Position numbers and translations under genes: made by a program. Positions 1-64,000 of a stretch of DNA of 64,000 nucleotides are shown here, piece after piece. The notes beneath the pieces are model-generated. The model saw nothing but the letters and a program-made list of their open reading frames with translations. It had not been told where the DNA came from and did not search any database. Source of the DNA: Blepharisma japonicum (lineage: Eukaryota; Ciliophora; Heterotrichea; Heterotrichida; Blepharismidae); contig CATKHK010000003.1 of assembly GCA_949751835.1 (NCBI GenBank), forward strand, positions 682,001 to 746,000, given 5' to 3'. The stretch's first letter is position 1. The number at the start of each line of letters is the position of its first letter.

Positions 1-1106
1 GCTAAGCGGCTGCCTGTAAATTCAATTGCATTATACGGATAATCTTGGACTCCATTTGGATTATGTATCCCACTGTTAAGTCCTACTTGCAGGACTTTTT
101 TTTTGGATGAAGGTATTATTTGTGAATTGTTTCCTATAAAAATAATATTAGTAAATTGATTTTCCGAAGTATCAGCAATTCGCTCTCGAACCCCATTTTT
201 TACATTGACTAAGCTAAAATCAGTTATGCAAAAATGATTTGGGCACATTTTTTCAGCAATTTCTTTAACTATAAATTGACTATCAATTAAAATTTCTCTA
301 TAGGCTTCCTCTTTTTCAAAAACTTCAATTAAAATTAATATCTGACTAGAAATATAATCTTCTTCCGATTCAGTAAGCTCTTCAAACTTGGGAGTAATAA
401 TCAGCGATCCTTCTAACGTCAAATTATAGCTGCATTCAATATTCATCAAAACTGAGCTACCTACTTCTAGCAAATTCTCTCTAGTCAAATTATCCACAAT
501 TTTTCATGCGACATCTATGTCAGTAAATAAATAGTATAAATTTGACCCCAAATTAAAAACCCCTCTATCAACAATTTCTCCTATATTTGAGCTGCTCTGG
601 ACAAAAAAATAATTAAATTCATTGAGGTAATTGTTATTAATAAGATCTTTCAAATAGAAAAATTGCTCAGATAAAAAGAAAATCCCAGTTGTCCAGTTGA
701 ATTTCTCAAGTGTGCCTATAATGGCTTTTAAGTAGGTACTTTTCTCAAAGTTTAATGAATAAGTCCATTTGCTATAGCTTTCTTGGTAGTCGTCCATAAG
801 AAAGTGGACTAAATTATTTATTTCAGCAAGCTGAGATAAATGATAATGTGTGTTTCAGTCATAAGTGGCATCAATAATTGATCATTCTTTGTCGCTATTT
901 TGAATTAATTGGTCAACTGATTCTTTTACTATTCATGTTAATGTAAAATTATTATAACCTGGTTTTATTTTTGAAGTGAGTTTGCTTTGTACGATACTTA
1001 TGTCAAAATTTTGGTTTTCACTGTACACAATTAAGAAATCCAGAGAATTTGAAATCACAATTTCTAGAACTAAGATAATAAGTAATATCATCAATATTTT
1101 TATCAT
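1..1106 (-). CDS. Secreted or membrane receptor-like protein, PBP1/ANF-like ectodomain (partial, C-terminus outside window)
   Basis: About 368 residues are visible on the minus strand, with the 3' end beyond the left edge. The start at 1106 follows an in-frame TAA at 1125-1127 and gives a typical signal peptide (MIKILMILLIILVLEIVIS). Several TGA codons (for example 504-506, 855-857, 882-884, 933-935) must be Trp to keep the frame. The segment around 660-800 (STYLKAIIGTLEKFNWTTGI, then a second strand-helix unit) and the block FSLVNVKNGVRERIAD before IIFIGN resemble class-3 receptor or periplasmic-binding type I ligand domains. This is weak similarity by eye. Transmembrane and signalling parts would lie outside the window. 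Secretion is well supported; the fold is an inference. Confidence 0.6.
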
Positions 1107-2045
1107 AATTTTTGCATGGATCTTTTATCTCAATTCATGGTGTTTATTAAGCAGGCGCTATTTTTACTAAAGAAAATTTGATAAGCTATTTTTGATTATA
1201 TATCGAAGCATGTAAAACAAATTTTTGAATTTGAAAAAACTATTAATTGTCTTTCTTCATTAGTAAAATATTTCATTTGTTTTGCCTTTCGGGCTAAAAA
1301 ATTGAGCCACTCCCTAGCACCACTGGCCTAGGTCATCATAGCCGAAGGTTGGGGTGAGTTTTCCCAGCATAATTGGGCTTTTTCACTAAGTTTGTGAGAT
1401 GTTCAGCAGCAAAGTCAGAATTCCACTAAATAAAGAGTGCTAGATAATTTTCTCAGGCTGATTTTCCCCTGAAGAAGGGTATGCGGCATGGATTTAGGAA
1501 GAGTAGGGACCTCACCGATAGATGATGATGTCACTAATTTTGATGATTTTATCAGAAAAGAAGACGATTTTAAAATTCCTTCAATAATTTTTAATAAATT
1601 GTTTAAAGGTATTCTAACAGATTTAAACACTTAGCATCTCTTATGTAGTTATCTCTGCAACAGAGCGTTCAAAATTTTTACATGTGTTAGCCCACAGACC
1701 GCTGGGCCGATCTATATCGATTTTCAAGACACAGTTTATATTTCAACGGCTTTCTTCATTCGGGTTATTTTAAAAAAAAATTTAATAAAATATATTTGAT
1801 TTAAAATTACGATTTTTGCAAAACTAATATTTTTGAAAGCTAATAATAATAATTGCTTGCATATTAGCTCTAAAGATATTCCAATAATATCTAGTAATAA
1901 TATGAAATCGTTTACAAAGCAGAGGTAATTAATATATGATATCGTTTAGTATTATTAATTTATGCAGTTCCTATTTATAAATATAATAATAAATGTATCA
2001 AAAAATTTACCTTTAATTTAATTCATAAAATTTTCAAAAAAACAG
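1107..2045. other. Intergenic region with a GC-elevated, coding-like remnant at about 1255-1790
   Basis: No intact gene is seen. The stretch 1255-1632 is clearly less AT-rich than its surroundings and is open on the plus strand, apart from two TAR stops, up to a TAG at 1630-1632. A second short open piece covers about 1690-1790. The opposite strand of 1415-1630 is also open, so the coding strand is uncertain. The end of the plus reading is acidic and protein-like (DDDVTNFDDFIRKEDDFKI). I do not recognise it. A decayed gene or a structured RNA are both possible. Confidence 0.25.
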
Positions 2046-2561
2046 TTAAAAAATCTTAAGCTGATGCATATTTTCTTGTGGAACCTTTTTTTCCTCTTTT
2101 AAGCAATTTTTTCACAATAAAAATGATTTTTGTGCAGCAGTATCATATCTATATGATAATTTTCTCAAAATATTGGCATATCTTTTACTTAATCGACGGC
2201 TCTTTGTTTGATCCCTCTGAGTTTTTACAAGATGAATCGTATTAATCATTGTGTTGATTTGCTGCTTTGCTTGAGTAGAAGCTCCAGTCAATCTATCAGA
2301 AGTTGATTTTAATTCCAAATTCTTTGCTTTTAGTTGCTTACATTTGTCTTTTTGATTTTTAATTTCTGTTTTTAGTTTTCTGTTGTCATCTGCTAATGAC
2401 TTGATTTTTAGAATTAATGTCTGAGAAAGCCTGCTTACTTCGCTTATTGGTTTATTTTTAAATAAAACATCACCTATTTCTTTGCATAGTTCATCTGATT
2501 GCTCTTTGATTTGAGTGAAATCGTCTACATTGCCTTTTTCTTTCCCTTCTGAGCACCCCAT
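2046..2561 (-). CDS. Coiled-coil protein with N-terminal MGC acylation-type motif
   Basis: The protein is 171 aa and begins MGCSEGKEK, which fits N-myristoylation at Gly2 with palmitoylation at Cys3. From about residue 20 to 130 it is charged and heptad-like (Lys/Glu/Leu/Gln-rich), so a long coiled coil is likely. The TGA at 2112-2114 reads as Trp and adds a basic tail ending at TAA 2046-2048. It lies head-to-head with the Rab2 gene, 236 bp apart. It lacks the KAxxAPxL core of the small acylated family at 31-57 kb, so a relationship is not supported. Function unknown; membrane tethering is inferred from the N-terminus. Confidence 0.65.
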
Positions 2562-2791
2562 TTAAATTTTATCTGAATTTCACCAGTTACTAAATTTCAT
2601 TAACGCATGAGCATCCTTATTAAGTTAACTAAGAATCGAGGGACCAATATATAGTCCTTAATTAATTATCGTAAATATTTCATTAATTTTTAAATTGCTC
2701 ATTGCTGTTGACGAATTCAATTAAATTACCTCTTAACAGTTCGCTTATCTAGCTATTAGATTTTTCTAATTTATATTTCTCTAATGTCTAA

Positions 2792-3424
<633 letters not shown>

Positions 3425-3634
3425 TTAAATAGATAATGCTGTATCGTTTTGTGATGGACGATTTATAAGAGATCTGAGTTCCTAATGCATTATTAATGAG
3501 AAGTCATTTGAACTAAAGAATTTATTTTTATTATATATGCATATCCAAAGAAAAATTACCTCAAAGTTATTTGCAAATGACTGATTAAATTGAGAAAATT
3601 TTTTAATTTGATATTTTTCTATAATGAAGTTTTC

Positions 3635-4021
3635 TTAGTCACTTTCTTGCTCCTCTTCATGCATTTCTGCTTTTTTCTTTCTCTTCTTTACGCTAGGCTT
3701 TTTTGGAGGCTCGGCAGCGACAAGCATCGGATTTTGGAGGCATTTTGTTCGAATTGCTTCAAACATTTTATCGTTTTCAATAACTTGAGATCTGAATGTT
3801 TTTTACATATGCCACAAAGTTAATTTTGAATCTCCTTGCTGAACTGCTAGATTACTTGATAATGAAGTTAGCTGTTGAATGAATTCTTCAGTGATTTTGC
3901 ATATAAGGTGAGGAGTTGATGCAGATAATTTCCCAATATCTTGGTTTGACTGGATAATTTTTTTAATACGGTTCTGTATATATTTTACAGGTGGGAATGA
4001 GAGATTGTTCTTATTTTTCAT
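3635..4021 (-). CDS. NC2-alpha/DRAP1-like histone-fold transcription protein, one 15-nt intron
   Basis: Exons are 3807-4021 and 3635-3791, giving 123 aa. The intron 3792-3806 (GTAAAAAACATTCAG on the coding strand) removes a premature TAA. After splicing the histone-fold helices join smoothly (LTLWH then ISQVIEND). The N-terminal FPPVKYIQNRIKKIIQSNQD and IGKLSASTPHLI match the alpha1-alpha2 region of DRAP1/NC2-alpha better than NF-YC or POLE4. The tail is short, basic then acidic, whereas animal DRAP1 is about 205 aa. The expected role is heterodimerisation with an NC2-beta (Dr1) partner to repress or tune TBP. An upstream in-frame TAA at 4031-4033 fixes the start. Confidence 0.75.
3792..3806 (-). 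other. 15-nt spliceosomal intron in the histone-fold gene
   Basis: GT...AG, 15 nt, on the minus strand. Retaining it gives a stop just after the second helix; removing it restores the family fold and a 45-residue C-terminal part. Confidence 0.85.
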
Positions 4022-4475
4022 AGAAATATTTTATCTGAGTTTATCCATAATGATTGCAAAGACTTAAAAGATGTCGGATTAGTGTCCGAAACAAGTAAAA
4101 ATACTCAAGCAGATATATTATAAAGCAAATCCTTAAAAAAAATTAAATAATCTTATTAAGAATATTTTGGCTATAAATGTCAAATTCTTTATATGCTTAT
4201 AAAGGTTCTCAAAAGCACACCAAATGTAGAATATCAAGCAAATTTAAAGGTTTCCAGCATATTCCAGAATTATTTACTCCAAGAATGATTCTATTTCACC
4301 TAAATGTTTATTGATTCTCAACTTTTGGTATCTTCAGGAAAAGCTAGTGATAGGCAGGATAAATATAAGCAAATATACGGAAAAATTCAAAGAAATCCAA
4401 ATACTTTCTCAAGAGTTATTTGATCTTAAAGGCTAATATTATAATTTAAACAAAATAATTAGAAAATTTCATTAA
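4022..4475. other. AT-rich intergenic region
   Basis: No open frame of note, RNA gene or repeat was seen. Confidence 0.5.
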
Positions 4476-4901
4476 CTAGTTTAGTCCATCATGTTTCGAG
4501 ACTATATGTGATTTTATATCAACCCTCTTTATTGACTGCTCATCTTCACAGCTTTCACATTTAAAAAGAGTAGCAATTTTCTCTGCAGAAGGTTGTTCAG
4601 GCACTAACCTAAAGAAAATTGTTTTGCCTGTAGACTTGTTTTCTATGCTAAGCCGGCTAGGATTTGTATTATGATTTTCATATGTGGTCAGATCAGGCTC
4701 CACTTGTTTTCCTTGTGAAGAGTTGTAAGCATTTTTTATTCGGAAGAAGAACTCTGAAGCTTGTTTTGAGGTTAAACCAAGGTCATCAACTATTGAAAAT
4801 AGATCTTTAGCTATAAAGAAGAGGGATTCTAAATCGCAGCCAAGTTCATCAAGTTTTCTGAGGCTGGTTGTGCTTTTGTTTACAATGTACTTAAGATCCA
4901 T
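4476..4901 (-). CDS. Small protein with C-terminal C2H2-type zinc finger
   Basis: 141 aa, ending at TAG 4476-4478. An upstream in-frame TAA at 4929-4931 makes the Met at 4901 the first possible start. The N-terminal 65 residues look helical and amphipathic. The C-terminal CESC...H(x4)H, spaced C-x2-C-x13-H-x4-H, is a plausible single zinc finger. There is no TGA codon. I do not recognise a family. A small nuclear subunit (for example of a transcription complex) would fit but is a guess. Confidence 0.6.
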   Translation of the reverse strand: MDLKYIVNKSTTSLRKLDELGCDLESLFFIAKDLFSIVDDLGLTSKQASEFFFRIKNAYNSSQGKQVEPDLTTYENHNTNPSRLSIENKSTGKTIFFRLVPEQPSAEKIATLFKCESCEDEQSIKRVDIKSHIVSKHDGLN

Positions 4902-5582
4902 CTTATTTTTATCAGGGGGATCTTCAAATTAATGCTGAAACTAAATTTTAGATACGGGATAAAATTTTGTTTAAAAATGCTAATTTTTGGTAAAGATGAG
5001 TGGGTATATAAGATAGAAATAAATTGGTTGAAAAAAATGCTGGATATCTTTATAGTCCTACTGCAAATTCAAAAGCATTTGAGCAATGTGCTTGCATCTT
5101 ACTTTTTCTTTCTATTGCTTTTCCTTTGCATTAAAGTCAATCCAATTACAGCCTACCCAAAAGCTAAAATAACTATTCAGGTAGTGCTTTGAGTATTTAA
5201 ACTAAGGTTATTTCCCATTAACCGATAGTGAAGTGTAGCAGCAATTTATTAGCTAAATATATATCTTATTAACTCTGATAGAATTTTGAAAGATGCTTAG
5301 ACCATCCCATTCTTAGAACGAGAAGCCCAAATATTGTAAGCTTTTGCTGTGGAAAAATAAAATTTCAAATCTAAACCAGTAAGAAATAAAAAGCAAGACA
5401 AAAAAAAAGAATTCTCCATTTTCGAAAAATTTATATAAAAACTAGTTGAGATTATTGGCATTCATATAGTAAAAATATAATTTGATAATTTTCTGTTCTA
5501 AAAATAACTGTAGAAGTTAATAGCTTTTTGTGTTCTGTAAAAACGTTTTTATTTTTATACCATTTATAAACTTGAGCCAGCT
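4902..5582. other. AT-rich intergenic region
   Basis: A plus-strand frame of about 100 codons (from 4932) exists, but its composition is what AT-rich non-coding DNA gives, and I do not call it. Nothing else was seen. Confidence 0.4.
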
Positions 5583-6899
5583 ATGAAATCACTTGCCACA
5601 CAATGAAGATCCAAATTAATGCTTCTTCTTCCTATAAAGTTGACATTTGCATGCCTTTCAATCATGATAATCTCAATCCTCCAAAAGCAATGGGCAACTG
5701 TTAAGACTGAAAAAGAATCTTATCATATGAATTTTCTTAGATGCACAAACTGCAAACTTTGGAAAGAAGATTGAAGCTGGAGATGCTTTAGAAATTACAT
5801 GTGCGAATCAGATCGAAACTTAGGAAACTGCTCAGTATATTCAGACGGGTGAAATGCCACCAAATATTTTTTGATTTTAGAAATTCTGGCATTCATTTTT
5901 GGGCTTATATTGCTGGAAAAGCTTGTTTTGGCTTACAGAAATAAATATTTTGGCAATACAACAAAAGTTCATTTAGCAGCTGCTTGTATGGCTCTTTTCC
6001 ATGCAGGTGCTGTATATGTGTGGTTTTCGCTGAACCATACTGGATGAACGCGAAGCCATAGCAATCATCCTCATGTTATTGCCAAGAATGGCCCTAAGCT
6101 TGCCCTTATAAACACTTTTTTTGCATTTTCTGCACTTATTAGCGTTTTATTCATCCTCAAAAAGCAAGGCAATGTGACTTATGCTTCAGTATCATTAGAC
6201 ACAAAAATAGGCTCAAAAACAACAAAATATTGACTGAAATTTTCAGGTGCTCTTTTCATTCTCGGATTTCTTGCTCATGTAATAGTGCTCGGCATTGGGA
6301 GATGGGCATTGAGATATACATTTGAAAATGACACTATCTGGCAAGGAGGTCTCCTTAACTGTTATTATTGTGAAGAAAGCATTGATAATATCTATTGAGA
6401 TTGCTTAGCTTCAGTAACCTGCCACTTCGCTCCAAATTCAGGGACTTGTGACTTTTATAAAGATTTATGGAAAGCCTCGGTTTCTTATATAATATTTATA
6501 CTGATTGCCCTAATAAACTTTCTATTCTTAGCTCAGTCATTTTACTCTATATTGAAACGAAGGGATTACGGAATTCCTTTTTTGAATTATCTGTATGCAG
6601 TTTTATTGTGTAGTTTTAATCTGATCGCGGCTATATCATATATATGGATAAGCCAGGCTAAGATGTTTTCTATTGAGTGTAATGAAAAAGTTGGGTATGA
6701 TGATAGGCCGGCTCTATGCCCAACTGGAGGGCCTTATGCAATTTTAGGGTCAAATTTATTTACTTTACCGGCCACAGTGATTTTTATTATTGTGTATTAC
6801 AGAAGGGTTGAAGTGGAATATGAAATGAAGTTGGAAGAGTCGGTGATTGATATGAACTCAGAAGAAAGTGGAATAGAGCTTAGGATAATAGCAGAGTAG
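5583..6899 (+). CDS. Multi-pass membrane protein built from two tandem claudin-like four-helix units
   Basis: 438 aa if the first ATG (5583) is used. The ATG at 5619 would give 426 aa and place the first membrane helix right at the N-terminus. About six TGA codons read as Trp. The protein shows an internal duplication. Each half has a helix, a Cys-rich extracellular loop (CTNCKLW...C...C...C, then NCYYCEES...C...C...C), a helix pair and a fourth helix. The short acidic tail is probably cytosolic. Four helices with a Cys-bearing first loop resemble claudin/PMP22-type membrane proteins in layout, but no diagnostic signature is present. Location is probably surface or endomembrane; function unknown. 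Confidence 0.8.
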
Positions 6900-7445
6900 A
6901 TAGTTAATATTATCTTTAATCAAATATCATACAATATTTCTGGTTTTTTAAAAATTTAATACCCATTTCACCTTTAATTTTTTTGATAAAGTTCACCAAT
7001 TCTGAATCCATCACAATAATTAAGCTTCATATTTCTTAATTTTTATATTAATTTTGGTAGAGTTGTTTTTATGATTCTCTTATTCCTTTGCTTATATATT
7101 CTCTCGCTCAAATAGCTTCCAAGTGAAGTTCTTTAATTTTTATCTAATTCTCACTTTTAGCAAATGGTCTTTTTAAATTAATAATTTAAATAATTCTTCT
7201 TTCTTCTATCTCTTTAACTCTATGCTAAATATCTTAAATAAAGCAAAAAATGCAGTAATGAGATGGAGAAATCATCATTTTAATTTTTAAAGACAAATAT
7301 GCAGCCCAACAAATGCCTATCAGAATTTTAACATCCTATCGGGAACATTCGTAAATAAATAGGAATCTGCCAATCGTTTCCACAGAAAATTCAAAAGATT
7401 TCATTAATTTCGAAAAATGGATTCTGACATAATTATTTAAATCTA
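6900..7445. other. AT-rich intergenic region
   Basis: Nothing recognisable on either strand. Confidence 0.5.
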
Positions 7446-9617
7446 ATGGTATTAATAATAAAAATGAATTGCGAAGAGTGCGGTTTAAGAAAAGCCAGTG
7501 CAGTATGTGTTGAGTGTGAGCAATCGCTTTGCCCAGACTGTGACGAAGCTTTACACAAAGGTGGCAAAAGGAAAAGCCATCTTAGGCATCAGAAATGCAT
7601 GCTTTGTAAAAATCTTGCATCCATTCAGTGCGATACCTGCACCCTCTTGCTTTGTTCATCCTGCATAGCTCCACACATGACCCATATCTACCAACAAGTC
7701 AGCCAGCCTAAAGGTGTTGAGGTACTATCATCTCAATATCCCCAGCCTAAGTCCACTTTTCCTGATTTCCTCGCCCCATCAAGAATTCTTCCGCTTGAAA
7801 ACAAGCCCAAATCGGCTGAAAATGTCTACGAGGTCAAAGAGATTAAAAAATTGCAAGATTTTGACATAGAAACCAAAATTTCTGCAGTGGACCAAATTTC
7901 AGAATACCTCAAAGACGAAGCAAACAAAGGTTTTCTGCTGCACGAGGTTCCTGACTTAATCCAGTACTTATGTGCTCATTTAGCAGTCAATAGTGACTCC
8001 ATTATTAAATGGCTAAGACTGGCTGAAAAAAAGAAAATAATTCATTTCACAGTGAGGGAATTTGAAGAGACCTCAATTGAATTTGTAAGCTTAAGACTTG
8101 AACAAGTCACCTTAGAAATCCTCCTGTGGACTTTAAGGTCACTAAAAAATGATGAAATGATGCCAACTGAAAAAGCGATCCAATGCAGGATGAGAGAAGT
8201 GTTTGACTTAAAGCCAACTGATTCTCAATGAAGCCAATTAATACAGAAGGCAAGGAACCATTCGAACTCGAATTCCTCTGAATTCAGTTTATTCTCTCAG
8301 CCTTCACAAATTTTGCCTAAATTCAATATAAGGGAAATCAGTGACCCTTCAACTGGGAGCAGGACTCTTGTTATTTATCCAAACAATGAAGAGTGGATAG
8401 GCCTAGACCAACACTCAAAGTTCGGGGACTATTTAAACATAAAAAGTACAGAAATATGGGATGAATTTTATAAATTCTTAGAAGATTATTTCACTATTAG
8501 AAAGCCGAAAAGGTCAAGGCAGGCTGAAAGTCTCAGAGCAATCCCAGGCGGTCGCTATGGTTGTGCACAATTTATCAAGCTCTGTGGTCCAAGATCAGTC
8601 AAAAACTGTTCTCTTGGAAAAGTAAGCTATATGGTGCAGCTTGCAATAAACGAAGACCTGCTCAGATACCAGAGAACTTTGCTGGTATGGACATCTAATC
8701 ACCAAAAAACAGTCTCTAAAGGAGAAATTCAGCGTAAAATGCAAGCGATTGAGCAAGCAGTATTATCAATACTATCAAAAACTCCACAAGGAATTTCCCT
8801 AGCTCAGCTTCCTTTATATCTCAAACGAGCTTTGAAGTTTCAATTAAACATTGCTGAGCTAGGTTTTGCCAAACTCAAAGATCTCTTGCTTACTTTTCCA
8901 CGCGTCACAGTCGAGTTAAGAGGCACAAACCACCCTTTTGCGATCCTAAAAGACCCTAAATCAGATGATAGCTTTGATTATCACCCAAGTCCTGACACCA
9001 TTCTAGGCTATGTCTACCAGATTTTCAGAGACAATAAATTTGGGATTTCTGAGTCAAAACTTGAGCCTCAGCTTTACGAGAAAATTGGGAAAAGCATTGA
9101 TTGGTCAATATACCAGACCACTAGCCTGGCTGATTTTATAGGGATTTTTGCAGGGTCACAGTTTGAAGTAATCAGGACTAAGGACACAAATATGATATTC
9201 AAAATTGAGAATCCGTCATATAACTACTTTTATTCACCCTTTAGGGATAATTACAGCTCGGTGATGATGGAAAAAATGCAGCACTCTCCTCATCTTCATC
9301 AGACTTCGTATAGTCTTGATTTTCCAGAAGCCAAAGGGAAAGTCGTGAATATTTCAAGTATCCCTCTTGATTTTGCGAAAAATGAAGAGCTGACTGATGA
9401 GATGTATCGTTATTTTGATAACTTTTATGATGGGAGCACTGATGTATCAAGCGCTTGGAATAGCTTGAGCATGAAAAATGAAAAAAACACTTGGGAAAGG
9501 AAGTCACACTTAAGAACACATAGTGAAGGGCTCAATGATGTGACTGAAGCTAAAAATCCACAACATGCAAGCTGGCTTAGTACTTCAGAAATTAAGCCAC
9601 CCCCAGGATTTGAATAA
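7446..9617 (+). CDS. B-box zinc finger plus tandem OST-HTH/LOTUS domain protein
   Basis: 723 aa in one frame, joined across a TGA (8229-8231) read as Trp. An alternative start at 7464 would give MNCEECG directly. Residues about 7-80 carry paired Cys/His zinc sites typical of B-boxes (CEECGLRKASAVCVECE, then a second CxxC set). Residues about 432-505 and 516-590 each look like a winged-helix LOTUS/OST-HTH domain (QAVLSILSKTPQGISLAQLP and LGFAKLKDLL; then the TILGYVYQIFRDNKFGISES repeat). LOTUS domains bind RNA, G-quadruplexes or Vasa-type helicases and act in germline and small-RNA granules in animals. In a ciliate a role in RNA granules or scan-RNA biology is attractive but inferred. The region at 290-430 is unassigned. 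Confidence 0.8.
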
Positions 9618-9650
9618 CTAAATTAAGGTTAGTTAATAATAAGTAGCTTA

Positions 9651-10124
9651 TTACATATAAGGTTCAAAAATATCATCTGTAATTGAGTCTTTTGGAGTCT
9701 CAAACCACTCGTTTTTAACAGTTATTTTAGAGTCTTGGGATAATTCTTTGTCACAGATGATACAGTTCACCTCAGTTCCTTTTAGGTCATAAGCAAGCCT
9801 TTGGAGGACGTATTCATTGCTTTTATCTTTACAATCTTTACATATGGGAGAATGAAGGATCCTAGCTCCTACAATTGTATCTTGTGACACAATGGTTCTC
9901 CCTATTTCTTTAACTTTTTCTATATGACTAACATTCATCTTTTCTAAATGTTTGATATCAGCTGTAAGAATTGTGTCTCGGATGATATAGCTAAATACTG
10001 ATCCAAGACCTAGTTGACAAGCTAGCAGTACCCGTAAAGCTCTGACTGCCATATGATCTTGAATTGAATCTGGATTTGCGATGTGCTGAATATCGTCTGC
10101 ACCTTCTCGCAATATTAAAGTCAT
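9651..10124 (-). CDS. 157-aa protein with a CxxC...CxxC zinc site
   Basis: Ends at TAA 9651-9653; an in-frame upstream stop limits the start to 10124. A helical N-terminal half is followed by CKDC and, about 28 residues later, CIIC, which could form a Cys4 zinc knuckle or a disulfide pair. It converges with the LOTUS gene (33 bp between stops) and begins 27 bp after the stop of the next minus-strand gene, so the locus is very compact. I do not recognise the family. Confidence 0.65.
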   Translation of the reverse strand: MTLILREGADDIQHIANPDSIQDHMAVRALRVLLACQLGLGSVFSYIIRDTILTADIKHLEKMNVSHIEKVKEIGRTIVSQDTIVGARILHSPICKDCKDKSNEYVLQRLAYDLKGTEVNCIICDKELSQDSKITVKNEWFETPKDSITDDIFEPYM

Positions 10125-10151
10125 GCTATAACAGATTGTGCTAAGTAAAAA

Positions 10152-10397
10152 TTACAGGACATTGAACATGAGAATACGGGTTTTATAGCGAGAATAAATT
10201 GAAAAACCTCCAAATATAAGCAATGAAATTGTAATGATAGCCTAACTTGGAATTACATTTTCCATCGGATTTATTTTATCTTCAATAGGAGACAATGTAT
10301 AAGAGAGATATAAGAGAACTGTGAGGTTTGCAAGAGTTGCTATTGCATTGAAAATGAAGAGCTGCTTTAGGATTCTTTCTTTTGTCTTGAACTTCAT
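10152..10397 (-). CDS. 76-aa two-helix membrane protein, one 15-nt intron
   Basis: Exons are 10257-10397 and 10152-10241. The intron 10242-10256 (GTAATTCCAAGTTAG) contains the only stop in the frame; removing it links MEN to AIITIS and continues to TAA 10152-10154. Residues about 10-36 and 47-63 are hydrophobic helices around a short acidic loop, with basic ends. Lengths of exons and intron give an exact frame (231 nt coding). Small two-helix proteins of this kind occur in ER, V-ATPase and mitochondrial complexes, but no signature identifies this one. Confidence 0.6.
10242..10256 (-). other. 15-nt intron in the 76-aa membrane protein gene
   Basis: GT...AG, 15 nt, ending TTAG, with an in-frame TAG at its 3' end. 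Same length class as the introns at 3792 and 45128. Confidence 0.7.
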
Positions 10398-11396
10398 TAT
10401 CAATATTTTTCCACATTGAATAGAGATTATTGAAAATAAAATTCAAGGAATTATGGGTAAATTCCAATTCTCTTTTTATCATTGGACTAATAATTCGCTA
10501 TATCTATAATTAAGCGTAGTTTTATAGTTATTAAACCTTTAAAGTACAATAAATATTAGATGTTTGAAATGCTAAGTATAAATAAAAGTTAAATAGATAA
10601 TGCATAATAAGAAAAAGTTCATTTTATTAAATATCTTTAATAATTTTCTTAAGTTTTATAAGTAATAAACTCAGTTGAGATGATTCTTTTCTTCTAATTA
10701 TTATCTTTTTTTAGCATAATAGAATAATTACTAGCCAGTTGATATGCTTCAAATTATTATTGCTGATATAAGAGAATTTGGATTTATAAAATTTAATTTA
10801 TTTATGCTTGTTATGAATTAGCCAGTCTTCTATTTTTCTAACCAAAAACTTCAATCTTATATAAGCAAAGGTGCTTAGAATTCTCAATTAATAAGGTATA
10901 GATATATAATTTAATTATGCATTAATCGTTATATTTTCTAAATTTATGATATGAAAGTTCCATCTTTATCATATCTTTTTTCATACTTTAAAAAAAAATA
11001 AAACTTTTTCATAACGGCAATAGAAAGATATCACCTCATTTTGTATTAAATTTACTTCTTAATTCCATAATGGCTTTGCTCTTCTTATAGCTTTACCATT
11101 AATTTTGCAATATCTAATTTTTTGCTCATTTAATTCGTTATATATTTCAAATTCAATATGAGCGAAGAAAAGATATTATATTTATCCAATTATTAAGCAT
11201 ATTTTCTTATAGAATAAACATAGAGATTAAGCTTATCGCTATCACCTTTGAATTTTTTAATTATTTAGCAGTAGCTTTTGCTTTAATTAATTATATCTAT
11301 TTTAGCAAAGAAATAAAAATTTATGAAATTCATTTAAAAAAATAAAAAAAGGATATCAATTTTTTTTGCAAAAAATTAAATATGATTTCCTTTAAG
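10398..11396. other. Very AT-rich gene-free region
   Basis: No gene, RNA or clear repeat was seen. Confidence 0.5.
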
Positions 11397-11850
11397 TGGA
11401 CTATTTTTCTAAATTAGATGAAAGAAAAAGCACTTATAAGTTTTATTATTAGTAGCATTTTAGGTCGTTTTTATTAATGCAGATTTTCTTAATAGATTTC
11501 AAAGACCAATTATCATCTTTTTTCTAATTTTAAACTATTTAATGTTCCTTGAAATATGAAAACTCAAACAAATATTACATGAATTAAATAGGACCCTATC
11601 TTTAGCTAATGATATCTATTTTTTCCTCATTCAGCTAAATGTCATAATAAAAATTCTTATATTTATTAGTGAAACTAATCATAAATATATTCATTGATTA
11701 ATATTCTATGTTCGTGCACTTTTATATAGATAATTGGAATTCGTAATTAATTTTCGAATTAAGCAAGGTCTATTGCCAATGAAATCCAATTTAATGTAAT
11801 ATAAAGTCTAAATAAATCCCAAGTTTATCTAAAATTCATGATATCCTTTT

Positions 11851-12714
11851 TACTGAGCGTGAAATATCTGCTTGATCGGTCAAGGATTGTGAAGTAGCAA
11901 CGAAGCTCTTGAAGGCATGACTTCAGATGAGGAGAGATTGTTTTATGATGAGGAGTTTTGGGAGGGAGTGGATGAACTTCTTGATGATTGCATGTCCATG
12001 AGAAAAGTGATCTTGGAAGTGAAGGTGAAGGTAATGAGCAAGAATTTATGGAAATGGTGTTGAGATAGGGTTCAGAGATGGATGGAATCGTGCTAGATGA
12101 AGGGGAATTGATCCAGGTGGTGAACAAATGTAGGTAGCTCTCAGTGCCACTCATTGTGGTCCGGCGAAAGCTCTGCCAAAGGCAGGTAAATGGAACCGAA
12201 TGTTCAAGAAGAAGTTAAAAGAGCCAGCAAAGCCAAAGAAATAAAGGAAATATGAAGCAAAAATAGAGGCAAAATTCGAGGTAAAAGTCGAGAAAAATAT
12301 CGAGACAAAAATTGAGGCAAAACTTGAGGCAAATGTTGTTGCAAAAGTTGAGGTAAAAGTTATGGAAAAAGTTAAGAAAAGCTGAGGGAAAAACTGAGGC
12401 AAAAGCTGGAAAGAAATTTGAGGCATAAGTTGTGACAAAAATTGAGGCAAAAGTTGAGGGAAAAGAAGAGGCAAAAGTTGAGGCAAAGTTTCAGGCAAAA
12501 GTTCAGACAAAAGAAGGGCAAAAGTTCAGGCAAAAGTTCAGGCAAATTTCAAACAAGAATTCAGGCAAAAGCTTAGACAAAGCTCAGGAAAAGGTCCAGG
12601 AAAAAACTTAGGAAAAGTAGGAAGAAACTAATTATTAAAATGCTCATAAGAGCTGTAACAATACTGAAGCATTGCTAAATTAAGATGATGATAAGTTTTA
12701 TAATGAGCTCTCTT
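11851..12714 (+). other. Segment present only in duplication copy 1: coding-like start plus minisatellite
   Basis: The segment is absent at the matching place in copy 2, so it was inserted here or lost there. Its composition is richer in G on the plus strand than the flanks. From about 11918 a plus-strand frame encodes an acidic stretch (MTSDEERLFYDEEFWEGVDE) that soon runs out of frame. Downstream a degenerate 12-15 bp repeat begins. Frames are open on both strands, so coding is unproven. No terminal inverted repeats were recognised. Confidence 0.45.
12236..12605 (+). repeat. Degenerate minisatellite, unit about 12 bp (GAGGCAAAAGTT-like)
   Basis: Roughly 25 diverged tandem units such as GAGGCAAAAGTT, GAGGTAAAAGTT and CAGGCAAAAGTT. 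The unit is a multiple of three, which keeps frames open on both strands and yields repetitive hypothetical proteins (Lys/Glu/Ala-rich on plus, Phe/Ser/Leu-rich on minus). Confidence 0.8.
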
Positions 12715-13033
12715 GCTAAGATGTTGTGAGTAGATAGAAGATATTCTAGCTATTTTAAACTGGCTTCATTAATTCTTATCTATCTTTTTCATTTCATTAA
12801 TAAAAATATTCTTAAATAAAGCTATGTAAGATTTGAAAAAATAAATAGCATTTAATTAGAAATTTAATATCAGCAAGAATCTCCAAATGCTATTATTTAT
12901 ATAATATTTTACTGATTTAGGTCAATTTAAAAATAAATTTTTATCATATCAAAAAATTAGTTATAATGCATTGTTAAAATTTTGGAAAAAGTAGCATTGA
13001 TTAGCTAAAACCTTTATACAAATATATCTTATG

Positions 13034-13880
13034 TGATCTATTTTTATCAATGATGAAAGAAAAAGCACTTATAAGTTTATAGTTATTTGTAATCTTTGTA
13101 AATTTATAAAATTTTCTTTAATATCCGTAAATCACATCGATTTATTATAAATATATTAAACTTAGCATTTTTAGTAGCTTTTTATTATTACATATTAGTT
13201 TGATATTTTCAGAATTCTATTATTATCTTTTTTTCTAATTTAAAACTATTTAATATTCATTGAACATGCAAAAGCTCAAGCATATATTACATAAATTAAA
13301 GAGAGGACTTCATCTTTAATTCATGATATCCATTTTTTCCTCATTCAGATTAGTCCCATAATAACTTATACATTAAAGATTTTAATTCTTATATATATTT
13401 TTTAGGATGGTTCGTTCTGAAACTAATCAATAATGTATTCATTGGTTAATATTTTATGTTCGTACATTTTATAGGGATAATTGAAATTCCTAATTAATTT
13501 TTGAACTAAGCAAGGTCTATTGCCAATGAAATCCAATTTAAAGCGATATAAAGTCTAAATAATATAAAAAATTACCTAATAATTCATGATATCATTTTTA
13601 TTTTTAAATGTACTAAAGATGATTAAAAATCGATAGAAGATATTTTGGCTTCATTAATTCTTCATTATCTATATTTTCTTTTCGTTGCATTAATGAAATT
13701 ATATTAAATCAAGCTATATAAGATTTGAAAATGAGAAATAGCATTTAGTTAGAAGTGTAATGCTAGCTAGAGTCTTCAAATGCTGTTTAAATAATTTAGG
13801 GTTTAGAATCAATTTAAATAAATGAATTTTTATCATATCAAAAATTGTATTAATGTATTTTTAAAGTTTAGAAAATTATC
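13034..13880. repeat. Segmental duplication, copy 2 (empty form)
   Basis: Matches the two flanks of copy 1, with only about 12 bp at 13600-13612 where copy 1 has 860 bp. No gene is seen in it. Confidence 0.8.
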
Positions 13881-15649
13881 TAAGATTTTTATTTTTAAAA
13901 GCATATTTAATATATACAAGAGAATTTTTAGGAAATTATGTTGACTTTAATTTTTTTTTATAATAAAATATTTAAAACAGCACCGATATGATAAATTTTT
14001 ACGTAGTTCTATTTAATTTGAGATTAAATTTCCTTATTACTTAATAGAAATTTAGAATTTTTATCTATTAATAAAACTAATTTAAGGTTTTTATGATGTA
14101 AATGCTATTAAAATACTTAGAATAGTTCAGGCAATGCATTTTATAATCATAAGCTTCATATACAGAAGACTAGTCAAAGAAATTATTATGATAATTATTA
14201 GGGTTTTTTATTAGTTCAATAAACAGAGCTCACTTCTTAGCTATTTAATGCTGCACAAATGACTTCCATAATCATCCCTTTCATATATTTTAAAATCGAA
14301 AAATCATAAAATTGTTTTAATTTTTTGCTTAATCTTTAATAATATTAAATAAAAAAACGATCTAATTTTTCTTTTATTACTCATTTTAGTATTTATTATT
14401 TAGCTTTAATAAATAAAAGATATTCGAGCTATTGTGATAATCATTCTAAGCTCCATAAATAGCATCTTATCCAAAAATATCCTTTTTTTCTTCATTTAAT
14501 TATACTTTGCATTTTTTTAGATAAGAGCAAAAAAAAGATATACCCTTATTAGAGGAGAAATATTATCAATATTAAGTTATCATGAGATATCTTTTTTTAT
14601 GAAAACTATAATTGTTTTAACACAAGATTAAAAAGCAAAGATAAGCTATTTATTTTTCAACACCCTGCAGGATGATTGTAATAAATTCACTACTTAAATT
14701 GAGCTTTATTGTGAATTATAAAATAAAACATAATTATTTGAAATTTATTAAAATTCATAATTTCTTTATGAAATAAAATAGATCATTACTCAGGCAATAC
14801 ATTTTTTAATTGCATAAGCTCAGCCACCTAGTTTAACAATTTACTCAATTTTAATTACTTGATTTTCAATTTTTTTTAATTTTAATATTATGAAAAAGGA
14901 ATGCTGAAAAGAAAAAATTAATAAGGCAAAATTCTATAGTTAGTAGCTATCCTATGTAGTAATTTCAAATATAGGTCTCTTTACATTTTTTAATATACTC
15001 TCCATATCCATTTTTTATTCATGATTCATCATTTTATTATCAATACTAAAAAAACGCAAATAAAAAGATATTGAAATTTTATGAACATTCAAAAAATTTC
15101 CTCGACACATATTCCAAGCTTTATATTAGCGCAAATAATTATTCGAATAGGCTTTTGCATATTTTTTAGTCTCTTCTCTTTATAATATTATTTTATAAAA
15201 TAAACTGTCTTATCAGAATATTAAAAAAAACCTTTACTAGCAAGGAAGATTGCATTTATAAGTTATTATTGATTTAAAATCTGAAGTTTTATGAAGTTAT
15301 AAGCAAATTTAATTGCTTGATAAGATTATGTTTGCTCCCTTAGCTCTATATCAGAAAAAGCCAAAACAATACCTGTGAAATTTCTTTTTTGATGTCGTTT
15401 AAATAGCAGTGATTTTATATGATTTTATTATTTTGAATCTAAGGGTTATATGAATGTTAAAAGATAAATTGAATTTATGCATGCAAATTCTTTATTTTGA
15501 ATAGAAATAAATAAATTACAAAAATTTCATATTTTAGTTTAAGCATAAAGTTGGCTTATGACAGGATCAAGATGATAAAAGTGATAGCTTACTTCTTGCT
15601 TTGGGCTAAGAAATGCTTACATATACGATTTTAAGATAGGAAGATTGAG
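13881..15649. other. Very AT-rich gene-free region
   Basis: Only a weak short similarity between about 14131-14170 and 14781-14820 (AGGCAATrCATTTT followed by AT-rich sequence and CATAAGCT) was noticed. No gene or RNA was recognised. Confidence 0.4.
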
Positions 15650-16018
15650 ATCTTAAAGCTAAAAATTAATCCTTGAAATTTGAGACTGAAGAAAAGTTTT
15701 CATATCCCTGGCTCGAAAATGCGCATGGATTTATTCTAGTCCTAAGTATCAGAAATAAGATAGCCTCCTAAACATTAAAGAAATCTCATTTAAATAGAGA
15801 ATTTACGCTGAAATTTGTCCCAAAGAATTGCCAGAGATGGCAAAATTTCTGATACTAAAAAGCTTTCATTCGGATATCTTAGGAGGTGCAATTAAAAATC
15901 TGGCTAAAAGATCAGGTTTATTAAAATTCAATGATTCAACAATCAAAGATTATCAAGTTTACATTGAGTTAAGAATCCGCTTAAATATCAGCTTATTTTA
16001 TAAACAAATGCGTTAATT
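15650..16018 (+). pseudogene. Possible remnant of a protein gene (unidentified)
   Basis: From 15798 to TAA at 16014-16016 the plus strand is open for 72 codons, including AKFLILKSFHSDI followed by a helical basic stretch. Upstream the same frame continues to about 15690 with two TAR stops. AKFLILKSF is mildly reminiscent of the first strand of a YTH domain (xFFIIKS), but the rest does not support that. Either a short gene starting at 15837 or, more likely, a decayed one. Confidence 0.3.
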
Positions 16019-16192
16019 TTTTGTTTGCACCCAAAATCTTTACTCTAACCCTTATAATTATTATTTTATCCTAATATTATCATTAATTATTCGTTCAGAA
16101 TATTAACGGCAAAATTTTTGCTTTTCAAGATCATCCAATTACTTACGCGTCACTTTATCCCTCTTAATTTCTTTACTTAATCATAATAAACT

Positions 16193-17173
16193 ATGGGACT
16201 TAACACAAAGAAAATTTCACCTCTATTAGAATTCACTGCAAAAGCAGTGGAGTTTATTTTTCAAGCCAAAGCCATAGGCTTTAAAACAGACCCACTTGCG
16301 AAATCTCCAGCAAAATCAGAATCTAATGACCTCCAGCCAATTCGCGACCAAGTTTATAGCATTTTCAGCGAGAACTCAGACTATCAAGAGCTTATTATAG
16401 AGATTTTAGAAACCTGTGAAGACTGCAATTCTCAGTTGATTGAACTGTGGAGATTTATCAGTACAGCTAAGAAAAATCATAATAAAATCAAAAAATCAGA
16501 CAGTGAGCTCGAGCTTGCTACTAATCTCAGAGCACTAATGGCAGGCAGTCTATTACTCCCTTCAAGCTACAAAGATAAGTCAAGGCTAAGGGTAAATATC
16601 AGGAAGCCTTCAGTTAAGCCAACACTTTGAAATTCAAATCTATCACAGGATGAAATCCTGAGATTTCCCGAGCAAGGGCTTATGGTAACTGGAGAGCATA
16701 GTATATTAACTGTTTACGTGGAGTATATAGAAAAAGACGTGAAGCCAGAATTAATAGTCCAAAACTTAGGAAACAGAATCAGAGCATTTTCTTTTGACAT
16801 AGAAGATACCAAATATCTGGCCGATTCATATGACGGCTCTCCTTCATCAGGGAAAAAAGGCAAAACTAAAATGCTATCTTTAATTGACTCAGAAAGCTTT
16901 TATGAAGATAACGAGTCAGGAATAAAACTTATTTCAAGTGTCTATGATTCCAATAGTGAAAGTTCAGAATCAGAAAAAAATGAATTTGCAAATAACAGTT
17001 TTGAAATGAATTTTGGATCAGATGGACTGGAGGAGGATCCAGATTTGCTGGTATCGACTTATTTGAATAAATGTGACAAGGCAGGAAAAACACCTTTGTT
17101 TATAGGCCATGATACAGCCCTAATAGAGGCAGCTGCTTTGGTCAAGAAATGGAGACAAACACATGTAAAATAA
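16193..17173 (+). CDS. Atg13-like protein with N-terminal HORMA-type domain
   Basis: 326 aa in one frame, joined across TGA 16628-16630 (Trp). The order of elements parallels Atg13: an N-terminal helix (LLEFTAKAVEFIFQAKAIG), a strand with ELIIEILE then QLIELWRF (compare LEIW in animal Atg13), a helix ending in LLPSSYK (compare TPAYR), and a later strand SILTVYVEYIEK. The C-terminal third is acidic and Ser-rich, and probably disordered, as in Atg13. Atg13 is the regulatory subunit of the Atg1/ULK autophagy-initiating kinase. The assignment is by pattern only; any HORMA or unrelated fold remains possible. Confidence 0.55.
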
Positions 17174-17224
17174 TCAGTATATTTAATTTGTTTTATATTT
17201 TAAGTAAAATTTCTATTGAAACAA

Positions 17225-19090
17225 CTAATTATAGCTATTTTTAACAGTTATAAATTTGAAAAGCCAATATGCAATAAATCGAGCTATCAGTATGTAGCTG
17301 ATTTGTATTGCAAGAACTTCTCCAAGACTATGGGAAAACCCTAAGGCATTTAAAATGTCACACTTTTCTCCATTTATTTCGCAGCTAATTTCCATGCCAG
17401 TATATTGATTAATGCACAGTGCTTCAAAAGTTCACCTATATGGTGAAATATACTGAAGTCAACTAAAAGCTTCATTAATTCTGTTTAAATTTACAAAAAA
17501 CCCTCCAAATATAGTTAAAGGCGTTACAATCATTTGTCCTGCACCTAACGCAGTAGCTTCATCTGGACAAAATACTCCGATCCAATAACCTATACTTTGT
17601 CCCATTAGAGTACCTAAAATGTTTATTAAAACATATAGGAAAAATTTTTCAGAATCTGCAAGATTCAATCCAATAGGAAAATAAATTAAAATTGAAGCTA
17701 TTAGAACTGATAAAATATGAAGTGGAAACTCAGCAATCATTTTTGCTATATAAAATGTCAAAGTCCCATACAGTCCTTGAGAAGTTTCTTTTAAATAGCA
17801 TCCACGCTCTAATGGAAAATCGAGGCAGCCGCTAGTATTTCCAACAAGAGTGTGTTGGATGCATGCAAGATATAGAACCCCTGCTATATTTTGCAGAGAA
17901 GAATAATCACTCCCTTGATTATTGAATATCAAGTCTAGCAAAGCAGCAGTCACTATAAAATAGCTAAATCTCCCTATTGTGGGGCCAGGATTTCTTATAT
18001 TGTCAAGAAAAATTCTTTTGCATAATAATCGTATTTTTTTGCATGAGCTTACTTTTGCAGTTTTAATTGAAAAATTAAAATCTTTTATTTCATAGACAAT
18101 TTTATGCTTATTTTCTTCATAAGCATTAACTAACATTTTTAAAGTTTCTTTTTCTTCTTCAGTTTGGTTGTATCTATTGACAGTATGGAGGATTTTCATA
18201 TAGTAATCTGCTGGATTAATTAATTTAGGACATTTAAATCCAAGGCTTTGAAAATATTTTTTGGATTTTGAAGCTTTGCCTTGAAAAATCGTATAGCCTT
18301 CGCTTAGCAGTAAAAGCTGATCAAATTTATTAAAAATTGATGAAGAGGGCTGGTGAATTGTGAAAATTATTGTTTTTCCTTTTTCAGCTTGCTTTTTTAG
18401 CAAGTCAATAATGATTTCTGCTGTAAAGCTGTCTAGCCCTGACGTTGGTTCATCAAGAATTACAATTTGCGGTTCAGAAATTAGCTCAACCCCAATGCTC
18501 ACTCTCTTTCTTTCGCCTCCAGAAATTCCTTTATAAATCAAATTCCCCACAATATTTTCAGCTGAGTTTTCAAGTTTTAATTCATATATTAATTTATTGA
18601 CCCTCTCTTTTATTTCTTCAGAAGAGCCTGAACATTTAAGAGCTGCTGCTATTGTAAGAGACTCTCTTGCAGTTAGAAAAGGCAATAAAATATCATTTTG
18701 TGTGACATATGCACTATATTTTTCATAATTTATAGTAGAGATATCAATACTGTTTGCTTTAACAGTTCCTGAATAAGCTGAATTATGTGTGGATTTAAGT
18801 CTTCCAGAAATTATGTTTAGTAAAGAAGATTTTCCAGCCCCAGATTGTCCCATTATAGCTAAAATTTCTCCAGGATTTGCAGTGCCAGAAATGCCTTTCA
18901 GAATTTCTTGTGGCTTTTTGTTGATAGTTGCTTGCAATTTGATGTTTTCTCAGATCAGCTGAATCTTTTGTGACTGTTCATTTAAAACAAAGCTGGAGCT
19001 TTCTATTGAAGGCACAATTTCATTTTCAAAGTCCAACTCAGCTTCCTTAGTAGTTATTTGTGGAAAGGAAGCTTTTCGATAAGCTTTCAT
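17225..19090 (-). CDS. ABCG-family half-transporter 1
   Basis: 621 aa, NBD then membrane domain, the ABCG (White) order. Walker A GQSGAGKSS is near residue 80, followed by the signature ISGGERKRVSIG and Walker B IVILDEPTSGLDS, H-loop IIFTIHQPSSS, then six membrane helices from about residue 350. TGA at 17459-17461 (Trp) and further TGAs belong to the frame, which ends at TAG 17225-17227. The start at 19090 is the first Met after an in-frame stop. The next ABCG gene ends 165 bp upstream in the same orientation, so the two form a tandem pair. ABCG half-transporters dimerise and move lipids, sterols or xenobiotics; the substrate cannot be read from sequence. Confidence 0.95.
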
Positions 19091-19255
19091 ACTTGTTTGA
19101 GGAAATCCTTTATAATAACTTTTATTATCTATTAAGTCAAATTTTCATTAATTCAGTCTTATTGTGTGCTAATACATCATTTATTTTCATAATTTGAATA
19201 AAAATATAAAAAACAAAACCAAGCTATTTAAAAATAGCTTAAAAATACATTAAAA

Positions 19256-21151
19256 TTAAATTTTATATCTCTTGATATTTATCATGAAACAAAGAAACGA
19301 TAAAAGTAAGCATACAGCAATATAGACCAGCTGATACACAACTACCAATCATAAAGGCATTTCAAACCCAAGTACCTCAAGCGGATCGCAATTTATTCCT
19401 TCTATACTGCAGTCAAAATTAAAATTTGTAAATTGATTCGTGCATAAAGCTTGGAAACTCCATCTATAAGGCGATATATATTGAAGCCAGCCAAAGGCTT
19501 CGTTCATTTTGTTGACTTTTACAAAAAATCCTGCAAACATTAGAAATTGGAAAACAATTGGAGAAGCAAATACCAAGGCAACGTGAGGATTTTTGAAAAA
19601 AATTCCAAGACAAAGACCAATTGTAAGCCCCATAAGCTGAGAAATTAAACAAATAAGCCAGAAAATCAAGAATTTTCCTGCAGACATGTTAAAATCAAGC
19701 CAAAAATACAGCACTATCGATGAAATTAAGACACTTAAAGCATGGCCTGGGATATCAGATATAAAAGTTGCAATTATATAAGAAGTGATTCCATATAAAT
19801 TCTGACTGATTTCTTTAATAAGTACTCCTTTTTCACATGGGATATCAATAGCTTTACTTGCGTTTCCTGCACACACATGGTCCATCGCTATAAGAAACAT
19901 GATTCCTTCAACAGTCTGAGCTGAGCGTAAGTCTCTTTTTCCCCCAACACCATGAAAAATCATACTCAAAAATAAGCCAATAAATGCAAAAAAGGCGATT
20001 CTTATATAAGTTGCCATGGGATTTCTGATATTATTCATAAATCCCCTGTGGCATAATAAGAAAAATTTCCTTAATCAGCTTATATGTCTAGGTTTCGGAA
20101 AATTGATATACAAAGATTGCGTGATATTTGAGGTATTTTGATGGGAAATTAAATTTTGTTTGTATGAATCAGTTAATTTTTTGAGGATTTCCCTTTCTTT
20201 GTCTGTTTTTTCATATCGATTTGCAATATGAATTATTTTCATATAGAAATCTGAAGGGTTCGTTAGCTTTGGGCAGCGCAGTCCAATACTTTTAAAGTAT
20301 TTCTTCGATTGTGCTGCATTGCCTTGGAATATGATGTTTCCATCTGTCATTAGAATTAACTCGTGAAGCTTATTGAATATTTTTGAGCTGGGTTGATGAA
20401 TAGTAAAAATAACAGTTTTTCCTTTATATGCTTGCTGCAATAATAAATCAATAATAATTTCAGCAGTGGAAGAGTCTAAAGAAGAAGTGGGCTCATCCAG
20501 GATAAGAATTTTCGGATCAGAAAGCAGCTCAATTCCTAAGCTGACTCGCTTTTTCTCTCCTCCTGATATCCCTGGATACATAAAATTTCCGATTATATGG
20601 TCAGCGACTTCATCCAGCTTTAATTCCTCAATAATACTATTAACTTTCTCATGAATTTGGTTCTTTCCTCCTCCAAATTTAAATGAAGCTGCGAAAAAAA
20701 GCGTTTCTTTGACAGTCAAGAAAGGCAGTAGGAAGTCATCTTTCATAACATACCCTCGATAATTCTCATAGTTCAGGGATTTTATTTCTTTACCGTTGAG
20801 TTCTATAGATCCATATATCTTTGATCTTGAAGGAGTTTTTACTCCTGCCAAAATATCTAGTAAAGAAGTTTTTCCTGATCCAGAACTACCCATTATAGCA
20901 AGTAGCTCTCCTGGATTTGCAGTCCCAGAGAGTCCCTTGAGGATTTTTTCATAGTGCTTTTCGATTTTAACATGATAAGAAACATTCTTTCATTCTAGCT
21001 TTATTCTCTGCGTTTCAAAGAGGGAGCTTTCTTGTGGCAAAATTTGAAATTTTTTAGGGATCATTGTAGAAATTACCTCTGGCTCAGTTGGAAAATCTCG
21101 ATTGTTTAATGAAAGTTGCTCAATTGTGGTTGCGGCTGATGAATTTCTCAT
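19256..21151 (-). CDS. ABCG-family half-transporter 2
   Basis: 631 aa with Walker A GSSGSGKTS, signature ISGGEKKRVSLG and Walker B ILILDEPTSSLDS (Ser replaces the usual Gly in TSGLD). It ends at TAA 19256-19258 after three TGA-coded Trp positions, including 20075-20077 and 19349-19351. I chose the Met at 21151 (MRNSSAAT) because the extra 29 residues available upstream look like translated leader. Six membrane helices follow the NBD. It is diverged from its downstream neighbour, so the tandem duplication is old. Confidence 0.94.
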
Positions 21152-22100
21152 ATTATTTATTTCATCAAACCAATAAGGTTGATATAAAAATATCCAAACA
21201 GAAAGGTTTATATTGACTTTTACAGAGAAAAACATCAATTTTGAAAAAGTCTCACTAAGAAGCTATATCATATAAATAGTCTTAATTTGTGCTGATAAGT
21301 TTTGACAAAAGAAGCAGTGCAACCATAATTAAAAATGCGTTTGCAAAGACTAATGATATTTAAAATTTAACGTTCCTAGATTGATAGGAAACTGAGTGAT
21401 AATTAATATTGCTAAAGCTAATTGATTTTCTCCTAACAGTCGAAGAATTCTTGTAAAAATAAATTTACTAATATAAAACTATTCAAACAGCTTATTTGAC
21501 TGAATTCATTTATAAATAAATTCACTTCTTAACTAAAAGTGAAGATAATATTTTAAAATTGACTTTAACTGTTTGAGATATGGTTATAATTTATATAATA
21601 GTCCATTTTATTATTCGAAATTAATATTTTATAGCTTATTGTTAATTCCTCAGCTAAATGATAAGCAAAGATTTTTCCTATCTATTTGTGAATTGAGTAT
21701 TTTTATTATTCCTTTTCTAACATTAAAGTAGAGATAATCTTTTTACGTTAGAAACCCATATAAAAATAAAAATTAAATAGACTCGATTATAGTAATTTAT
21801 TATGTGATATCTTTCATTATCCTTGGTCGTAATATATTATTTATTCTGTGTGACATAAGCTTATCTTCTATTTAATTAACTTGAGAATCAAAATTTTGCA
21901 TCATCACAATTAGTACATTATATCACGAAATATGCACAAATATCTCTTAAAAATCTATTTTCCGTCCCTTCTTCTCTATATCACCATAACAAACCACTTC
22001 TTTTGAATCCATAATTTTTCTAAAAATCAAATCTATTTATTTTTCATAAAGACTCTAATTTTAAATTAAATGAGTTAAAGACCAACACATACTCACAGTC
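21152..22100. other. AT-rich intergenic region
   Basis: No gene seen. A short hydrophobic minus-strand frame near 21290-21350 is too short to call. Confidence 0.45.
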
Positions 22101-22904
22101 TTAACTCTGATTTATTGCTTGTACTAAGCTCATTATTGACTCTTGCAGTAAACATTGTAGCTTATTTCTGTGTGGATCAGGCGTTTCTCTATATAGCTTC
22201 CTCACCAGCGATCTTTTGCACTCATCTAATTCCGCCACATCCAGCTCAATTTTCGAGTTCAAGAACTTCAATCACTGATTCCTAAACCCATTTTGTCCAT
22301 GCTGCTCCAGTGAACAAATAACACTTACAATTGCAATGACAAGCGCAGAAAATTGTGACAAATAATAATCCGTATAACAAATCATCGCAAAAGCATCACT
22401 TCTATCAAGAATTTTTGAAAAATCATATTCGACGCCAGTAACATATAACAATTGTCGCGACAATTCAGCAGCTGTAGGGAATGATAAAGTCCAGCCGAGC
22501 TTTTGTAAGGCAAATAGCTCAGTGGTTTGGATGTCTTCTTTTCTATACATGTTGCCTGTGTGGAGCACTGCGTGCTCCAAAGTATACATGACACTTTCAT
22601 GAAACTTCAAAGCGACCATTAAGCAAACAATTCCGACTAATTGCAAGACTGCTTTTTTAGTCTTGACTTGGGATAAAAAGCGATTTATTAGGGTAATGGC
22701 AAGCTGGATTGTTTCGACGCTGGCCCCGATTTCTTCTGCATGATTGACTATTCAATTGACGAGCTTATCGTGCATCCAGACTTCAATCTCTTGGTTTTCT
22801 CTTAAAAAATTGCCCATTCGGGGCAGCTGTTGTTCAATTTCAAGGAGATATGTGAGGACCTCAGAACTCCAGTCTGTAACCAGCCTTTCACGTTTAGAAA
22901 TCAT
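22101..22904 (-). CDS. Cyclin (N-terminal cyclin box, A/B/D superfamily)
   Basis: 267 aa. The cyclin box covers about residues 35-165: MHDKLVNWIVNHAEEI corresponds to the MRxxLVDW helix, ETIQLAITLINRFL to helix 2, and LQLVGIVCLMVALKFHE to the helix that usually reads LQLVGxxxxxxAxKxEE. A second five-helix fold follows with lower similarity. TGA codons (for example 22272-22274) are Trp. The gene ends at TAA 22101-22103. No destruction box (RxxL) is evident in the short N-terminus, so it may not be a mitotic B-type cyclin. It is expected to activate a cyclin-dependent kinase. Confidence 0.88.
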
Positions 22905-23220
22905 GAAAGTTCAAGTTATGATATTATAAATAGGGTTAAAAGGACTGATATTTTTAATTTTTAAGAAAAATCAGTAGATGAAGGCAAAACTCGGTTATTA
23001 TAAAAGGGGACTCCAATAAGAATTTAAAGAAAGCAAAAATTAATTTTTTACAAAAAATAAAAAAGTAGAAATAAATTATCAAAAGATTGTTTGATAGATA
23101 GCAATGAGAGCTTTTAGGATTTAATAAAGCTATATAATTGATCAGGATATTTAAGGGTAAATATCTCTGCTGATAAATTTAAATATGAACGAAAATAATT
23201 ATTTATTAAAAATATTTACA
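22905..23220. other. AT-rich intergenic region
   Basis: Nothing recognisable. Confidence 0.5.
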
Positions 23221-24348
23221 TTAATCTATTAAAATCCCAAGAGTATTGACGAGTTGGGTAACTTTATTTTCGAGTCAGTCTTTATGCAAGAGTTGTTGCA
23301 CTAAATGTTGAGGAAGTCCTGAAAATCCAATTTTGCATCCGAGCAATGCCCCACCAGCAGCTGCATTGGTGTCTGCGTCTCCTCCTTGAATTATAATTTC
23401 TCTTACAGCCTCTTCATAATTATCTTGTCTTAACATATGAAAGGCACATCCTAAACAAATATAGGCATACCCCATATCTTTTCCATCAATTGGTAAGAGA
23501 GCTTGAAGATCAATATTCATATACCTTCTAAGCAGCTCGACATTAAACCTCTCTTCGAAATTTTCTTTCTGCTCATTAAATTCTGCCATTTTTTCAGGCG
23601 TGCATGTTGAACTTACTTCACTCTCTAAAGAATTTGTATAATTTTGGAGAAAATTGGATGTGATCTCATAAGAAGCTTCTATAACAGTATTAACATCTCT
23701 TATCCCTCGCAGCATTAATGAAATTGCTACTGTTTGAGCTATGCTTGCAGATAGACTCCTAGGATCAGCATGAGTGCATTTTCCAATATCTTTTGTTTGT
23801 CTTATCACTTGTTCTGTATCATTATAATTAATAATCCCTAACACGCACGATTTCATGAGAGCTCCATTGGCTGCCAAGTTGCACTTCCCTCCAACTCATA
23901 CATCAAGTGCTGTTAAATGGGGATTTGTAAGAAACTGTTTGTGGCTCAGGGTTCGCCTTACAGTTATGCCACATCCAAAGCCAGACTTGTCACCTAACTC
24001 ACGGAAGCCTTTGTTCCTCCAATCCCTTAATTTTGCAGCGAAATCTTGCAAATTCCAGCCTCTTGACTGAAGATAGGAATTAATGATTACTATCATTTGG
24101 TCTGTGTCGTCACTCCAATCACATTCAGGGATTTTTCTTTTCTTGTTCCAATTTAGTAGAGACAGAGGGGTATTATTTCAAACCTCAGCTGAATACTCTG
24201 CCTTTTTAAATTCTGTGCGAATGCCAATAGCATCACCCAAAGCTTGCCCATAAATGCACCCACGAATTTTATCAAGAAGTTCTTCTTTAGATAAAGGTTG
24301 TAGCTGTGGCAAATACTTCGCTAAAATTTCTGATGAATTTTGATCCAT
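23221..24348 (-). CDS. ADP-ribosylglycohydrolase (ARH/DraG family), copy 1
   Basis: 375 aa. Diagnostic metal-site motifs are present: GCIYGQALGDAIG (about 30-42), DWSDDTDQM (about 77-85) and GGDADTNAAAGGALLG (about 322-337). These bind the Mg ions used to remove ADP-ribose. Four TGA codons read as Trp. The start was set at MDQ (24348) because the tandem copy begins the same way; an upstream Met at 24375 also exists. It lies 285 bp from a same-length paralogue in the same orientation. ARH enzymes reverse mono-ADP-ribosylation or hydrolyse poly-ADP-ribose; which reaction applies cannot be settled here. Confidence 0.95.
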
Positions 24349-24420
24349 ATTAAAAGCTTGAACGCAAACAAGCATTTAACTAAAATTTCTGATGAGTTTT
24401 GATTAATATTAAAAACTTGT
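24323..24420. repeat. Local duplication of the ARH copy 1 start region (about 40 bp, two copies)
   Basis: The block at about 24323-24361 (CTAAAATTTCTGATGAATTT...AAAAGCTTG) recurs at about 24378-24420 with few changes. In the second copy the start codon region is altered (GATTAATATT for GATCCATATT), so it cannot start the gene. Confidence 0.7.
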
Positions 24421-24633
24421 ATTAAGGATTATTAAAATATTGCTTTTCAAGGGCTATAAGACTATAAAACTATCATCATTATAGCTTTAAATAGTTTATA
24501 ACGTTTATTATTGAATTGCTACTTGGCCAAATTACAATTAAAGTAAAACTTGATAGAGATATCATAAAGCCAGAAATATCTATTTGAGGTGCAAATGGAA
24601 ATTATTTACAAAATTTTTACAGCAAATATTAAA

Positions 24634-25761
24634 TTAAACTGTTAAAAATCCGAGCCTGTTAATGAGATGGGTAATTTTTTCTTCGAGCCATTCTTTATGT
24701 AATAGCTGCTGCACCAAATTTTGAGGAAGTGCAGAAAACCCAACTTTGCATCCTAGTAATGCCCCTGCAGCTGCTGCATTAGTATCGGCATCTCCTCCTT
24801 GAATAATTATATCTCTTATTGTTTCTTCATAATTATCTTGCCTTAAAGCATGAAAAGCACAACCCAAGCAAATATACGCATATCCCATGTCTTCTCCATC
24901 AATTGGTGCCAAAGTTTGAAGGTCAATATTCATATAGCTTCTTAGTGTTTCACTATTAAATCTTTCATCGATATTCCCTTTATGTGTATTATACTCAGCT
25001 ATTATTTCAGGCTTACAGCTAGAATTCACTTCACCATCTAAAGTATTTGCATAATTTTGCAAAAAATTTGAGGTAATTTCATATGAAGCTTCAATAATTG
25101 TGTTAATATCTCTCATGCCTTGCAGCATCAACGAAATTGCAACTGTCTGGGCTACACTTGCAGCAAGGCTCCTGTGGTCTGCATGAGTGCATTTCCCTAT
25201 ATCTTTTGTTTGCCTAATGACTTGTTCAGTGTCATTATAATTAATAATCCCTAATATGCATGACCTCATAAGAGCTCCATTAGCTGCTAAGTTACATTGT
25301 CCTCCAATTCATATATCAAGAGCAGCTACATGAGGGTTTGTAAGAAACTCTTTATGGCTAATAACTCTGCTTACTGTATATCCGCATCCTAAGCCGGATT
25401 TATCACCGAGTTCTCGGAAGCCTTTTTTCTTCCATTCTCTTAATTTTTTGGCGAAATCTTGAAGATCCCAACCTCTTGATTGAAGATATGAATTAAGGAT
25501 GACTATCATTTGGTCAGTGTCATCACTTCAGTCGCCTTCTGGGAATTTTCTGCGCTTTTCCCAACCTAACAGAGTAAGAGGACGGTTTCTTCAAATATCG
25601 GATGCTTCATCTGCTGATAAAAATTCTGTGCGAATACCAATTGCATCACCCAAAGCTTGCCCATAGATGCATCCGCGGATTTTATCTAAGAGTTCCTCTT
25701 TAGATAAAGGCTGAAGCTGAGATGAGTACTTTTGCAAAATTTCTGATAAGATTTGATCCAT
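24634..25761 (-). CDS. ADP-ribosylglycohydrolase (ARH/DraG family), copy 2
   Basis: 375 aa, the same length as copy 1 and similar over its whole length. It keeps GCIYGQALGDAIG, DWSDDTDQM and GGDADTNAAAAGALLG, so all metal ligands are intact and both copies should be active. TGA codons at several Trp positions (for example the Trp before SDDTDQM in copy 1 and the IWRNRP and IWIGGQ regions here) keep the frame. The start is MDQ at 25761 and the stop is TAA 24634-24636. Divergence is spread over the central loop (about residues 225-260), where substrate-facing loops of this family vary. Confidence 0.95.
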
Positions 25762-25935
25762 ATGCAAATGATTTATACTATAATTAGTATTAAAATATAA
25801 ATCATTTACGTCAAAGTTTAGAAAAGAATTTTTCAGAGTATGCTTTTTACGTATTAAAGAATTATCAATTTAATTATGCATTTTTTGCAAAATTATTATG
25901 ATATTAAATTTCCATTAGTTTTTATCATGCTTTAA

Positions 25936-26913
25936 TTAATGTGTATTATTAAAGTTATCAATATTGCTATCTTCCTTTAATGTAACTATTTCTTCATTGA
26001 TTTTCTTATATTTGTTTCTAAACTCCTTACAATTTTTGTACAATCTATTTTTCTCAACCCAAACCCTGAAAATTCTCAATGAAGGGCTAATTGCCCTCAC
26101 AAAATTCTTTATCCCTTTCTTAAAATATTCAAATGGCACCAAAATTAGCACAACAACCATTCATATTTTCTCAAAAATTACATCCAGTCCTTCACATAAA
26201 TACGAAAATAACACTCATAAGCATTCCAAAGTGAAAATAAATGGGGTAATGCATATATTTATCAACGTAAAACTCCTTAAAAAGCTAATAATCATACTGA
26301 TTACTGCATCATTTCTAATCCCTTTTATTAAAACCCCACAGATCTTTAACCCACATATAAAAAATGTTAAAAATGCAATAAAAGCAGGATAAGCCACTTT
26401 TGTCACAGAATAAGCCCATTCTCTAAATGCTGAACAATTATATATAAACGCTGGCATAAACGCAAATAAAAATTTTTCAGTGTGTTCCCCAAAGATAAAT
26501 CCTCGCTTTATCAGCTTTCTGCCATAATAATCTTGAAAAATGTCTTTTTGCAATTTTGCAAATGATACTACGTCATCAAAATGATACTGCTTAAACCCTA
26601 TTTTATTGACTTCTTTGTATTTTCGCCAATACTTTGGGAATATTTTGAACATAGAATAAAGCGCTATTATATAAGCGACTGAAAAGGAAAAATAGGAAAT
26701 TAGTAATTCAATTGGGATTCCAAAAATTAGCAGAAAAATTAAGAGCCAAAATTGAATTCATGTGGAGGTTTGGTCAGTTTTCTTGATCATGAAGCATATT
26801 TTTGAGGGCTCATCAAAGCTGATGGTAAATGAAATTGCGAGGATGTCTGATATAGCATATATATGGCCTTCTTTGTCAATAAGATACCCTTCAGATAAGG
26901 ATAGAGGATCCAT
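25936..26913 (-). CDS. Multi-pass membrane protein of unknown function
   Basis: 325 aa. The Met at 26913 is the first in the open frame. Residues about 5-45 are a folded, non-hydrophobic N-terminal part, followed by a strong helix (FWLLIFLLIFGIPIELLISY), a basic loop with aromatic residues, and two to three further helices (AFIAFLTFFICGLKICGVLI and neighbours). The C-terminal 50 residues are basic and coiled-coil-like. TGA codons are read as Trp. No family was recognised, and the layout does not match a known channel or transporter. Confidence 0.65.
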
Positions 26914-27040
26914 TAAGAGATATTTAATACGAAATTTCTTTAGATAATAAATTTAATATTAATAATTATTTAGTTTTTCATTAATTTTTATAATATTTAA
27001 TGATAATGTGGAAAAAATCTACTTTAACAATAAATTTTAT

Positions 27041-28723
27041 CTAAGGTTTGACAATTTTTCCTTCTCCACCTTGTGAATAAGTGCTAGTTTGGCCTTTCTC
27101 TTTTTCAATTCCTTTTTCACCTGGTATAGCAGATGATTTTTTTAATGCTGCATATTCCACCTCAGTCACTTCAGTCACAACTTTAACTGTCTCTTTTACT
27201 CCTTTTCCTTTGGGCTGGTCTTGGTATCCTTCCTTTGGACGCTGAGTTACATCTTCATATCTTTCTTGACTGCTTGGGATTTTTCCTTCCATATTTTCGA
27301 CTCCTTGTATTGGTTTTGACTTTGCCTCATACACTTGTTTTCCTTCAGTTCCTACCCCGCTATGATAAGATCCTTCAGTAAGAGGGATTGGCTGTTTTGA
27401 AATTTTTTCTGATTGAGCTGGAGGTATATCATACTGCCTTGTTTCCTTTGCTGGGTAATTAGTATGAGTTTCGGGATACTTGGTATAAGTTTCTTGCTGT
27501 TCTGGATATTTACTATGGGTTTCATGCTCAGGGTATTTAATATAAGCTTCTTGCTGCTCTGGATGCTTTATATGGGTTTTCTCAGGATGCTTAGTGTGAA
27601 CTTCTTGTTCCTCGGGGTGCTTAGTAAGGGTTTCTGAATGTTTGGTATGAGGCTCGCGCTCAGAACGCTGAATATAGGATGGGACAATTTCTGGAGTTTC
27701 TATTCCTACATATTTAGGAGATGATTCTTCGTGGACATTTCGAAATTCAGTTCCAAGATGTCCAGCTGGTTTTGAGCGCGGCGGAAATTCTTCAGGGTTA
27801 TCATATGCTGTGCGCCTGGGAGATGAGCCATGAAGCTTCTCATGTTTTTTGGATTGTTTGACAATGGGGGCTTTTGGTTCACCTAGTCTTTCCTCTTGCC
27901 CTTCTTCGTATTTTTTTGGTTCTTTGACTAAAGGGGCTTTTGGTTCACCTAGTCTTTCTTCTTCTCCTTCTAGATTATGCTTTTTTGATTTTTTAACTTT
28001 GGGAGCTTTTGGTTCTCCTAATCTTTCTTCTTGTTCTCCTTCTAGATTATGCTTTTTTGATTTTTTAACTTTGGGAGCTTTTGGTTCTCCTAATCTTTCT
28101 TCTTGTTCTTCAGGCCTGGACTTTCCAATACCAGTTCCCCCGATTGGAATCGCTCCAGCTTGCATTTCTTGCTGAGGTTTCTGATGCAATACTTCTTCAT
28201 GCTGCCCTTTTCCCAAGCTTTGAGGCTTATTTAAATCTTGTTGAGGGCTTTGACGCAAAATTTCTTCATGCTGGCCTTCTTTTCCTTTACTTTTTGGCTT
28301 ATTTAAGTATCCAAGACCTTCTCCAGTTCTTCCAGAGGACCCTATTCCTTGGTCCAAATCCATAATTAACCATACAGCCCCAGCTTTTTCATCTTTATAG
28401 AAAATATCCACCCACTCATCAAATATTTTATTAGAAAGAACTCTTGATAAAGGTACATTTGCGCTTCCGATTTCTTGATCCCCTGTAATTGTTCGTTTAT
28501 CCCATAAGCTGACTAGAATATTTTCTTCTTGAACATCTGGATCGAATTCAAATCTTTCATCCCAACGAGGGGTCATGCCACCTTTTTCACTCACGTGAGA
28601 AACTTTTTCCTGATTCCCAATTCTGATCACGCAATAAGGGTCCATTGTGGTCAGGCCTAAGTCTCGATCAAGTTTTGCGCCCAGGGGACGGATTCTTAGT
28701 GTTCCTTGATTATGTGATGCCAT
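27041..28723 (-). CDS. C2-domain protein with long repetitive disordered tail
   Basis: 560 aa without TGA codons. Residues about 8-120 form a C2 domain (LGLTTMDPYCVIRIG, GMTPRWDERFEF, ILVSLWDKRTITGDQEIGSA). Aspartates at the MDPY and DKR...GDQ loops could bind calcium and membranes, as in plant SRC2-like and ciliate C2 proteins. The rest is low complexity. Four copies of ERLGEPKAP with basic spacers occur around residues 205-300, two of them on an almost exact 72-bp DNA repeat. A run of Lys-(His/Tyr)-Pro-Glu repeats lies around residues 365-440, then a Gly/Lys-rich end. It ends at TAG 27041-27043. Probably a peripheral membrane or cortical scaffold. Confidence 0.85.
   Translation of the reverse strand: MASHNQGTLRIRPLGAKLDRDLGLTTMDPYCVIRIGNQEKVSHVSEKGGMTPRWDERFEFDPDVQEENILVSLWDKRTITGDQEIGSANVPLSRVLSNKIFDEWVDIFYKDEKAGAVWLIMDLDQGIGSSGRTGEGLGYLNKPKSKGKEGQHEEILRQSPQQDLNKPQSLGKGQHEEVLHQKPQQEMQAGAIPIGGTGIGKSRPEEQEERLGEPKAPKVKKSKKHNLEGEQEERLGEPKAPKVKKSKKHNLEGEEERLGEPKAPLVKEPKKYEEGQEERLGEPKAPIVKQSKKHEKLHGSSPRRTAYDNPEEFPPRSKPAGHLGTEFRNVHEESSPKYVGIETPEIVPSYIQRSEREPHTKHSETLTKHPEEQEVHTKHPEKTHIKHPEQQEAYIKYPEHETHSKYPEQQETYTKYPETHTNYPAKETRQYDIPPAQSEKISKQPIPLTEGSYHSGVGTEGKQVYEAKSKPIQGVENMEGKIPSSQERYEDVTQRPKEGYQDQPKGKGVKETVKVVTEVTEVEYAALKKSSAIPGEKGIEKEKGQTSTYSQGGEGKIVKP
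27965..28108. repeat. 72-bp tandem repeat inside the C2-domain gene
   Basis: Two nearly identical 72-bp units encode EQEERLGEPKAPKVKKSKKH plus a short linker (24 residues per unit). Two further diverged units flank them. Near identity at DNA level implies a recent unit duplication. Confidence 0.8.
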
Positions 28724-29152
28724 TTTTATTGTAGATTAAGGACCAACCATGATGAAAACTAGTCTGATGGTGATTTCTTATTTGTTAATTTCGAATTATT
28801 TGATTGAATTATTTTATAAAATAGTTTTGATGATAGGAAAAATTATTTTAATTGAATTAGCTTGCTAATTATAAGAAAACGAATTTAATTAAAAATATTC
28901 TCTTTCTACCCTTTATTTATATATCTCACAATAAATTAGGTTGCTTTGAGTTAATAAAAGATATTTTTTAAACTAACTATCAAGAAAATATATTAAATAA
29001 AGTTTTATAAACCTAATTATCATTTTTGGATCAATTTTCTTAAAACTTAAGCAAAATTATACAAATTGTATTTTTAATAATCCTGACAAAATCTGTCTTA
29101 AGTCATTTTCTTCCAGTTAACTACATTCTTTGCTCACCTAAAAAACTCATAA
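28724..29152. other. AT-rich divergent intergenic region
   Basis: It lies between two divergently transcribed genes and so should hold both promoters. No specific element was recognised. Confidence 0.45.
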
Positions 29153-30220
29153 ATGGCAAGCAAAGCAGGATTTGAAAATCAATCCTTACCCACATTTAGA
29201 ATCGACGATCCTCCAAAAAGACGCTACTCCTGCCCAAACGCTCCACAGAGAAATCGAGTTAATTCTTCATTCAGTTCTTTCGCAACCTCTTCAGATCTTC
29301 CTACTAAAGACGGCTGGTTAAAAAAAAGATCAAAAAATATATTCCACCGCTGACAATGGAGATATTTTGTCTTGCAGAACAAAAAATTGTCTTATTTTCG
29401 TAAGAAAACTGACATCCAGCCAGCATATGTAATTAACTTTGACTTAGTTACCGTTGATGTGCAAGTTATAAACCCAAACGATCCAAGCTCACTAATGATA
29501 GTGCCGCTCGGGTCTAAACGAATTTTAGAACTTAAAGCAAAAACTTCTCAAGAACTCGAAGACTGAGCTTTAGCCTTGCATTTTCATATAAATGCATCAG
29601 ATGGCAGGACTAAAGATTTAGTGGCACTTAACCAAAAAAAGGAATTTTGAAAATTTGATAGAATTTCAGATTATCAGTTTAGACAATCGGCTTCTACTGG
29701 CGATATTTTGCTTTTTAGAAGCAAAAATATAGCTGCCAAAATACAAAGAAGCTTAACTCGAAGCAAATTTGACCATGTCGCTATGCTTTTGTGCTACTCT
29801 TCAGGCAAGATTGGGCTACTAGAAGCTACCGGGCTGGACGGGGTTAATATAGTGTTTTGAGACGACTTTTTGATGTATAATTGGCAGTTATTGTATACAA
29901 GAATTGTATATAGAAAACTAAATATCGAAAGATCGCAAAAAGTGCTGGATATTTTGAGCGATTTTGTTGATAAAGTTAAAGGAAAAGAATACAAAATTAC
30001 AGCACAAAAATTATTCAGAAAACGAGAAAATTTGAAGCCGGGATATGAAAAAAATTTCTTTTGCTCTGAATTGATTGCATCTGCTTATAAGTCATTAGGA
30101 TTGCTCCCTGATCATGTGCCTTCATCTCATTATTGGCCTGGGCATTTTGCAAATGAAAATAAAATCGAACTAATCGGAGCGTCCCTGAGTCCTGAGCTGC
30201 TTATCGATATGGATTTATAA
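29153..30220 (+). CDS. PH domain fused to a permuted papain-like (YiiX/NlpC-P60 type) domain
   Basis: 355 aa in one frame with several TGA-coded Trp. A disordered N-terminus is followed at about 48-145 by a PH domain (DGWLKKRS, WRYFVLQNKKLSYFR, and the terminal Trp helix LEDWALALHFHI, with Trp from TGA). From about 170 comes a papain-like fold: TGDILLFRS, then FDHVAML (His208), LLEATG (Glu224) and FFCSELIAS (Cys304). His before Cys is the circularly permuted order of the YaeF/YiiX amidase group. All three expected catalytic residues are present. The PH domain would place a lipid- or peptide-amide hydrolase at phosphoinositide membranes. The substrate is unknown. Confidence 0.8.
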
Positions 30221-31285
30221 TAAATTTACTGCTATTATATTTTTAAATAATTAGTTATCAATGGAAATTGAAGAAAAATTAAAAATAATTCGAATTTATG
30301 TGAATAAAATTTGGGGATTTAATGCTATTTAATGCGGGTTATCTTTAAATAAGTTAAAATTAATTTATTGAATTTTGTAAACTTATAAAGCAGCTTTTGT
30401 GTGAATGTAAAGTGCCCTTTTTGCGAATAAAATGAGAGTCAGGAATTTTTGATTTGGGTGAGACCTGTTGAGCCATCTTCATCAGCAAGATAGGCTTATA
30501 GATTGATAGAAGCTCTTAGTTCGATATATGCAGAATAATACTTTACACAATGATTAACTATACAGAGAGAAGATTAGGAGTTTGCTACAATGAAAATAGA
30601 AGAGAGGTGTTCATTCCATAAATGAGTCCAGTTAACTGTTTATAAAGAATTTGATAATCCTGATACACCAAAAATTCCTTAAAAAATTAATCCCTTCATA
30701 AGATAATAAAAAGATATTTACTGCTCGCTATGGTGGGATTAATATCACTATAAATCTTAAGTCTATAGAGCTGCTCATTCTTTATCTGAATGAAGTATTT
30801 TCTTAGGACTCAAATTCAAGGATATTTTAGCTATTTAAATTATTAGGTATAAGAATATTAAATTCAATGTTTCTGAGTTAAATAGGTATAGTCATTAATT
30901 TTTCCTTTAGCAGATATGAGGAATAAAAGAAAATGAAGTCTAGAGATGAGTGAAACTTCTAGCATAATTTCTCTCATAAAATGTGAAAATTTAAATTTTG
31001 AAGCCATATTTACTAATACAAATAAGCTTCCAAAAAACTCTGTAAAATAAGAGCTGTGACTATTTTCATTGAAGCCTATCTCTTAGAAAATCTTTAACAT
31101 TATTCTTTTAAAGATAACATAATATCGCTTTACTGGTCAAATATTGAACTTGATTTTACTAATTCGATTTTACCATGATAATTATATTACACCATGTAGC
31201 CATCAGTTAATGCGCAAAACTTAACAATGGGCTAATAAATAATTTTAGAATTAAATTATACATTTCAAACACGCAAGCAAACTAA
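30221..31285. other. Intergenic region with a moderately GC-richer, stop-rich stretch at 30420-30860
   Basis: The stretch looks protein-like in short pieces but has TAA/TAG at about the density expected by chance, so it is at most a very decayed gene. No RNA gene or repeat was recognised. Confidence 0.3.
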
Positions 31286-31558
31286 CTAATTCCCATATAA
31301 GAAAGAATATGAAGCAGATAAAGAACTCCTTCCAGCTGACGATAAACTGGATCTGCTGCTTCGTGTAAATTTTTCTATCATTCTTTGCTTATACAAGGGG
31401 TTTGAATTAATATCAAGCAAAGGTGCATTTTTAGCTTTTTCTATCCACATTTTCTTTTTGATTTCTTGTCTTTCGTTGTCGCAAGGTGAAATTTGCATAT
31501 GCACATCCAAGACATAAGGCAAAATTTTTTCCTTTCCTTTGCAGCTGCATGAGCCCAT
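31286..31558 (-). CDS. Array family member 1 (90 aa)
   Basis: Starts MGSCSCKGKEK: Gly2 for myristoylation, Cys4 and Cys6 for palmitoylation, then basic residues. The core KAKNAPLLDINSNPLYKQR sits at about residues 43-61, after KKKMW. The tail is Ser-rich (SSRSSLSSAGRSSLSAS), a likely phosphorylation region. A Met nine residues upstream is in frame but would hide the acylation signal, so the MGSC start is preferred. It is the array end nearest the PH/YiiX gene. Confidence 0.85.
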   Translation of the reverse strand: MGSCSCKGKEKILPYVLDVHMQISPCDNERQEIKKKMWIEKAKNAPLLDINSNPLYKQRMIEKFTRSSRSSLSSAGRSSLSASYSFLYGN

Positions 31559-32369
31559 TTTTGATTTTATTTTTAATCCAATCAAAAAAGTATTAAGCGT
31601 AGCTTGCGTTTTAATTAATAAGAATGTTTTATTATTTTATCTAACTAATACTAAAATTGATAATTAATTACGCTTCTATCCTCTTTAAATTGCATATTCT
31701 CTACTTTTTAGATAATTTTCCTAAAAATTTACTTTCAAAAAATAAGCTTTGAAGAGAAAAAAGGCATGATTAAAACAGTTATATAAAATTCATGGCAAAA
31801 TAATGTGAAAATCTTATAAAATTTAATATAGTTCAAGCCAAGGTCGAAAATTCAAAATCAGCAGATAATACGTCGAGAACTGATAGAAAATCTGGAAAAT
31901 CTTGAAAAATAAATTTGATTATGTAGTATTTTTGACTCTGTATTTATAAAAATGTTTAAAAATAGATTTTTAGATTAATGTAGACTGGACTTCAATAAAT
32001 TATCAAACTCCATTTATTTCTATCCATATTCAATAATTTTCATTTCTTCAAATTATTATTTTAGAAGGATTCATAACAAAACTTAATCTATACTAAATTG
32101 ATTTGATAATTTAAAGCCTTTCAATTTTACAATCTTCTTTAATTGCTAATTTAAATATGATTAATTAACCTTAATGGTGTTTAATATGCGATCTAAATTT
32201 TTTTTCTTAATAATCTGATTGTAATACATGAATAATAATCTTAATTATCACATTAATCTTGCTTTTAAATTTTGTATAATTAATATTCATCATTCACTTT
32301 GGCTGAAGGTCTATTTGAAACTAAACTAGTCATTATAATATAAATATTTCCTATTTCATAATGGCCTTC

Positions 32370-32639
32370 TTAGAAGACACCTATTGAAGATGAAGTGCGA
32401 GCACATATTAGTTGCCGGTCCGAGCCAAAGTTTGCAATGTTATGCAGTTCTTGGTTTCTTAAAGCCCGCTTAGTGTATAACTCGCTAGAATTTATATTAA
32501 GACGAGGTGCTTTCTCAGCTTTTTTCTTTCATAATTTTCTTTTATTTTCTTTCAGACTGCTCTCAGGAGAGAGCAATCCTGTACTATATTTCATATTTGG
32601 AACAGCCTTAACTTTATTAGCACAAATGCAGGAACCCAT
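32370..32639 (-). CDS. Array family member 2 (89 aa)
   Basis: MGSCICAN start. A TGA-coded Trp at residue 37 lies in KRKLWKKK, just before the core KAEKAPRLNINSSELYTKR (residues 40-58). The tail is mixed polar with a second Cys. With TGA read as stop the gene would be cut before its core, so it is easy to miss in automated calls. It ends at TAA 32370-32372. Confidence 0.85.
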
Positions 32640-33559
32640 GATTTGATTTATAGCTCTTTTACTAATAAGTAATTCGAGTAAATGGATATGTTAAGCATTT
32701 TCTAGAAAAGAAAAAAAAGAATCTGAGGCCTTTATGAATGAGATATCAGAAAATTTATGAGGAAAGGTCAAGAAAAACCATAGCAGCCATCACATAGAGT
32801 ATATCGTGGATATTTTTTAATTTTTTAATTTTTTATTCAAGATAATAAGTTTTGCCTTTGAACATAAAATAATTTTATGTTAAGAAGTCTAGATTTGAGG
32901 AAAGAAGAACAATTAATTGAATAGATAGCGTGATTTCAATTTTAATCTTATCTTTTTAAAATGGTTACATGTTTGAAATAAATCCATTTATAAGGGTCAA
33001 TATTTTACAAAATAGATATGATCTAATAAATTGGAAATTTTTTAAAATTGATACAGGAAAAGATTAATAAACATATGTGAAAAAAATAAAGCTCAGATTG
33101 ATTTTTCAACAATTTTTGAATCTTTGTAAAAATTTTTATTATAAAATTTATTATTTTAGATTATATAATAAAAGCTTAAATAAAATATTGACTATAATAT
33201 TTATGCTTGAAGACAACACAAATAAACTTATCAAAATTTCCCTAGCTTATCTCTTCCGATCAATTATTAAGTATAACTTTCATCTTTTTAAAAAATTTAA
33301 TTTCTCCAACTTTAAATGCTACAGCAAGCTTTTTAATTTAAAATTATTCTTTTCCTTTCAATTTTTAAAGCTCAGCAAATAAAATCTCGAATATTAACAC
33401 GCAGAACTTAATGACAAAAAAAATTTGCCATTTCAAAGGAATTGGTTTTGTATATTTGAGGAGATTATTGGAAATAATTAAAATTTGGATTCAAACTAAA
33501 CTAGAGTAATTTAATTATGATAAAAACGGTCTTAAAAACATTTAAAACTTATCTTAATT

Positions 33560-33847
33560 TTAATATAAAATTTGTCTTAATCTTCCAGGAGTGCATTGCC
33601 CATAATTCAAAGGAGAATAGATTTCCGTCAAACTGCTTTGAGTCTGTGGCCTTTCCTGAATTCTCTGCTTTCTATTCAAAAATAAAGAATTTTCACCAAT
33701 TTTTAATATTGGTGCCTTTTCTGCTTTTGAATTCCAGAATCTAGAAACTTCTTTTATTTTTAGTTTCTCATAGTCAGAAAGACTTTTCTCTGTGTGATTC
33801 TCAATTATACATGTGTTTCTTCGGCTTGTGTTGATGCATGAACCCAT
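33560..33847 (-). CDS. Array family member 3 (95 aa)
   Basis: MGSCINTSRRNTC start. The core KAEKAPILKIGENSLFLNR has Phe for Tyr at the LY position. A Trp two residues before the core's Ser-Lys keeps the aromatic anchor. The tail is Gln/Ser-rich. It is one of the more diverged members. Confidence 0.82.
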   Translation of the reverse strand: MGSCINTSRRNTCIIENHTEKSLSDYEKLKIKEVSRFWNSKAEKAPILKIGENSLFLNRKQRIQERPQTQSSLTEIYSPLNYGQCTPGRLRQILY

Positions 33848-35198
33848 TTTATTACCACAATTTTTAGTAAACTTACATGAAATTCACTATTTCAGAATGT
33901 TTGGAAAGAAATGAAATTTTAAACTAAAAAGTTTTTTAATTAAAACTATTCGATTTTAAATAAATAATGACTTTTAAGCTAATTGAGTAGTGCTAGAACT
34001 TTTCGTTAATATATTTTATGCCGATGATGGCAATTGTTTAAATAAGAACTCCAATCAAGGCAAATAAGGTTATTTTTGTGTTAAGAAATTAATCTAACTT
34101 TGAAATTATAAGGAATCATCAAAATCAGGCCAAAATTTTTAAAATTGGTTAAATATGTAGTTTACTGAGCATTGGCTAGATTTCTCGAATGCACAATAAG
34201 GCTGAAAATTTAATAAAGAGATGCTAACCTGAATAAAAATAATAAGCTTTATCAAAAAATTGATGTAAAAATCGCTTATGTAAGCGTTACATAAATATTT
34301 ACTTTTGTGCTGTTTTGCCTTATTAGACTTCCATATTCAAAAGAAAACTGGACTAGCCCAACTTTAAAGTTAAAAAGAAATTAGTCAAAAAAGGATTTTA
34401 TATCACTTGCCACTTATATGAGCTTATAATTTTGGCTAAAACAAAAAAATTATCAATTAATTAGTCAACAAAAAAAAACTTTAAAACTACTCTTTATGAA
34501 ATATCGACTATAATTGTTTTAATATTTTGATGTTTTTGCTCACAGAATATGTTCAAAAATCACCATATAAGTAAGTTTTCCAATAGTAATTTGGCTTTAT
34601 TGGGATTTTTTAGAATTTTTATTAAATAATTTTGTTTACGTTTATTAGGAAAATTAAATAACTATTAATTTAATTCTACTAGTTATCGCATATTTAGCTT
34701 AATAAACTATTGCAATAGACCAAGATCTAATTACTTTATAATGAGTATAAACTATTTCTGCAGTGAATAATTATTTTTTTATAAATTCCATACTAAGTTT
34801 TGTGATATTTCTGATTTTAAAATCTTTATGGGTAACTATATGCAAAGAAGGAGACATATGCATATGTATTTTTTATAACAGTCAAAATTTTTCAGATAAA
34901 AGAAAATCCAAATATTTTTAAGAGAATAAAATAGCTATACAATGCTTTTAAGTCGAATAGCTTTGCATAACTTGGATTTCCATTCAGACATCTATAAAAT
35001 ATTTGCAATTCCTGTAAATTGAAAATTAGTTTTATTTAATTTTAAAAAAAAAGGTATTTTATTATGTTTTAAATTGCGATTTTTTGGAGCTTAACTATAT
35101 TTATATAAAATTTTACATCTAAACATATTAAATCTTTAATAGATAAGGATAAATATTTCCATTAATTTATAAATTTCAGGAATCTAAATTGATTTGGA
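33848..35198. other. Array spacer
   Basis: AT-rich; nothing recognisable. Confidence 0.4.
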
Positions 35199-35432
35199 CT
35201 ATGGGAGGGATCATTGTGCAGTACTCATTTTCAAGCTTCTATAACAGGATTGCCGTTTAATATATAGCGGATTCATTTCAATATTAAGCTGGGGAGCATT
35301 TTTTGCTTTAGCCAACCAAAAGAGTCTTCTCCGATCATTATTTTTTCATCAATATCCCGTAGCTAATTTATCATTTCTGCTTATAGGATATTGTGATAAT
35401 TTAACTTTTCTACATCCGAAACACAAACCCAT
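35199..35432 (-). CDS. Array family member 4 (77 aa)
   Basis: MGLCFGC start. The core KAKNAPQLNIEMNPLYIKR follows RRRLFWLA. Three TGA codons (two adjacent Trp near residue 28, one near the C-terminus) are needed for the frame, which ends at TAG 35199-35201. It is the same length as member 5 and close in sequence (LFWLAKA, NAPQLNIE, a Trp-Ser-Leu end), so these two arose by a later local duplication of a unit of about 1.6 kb. Confidence 0.82.
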
Positions 35433-36814
35433 AATTTTTAATTATTGATGAGATATAATAATAAATTTCTAGAAAATATGAACTATGCCATTACATAGGG
35501 CCGATAATATTTTACAAATGAAGCAGAAAATTTAAATTAATTAAGAGATGTTTTATCATGAGTAACCAAATTTCAAGTTACAAACCTAAAGATTGATTAT
35601 TATCATATTAAAATTGATTACGCTTAAATACAATATAAAGAGGGAGAATTATAAAAAAAATAAAACTTAAGAGAATAAAAATTTTGATTGATATTCTTCT
35701 GTGATTTTTTGCATTATATCTTAGAAAAACTGCACATTTTATTAGATAAATTTAAAAATATTCATCTAATATCTGGATTATAAGTAATCACTAATTCAAA
35801 ATATCATATATAGCGTTAAATATAACACAAAAAATATCTAAAAGTCATTAGGCTTAAAACCATTTAAGCAGAAACGCTAATAACTATAAATTTCGATATT
35901 ATCATTCAAGCCTTTCAGGGTGACTGGGCCTATAACTCAAATTTTTGGTTCAACCAAAAGCATAAATAAACGATTCAAAATTCTCATTCAATTTCTCCAA
36001 GCTCTCTATTCACTGTTTGTTATGATAAGGTTTTCAAAAGATATTAAAAACTCTTTAGTAATGTGGCTTCAAGGATCTATTTGATAATAAATTTTATTAC
36101 TGATTAAAGCATCATAAAGATCGTGAACATTACTTTGGTTTTGATAGTTCACCTTTTTTTAGAACTATTTAATATATTAAGAAATTTCTTCATTAGCTAG
36201 TGAAATGCATTTTGAGTTAATTTCTTTTTTCTTGAGAACTATTTGAAATGTTTTTAAAACTAGCATCAATGATCTTTTCATGAGCATTAAGAGAATAGAA
36301 TTTTATAATGATGGATCATGAAGAATCCATTCTGAAATAATAAATGAAATTAAAATAAAAACTTTAAGATTAATTTATTAGATAAATTTAATAATTCTAT
36401 TATATAAACTTCTCTTAAATGTATTTTATAATATTAATAATCATTGACACAGTGTCATGAAAGGAAATAACTTTTTTCGATATTTTTTAATAATCTAACT
36501 AATAATTTTTAGCTAATAAGAAAGATAGTAATACATTAATATTAATGTTTTAAATATATAAAGCAACTTGAGCTTAATTTTAAGGCGTAACTTCAGTAGC
36601 CTACCAAAATGTCTATAAAATATTCATAATTTCAATTCAAAATTTTCTTATATAGAATTTTAAGGAAAATATAATGCATTTAACTTTTAATGTTCTGAAA
36701 TTTGGCCTCTTCATCGAATTTTATAAATAGGTGCTAAGATTTTTAAACTCAAGGCAAGAGAAAAGGTAATTTATGATTTAATTTATTAAGTTAGAAATCC
36801 TAAATCTACTCCGA
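35433..36814. other. Array spacer
   Basis: AT-rich; nothing recognisable apart from weak similarity of the flanks of members 4 and 5. Confidence 0.4.
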
Positions 36815-37048
36815 TTAAGAGAGAGATCATTGTCCAGTGCTTAATTTAGAGCTTCTGAATAAAGATTTCCGCCTAATATATAGCTGGCTTTCCTCAATAT
36901 TAAGCTGAGGAGCATTTCTTGCTTTGGCTAATCAAAAGAGTCTTCTCTTTTCTTTATTAAGTCTTCAAAAATTTATGGTAAGTTTTTCGTTTTTGTTTCC
37001 TTGATTAGATAATAATTTAACTTTGCTGATACCGCAACACAAACCCAT
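36815..37048 (-). CDS. Array family member 5 (77 aa)
   Basis: MGLCCGISKVKL start, with core KARNAPQLNIEESQLYIRR after RRLFWLA. Three TGA-coded Trp. It ends at TAA 36815-36817. It is the closest relative of member 4. The linker differs much more than the core, suggesting that the core is the constrained part. Confidence 0.82.
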
Positions 37049-39291
37049 AATTTTTATTGAAGATCATTAAAATGTGATAGCATATTTAATGCATCATGGC
37101 AATAAAGTTAATAATTCATATAAATGATATTGTAACTTTAAAAATCAATTAATAAATTTTTTCATGTCTATAATACTTTGGGTAAAAAGTTTAAAGTACT
37201 TAAAATAAGTAATGGACAAATTTAATGTAGATAAGTAAGAAATGTAAAAAAATAAAATTTCAAAACAATAAAAATTTTTGAAGATATTTATCACACAATA
37301 TATTATTTTTTACATTTAAGTTTAGAAGTGTTTTTAATTTTATATTTAATTTTAAAAAAATAATTGAAATGCATTATGAGTGATTAATAAAAATTTTGCT
37401 AGATTTAAATATTAATAAACTAATAGATTTATAATCAAAAATAATTTTGATTTTCAAAGAATTATTAAGAGTTCAATCCTAAATCAGAATTCTAGCTCAT
37501 TTTAAGAATTAAATTAAAGTTACTATAATTTATAATTCATTACCCTTTATATATGGAAAATAATGATATGCAATCTTATGATATCTTATTAAAAGATTGG
37601 GAGAATAGCATTTAGGATAAATCATTCAAAGTTATAATCTCCCCTATTGATTAGCGAGTAAAATTTTTTGCTTAATTGCTTTAAAAATTTATATTAAAAA
37701 TACATAAAAAGCGTATTTTTCTGATGCTAAAAATTTAAAAGAAGGGTACTTAATAAAACAATCTAATTTAATTTAGAAAAGTTTTTTTAAAATCTATTCG
37801 TCTAAAGTTAATAAAATTTCTGAAGATCTCATCATCATAATCATCATTGATTATTATTTGTAAAAATTTTCTGCAACAGCACATTTCCCCAAAACTAAGA
37901 TTTTATAAGGCCTTTGCTCGAAAACACGGAGTAATTATTTATTGTGGCTTTTAGAGAATATTTTGACTTATCTTCTATTGGTCTGATATTTGCAAAATTT
38001 TATTTGATTATCATATCATAAATACTTATACCAGCTTTTAGATCGATATCGGCTATACATAAACTTTTGTAATAATTTTATTATTAAAAGTGCATGCTTA
38101 AGGAATTTAGAATTAAAATGAACGGAAGTTCTTTTTTACTTATGAAGCATAGTAATTAAGCAAATTTACAAAAGGTGATAGTATTTTAATCTTATCATAA
38201 GAGTAAATTACAAAAAATCAACCGTTTAAAAATTGAATGTAAAAACCTCACAATCCAAATTTATAGAGATGAAAATTTTCTAAATTAAGTAAAAATAATA
38301 AAAAAATTTGATTTTAGCACGTAACCAAGCTTTTTTGCTTACTTAAGATTAATAATATTAACATCCATAATACAAATGCTGAGAGTTCAATGATATTTGC
38401 TACTTCTCTGACTAAATTCTGCTTCTGCTGCCAAATAGAGCTGAAAATATATGAATATTTCAGATATTTTCAAAGGTTATACCCATTTCTCAAGACAGCT
38501 CACCTTAGCGAGCAAGAATAGATCCTTACATATTTTAAATCTCATAATAAAATTCAATAATGTCTGATCTGCAGATAATGATTTTTCATACCTTTATCTT
38601 ATAATTGCATTGATCTTAACCAAATATTTTCATCTGTATAATTTACAAAGTAAATTGCAATTTATCTTCTATGGCATTTCAATTTGATGAAAATTTCTCC
38701 TAATTAAGAAAATGTAACAGCCATTTTTACTGAATTTTATAATCAGTGCTAATACCTTTGAAATATTGCAAGATAAAATGCATCTTTATTAAACTGATAA
38801 GCAGCTTCATAATCTTTATTTCTCCTTTTTAAGCATCAAGCTATATCTATTTTAAAAAAACCTCTTAAAAAACCCTATAAATTGATATCATAATAAAAGA
38901 GAAAATGGAGCAGAGCAAATATTTTTAAAGCTGGGAATTAGTTTTATTTTAGTTCTTTGATTAGCTGGAGTTAATCTACTTAACATAAAAATCCATCCTT
39001 AAATTAAATGGCTTTTAAAAAAAAAACTTTAGGCTTTTTTAGATAGTGCACATATATGATGCCATTTCTCATATTTAAGAAATGTAAATTAATTCTAGAA
39101 GTTCTACTTAGCAATCCAAAATAGGAGTTCCTTAATTGTTTTTACTATAAATTTAATCTTTAATAAGGCAAAAAATTAGCCAAGTCAATAGTAAATTAAA
39201 TATTATTTAATTCCGATTTCAAACGTAAAAAAATATTGCTTTAATTTAAACATCAAATTTGTCAAGTGGTTTTGCCCAGAAATTTTGGGTC
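37049..39291. other. Array spacer (2.2 kb)
   Basis: AT-rich. A minus-strand MG start near 38487 opens only a short unrelated frame. No gene or RNA was recognised. Confidence 0.4.
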
Positions 39292-39552
39292 TTAATGAAC
39301 AGATAAGCTACCACTTGATGCTGTTTTATCTATCTGCATACTGGTATCAACTGTTATAGCATGATGATTTAACCCTCGTTTTGTGTACAATGTGCTGGAC
39401 TCTATATTCAGCACAGGGGCTCTTTCTGCTTTCATCCTCCAAATGATATTCTTTTGGTTCTTCAAGTCCTTTTCAGCAAATGATATCAGTCTGTGTTCTT
39501 TCCGGAGTTTTTGAGACATTTTGCCATTGCAAGTGCAAACGCATACACCCAT
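39292..39552 (-). CDS. Array family member 6 (86 aa)
   Basis: MGVCVCTCNGK start with three candidate palmitoylation cysteines (4, 6, 8). The core KAERAPVLNIESSTLYTKR follows KNIIWRM. The tail holds His and Ser. An in-frame upstream Met (39627) would add 25 hydrophobic residues; I prefer MGVC because every other member starts at the MG[x]C site. Confidence 0.84.
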   Translation of the reverse strand: MGVCVCTCNGKMSQKLRKEHRLISFAEKDLKNQKNIIWRMKAERAPVLNIESSTLYTKRGLNHHAITVDTSMQIDKTASSGSLSVH

Positions 39553-39922
39553 TTTTAATTTATAACTAATTATTAAGTAAGTATTGTAAGTAAATGAAAT
39601 AAATGGAATTGTGGAACAAAAAAACAATTAAACGTCAATGAATTTTTGGATTATAATAAGCAGAAAGTCTAATAATGATTAAATCCTGGCATTATCATTC
39701 AGGCTTTATCATAGTAATTTTTGTATATCTTATATTGCATTTTTGCCAACATATGTTATTAAAATTTATCAAAAAAATTCTTAGATTCCCAAGATTAAGG
39801 TAATTTTGGAAAGCGCTATAAAGAATTCAAATTAATTCCTATATATAAAGGGCAATTTATATTTATAAATTGATATGGATTTGATTGATAATTAAAGAAA
39901 GTAATAAAATTATTTAATATTT

Positions 39923-40264
39923 TTAATTTAAGTCGGTTTGAAATTCATTGATTTCATTTGCTGTGCAAGTTGATGGCGAAACTCCGCTTGTTAATGGTTC
40001 ATTTGTAACATTTACAATTTCATCTTCTTCTATGAAAATACTTAGTTTAGGTGCACTTCTTCGGATTCTTTTAATATATAGATGACTGTTTTCTATTCGC
40101 AGCCGCGGAACATACATCATTTTTTTGATGTTAACGAGATAATTTTGAGCGACTAACTCTCTTTGCATTTCAGCTGTAGCATTTAGCTTTTGGGAGGGAA
40201 TACTTGCAGGAACTGGAATTTTGTAATTATTGTGATGATGATTGATCCCGAAGCACGATCCCAT
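39923..40264 (-). CDS. Array family member 7 (113 aa, divergent)
   Basis: The longest member. MGSCFGINHHHNN start. The core is altered: KKMMYVPRLRIENSHLYIKR lacks the KA...A part but keeps P-x-L-x-I and LYxxR. The tail is acidic and long (about 40 residues) rather than short and basic. Either specialised or on the way to losing the family function. Confidence 0.8.
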   Translation of the reverse strand: MGSCFGINHHHNNYKIPVPASIPSQKLNATAEMQRELVAQNYLVNIKKMMYVPRLRIENSHLYIKRIRRSAPKLSIFIEEDEIVNVTNEPLTSGVSPSTCTANEINEFQTDLN

Positions 40265-41293
40265 AATTTAAATTTATCTCGAGGTGTATCATCACAAAAA
40301 TGAAACTACGAAAAATGGAATTAATTTTGAGAGACAGCAGTCCAAAAAACATTGGACTTTTATACAAATTTAATCAGTTTTAAGACTTGAATTAATTAAA
40401 TTAGAGGATTTTTTGGCAAAGTTTTGCCATTTGGTTTGTAAAATAAGATAATAGGAAAGCTGAAACTTTTGAAGCCAAACTATAAACATGTATAAAATAT
40501 TGTTTAAGGGCTGAGGATAAATAAATGAAACACAAATAATTAGCTTCAATGAATAAAAGAGCTTGCTTTTATAGTTAATTAATTTGATTTCCTTTATAGA
40601 ATATATATTTACAAAAAGCACTAGGGATGGGGAATATTAATTATCCATTAATAAAAGAATAGAATAGGTAATTAAAAGGAAATTATATGATACTGAATTA
40701 TGTAAAAATTTCGTAAAGATTTGAAAATACCTAACGAAAAATTAGTCTGTTTTAAAAATAGTGTCCAAATTTTTATATTTTATTAGGAAACAATTTTCAT
40801 CATAATGGACTATGCTAACCTCAAATAGAATAACCCTATATAAATCACCACTCAAAATAAGTTTGCAAATGGCAAATCAAATAAATTTATTTTAAAAATC
40901 AATAAATCCAACTCTAGTTAGCAGTCAATTAATTAACCAGCAGGCATAGAATTTTCCAAAATTTGAAAATCTAATTTTATAAAAATTATAATTTTATTTT
41001 GTGAATTTTTAAAAGAAATGAATAAATTATTTTATATTTTGTAGTATCATGATAAGCTTTTGAGGTAAACTGGCCAAGGATCTTTTTTTTTGGAATTCCC
41101 ACGTTCAAGTTCACAAAAAATGGCCATATTTGGCCCTGATGATAATCTAGAACTTCTTAGGATAAATGAAACACCAGTTATTTTAAAAACAATAGCAATA
41201 ATAGCAAGAGATTTTTCTTTATACAAAAAATAGTTGATTAAATATGATAAAAGAAGGATTTATTATTAAAGAAGCAATTAAATTTACATACTT
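40265..41293. other. Array spacer
   Basis: AT-rich. A minus-strand frame at 40370-40621 is hydrophobic and AT-driven, with no family features; I do not call it. Confidence 0.4.
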
Positions 41294-41557
41294 TTAAATT
41301 GGACTTGCAAGTGTAGCTGACTGGTCACCTGAGGAAGAAGATCCATCCATTGTAGGAAATGATTTTTGACTAACAAATTGGCATCTCTCTAGTCGATGAA
41401 TAAATAAAGGATTTATTCTTATATTCAGCTGAGGAGCTATTTTTGCTTTGTTTTTCCACAATTTCCTCTTTAATTGGGCTATATTTTCTTGATCATCACC
41501 CTTATGCCCTTGAGGACACGTAGATGAGACTTTGAAAGTGCCACAGCAAGATCCCAT
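41294..41557 (-). CDS. Array family member 8 (87 aa)
   Basis: MGSCCGTF start. The core KAKIAPQLNIRINPLFIHR has Phe for Tyr and follows KRKLWKN. The tail has a Ser cluster (DGSSSSGDQSAT). Ends at TAA 41294-41296. Confidence 0.85.
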   Translation of the reverse strand: MGSCCGTFKVSSTCPQGHKGDDQENIAQLKRKLWKNKAKIAPQLNIRINPLFIHRLERCQFVSQKSFPTMDGSSSSGDQSATLASPI

Positions 41558-42088
41558 TTTAGTAATTTATAAGAAATTTTCAGCATTAAAAATATCTCCA
41601 CTATTAATAAAATAGATTAATATTTGTTAAAAATTTAACTGATTATTTGTAAAATTATAAAGGCGAAAATAATAAAACATATCTTTATAAGTCCTATGAT
41701 GTCACATTTTTGTTTTCATAAATCCATATTATGTCAGCAAAATCAGTAAACCACATACAAAAAACTTTGAGATTTTCAAATTTGATTATTGAATTGGCAA
41801 AAATCCAAAAAATAAATAATAAATTCAATATTTATTTATTTATTTGAGAATCTTTGTGTTGGCTTAATTTCGCTATATTTATAATGACCTCTTTATTAAG
41901 ATGAGAGAAAAGAGATCGTTTAATTATATTTTTCAAAATTTGGCGTTAATGATGTAGAAATCCTTTGTAAAAATATTTTATTACAAATTCTAGCCAGTTC
42001 TTTTAATAAACTTATAGTAGCACATCCCTAAATTATGATATTAAAAGCAATATTTTTCCTTAAATTTTTGAAATTAATTAACTTGAAA
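41558..42088. other. Array spacer
   Basis: AT-rich; nothing recognisable. Confidence 0.4.
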
Positions 42089-42352
42089 TTATAGTGTACT
42101 ATCTATAGTAGAATTCGCATCATTTAGTTCAGAATTCTGCTTTTTGATCAGTGGCTTAGCCACTCTTTTTTTGTATAACTTGCTTGCATTTATATTCAGC
42201 TTTGGCGCACAAGCAGCCTTTACATCGTAAATTTTCCTTTTTTGTATTTTTATTCGTGCTTCGGCATCTAAAAATAGGCCTGTCTTAAATCTATCTTGTC
42301 TTCGAATTGGGATATCAATATTTTTGAAATCTCTTCCACAGCAAGAGCCCAT
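42089..42352 (-). CDS. Array family member 9 (87 aa)
   Basis: MGSCCGRDFK start. The core KAACAPKLNINASKLYKKR follows KRKIYDV, where Tyr replaces the usual Trp anchor. The tail is polar and begins with more basic residues. Ends at TAA 42089-42091. Confidence 0.85.
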   Translation of the reverse strand: MGSCCGRDFKNIDIPIRRQDRFKTGLFLDAEARIKIQKRKIYDVKAACAPKLNINASKLYKKRVAKPLIKKQNSELNDANSTIDSTL

Positions 42353-42824
42353 AATAATTTCTAATAAAAATCTCCAAGTTTATTAAGAAATCATATAAAA
42401 TTAATATGGCAGAAGCTTAAACTTAGTGGCTAATTTTTTGTATGCCAAATTATGAAAAAAAGCCAAATCCAAGCTCTAGCTTTTTTATTTATTTAATTTG
42501 AACCTTTACCAGCTTAAGAACTAATTATTTTAAATTTTTATACAAAATGGATTACTGACTTTGTAGGCTTTTGGAGAATTGTGCTAATTCTTTATTTTTA
42601 AATTTGATTTGTTTGATATAACTATTAGACTACTCTAACTAATAGATGAATTTGATTTTTATATCAAAATAAGAAAAATAAATATTAGTGGCTGATTTTT
42701 TATTTTTTTCATAAAGTAGGAATTCAAAAGTTTGATTAAGATTTTTATGCACATTGATGATGTTTTATCATTGATCATGCTTTAGAAGCCGGAACTCATA
42801 TATTATTTAAATTTTAATGGTAAA
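42353..42824. other. Array spacer
   Basis: AT-rich; nothing recognisable. Confidence 0.4.
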
Positions 42825-43118
42825 TTAAATTAAGACTGATGATACACTAGACTTCGTTGAATAAACTTTATCAAACTCTATATCTCTTGTGTTTTGTTGA
42901 CAAATTTGCCTCAATGCTTCTCTAGACTTATAAAGGCTGCTATCTTGAATGTGCAGCTTAGGAGCATTTTCAGCCTTCTTTTTGTAAATTTTTGTTTTTT
43001 GCTTATGCAAACTTTGGTTATTAAGTAAAATTGTTATCTTTACTTGTTTGTACTCTTTCTTATGCTGTAAATCTCGAGAGTTCTTTCTATTGATAGCTAT
43101 AAAATTGCAAGCACCCAT
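42825..43118 (-). CDS. Array family member 10 (97 aa)
   Basis: MGACNFIAINRK start; an in-frame Met six codons upstream would mask the acylation site. The core KAENAPKLHIQDSSLYKSR follows KTKIYKK, with a Tyr anchor as in member 9, its neighbour. Ends at TAA 42825-42827. Confidence 0.84.
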   Translation of the reverse strand: MGACNFIAINRKNSRDLQHKKEYKQVKITILLNNQSLHKQKTKIYKKKAENAPKLHIQDSSLYKSREALRQICQQNTRDIEFDKVYSTKSSVSSVLI

Positions 43119-44355
43119 AAAAGAAAATTTTATCAATTCTAGAGTTTTATGGAAAAATGAAAAACTATGGCCTATTTCATAATATGGCTAAGGCATATCT
43201 TTTGGACAATTAAGATTTCATTTTTAATATCGAAACCTATGTTGTTTATAATCTGCCAAAATTTATTTTATCTTCCTACTTTTTTTTCACATTCTTTAAA
43301 AAGCAACCAAAAGATTTTTTATTTTTTTCAATAACCGGGAATAAATTCATAATTATATGATTTGGATAGTAAGCTGCCTAAGTTTTAGCAGAGTTAACTA
43401 AAATTTTAATTAAAAGTTCTCTAATTAAATATTAAATTTATATCATATAAAACTATTTTTTCGTGAATGCGCATTGCAATGATTTATGGAGGGGAATAAA
43501 TTTTTTTTTGCTTTATATTACAATTTCCCAATTGGAATTTAATAAAGCCTTTATTTGCTTGATGTTCTGTTATCAAAATGATAAACTATTATTTAAAAAT
43601 ATTTCTTTTGTTTTATTATTAAATAAATATGGCTTTGAGTATAAAATAATAATATTGATATTAAAATAGATTAACTAAATATGAGGGTTATTTATCTCCT
43701 TATCACTTACAGATAAAGCTTTTACCTAGTTCTCTTTATTTTATATTTCTAAATTTCTACATCATTAATCTATTTGAAGACTTATTGAGATTAACTATAA
43801 TCAATTCAGTAATTAAAAATTACCTTGAATTCATGATAAGATCCAGATGTGGGCGAATTTTCATATCCTCTTTGCATTTAAAATAAGAAATTATCCTTGA
43901 AAGTCCCATTTATCATTAAATTCTAGCCTGAATAATCTGAGCAATTGTAAAAATCAACATTTTAGTAATTATATATTTTTGTATATATTTTTAACATTTT
44001 TCACTTTGCGATTTTAATAGTAATTGAAAATAGTAAAGATAGTCTCAAATGGATATTTTTATAATTTTGGTAATAGAGAGATTAAATTTGATGTAGTAGC
44101 TCTTGTAAATATCATAAATTCAGCTTGAGCTTGCATACTGATAACATTTTAATCTTAATCAATTTATATAGCAATTCAGAAATCTTGAATAAATTAAGAC
44201 TATCTTAAATATTTATTATATTCCCTTAATAATTTTGTGTGTAATAAATAAAGTGATCCCTAAATTAATAATAATTGTCATTTTTAAATAATTGCTTATA
44301 TTAATTATTAATTATCAAGCTACATAGTAGCAATAAGAATTCTTACAAATGGAGT
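43119..44355. other. Array spacer with a possible family fragment at 43820-43909 (minus)
   Basis: A 29-codon minus-strand frame starts MGLSRIIS and ends KIRPHLDLIMNSR. The PHLDL...NS part echoes the core of the member at 48.0 kb (APKLDLDKNS). It stops before LYxxR. It could be a truncated copy or chance. The rest of the spacer is AT-rich and empty. Confidence 0.2.
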
Positions 44356-46500
44356 CTACATAGTAATAAAATTAGCAACTGCGTTTAAAATGATGTCCGG
44401 GTTTATTGGCTTAGTCATATAAAATTTCATCCCAGATGAATAACATTTAATCACATTTTCATCGGACAAATTCGCAGTAACACCTACAATATTCGGCATT
44501 GAGCTTATTTTTCTATCTTGATACAGATTTTTTATTTTTTTGGAGACTTCCCATCCATCTAGACTTGGCATAACGCAGTCCATTATTATTAATTTTACAG
44601 GCTTTTTTCTATCATCTTGCCACAATATTTGTTTTATTGCTTGCTTTCCACTTAAAGCTTCAATATATGGGATATTTATTTTTCTTAAAAATGACGCAAT
44701 TACTTCTCTACTGAAATCACTATCATCAACTATAAGGACTTGAGGATAAGTGCTTTTATTATAAATTTTCTGCGGAAAAGTGTTTATAGAGTCAGCTTCA
44801 AAAACTGGATTTTCAAAACTTTGGTCGAGGGAATTAAAAATTGAGCATCCTTCAAATAAATGTAAGGTAAAATAAAAAGTAGAGCCTTGAAATAATGATG
44901 ATGAGATATGAACACCACTTCCTCCAAGCTTTTGGACTAGTATTTTTGAAATATGCAAACCAAGCTCTCCTGACTGTGAATAGTTGCAGCAGTAGCCTAC
45001 TGAAGGCGAATTGAGCTGTTTAAGCCTTTCTTTTGGGATACCAATCCCTGTATCTGAAACAATAATTTTAAGCCCATTATTTCTAGTCAATAAAGCGCAA
45101 AGTTCGATTTGTCCTTTGTTGGTAAATCTAAATAAAAATTACTTCAATGCATTGCTCAAGAGATTTATTATTATTTGGCAAAATCTTTGAGAGTCTGTAT
45201 TCACAATTTCTGGAATGCCGGGGTCTATTCTTAAAGACAGTCTTATATTTTTCTTCTGAGCCAATATATTATATAAATTGTAGCAGCCTCTCAATATAGT
45301 CCGAATATTAAATTCTTGCTTGTGTAACTTAAACTCGTCTTGAATAATCTGAGAAAAATCAAGCAAATTACTAAGAAAATGAGTTAAAATGTTTGTAAAA
45401 ATTCTTATTTGAACTAGCTTTCCCAAGAGCACGCTTCCTAACCTATCTCCATGATCGTCAAAAATTTGGTCTACTAATTTTAATATTTCAGTCATTGGAT
45501 TTTTAATTTCATCTGAAATCGACCCCAAAATCAGTGTTTTGTATTTATTTTGTGCAGAAGTCTGCTCAAGCTCGATAATCTGATTTGCATTGCTAGCACT
45601 CACTAAAAGTGCTTCTTGGTCTTTCCACTGAATTTTTTTGGCTTTTCATTCCAAATTAATATCACCAATTTTTACGATCCCTAGGGATAATTCATTATTA
45701 AGTGGTAAAGACGATAAAGAGTGCAAGGATTCAATTAAAAACTCTGACGTAGAGTACTGATTTTCAAATTTTTTGCCTTCGACATACTTCAAGCCTCTTA
45801 ATTTAGCTACGACGTTTTCTAATGATGCTCCAACGTAGAGTATCATTTTATCGTTTATAAAAGTTGGAATAAATTGGTCATTGAACACAATTAATCCATC
45901 TGGGAAAGCTTGTAAAATTACTGCAAGGCTTTTTTCTGCTTGCTCTAATTTTCGTCTAAATGCATATCGGTCAAAGCTTTTTGATCTTCTATAAGATTCT
46001 TCATAAATATGAATAAAAATTATAAGGAATGGCCCATAAATTTCATTAGGAGAGGATAATAAGATTTGGCCTGATAAAAGCTTCCAGCCATGCCATAAAA
46101 ATACATGTTTCCCTATTAAAAATAAGAGAAATCATAAATTTTTGATAAAATATTTTTGAATGCACAGAACCATTGTTGACTCTATTATAATAATTGCCTT
46201 ATTTTCTTCGTGCAGAGATAAGGAAATATAATAAAGTCCGAAGTTCATAATTTCTGTCGCAAAAATTACAATTACTGATGAGAATGGATTATATTTTATC
46301 ACAATTGCCCTGACCATAATAATAGAAAGCACAATAGCTATGGTCATAAGAATGCTTGGAATCGTTCACACAAAGTCAAAGCCTAAATAAAATCCTAAAA
46401 TCAGTTTGTATATCGTTGAAGTGATACCAATAAAATAGGCTGCATTTTTAAAAGCTGTGACGGAGATCTCAAATTCTTCTTTATACCAATGATCGAACAT
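44356..46500 (-). CDS. Hybrid histidine kinase with receiver domain; His box reads Asp; one 15-nt intron
   Basis: 709 aa; exons are 45143-46500 and 44356-45127. About five membrane helices (residues about 15-135) are followed by a linker and a dimerisation/HisKA-like helix. Its H-box reads LGSISDEIKNPM, so Asp330 stands where the phospho-acceptor His is expected (SHEIRTP in most kinases). The ATP domain keeps the N-box NLLSNALKFT and DTGIGIP (Asp478). The C-terminal receiver is complete: Asp587/588, acceptor Asp636 (LIIMDC), Thr670 and Lys692. Several TGA codons are Trp. It ends at TAG 44356-44358. It may be a pseudokinase scaffold or signal via its receiver only. It lies inside the small-gene array, on the same strand. 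Confidence 0.88.
45128..45142 (-). other. 15-nt intron in the histidine kinase gene
   Basis: GTAATTTTTATTTAG. Retention gives an in-frame TAA directly after NALK; removal joins NALK to FTNKG and so restores the N-box consensus NALKFT. The family consensus at the junction makes this the best supported intron in the window. Confidence 0.92.
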
Positions 46501-46913
46501 ATTTATTACTTTATAAAAAAAAGAAATTTCAGCTTGTAAAATATATTTATTTTCAGAAAATGTTGAGAATTTATATAAATCTAGGCTAGTTTTAAATTCA
46601 TAAATAAATTTTTTTTAGTTATAATGCATAAATACTTTCCTTTGCAGTAATTATTTCATTCAAAAATTCTACACAAATTAAAGATTTGAATACGTTGAAG
46701 ATATTAATCAATGTTAATTAAAATGTGCTAATTTTTATTTTATTAATGTGGATAAATTAAATAAAGTCTTTGCAAATCAAATGGGAAATGAATTAACTAA
46801 AGTATTTGAAATCAAGATATCAATATACTTTAATAAGTCTGAATTTGTTTATTTTGACAGAATTTTGATATAATAATAAAATTGTGCCGTTTGAATAGCT
46901 TTCTTAGAGAATT
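46501..46913. other. AT-rich intergenic region
   Basis: Upstream of the kinase gene and of the piggyBac remnant. Nothing else recognisable. Confidence 0.4.
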
Positions 46914-47427
46914 TTACCTCTTCATCCTACCAATCCAGAAACTACAACTACAATCACTAAAAAAAGAGGTAAAGGTGAAAAAATACAATTCTAGAATTTA
47001 TAGACCACTACAGATACTTTATGAGGGGCATTGATATTTTCGATCAAAGTATTAATCATTATTCATATCCTCATAGAACAAACAAATTATGAAAGAATTG
47101 CTTTTTTTATTTTCTTGAGGTAGCACTCAATAACTCATATATTCTTTATAAAAATTACATTATTTCATTGAGTAAAAATTATTTATCATATTATAAATTT
47201 CGTATTGAAATTGCAGTCTCTTTGTGTGAGAAAAGTAAAGTTAGAAGGGAAAATAAAATTATAGCAAGTCAAGTAATTTCAGGCATGCATTTGATAATAA
47301 AATTGAAAAACCAAAAGAATTCTTCTTCTTTTATCATCAAAAAGGAAATAAATCAAGAACTCCTTATATTTGTTCAGAATGCAAGATATATCTTCATCCT
47401 AAATGCTTTTATAATATTCATAAATAG
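46914..47427 (+). pseudogene. piggyBac-type transposase remnant (C-terminal part)
   Basis: About 510 bp of a DDE_Tnp_1_7 (piggyBac) transposase, 3' end only. IDHYRYFMRGIDIFDQSIN corresponds to the conserved YNxxMGGVDxxDQ block, which holds the third catalytic Asp. It is followed by KLWKNCFFYFLEVALNNSYI, typical of the family's next helices, and by a C-terminal Cys/His zinc region (PYICSECKIYLHPKCF). At least two frameshifts separate these pieces, and the first two catalytic Asp regions are missing. Ciliates domesticated piggyBac enzymes for genome rearrangement, but this copy is broken, so it is a fossil transposon or a dead paralogue. No terminal repeats were recognised. Confidence 0.85.
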
Positions 47428-47456
47428 CTAAATTAAAATGATTAATTTCTAAGGAG

Positions 47457-47875
47457 AAAAGAATGATAAAATTTTTTGCAGCTGAAAGGGGAACCAGCTA
47501 TGCCAAGCAAACAACGACCGGGAGTGCACAGTTTCTGAGGCTTGGTCATTGATATTTAGTAGGTGTAGGGTTTACATCACTAGAATTCTCGGTAGAAGAA
47601 AGATCTATACGCTCAATAGTTAAGCAATAGCTTGGCCAACGAAATCATCATGGCTACCAGCGTCTGACTAGTGAAGTCTAGATAGAAAGCTTGAACATCC
47701 AGTCAAGATTGCCCGTGATATCAATCCGTTATATCACTAGTTGGGCGAATGAGGGAGAGATTAACTTCTCTACTCTGTGGAGGCAACGATGCGAAACAAG
47801 CCATATAATAACATAAGTTTAAGACAGAATTTTGATAAAATACTTTTCTTATGTTTAAAATATGTAACAAGGAGA
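47457..47875 (+). other. GC-elevated anonymous block next to the piggyBac remnant
   Basis: Clearly less AT-rich than the surroundings. One plus-strand frame (47457-47816) has only two TAG stops in 120 codons; other frames are also partly open. Local inverted repeats exist: GTGATAT (47715-47721) with ATATCAC (47731-47737), CCAAGC (47503-47508) with GCTTGG (47540-47545), and AGAGA/TCTCT near 47756-47771. Candidates are a structured RNA, an eroded coding segment or part of the transposon. I cannot decide. Confidence 0.3.
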
Positions 47876-48022
47876 AAAACAAGATTTTACAGACACCAGG
47901 AGTCCTATAATATATTCTACTGACGAGAAAAGAGGTAATTAATTTTATTTTCTGATAATCGAATATGGAGTTTGGAGCTTAAATTGAAAGCAACAAGGAT
48001 AAGATTAGATTAGATAATAAAA

Positions 48023-48286
48023 TTATTTAGATTCAATTGGACAGCAATAACTACTTACATCTTTACACCCTTCTTTCAGCCTGCTTATGCGTTTACTATA
48101 CAAGCTGTTTTTGTCCAAATCCAGTTTCGGGGCATGGACTGCTTTTTTAATTCTGATTAAATTCATCTGTACTAAGAATTCATTCTTGGGTGTGGCTTGA
48201 ATGTTGCCATTAGTTTCTTTTAAATGATCATCAAGATCTGCAATTGTTCGAAAGCTTTTTTTTTGCTTAGTGTAGCACAAGCCCAT
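48023..48286 (-). CDS. Array family member 11 (87 aa)
   Basis: MGLCYTKQKKSF start. The core KAVHAPKLDLDKNSLYSKR follows LIRIK, with a Cys-containing tail (CKD...CCP). It shares its N-terminal half (YTKxKKSFxxI...LDDxL) with members 14-16, which defines a subfamily at this end of the array. First member beyond the kinase and the piggyBac remnant. Confidence 0.85.
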   Translation of the reverse strand: MGLCYTKQKKSFRTIADLDDHLKETNGNIQATPKNEFLVQMNLIRIKKAVHAPKLDLDKNSLYSKRISRLKEGCKDVSSYCCPIESK

Positions 48287-49489
48287 TTATTTTTTTAAGT
48301 ATAAACTAAACCGTTTAATGTCGTTGGAAAAAAATGATACAAGCATGATTTTTTATTGATTTCAATCAAATTTGACTCGTATTAGTTTTTTTGCTTAGTA
48401 ATCTAATTCCCTAGTTATTATTTAAAGAAAATTGCTAAAACTTATTTTAAAGAAATTATTTTTAAAGAAATAAATAGAATAATCAAGGCTTAAGCTTATA
48501 ATCAATCTATACTTTTTAGGATTTTTGACCAAATCAAATTCTGACATTTATAAGCATGATATACACAAAAATGGCTTGTTTCTTTTTTGTTTCAGAATTC
48601 ATGTTAATGGATTTAAGTTTAATGAGTTTAGATTTCTAATAAATTATTTTATAAAAATTTCGAATAAAGATAAAAATGCTGATTTTGAATTAGCGAGGAT
48701 GTTTTTGATTTTTCATCAGAACTAATATAGTAAAAATTAGCCTTAAAATTAATTTTATTTTATGGGATATTATTTAGTTTGCTCTATTCTAGTTAAAATA
48801 AAGCTATTGATTGATTTAGAACAAAAATTATAAAAATAGAGTTGTTAATAAGGCGATCTGTCGGTTTCTGACTCAATAAAATTTTTGACTAATAAGATTA
48901 CCTATTGAGCAAGAATTAAGAATCTTGATATTAAAGTTATTAATCAATAGCTATTTGAATACCTACATTCGAACTAATCAGGTTATTTATTAAGAAAAAT
49001 TTTAGTCGCATTTTCTTACAATCTAGTCTGATTCGAAAAATTCGTAATGCCATTTTCAAATTCTTTATTGATTTTTTAAGAAAATCTATTTTTCAATATA
49101 ACAGTTCTATTTATCTCTGATATAAAAAGAATGCCTTCTCAAATATTTAAGCTATATTATTTTTTCTTCTTAAAAGCATCAATACCTTACAAAAAAACAG
49201 CATTATTATTTCTTTTTGAATTTCAATTCACTCCAGCCTTTTAATATTTTTATGATAATTTTAAATTTAGCATTATTTTATTATGTCCATACTTCTAAAT
49301 CGGATTCTGATCAGACTTAGTTTCATCTTTATTCAAAGCATTTTAAAAACTTAAAAATAATAAAATCATTAACAATCCCTATTACCTATTCCTCCGAAAA
49401 ATTCAAAATAACTTAAATTCATAACTTTATTATTACAAAACATTATTTAAAATAATTTTGATTAATTTCTTAAAATTTATCTTACAGCT
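48287..49489. other. Array spacer
   Basis: AT-rich; nothing recognisable. Confidence 0.4.
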
Positions 49490-49759
49490 TTAACACGATG
49501 AATTTGTTGAGGTTGATTGCTCAAGATTACTGCAAGATTGGTACATTTCGTTCTGTCATCGAGATGCTCTTCTTTGATATAAATCATTTTCATTGATATT
49601 AAGCAGTGGAGCTTCCAAAGCTTTTTTCAAATATAGTCCTTTTTGTTGACCTTCGATTTTTAGCTTCTCATAAGTATTTTCGTTTTCATTAGAGACCTTG
49701 CAAGGGCAAATTTTTTTGTTTTGAGAAGATTTTGACTTAGATCCGTAGCACGCGCCCAT
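49490..49759 (-). CDS. Array family member 12 (89 aa)
   Basis: MGACYGSKSKSS start. The core KALEAPLLNINENDLYQRR follows KGLYLK. TGA at 49556-49558 is Trp and opens a 22-residue tail (QNEMYQSCSNLEQSTSTNSS then Cys). Without the recoded Trp the tail would be lost. Member 17 shares the same tail, confirming it as real. Ends at TAA 49490-49492. Confidence 0.86.
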
Positions 49760-50497
49760 AATAAATAAAATTTATTATTTTTACTTGCTGAAACCGTAGA
49801 GGAAAGTTCAAAAATGGTCTTTTTAAAGAAAATTTCAAAATAAAAATTTTCCTTTTAAGTATCACTATCTAAGTTTAAAAATAATGTCTAGCTCATTTAA
49901 ATATATGCTTTTTTTTTTACTTTCGAATATCAATTATTGTGACGTGCTGAATTTTTATCAGAGTAAGGTATAAAGCTATACATCATATTAGGTTAAGTAT
50001 TTTTATATTTGGTAAATTGTTTTGAATATAGATAAAACTACTTCTGATAATTGTAAATTTTCTTACTGCATGATTTAAAGAGATAAATTACACTGCAACT
50101 ATCATAATCCTGCAATAAATAAATGGCTTTGTTTTCATAAGTTGGCAAATCATAATAAAGCCATTGAAATGGATGATCAAGTGGATATAATACAAAATGA
50201 AATCGAAGTCTTAATTATTTCTTATTCCACATCATATTTTATGCCATTTAATTATTTAAAAATTATAAGTAAATTAATAGAATTTAATTAACTATCAAAT
50301 TTCAAAAAGACAATAATATAGGGTAAAATAATAGAAATTTGTTTTCTTACTCTTCCTATATTAATAGCATCATTACTCAATTAATTGACTTATAAAATAT
50401 ATAATGACATTAAAGAGTCTTATTAAAATTAGCAATCTTTAGCATTCTAAAGTATTATTTAATTAATATTTTAATAAATTCCTTAAATTACTTAGAT
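49760..50497. other. Array spacer
   Basis: AT-rich. The part next to member 12 resembles the flank of the pseudogene at 50.5 kb, so the duplicated unit was larger than the gene. Confidence 0.45.
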
Positions 50498-50760
50498 TTA
50501 GCACGATGGATTTGTGGAGGTTGATTGCTCAAGGTTACTACAAGATTGATACATTTCGCTCTCTCATCGAGATGCTCTTCTTTTGATATAAATCATTTTC
50601 ATTAATATGAAGTAGTGGAACTTCCTAAGCTGTTTTCAATCATAGTGTTTCTGTTGACCTCAATTTAAACTTCTCATAAATTTTTTATTTCTATCAGAGC
50701 ACATATAAAGATAAATTTTCTTTTTCAAAGCATTTGGCTTAGATCCATAGCGCTTGCCAT
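50498..50760 (-). pseudogene. Array family member 13, pseudogene of the member 12 type
   Basis: Nearly the whole length aligns with member 12 at DNA level, including the tail region (TATCAATCTTGTAGTAACCT and the stop codon). The start region has lost a base so that MGAC becomes ATGGCAAGC out of frame, and several frameshifts and stops follow in the linker and core. This is a dead host gene copy showing birth-and-death turnover of the array. Confidence 0.88.
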
Positions 50761-51610
50761 AAAAAAATACAATTTATTAATTTTACTTGTAGAAACTGCA
50801 AAGGCAAGTCAAATGCAGGATTTGAAAAATCAGCATTTTTCTTAAAAGAATTGCTATAAGAAATGAAAATTAACTTTAGCATAAATTCTTTATTTTTCTT
50901 GCTTTTGAATTACAATTATTCTGAATAAACTTAGTCTATATCAGGCTGTGCTCATTAAGCCATGCACCATATTAAGCGAATCATTATATTTTTATATTGA
51001 AAACTAATCGAGAACAGATTAATCAATAATTTATATAATTAATAAATATTTGTCTTAAGTTAACAAGTCATAAAATAAATTTTAAATGAAATCTCCGCTC
51101 ATTAATATGATTAAAATGAAAGAAAAATGATTATAATTTAAAATTAGATCGAAATCTTAGCTATAATGTTTTGAATGTTTTATTCAAAACTAATAAAAAG
51201 TAAATTAATTTGAAATAGGATCTTAATGATGTGTTTGACGTTTAAATTAATTATTGAAATTCATTTGAAAAAAGAAAGCATAGACTTCGAAAGCAATATT
51301 CGTAAAGGAGTACATTTGATAATATAAGTAACAAAAATTTAAAATCGAAAATCTATTATTTTAATAAAGCAATGAGCTTTACTATGGAATTAATAAATTT
51401 TTTAAATTATGCGGATATAAAAGATGTTTTAAAGTGTCCAATAAATGAAGTTGTTCGTGATTATAAAAACAAAACATGTTTTTATGCATAAAAACCCCTT
51501 TTCTTCTGGCAGGCAAAATTAATTATTTTCGATAACTCATGGGAGTTAAGTAAAAATGAGAAGAGCAAGCCACAAAAATTTTTTAAAATTTAATTATTTA
51601 AAATTTATAA
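50761..51610. other. Array spacer
   Basis: AT-rich; nothing recognisable. Confidence 0.4.
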
Positions 51611-51880
51611 CTACATCAAGGCATCACAAGAGATACTGATGCAAGAGTTTACTATTTCAGAGCTTTCTCTTAGCCTTGCCAAGCGTTTATTGTACAAGCT
51701 GTTTTCGTTGAGTGCCAAAATGGGAGCATTGGCTGCCTTTTTAACTCTTATTACGCTTCATTGCTTCTTTAAATCGTTTTTCGAATTATCCCTGGAGCTG
51801 CTGTGAGTTTGATTTAATTGGTCATCAACAGCCACGATTGCTCTCAAGCTTTTTTTATCAGCAGAGTAGCAAGAACCCAT
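51611..51880 (-). CDS. Array family member 14 (89 aa)
   Basis: MGSCYSADKKSL start. A TGA-coded Trp precedes SVIRV, then the core KAANAPILALNENSLYNKR and LARL. The tail contains two Cys. Linker Ser cluster HSSSRDNS. Ends at TAG 51611-51613. Belongs with members 11, 15 and 16. Confidence 0.84.
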
Positions 51881-53652
51881 TTATTTTTAAGTATAAATAA
51901 TCTGTTTTAATGGTGTTGATAAGTTCTTATCAAAATGATTGGCGCGATTTTGTAATGTTTGATGGGGCTAATTATATTTTAACTTTAATCATTAGTCGCG
52001 ATAATAAGACAATCAGTAAAAATAAATGACTAAGTAGTTTGTTGATGTAATGTAATGGATTAATCAAAATGGACTTTTCTGTTTCTGTCAAAAAATTAAT
52101 ATTTAAAATTTTTGTCATAAAATTTTCGTTTTTCCAGCTTAGAAGATTTTATTAATTTTAGAATTTTTGCTAAAATTTTAATAAATTTCATAAATTTACG
52201 TTCTTAAAAATAGAAATTATTTAAGTTAAATTCAATTTGAGCAGTAAAATTAATTTCGCTCTTTAGAAAAAGGAAGCTCAGCTCTTAGCATATATAGTTT
52301 ACAGTTTGGCGGAAATTCGACTTAATTTGAATTAATAAAGGGTAAAATATTATAACTTGATAAACCGAAATGCTCTTTTTGACATATTTAGTCTAGAATT
52401 TTTTGAAGGATATCGGGATATTTTATCAATATATTTCAATAAAGATATAGTCAAATTTTCGTTTACATATCCCTTGTTGAAGATGTAAAGGCTAGGACTT
52501 TAAGTTAGCCTATTAAACAATAAAAATATCTATCTATTGTAGAGAAAGAGTAGCCTTTAGAAAAGCAATTGCAACCTATTCGAAATGAGCCTAAGTTTTC
52601 TCTCTTTAGGACTAGTCATACAACTCAAGATCGGAGATTATTTGTGCTTTATCACCTGAGCAGATGCTCACCTCGAGAAAAAAAAGCCCTTACAGCAGGG
52701 ATTTAAAGGTGTGATGAGTTTGGACCCAAAAAATGTAATTTTGGCAAATCTAAGGGAATAGTTAAAACACTACTCCAACTAAGCATTAATAATCATAATC
52801 ATATTTAACAGAAAATTAGATATCATTTTGATTTAGATGATAACTCACTAATTTTCTTAAAATATAAAAAACAATTTAATATTGTAGAATTACTCTTTAA
52901 ATATTGAAGCTTTAAATTAACTTTTTTAAAGATTATACATAAATTTTAATCTTGTACAAATAAATTTATAAAAGTTTAAAAATAATACAAATTTTGCTTA
53001 TAAATAGCTAGAATATTAGTTTTCATATCATATTTAAATTATCAACAATAGAGTAATTTATATATTGGAGCATTGGTTGATTAAGTTAAACTAATTAAAG
53101 ATTGGAGTTCATTGTTTTATGATTTGGGTAAACTTTTATGGTATGCCAGCGTTTCAGCTAGAGATAGTTCTGCTTCAACTTTCTAGCTTAATTCTTAATG
53201 CTGTCTCTAAACCTTTAAGATAGCAATTTAGGGACTAAGGTCTACTGCTTTAGTAACTGAAGCCTCACCTTAGATAAAATCATTAGCTAGTATAGGCATT
53301 AGCTATACCTTTGTCATAGGTATTGAGAAAATAGCATTTTTCATCAATGCCTATCAGAATGCACATAGTCTTCATTGCTACGCAAGTGAGGTAAAGCACA
53401 ATGATCAATACTCTTACTCCTAAAGGTCTCAAACCATGAATATTTCAGGGAGAAGATGGATCTGTGATTACAATTTATTTGGATCGGGGAGCATAGTTAG
53501 TAGATCTTTTTAGACCAATGCCTACCCAAACATATAAATAGAGATTTTATTCTTATAAAAACTTCTACTTGAAATTTTATAAAATTATTTATTTCGTTCA
53601 GTTAAATCATTTAAGAACCTAATAAAGAACTTATCCTAGCACTTATCTTTTG
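51881..53652. other. Array spacer with stop-rich, GC-richer stretches at 52480-52745 and 53100-53520
   Basis: Short protein-like pieces appear in both stretches (for example EIICALSPEQMLTSRKKSPY near 52640-52700), but stops are as frequent as chance predicts. They may be heavily decayed genes. Unidentified. Confidence 0.25.
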
Positions 53653-53874
53653 TTAGGCTTCTCCTAGCCTTGCCAAACGCTTGCTGTATAATACACTCTC
53701 ATTGATAGCTAAAATAGGAGCATGAGCTGCCTTTTTAACCCTGATTGAGTTTCATTGCATTTTTATATCATTTTGGGGATTATCCTTGCAGTAGCTGTGA
53801 GTGTCTTTTAATTGATCGTCAAGGACTGAAATTGCTTTAAAACTTTTTTTATGCTTAGTGTAACAAGAACCCAT
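53653..53874 (-). CDS. Array family member 15 (73 aa, short tail)
   Basis: MGSCYTKHKKSF start, linker HSYCKDNPQND, TGA-coded Trp before NSIRV, then the core KAAHAPILAINESVLYSKR and LARLGEA. A TAA at 53653-53655 ends it about 10-16 residues earlier than its relatives. Sequence after the stop still resembles their tails (QKIS-like), so the stop is probably a recent truncation that leaves the core intact. Confidence 0.82.
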
Positions 53875-55794
53875 ATATATATTTAAGTATGAACTATCTA
53901 TTTAATGGAGTTGAAAGTTTATTGGGAATTTAATAGCCCAATATTGAAAAGTTTATTTTTAAGGTTTGAGTTAGTAAAGATAATCAGAAGTTTATTTAAA
54001 ACTCGAAAAATTGGATATAGCTACTCTTGAATTGCCTAGGATTTGAAATATAGCAGCAAAAAAGCATAAGGAATATGATTATTCACTTTTTCGCAATTTG
54101 GCCTTCTCTTCTTGCTGAGAAGTGCAGTTTTGTATATTTATAGAGATCTGGAATGCCTCTAAGGAAACTTTAATATTTATAAACATTTTAATCTAAAAAT
54201 AAAATTTATTCTAGAAGTTATCAATCAAGGTATTAAAAATGGTCTTTTTATCTCAGAATTTACAATTTTTGAACTATTATTACCTTAAGGATTTTATTTG
54301 GTCTTATTGATCTTCTAAATATTCTTTGGTTTTAAGTTTAAACGCATTTCTTGAAAATTTCTCATAAAAATTTTTACTCTAGTTAAATTTAAACTTTTTT
54401 ATTTTTATCAAATATCATTTCATCCTAAGGACTTATTATTCACAAATAGCTTTTACATTTATATTAATTCTCAAATGCTCAAGAATTATTTTTGAATTAT
54501 TTTCGCATCAGAGGTGCAAATTTTTTACAGTTCATTTAAAAACGAAATAATATTTTGTATCAGTCTAATTTGCAAATATTTAGTGTTCTAACAAAATCAT
54601 AAAAAATTAGTTTTCAAATAAAAATAAATTTCAATATAATCCTTCTAAGCATGAAGACACATTGCAGCATCCTACGCTTTATATAGTTTATCCATCAAAC
54701 TAATTTTATTAAGCTATCGCTGCTTGGATTTAGTTTTATCATTATGCATGCTGCTTTTATACCTTTTTCTACCTGAAAGCTAATATTTAGGTTTTGAATA
54801 ATTTTAGGTTACAAAAATTTATTATAATAGCAATAAAATGATAACAGAGTTATATGATAAGTTAAATTATATACTGGGCATTATAGTTCCTGCTTCTGAT
54901 GGCACCTTCCACAATAGGATAACGTCAGATATTGCCTTGCAGGATGGCAGATTATTTTAGATACTTCTACCATGGCATGAACCTGGGCCAATCACCCGAT
55001 TTCTTGGCAGAGGATTTTTCTAATTGATCCACTCCATGCAAATTTTTCCGAGAAATTCATTTCCAACTTAAGTCTTAGACCATATTGTGCCATCCTAACA
55101 ACTTGCTTTAATCGAACCTTTTAAAAATAGCACTCTTGAAAATTGCAAATCTATTCAAAGGAAAAACCCAACATCTTAATGCGATTTTTAATATGCCACC
55201 TAACAACCTAAGCCAGGGTGTTGCTGATAGAAAATGCAAAAGTTTACTTGAGCTGTGCTAATATTTAGTTAAAAATATTGCTGAACCTCTCACTTCAAGG
55301 CTAGCCCAACAATTGGCAGTTCTTTACATCAAAAAAGCATTTCTGGCTATTCATAAGTCACTTGGAACTGTAAGGACGGATCGTTCATCTGGCTATTTTA
55401 TTATATTGTTATTTGATAATAAATAAGCTATAGGCTGAATCTTTAATCTACTTATATATCAAGTCATTTATTGATAAAATCATAGCAAAGAATGTTGATT
55501 TGATGAATAAGCGATAAAATGATTATATCAAATTTAAGAAAGTTGCAACAACAAAAAAAAAAGAAAAGAGGCTTTTTTTATTGACAGATTTTCACATACA
55601 TAAAGTATCTTTATGATAAAGTAAATGGGTATTAAAAGTATAGCATATATTCTTGATATTTTAGCAGTGTGAATATTCTTTTCTGTCGAGAATAAATTAG
55701 ATTTATTTTCTGGCAACTTAAATGGAGTTATCGAACTAAATTATCAAAGCAAACTTTATAATTATACAAATTAATCACTTAGTTTAGTTACCAA
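53875..55794. other. Array spacer with GC-elevated coding-like remnant at 54870-55430
   Basis: The 54870-55430 block is much less AT-rich than its flanks and reads protein-like on the plus strand in two frames (for example TSRLAQQLAVLYIKKAFLAI near 55285-55350), with several stops. It is an eroded protein gene or element that I cannot identify. The rest of the spacer is AT-rich and empty. Confidence 0.35.
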
Positions 55795-56043
55795 TTAAGC
55801 ATAGCAGAAGGAGATAATCTTTTGGGAGGCTACTCCAAGCCTAGTTAAACGCCTTTTGTATAAGATGCTTTCATTAATAGATAAAATAGGAGCGTAGGCT
55901 GCCTTTTTAACTCTTATTAGCTGTATTGCAGTTTCAAAAGATATTTTAGGATCATCTTTGAAGTTACTGTAAGTGTCTCATAATTGATCGTCAAGGTTAA
56001 CTGTTTTAAAACTTTTTTTACTTTTCGTACAGCAAGAACCCAT
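55795..56043 (-). CDS. Array family member 16 (82 aa)
   Basis: MGSCCTKSKKSF start, TGA-coded Trp at residue 22, then QLIRV and the core KAAYAPILSINESILYKRR with LTRLG. The tail QKIISFCYA ends at TAA 55795-55797. Closest to member 15, about 2.2 kb away; members 14, 15 and 16 are spaced at about 2 kb, suggesting duplication of gene plus spacer. Confidence 0.84.
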
Positions 56044-57296
56044 TTATATTTGAGTATGAGCTATCAGTTTAATGGTGCTGAATTTTTCAAAGAAATTTAT
56101 AAGTAATTGATATTAAAATAAAAAGATAAAAACTGGATTAAGGATTCTAAATTGCTTAGGGTTTGAAAAGAAATTTCATTTTTGTTGCAGTTTGTATTAT
56201 TTTCTTAATAAGAAACAAGGCGCTGTTAAGATATTTAGCAGGAAATAAAGCAAAAGATTTATATTAGTAAGGAAATTTATTCTTATTCTCTTCGAAAATA
56301 CAGTAACTTAAAGTTGGGTTTTCAAGAAGTTTGTAGTTTGGGCTTTTTCGCTCATATTAATATTGATAGAGAAATAGATCATTGCTGCTTAGAGTTTTTA
56401 ACCAATTAATATTGATTTATAAGTTATTTCCAAAGTTTAAACGAAAACTTTTTTAAAGATTTATTTTTGTTAATAAATCACACAGAATTTTTGAAATCTG
56501 CAGAATTTTATGTTATCAAAGAAAAAGTTTCAAAAAGTTTTGAATCAGGGTTTAAAAATGGCTTTTTTATATCAGAATTTACAATTTTAGAATATATTAT
56601 TGCCATAATGCTTTTTTTAGTGTTAGTGATATTCTAAATATTTCAAGTTTTGGCTATTTTCTTAAAAATCTTGTAAAAAGGCATTAATTTCTGGTTTCAT
56701 ATTTTATAAATAAAATCAGATTTTTTAAAAAATAATTTTCATTCAATAAAGGACTTTTAAGGCACAAATAGCTTTATATGATATTAATCCATATCTATTC
56801 TAGAAAGGTAACATTTCTTTTTATAATTAGAAATGTAATATTTTTATACCATATTATTTAAAAAATTGAGCTATTTTTCGATAAGTTAACTTACAAAATT
56901 GTTTTGTTTTTAGCAAAAATCTATAAATCTTATTTTTTTAAATATAAATAATTTTCTATATAATTCTTCTAAAGAAGATTTTATGCCTCCCTTATCATTA
57001 AATTTCGATTTTTAAGTCTTTGATATATTTCTCATTGCTAATCTAAAATATATATTATAGGTTGCATAAATGATTTCTTTAGTAAATTTGATGTTCTTTC
57101 CCCATATCCTGATCAGATTTCTTCATTTTTATCCTAAACCTACTTGAAAAAAATCTAAATCAGAAAAATTAGCTTATTTTATTGATACCAATAGATATAT
57201 TTAATAATATAAAACACTGTTATTTAGTTCTATTTTAATAAAGCAATTAATTATTTTTCGGCATTTAATTATGTCATTCAGATCGCATAAGAGAGT
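56044..57296. other. Array spacer
   Basis: AT-rich; nothing recognisable. Confidence 0.4.
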
Positions 57297-57566
57297 TTAG
57301 CAAGATGAATTAGTCAATGTTGATTGTTCAAAATTACTACAAGACTGATAGATCTCATTTTGTCATCGGGATGCTCTTCTTTGGTATAAATAATTTTCGT
57401 TAATATTAAGCTGAGGAGCTTCCAATGCTTTTTTTATGCAAATTCTTTTCTGCTGGCCTTCGACTTTTAGTTTCTCATATATGCTTTCATATTGGTCAAG
57501 GGTTTTTTGAGGACAAATCTTCTTAGTTTGAGAAGTCTTCGACTGAGTTCCATAGCACGCACCCAT
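57297..57566 (-). CDS. Array family member 17 (89 aa)
   Basis: MGACYGTQSKTS start. The core KALEAPQLNINENYLYQRR and the 22-residue tail after a TGA-coded Trp match member 12 closely, although the two lie 7.7 kb apart with other subfamilies between them. That order shows duplication was not strictly tandem. Ends at TAA 57297-57299. Confidence 0.86.
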
Positions 57567-57793
57567 ATTGAAATAAAATTTTATTAATTTAACAAATAGA
57601 AACCGTTATGGCGAGTTTAAATTTAGTTTATGAAAGAAATTTAGAAAATAAGACTTAGAATGGGCTTAAAATCATTTAATTGATCTCTGAAATTAAAATT
57701 TGTAAACCCCTGGCTTTAATTATAATTCTGGTCAGCAGGTTTTTTTTAACTTGATTTTTAAATATTATTAAGAATAAAAATTTTTAGTTAGGC

Positions 57794-59665
57794 TTATTTT
57801 TGTTTAGCTCCAAGAATTTTTAGAATTATAAGGGAAATAAGTCTTGTTAAAATTGCATAAATAATAATTGCCATGATACACATTTCTATTGAGAAGTCAA
57901 ATTCTAAATCATTCAATGGGTCGCATTTTGGTCCGTTGGGATCACAACTGAAGTTCATATCTGTATATTGATTCACAGCAAATGCTTGAAAAGTATAATA
58001 GAATGGTGAGAAATATGAGATCCAGGAAAATATATAGTTTAATCGGCTCATACTAATTATCCCGCCGTACGCATTAAGTGGAGCTACAAAAATCTGTGAA
58101 ATTGCTAAAGCAATTTCTTGAGTTTTACACATTGCACCTACAATATATCCAAGTCCTCCTCCCATCTGATGCCCTAAAAAGAAAATCAAACAGAAAATAA
58201 AAAATTTTCCTGCATCAAGATTTAGATCAAGCGCAAAATAAAGCATAAGAGAAGTCATTGCAGTTCCTACTAAATAGAACGGAAGCTCTGAAATTAGCTT
58301 GGCTAAAATGTATATAAAAGTTCCATATAACCCTTTATTATACTCTTTAAGGTATATTGGCCTTTCAGTTGGTATTCCCATTGCTGAATAAGCATTTCCG
58401 CTCATAATAGCGTTCATTGTTATAAAATACAAAACTCCATTGATGTTTTGAATTGAATAAAAATCATTTCCTAGGTCATGGAATAGTAAATCAGTCAACA
58501 CCCAAATCACCATTAAAAGCATAAGCCATGCTATTAAAGCTCCAGGGTTTCTCCTTGCATTAATAAAGCCTCTATCACAAAGAATACAGAATTTTCGAAA
58601 ATTGCTTATTCTTTTAGGAGATTTTATGGCGAGACTACTTGACCTTGGAATTGGAATATTTTGGATGATATCTTTAGTTTCATAGACAGAAGTAAGTGCG
58701 TTTAATATATTTTTTTCTTCCTCTGTCATATTTTTACGGTCAACTACATGAAGCAAACTCATGTAATAATCGGCTGGATTCGTTAATTTTGGGCATGAAA
58801 ACCCAAGTTTCGAAAAATATTTTCTTGATTTCGATGCTGGGCCATCATAAACTGTACACCCATTGCTTAATAATATCAATTTATCAATTTTATTGAAAAT
58901 TGAACTACTTGGCTGATGCAGAGTAGAAATAACTATTTTTCCATCTCTCGATAAATCTAAAAGCACATCAATTAAAATTTCAGCTGTAAAGCTGTCTAAC
59001 CCTGAGGTCGGCTCATCTAATATAATGATTTTTGGGTCAGAAATCAGCTCCATTCCTATGCTAACTCTTTTCCTTTCTCCACCAGAAATTCCTTTTACGA
59101 TTACACTGCCAATTAAATTATCAGCAACCTGAGCCAATTTAAGTTTCTTAATAATTTGGTCTACCTTTTCAATTATTTCTTCAGATCGTCCAGGAATTGA
59201 CAGCTTTGCCATGAAGCTTAATGATTCTTTGACTGTAAGATAAGGCAGTAAAACATCCTCTTGGGTCACGTAAGCGATAGAATGTTTTCTGCTTAATACA
59301 TTTATGGCTGCTCCATTCAACAAAATTTCTCCATTAATTTTTATGTTGTCAGATGCCCTGATTCTTCCCGCTATTATATCAAGTAGCGTAGTCTTTCCAG
59401 CACCTGAAGAACCCATAAGGACTGTCAGTTTCCCAGACCTAGCATAGCCAGAAACTCCTTTTAATATGGTTTCTTCATTATGGTGAAGATCGACTTGATA
59501 AAGAATATTTCTTCATGATAAACAAAGGGAAGACACAGGGTCAGCATAAGAAATATCTTCACTTGTAGGAATTAGCTGATTAAAATCCTGGGATAAACAT
59601 TTTTCTGAAGAATGAGCTGAAGACATTTGCAAGCCGGAAGCTTCAAGAACTGGAAAATTATCCAT
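57794..59665 (-). CDS. ABCG-family half-transporter 3
   Basis: 623 aa. Walker A GSSGAGKTT, signature ISGGERKRVSIG, Walker B IIILDEPTSGLDS, H-loop STLHQPSSS, then six membrane helices with the extracellular part CDPNGPKCDPLNDLEF before the last one. A TGA-coded Trp occurs in CLSWRNIL before the NBD. Stop TAA 57794-57796. Same length as transporter 4, with long identical stretches (KSRKYFSKLGFSCPKLTNP), so the pair is younger than the pair at 17-21 kb. Confidence 0.95.
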
Positions 59666-59851
59666 TTATGACGACAAATTTTAGTTGAAGATTATACAAA
59701 ATTGTATTAAAAAAATAATATAGAATAGAGAGCATCAGGAATTATTTTACAGGCAAAAATAGCGCAGCACCCTAGCGAATTAGTCAATAATGAACTGTCC
59801 TGAACAGAATATTATAAACGTAAGAAATCTTTAACAAAATTAATATAATTA

Positions 59852-61723
59852 CTATTTAGCCTTCATCCCAAGCAGCTTTAATATTCCATATGCAATAACT
59901 CGAGTAATAATAACATACAAAAAAATTGGCATTATATAGGCTTGAATTTGGCAATTAAAACCTAACTGATTAAGAGGATCACATTCTGGCCCATTAGGAT
60001 CACAGTCAAATTCCATATCTTTGTATTGATTTACACTTAATGCCCCAAATGCATAAAAATAAGGCGTTATATATCTAATTCAAGAGAATGCTGAGTTTAA
60101 TCTGTTTACATTGACGACTAAACCACCATAAGTTATTAGCGGCGCAATAAGCATCTGTGATAATGCAAAGGCCAATTCCTCTGTTTTGCACATAGCTCCA
60201 ATAATATGCCCAAGCCCACTTCCCATCAAATAAGATAACAAAAAAACAGCCAAAAACGTAAAAAAATTGCCTGGGCCATTATACAATCCTACAGGGAAAT
60301 AAATCATTGCTGAAGTCACTATAGCAGCCAAAACTTGTAAAGGAAATTCTGAGACCATTTTGGCTGCCACATAAGTAAAAGTCCCATAAATCCCTTGACT
60401 ATATTCTTTAAGATAAATTGGCCGCTCACAAGGGATTCCCATTGAAGATGACGAATTTCCATTCATCACAGCTACAATTGTGATGAAAAAAAGGACACCA
60501 TTGATATTTTGAATAGAGCTAAAGCTATTCCCTAGGTCATGGAATAGAAGATCTGTCACTATTCAGACCATGATTAATAAGCTTATTCATGCCAGTGAAG
60601 CACCTGGATTTCTTCTGGTATTAAGAAAGCCTCTTTCACATAAAATTAAGAATATTTTGACTGAATTTGCATGGCCAAAACTAGCAATTTTGATTGGTTT
60701 AGGCTCGAAATTTTCAAAAATTGTGAGATCAGATTGTTTATAAGCATTTTTAAGAGTTTCTAAAATGCGGGTTTCTTCTGCTGACATGTGCAACCTGTCT
60801 ACTATATGGAGTAATTTCATATAATAGTCAGTAGGATTAGTTAATTTTGGGCATGAAAATCCAAGTTTTGAAAAATATTTCCGAGATTTGGATGCTGGGC
60901 CGTCATAGACGATATACCCACTGCTCAGCAGCACAAGTTTGTGGATTTTATTGAAAATTGAAGAGCTAGGCTGATGCAGCGTCGAAATAACTGTCTTGCC
61001 ATCTTTAGCCAAATCTAGTAAAACGTCAATAAGCACTTCTGCTGTAAAACTGTCTAACCCTGAGGTCGGCTCATCTAAAATAACTATTTGTGGGTCAGAA
61101 ATCAGCTCCATTCCTATGCTTACCCTTTTTCTTTCCCCTCCAGAGACCCCTTTAACAGTCACACTGCCTATCAAATTATCAGCAATATGGCTTAATCTTA
61201 ATTTCCCCATAATTTCAGTCACTTTTTTATTTATCGTACTAATTGGCCCAGAAAATGTCAACCCTGCTGCAAATGTTAATGATTCTTTTACAGTAAGGTA
61301 TGGGAGCAAAATATCTTCTTGTGTGACATATGCGCATTTTTTAGTGAATTTTGATGAGTTAATGTCTATGCCGTTTATCATTACCTCTCCTGTGACCTTT
61401 GAGTTAGGAGAACATTTGACTCGGCCAGCTATTATATTTAGCAGGGTAGTTTTTCCTGCACCTGAAGAGCCCATAAGAACTGTTAATTCGCCCGGGCTGG
61501 CGTATCCTGATATTCCTTTTAAAATTATTTGGCTTTTATTTTTGATTCTGACATGATAAAAAATGTTTTTCCATGACAAATACAGATTTAAGGATTTTAG
61601 AATATCAGATTCAGTCTGAGGAATTAATTCATATACTGATGAAACGATATCTACGTTAGCTGATGGTTCTGATAAGGTATTAGAAGAAGCTTGTGATATG
61701 GTAATTTCATCTATATTAGCCAT
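59852..61723 (-). CDS. ABCG-family half-transporter 4
   Basis: 623 aa. Walker A GSSGAGKTT, signature VSGGERKRVSIG, Walker B IVILDEPTSGLDS. TGA at 60587-60589 and 60080-60082 are Trp, joining NBD and membrane domain in one frame to TAG 59852-59854. The start at 61723 (MANIDEI) is the first Met. It lies 186 bp upstream of transporter 3 in the same orientation. The NBDs are very similar, the N-termini and extracellular loops less so, which may reflect different substrates. Confidence 0.95.
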
Positions 61724-62007
61724 ATTTTAAATTCGAATATTATTGATCTGATCTTTTTTAGTAGGATTAATAAAAATGAAAAATTATTATGAATAATAAA
61801 ATTTCTATTTTTATATCATTGAAAAATAATATACATATGCGAATTGGAGAAAAACTTATAAATTTGATAAAATTTATTATATTCTTCAACAGATAATAGT
61901 TATTTTATGAAGATTGACAAGCCGAGTAGATTTTTTTCATGAATTTATGAAAGGTTTATTTGCGATTTAATATTTTATTACGTAAACATGGTGAATTTTA
62001 ATTAACG

Positions 62008-62592
62008 ATGAATGAACACTTCCCTAAAATCCAGCCAAACAAAAATATTTCTAAAGACGTTTCGTTCCAAAGCTTCCTCCCATCCTTCCCTAAGCTTCCA
62101 AATTCAAAGCCAAAAGTTCAAAATTTTTTCAGAAAATACTCATATAGACGTTCAAGTGCCCAAAAAAATAACATTTCTTGAGAAGCCGACTCAAATTTTC
62201 CCACATTCGGTTTAAAAGATGAGCAAAACTTAAGAAGTGCAAGCAGACAAATTGACAGCAAATTGAGTATCAGAAGAGACAGTAGCACCTCTGCTGAGAG
62301 AAATGCTATTACAGAAGAAAGCGAGCGAATAAATAGAAAATGCAATAGAAAAAGCCCAAACTTATGTAGCCAAGCGACAAAAATACCTTTTCTAGCTAAA
62401 CGGCCGACTGTTATTGAAAATCTTATAAGGAAACATATGAAACTTTTTCCGATGGATAATGAAGGAATAAAATCTGTGATCGGGCCTTCTATACATAGCT
62501 CACAAAGTTTGAATAATTTCAGATTATTTAAAAATCGAAGAAATTTTAGCTCAAAATCTATAAATAGAATTAGCAGTAGAAAAGATATTTAA
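62008..62592 (+). CDS. Ser/Arg/Lys-rich basic protein, unknown
   Basis: 194 aa in one frame across a TGA-coded Trp. The ATG at 62008-62010 is the first in the frame. Rich in Ser, Lys, Asn and Arg, with no hydrophobic segment or recognised domain; probably disordered and possibly nuclear or cytoskeletal. Divergent from transporter 4 (284 bp between starts). Short hydrophobic patches (IPFLAKRPTVIENLIRKHMK) could be binding motifs. Confidence 0.7.
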
Positions 62593-63005
62593 ACAGCTTT
62601 ATTGCTAATTTGTATAATTAAAATACAATTTTTATTATACTTATTTTTAATTAATATTGAATACTGTGATTATTTAGCTAAACATCAATAATTTAAAAGT
62701 TTTTTATTGAATAGATAACTTGAGGTTATTATAAATCGATAGTAAAATTGTCATATTATTTATAAATGTGAAGCTCATCTGCTAAGGTTTTTTTACGTTG
62801 TTATTAAGAGTTATAATTTTTGGAGTTTTTTGGTAGGAAAGAAAAAATACGTCATTCTTATTGCTGATTGATATGAATTTTTATTTTTATCAATTTTAAA
62901 AGGTTCGTTTTCATATGTTTTCCAATTTTAACATTTCCTTCTGTGCCGTAAAAATTAATATTCTGACAAAGAATAAAACCTCTTAACATTTTACTCCTAT
63001 TAATT
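62593..63005. other. AT-rich intergenic region
   Basis: Nothing recognisable. Confidence 0.45.
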
Positions 63006-64000
63006 ATGAAGGAAGAAAAGAATGATGAGCCTATTTTTCAAATCAGTTCATTAGAAAAATCTCACTCATTTATCCAATTCCTATGGAACACCCTCAAAGA
63101 GTCTATATTTGGTGGATTCTCATGCCTTTACGTTCCAAAAAAAAAGTCTTTTACAAACCTCACTACTCAAAAAATCATGGAAATATTGATAAATATTATT
63201 GTGTTTTTACAAATATCAAGACTTAACTGAAGGATTAACCTGAATCCAGACAACCAAAATTTGGAGCATTGAAAAATTCTTGGCTATGCAAGTTTTGACC
63301 AAATTTGTGCGGAATCAGGGACTTTATATACCTGCTTTGTAGGTTTTTCAGTTACAGTCTGGGGATGTGCAATATTTATTTTAATTTTTTCAATTATGAG
63401 CTATTATAAGAAAAAAATAAATGACTATCTGACCTTTTTTCCTCGACTTTTAGTAACATTTTTATCTACTATAGGATTTATCCCTTTTGTGCTAACTTTT
63501 ATGCTTACCCTGAAATACTCAGGCAAAAATGATAATACAGTAGAGGAATATAAAAACTGTGAAAATTGCAATTTAAATTGAGGCGCTTATGGACAGTTCG
63601 CTTCAATTTTTGGTTTAATATGAATATTTGCAATAACACATGGAGAAAAAATTTTTTGTGCTAGTTTAAGACATGCGTTTAAAGACCAAAATTTGAGGTC
63701 GAGGTCTCATTCAAAATTGTGCATTGAGACGAATTTTTTTTATTTTTTGACTGTAGTTATTTATGTTTTATTTAATTCTTATATTTTTTATCTACATCAA
63801 GTATTACTTATTATTTATCCAATTTTACTGATTTACAAGTATATCAAAAAAATACCTTATTATAATTCAATAGAAAATGAAATTGCAATAGCTCAAAACA
63901 CAGGGATTGCCTGTACAGCTGCAATATTTGTTTTTGGCGATGCTGTAGGTAATGATTATATTACGGTTTGGCTATTTTGAATGGTATTGCCTATTATAAT
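63006..64000 (+). CDS. Large multi-pass membrane protein, N-terminal part (cut by window end)
   Basis: 331 residues are visible and the frame is open at the right edge. TGA codons at several positions are Trp. A soluble start of about 55 residues is followed by at least five to six membrane helices, with a loop containing CENCNLN. The arrangement resembles the membrane part of the large ciliate proteins that carry PAS domains further on, but no PAS region is in the window, so this is only a suggestion. A channel or receptor is equally possible. Confidence 0.6.

Follow-up and report, generated by a model that had tools for sequence, protein, structure and literature searches.

An array of small proteins with one shared core motif and predicted N-terminal acylation in Blepharisma japonicum

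A short segment of the Blepharisma japonicum genome carries many copies of a small gene whose products share one conserved core. Two questions arise: are these working protein genes, and, if so, what does the core do? Here, we describe the array, the selection acting on it, and possible roles for its products. The window, i.e., the whole stretch of DNA that was analysed, comprises 64,000 nucleotides of contig CATKHK010000003.1 (assembly GCA_949751835.1, positions 682,001 to 746,000 of the forward strand) and is AT-rich, with 24–34% GC in 4-kb steps. Its minus strand carries, from 31286 to 57566, 16 intact, ATG-started ORFs of 73–113 amino acids (aa) and one decayed copy (Table 1). A preliminary description of this DNA had claimed exactly such a set, with these protein lengths and with MG[SAVL]C starts, and the ORFs agree in all 16 cases: nine begin with MGSC, three with MGLC, three with MGAC, and one with MGVC. 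No in-frame ATG lies between any of the 16 starts and the nearest upstream stop codon. Because tandem families restricted to one lineage are common in ciliates, the existence of the array is itself of limited surprise.

Table 1. Members of the array, in positions of the window
Feature	Position	Strand	Description	Basis
g01	31286..31558	(-)	90 aa, MGSC	ORF, core pattern
g02	32370..32639	(-)	89 aa, MGSC	ORF, core pattern; AlphaFold model m756019f97cd7
g03	33560..33847	(-)	95 aa, MGSC	ORF, core pattern
g04	35199..35432	(-)	77 aa, MGLC; paired with g05	ORF, core pattern, codon likelihood
g05	36815..37048	(-)	77 aa, MGLC	ORF, core pattern, codon likelihood
g06	39292..39552	(-)	86 aa, MGVC	ORF, core pattern
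g07	39923..40264	(-)	113 aa, MGSC; weakest by leave-one-out profile (E 6e-8)	
g08	41294..41557	(-)	87 aa, MGSC	ORF, core pattern
g09	42089..42352	(-)	87 aa, MGSC	ORF, core pattern
g10	42825..43118	(-)	97 aa, MGAC; Phe at residue 6, sole misfit to the myristoylation pattern	
g11	48023..48286	(-)	87 aa, MGLC; subfamily A	ORF, core pattern, codon likelihood
g12	49490..49759	(-)	89 aa, MGAC; subfamily B	ORF, core pattern, codon likelihood
Decayed copy	50498..50758	(-)	Nearest to g12; several gaps break the frame	
g13	51611..51880	(-)	89 aa, MGSC; subfamily A	ORF, core pattern; AlphaFold model mef1719ed4d5d
g14	53653..53874	(-)	73 aa, MGSC; subfamily A	ORF, core pattern
g15	55795..56043	(-)	82 aa, MGSC; subfamily A	ORF, core pattern
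g16	57297..57566	(-)	89 aa, MGAC; subfamily B	ORF, core pattern, codon likelihood

The intergenic gaps upstream of array genes span 0.2–2.2 kb and have 21–28% GC, compared with 31–40% within the genes. The array is broken once, by a two-piece histidine kinase gene (44356–46500). The C-terminal piece of this gene matches the Pfam domains HATPase_c and Response_reg, while a domain search with the N-terminal piece gave no match; a 15-base GT...AG intron separates the pieces, and their reading frames join once it is removed. The somatic genome of Blepharisma stoltei is 66% AT, has introns of mostly 15–16 bp, and uses UGA for Trp (PMC9942806), in keeping with the 15-base intron and with the genes of the window, in which TGA is translated as Trp. 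The family itself supports the TGA = Trp reading of the preliminary description, since the Trp found at core column 8 in seven members is encoded by TGG in five and by TGA in two. Rfam gave no matches across the window, and none at E values up to 1 within 46600–57400; ARAGORN found no tRNA in the window, and one ABC transporter gene from the window had no match among plasmids. The decayed copy aligns to g12 only with six gaps of 1–2 bases, and its 3′ half retains 88–90% identity to that gene. The tail of g14 is shorter than that of g15, with a stop codon in g14 where g15 has a sense codon.

All members share a common core, although not in one exact form. As first written (KAxxAPxLxIxxxxLYxxR, with Tyr only), the motif is found in 11 of the 16 proteins; with either Tyr or Phe, as [KR]A..AP.L.I....L[YF]..R, it is found in 13. 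The deviations are Phe for Tyr in g03 and g08, Leu for Ile in g11 and g13, and KMMYVPRLRI in g07. M1, G2, and C4 are invariant, as are five core residues (K, P, L, L, and R), which in core-column numbering are Lys11, Pro16, Leu18, Leu25, and Arg29. Fifteen members have Ala at columns 12 and 15; column 20 is Ile or Leu, column 23 only Asn or Ser, and column 26 Tyr or Phe. Column 7 is hydrophobic throughout, and column 8 is Trp or Tyr in 10 members. At least two rows of the core alignment show Met first, an alternative start codon having been read as such, and column 1 was not used. Profiles built from the 15 other members recover each of the 16 proteins with E values from 6e-8 to 8.5e-22, and their top matches outside the family are fragments of the decayed copy. 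The next match of the full-family profile in the window has an E value of 2.7, so no 18th member is seen there. When the core was written as a degenerate DNA pattern, 11 of the 16 genes matched, compared with a mean of 0.00 matches in 100 shuffles.

Selection on the array was estimated by joint codon likelihood, using our own script, for four close pairs out of 120: g04/g05, g12/g16, g14/g15, and g11/g13. The g12/g16 pair was chosen by similarity, not from a well-supported branch, and branching within the g11/g13/g14/g15 clade is unresolved, such that the latter two pairs may share some history. Two of 13 inner branches of the family tree are starred, with long-branch warnings, and good support is confined to g04+g05 and g11+g13+g14+g15. 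The joint fit gives omega values of 0.10 for the core (23 columns here, 19 in counting estimates) and 0.28 for all other positions. It rejects both a single omega for core and rest (p = 2.4e-6) and an omega of 1 outside the core (p = 5e-11). Taken pairwise, the difference between core and rest is significant in three of four cases, the exception being g12/g16 (p = 0.34), and neutrality outside the core is rejected at the 0.05 level in three of four, the exception being g14/g15 (p = 0.051). Saturation of synonymous sites leaves several of the counting estimates, made for eight pairs, without a defined value. With synonymous sites near saturation, the duplications look old, and absolute omega and dN values are therefore rough.

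Because omega is below 1 in both core and rest, the array genes are working protein genes. The comparison of dN/dS between core and linker proposed in the preliminary description thus yields purifying selection on the core, with a value not near 1. That description had also regarded the family as diversifying; in the sense of positive selection this is not supported by the joint fit, in which omega for linkers and tails is significantly below 1. These regions are under relaxed constraint and are not driven apart. Its related claim that linkers and tails diverge while the core is kept holds insofar as subfamilies differ, but the divergence is not free: in the 25-codon tail of g12/g16, dN is 0.05 with synonymous change saturated, about the same constraint as in the core of that pair (dN 0.045).

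The N terminus is the second constant feature of the family. Gly2 and Cys4 are present in all 16 proteins, against a background of variation at residues 3 and 5 and in the linker. Residue 6 is Cys, Gly, Ser, Thr, or Asn in every member but g10, and 15 of 16 fit the myristoylation pattern (PROSITE PS00008). N-myristoyltransferase and membrane palmitoyltransferases need Gly2, a nearby Cys, and permitted residues around them; half of the members have an additional Cys within residues 5–8. Calculated pI values are 8.8–10.8 and net charges +3.5 to +11.7 in 15 members, with g07 at 7.8 and +0.8, respectively. N-terminal myristoylation plus palmitoylation is a well-supported prediction from these sequences, as the preliminary description had proposed from its acylation signal.

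AlphaFold models of g13 and g02, which are not independent, having been built on the same 16 sequences, predict that the core is a helix-turn-helix in which two helices flank the PxLxI turn. Ten-residue blocks of the core have mean pLDDT values of 90–97 (residues 41–70 of g13 and 31–60 of g02), compared with 50–58 at the protein starts and in the last blocks of both models. A pLDDT of 90 is reached by 29 residues in g13 and 28 in g02, with a pTM of only 0.35 and 0.34, respectively. Asn/Ser23 directly precedes the predicted second helix, at the position expected of a helix cap.

Searches for relatives are consistent with the earlier view that no named family has this core. Whole proteins gave nothing above noise in Pfam (four families, each in one member only, best E value 0.026), and none of the 16 cores alone was matched. 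Searches of PDB chains by sequence and profile found no family; the one match by profile, an ATG16L1 chain, has an E value of 0.95 and was taken as noise. Foldseek gave no PDB matches for the g13 and g02 models at E values up to 10, a result limited by the shortness and low pTM of these models. In limited scans of viral contigs, the degenerate DNA pattern of the core had no matching stretch, and the g13 protein query led to 21 pattern stretches and no relatives. In a similarly limited scan of prokaryotic contigs, the DNA pattern matched eight stretches. None has an MGxC start in the matched frame up to 80 codons upstream, four have a stop codon inside the motif, and one (L003) has a stop seven codons before it; three (L002, L007, and L008) have an uninterrupted frame through the motif. 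We judge all eight to be chance matches. Further short linear motifs in the 16 proteins show no shared feature of the core: the HP1 motif is in none, LxVP in one, RVxF in three, and RxxS/T in 10. Similarly, the PP2A-B56 pattern LxxIxE occurs in five members, in four of them at the core, and its lack of conservation led us to reject it. Among the titles listed for open-access literature on Blepharisma, heterotrichs, MAP kinases in Stentor and Blepharisma, and ciliate acylation, none deals with the family.

What, then, might the core do? Chance ORFs or unexpressed relics would have no role at all, and one clearly decayed copy, the shortened tail of g14, and the gene-poor, low-GC surroundings are in keeping with such an array. 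However, the low omega, the recovery of all members by leave-one-out profiles, and the absence of the core DNA pattern from shuffled sequence make this very improbable. A further possibility is that the proteins are acylated, basic effectors that bind acidic lipid of the inner leaflet, like MARCKS- or GAP43-type reservoirs, without a specific protein partner. Their predominantly positive charge, the Trp/Tyr in the first helix at column 8, and the N-terminal acylation signal all fit, but charge alone would not require P, L, L, R, and the Asn/Ser cap to be so strictly conserved at near-saturated divergence, and g07 is almost neutral. We regard this as unlikely, though far from negligible.

Two other readings equate the core with a known docking peptide. 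AKAP79 anchors calcineurin through a PxIxIT motif, and the array family could tether calcineurin to membranes in the same way. Calcineurin has a second docking motif, LxVP, which, as noted, is found in a single member. The published PxIxIT pattern (PMC5017699), P[^PG][IVLF][^PG][IVLF][TSHEDQNKR], matches 5.7% of shuffled members. Fifteen of the 16 proteins carry it at the homologous position, g03 being excluded by a Gly as its final residue. The positions between P, L, and I are free to vary, and, as in calcineurin-anchoring proteins, a PxLxI followed by a polar residue lies at a conserved site in proteins that are, by prediction, membrane-tethered. Nevertheless, a family of one origin provides one coincidence of ~6%, not sixteen. 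Motif position 3 is Leu in every member, the invariant K, L, and R, the near-invariant Ala pair, and LYxxR go beyond PxIxIT, and the AlphaFold models place the site in a turn flanked by helices instead of in a free strand. Alternatively, K-x4-P-x-L-x-I could be a docking (D) motif lying in the groove of a MAP kinase, with the family concentrating that kinase at the membrane. The general D-motif consensus is theta-x(0-5)-phi-x(1,2)-phi-x-phi (PMC4670726), i.e., a basic residue followed by alternating hydrophobics, and the core can be read in this way. With Pro as the first hydrophobic, the MEF2A-class pattern (ELM) is found at the core of all 16 members; unlike PxIxIT, it accounts for the invariant Lys, and 2.0% of shuffled members contain its narrow form, [RK]-x4-P-x-[LIV]-x-[LIVMF]. 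By contrast, the broad MEF2A pattern is loose, matching 30% of shuffled members. The generic MAPK pattern is in 13 proteins, at the core in only seven, and the NFAT4, JIP1, and one of two HePTP forms are in none. Moreover, Pro occupies a hydrophobic slot, the core lacks the preferred Pro that follows the final hydrophobic in this class (PMC4670726), only six members have [ST]P sites, and LYxxR is extra. Because the members share one ancestor, the PxIxIT and D-motif fits are each a single coincidence; since, in addition, neither explains Ala12, Ala15, Leu25, Tyr26, or Arg29, we treat both as minor leads, calcineurin being improbable and a MAP kinase slightly more so.

We give about an even chance to the reading that the family consists of lipid-anchored membrane adaptors whose small helical module docks one shared partner or pairs with itself. 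Met1 would be removed, Gly2 myristoylated, and Cys4, in half of the members together with a Cys at residues 5–8, palmitoylated; the acyl groups would hold the mostly basic protein on the cytoplasmic face of a membrane. A variable linker would lead to one folded module of ~33 residues, predicted to comprise a basic helix ending in KAxxA, the PxLxI turn carrying an Asn/Ser cap, and another helix that begins with LYx[KR]R. We infer that this module docks a conserved partner, or else itself, and the variable linkers and tails may set the paralogues apart in membrane, regulation, or additional contacts. The constancy of Gly2/Cys4, the lower omega of the core relative to the rest, the invariant core residues, and the AlphaFold helices are consistent with adaptors. 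On the other side, core and rest do not differ significantly in g12/g16, the Pfam, PDB sequence, and fold searches gave no relative that would back a docking role, and lipid binding might be all that short, basic helices do.

Several known proteins have a comparable layout. Src kinases, FRS2, and LAMTOR1 carry SH4-type, dually acylated N termini. Like the array proteins, SH4-type proteins have an MG start with Cys and Lys nearby and proceed from anchor to linker to effector part; the array proteins differ in being only 73–113 aa long and in that all 16 lack a Pfam match rising above noise. Proteins of the apicomplexan IMC sub-compartments are small alveolate proteins anchored by myristate and palmitate, and the array proteins resemble them in size and in their predicted anchor.

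The array family is probably old and tandemly expanded, with a putative restriction to heterotrich ciliates. We tentatively suggest, at somewhat less than even confidence, that it represents a new helix-turn-helix module of ~33 residues on an acylated anchor, expanded in heterotrichs into a set of adaptors that serve, in parallel, one signalling partner at the membrane. If so, the 16 intact paralogues, with near-saturated synonymous sites and a single unchanging core, would amount to a compact natural mutant series showing what an unannotated module needs for binding. The array could also help to identify the protein that heterotrich ciliates concentrate at their membranes.

Only about 25% of the array of small acylation-signal genes (31286-57566) is coding, even with the hybrid histidine kinase gene that sits within it counted in (Table). 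That kinase gene contains a 15-base intron at 45128-45142. By contrast, the somatic genome of Blepharisma stoltei is described as gene-dense, with short intergenic regions (PMC9942806). Four islands of higher GC content that lack a clear gene lie in spaces between array genes. A profile built from the 16 array proteins and run over the window gave no significant match in these islands, which are perhaps decayed genes of a different kind from the array family.

Features of the window
Feature	Position	Strand	Basis
MG-start protein, 171 aa, MGCSEGK start	2046-2561	-	translation
Two tandem ABCG-like half-transporter pairs	17225-21262; 57794-61726	-	
Tandem ADP-ribosylglycohydrolase gene pair	23221-25869	-	
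PH domain fused to permuted papain-like amidase (Peptidase_C92)	29153-30220	+	Pfam
Hybrid histidine kinase with response-regulator domain	44356-46500	-	Pfam
Higher-GC islands between array genes (GC 0.33 to 0.43)	47400-47800; 52600-52800; 53200-53400; 54800-55400		
Similar noncoding stretches upstream of g14 and g15	54180-54360; 56500-56680	-	sequence comparison

Among the other genes, one ABCG-like copy was identified by Pfam as an ABC transporter and the remaining copies were assigned by eye from their translations; likewise, one ADP-ribosylglycohydrolase was assigned by Pfam (E 3e-50) and its partner by eye. The pairing of a PH domain with Peptidase_C92 is, to our knowledge, uncommon. The 171-aa protein, rich in charged residues, matched neither Pfam nor the family profile run across the window; it is another candidate acylated protein.

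Two subfamily A genes of the array, g14 (53653-53874) and g15, also resemble each other outside their coding sequences. Approximately 0.3-0.6 kb ahead of their starts lie paired noncoding stretches with ~82% identity across 116 bases (E 1.7e-24), a level of conservation close to that of the coding sequences. The C-terminal end of g14 is some nine residues short of that of g15 because a stop occupies the site of a g15 sense codon, suggesting that these last residues are dispensable or in decay. A search of 46600-57400, which includes both upstream stretches, gave no Rfam match at E up to 1. The shared stretch may be a promoter element, an unrecognised RNA gene or a remnant of duplication.
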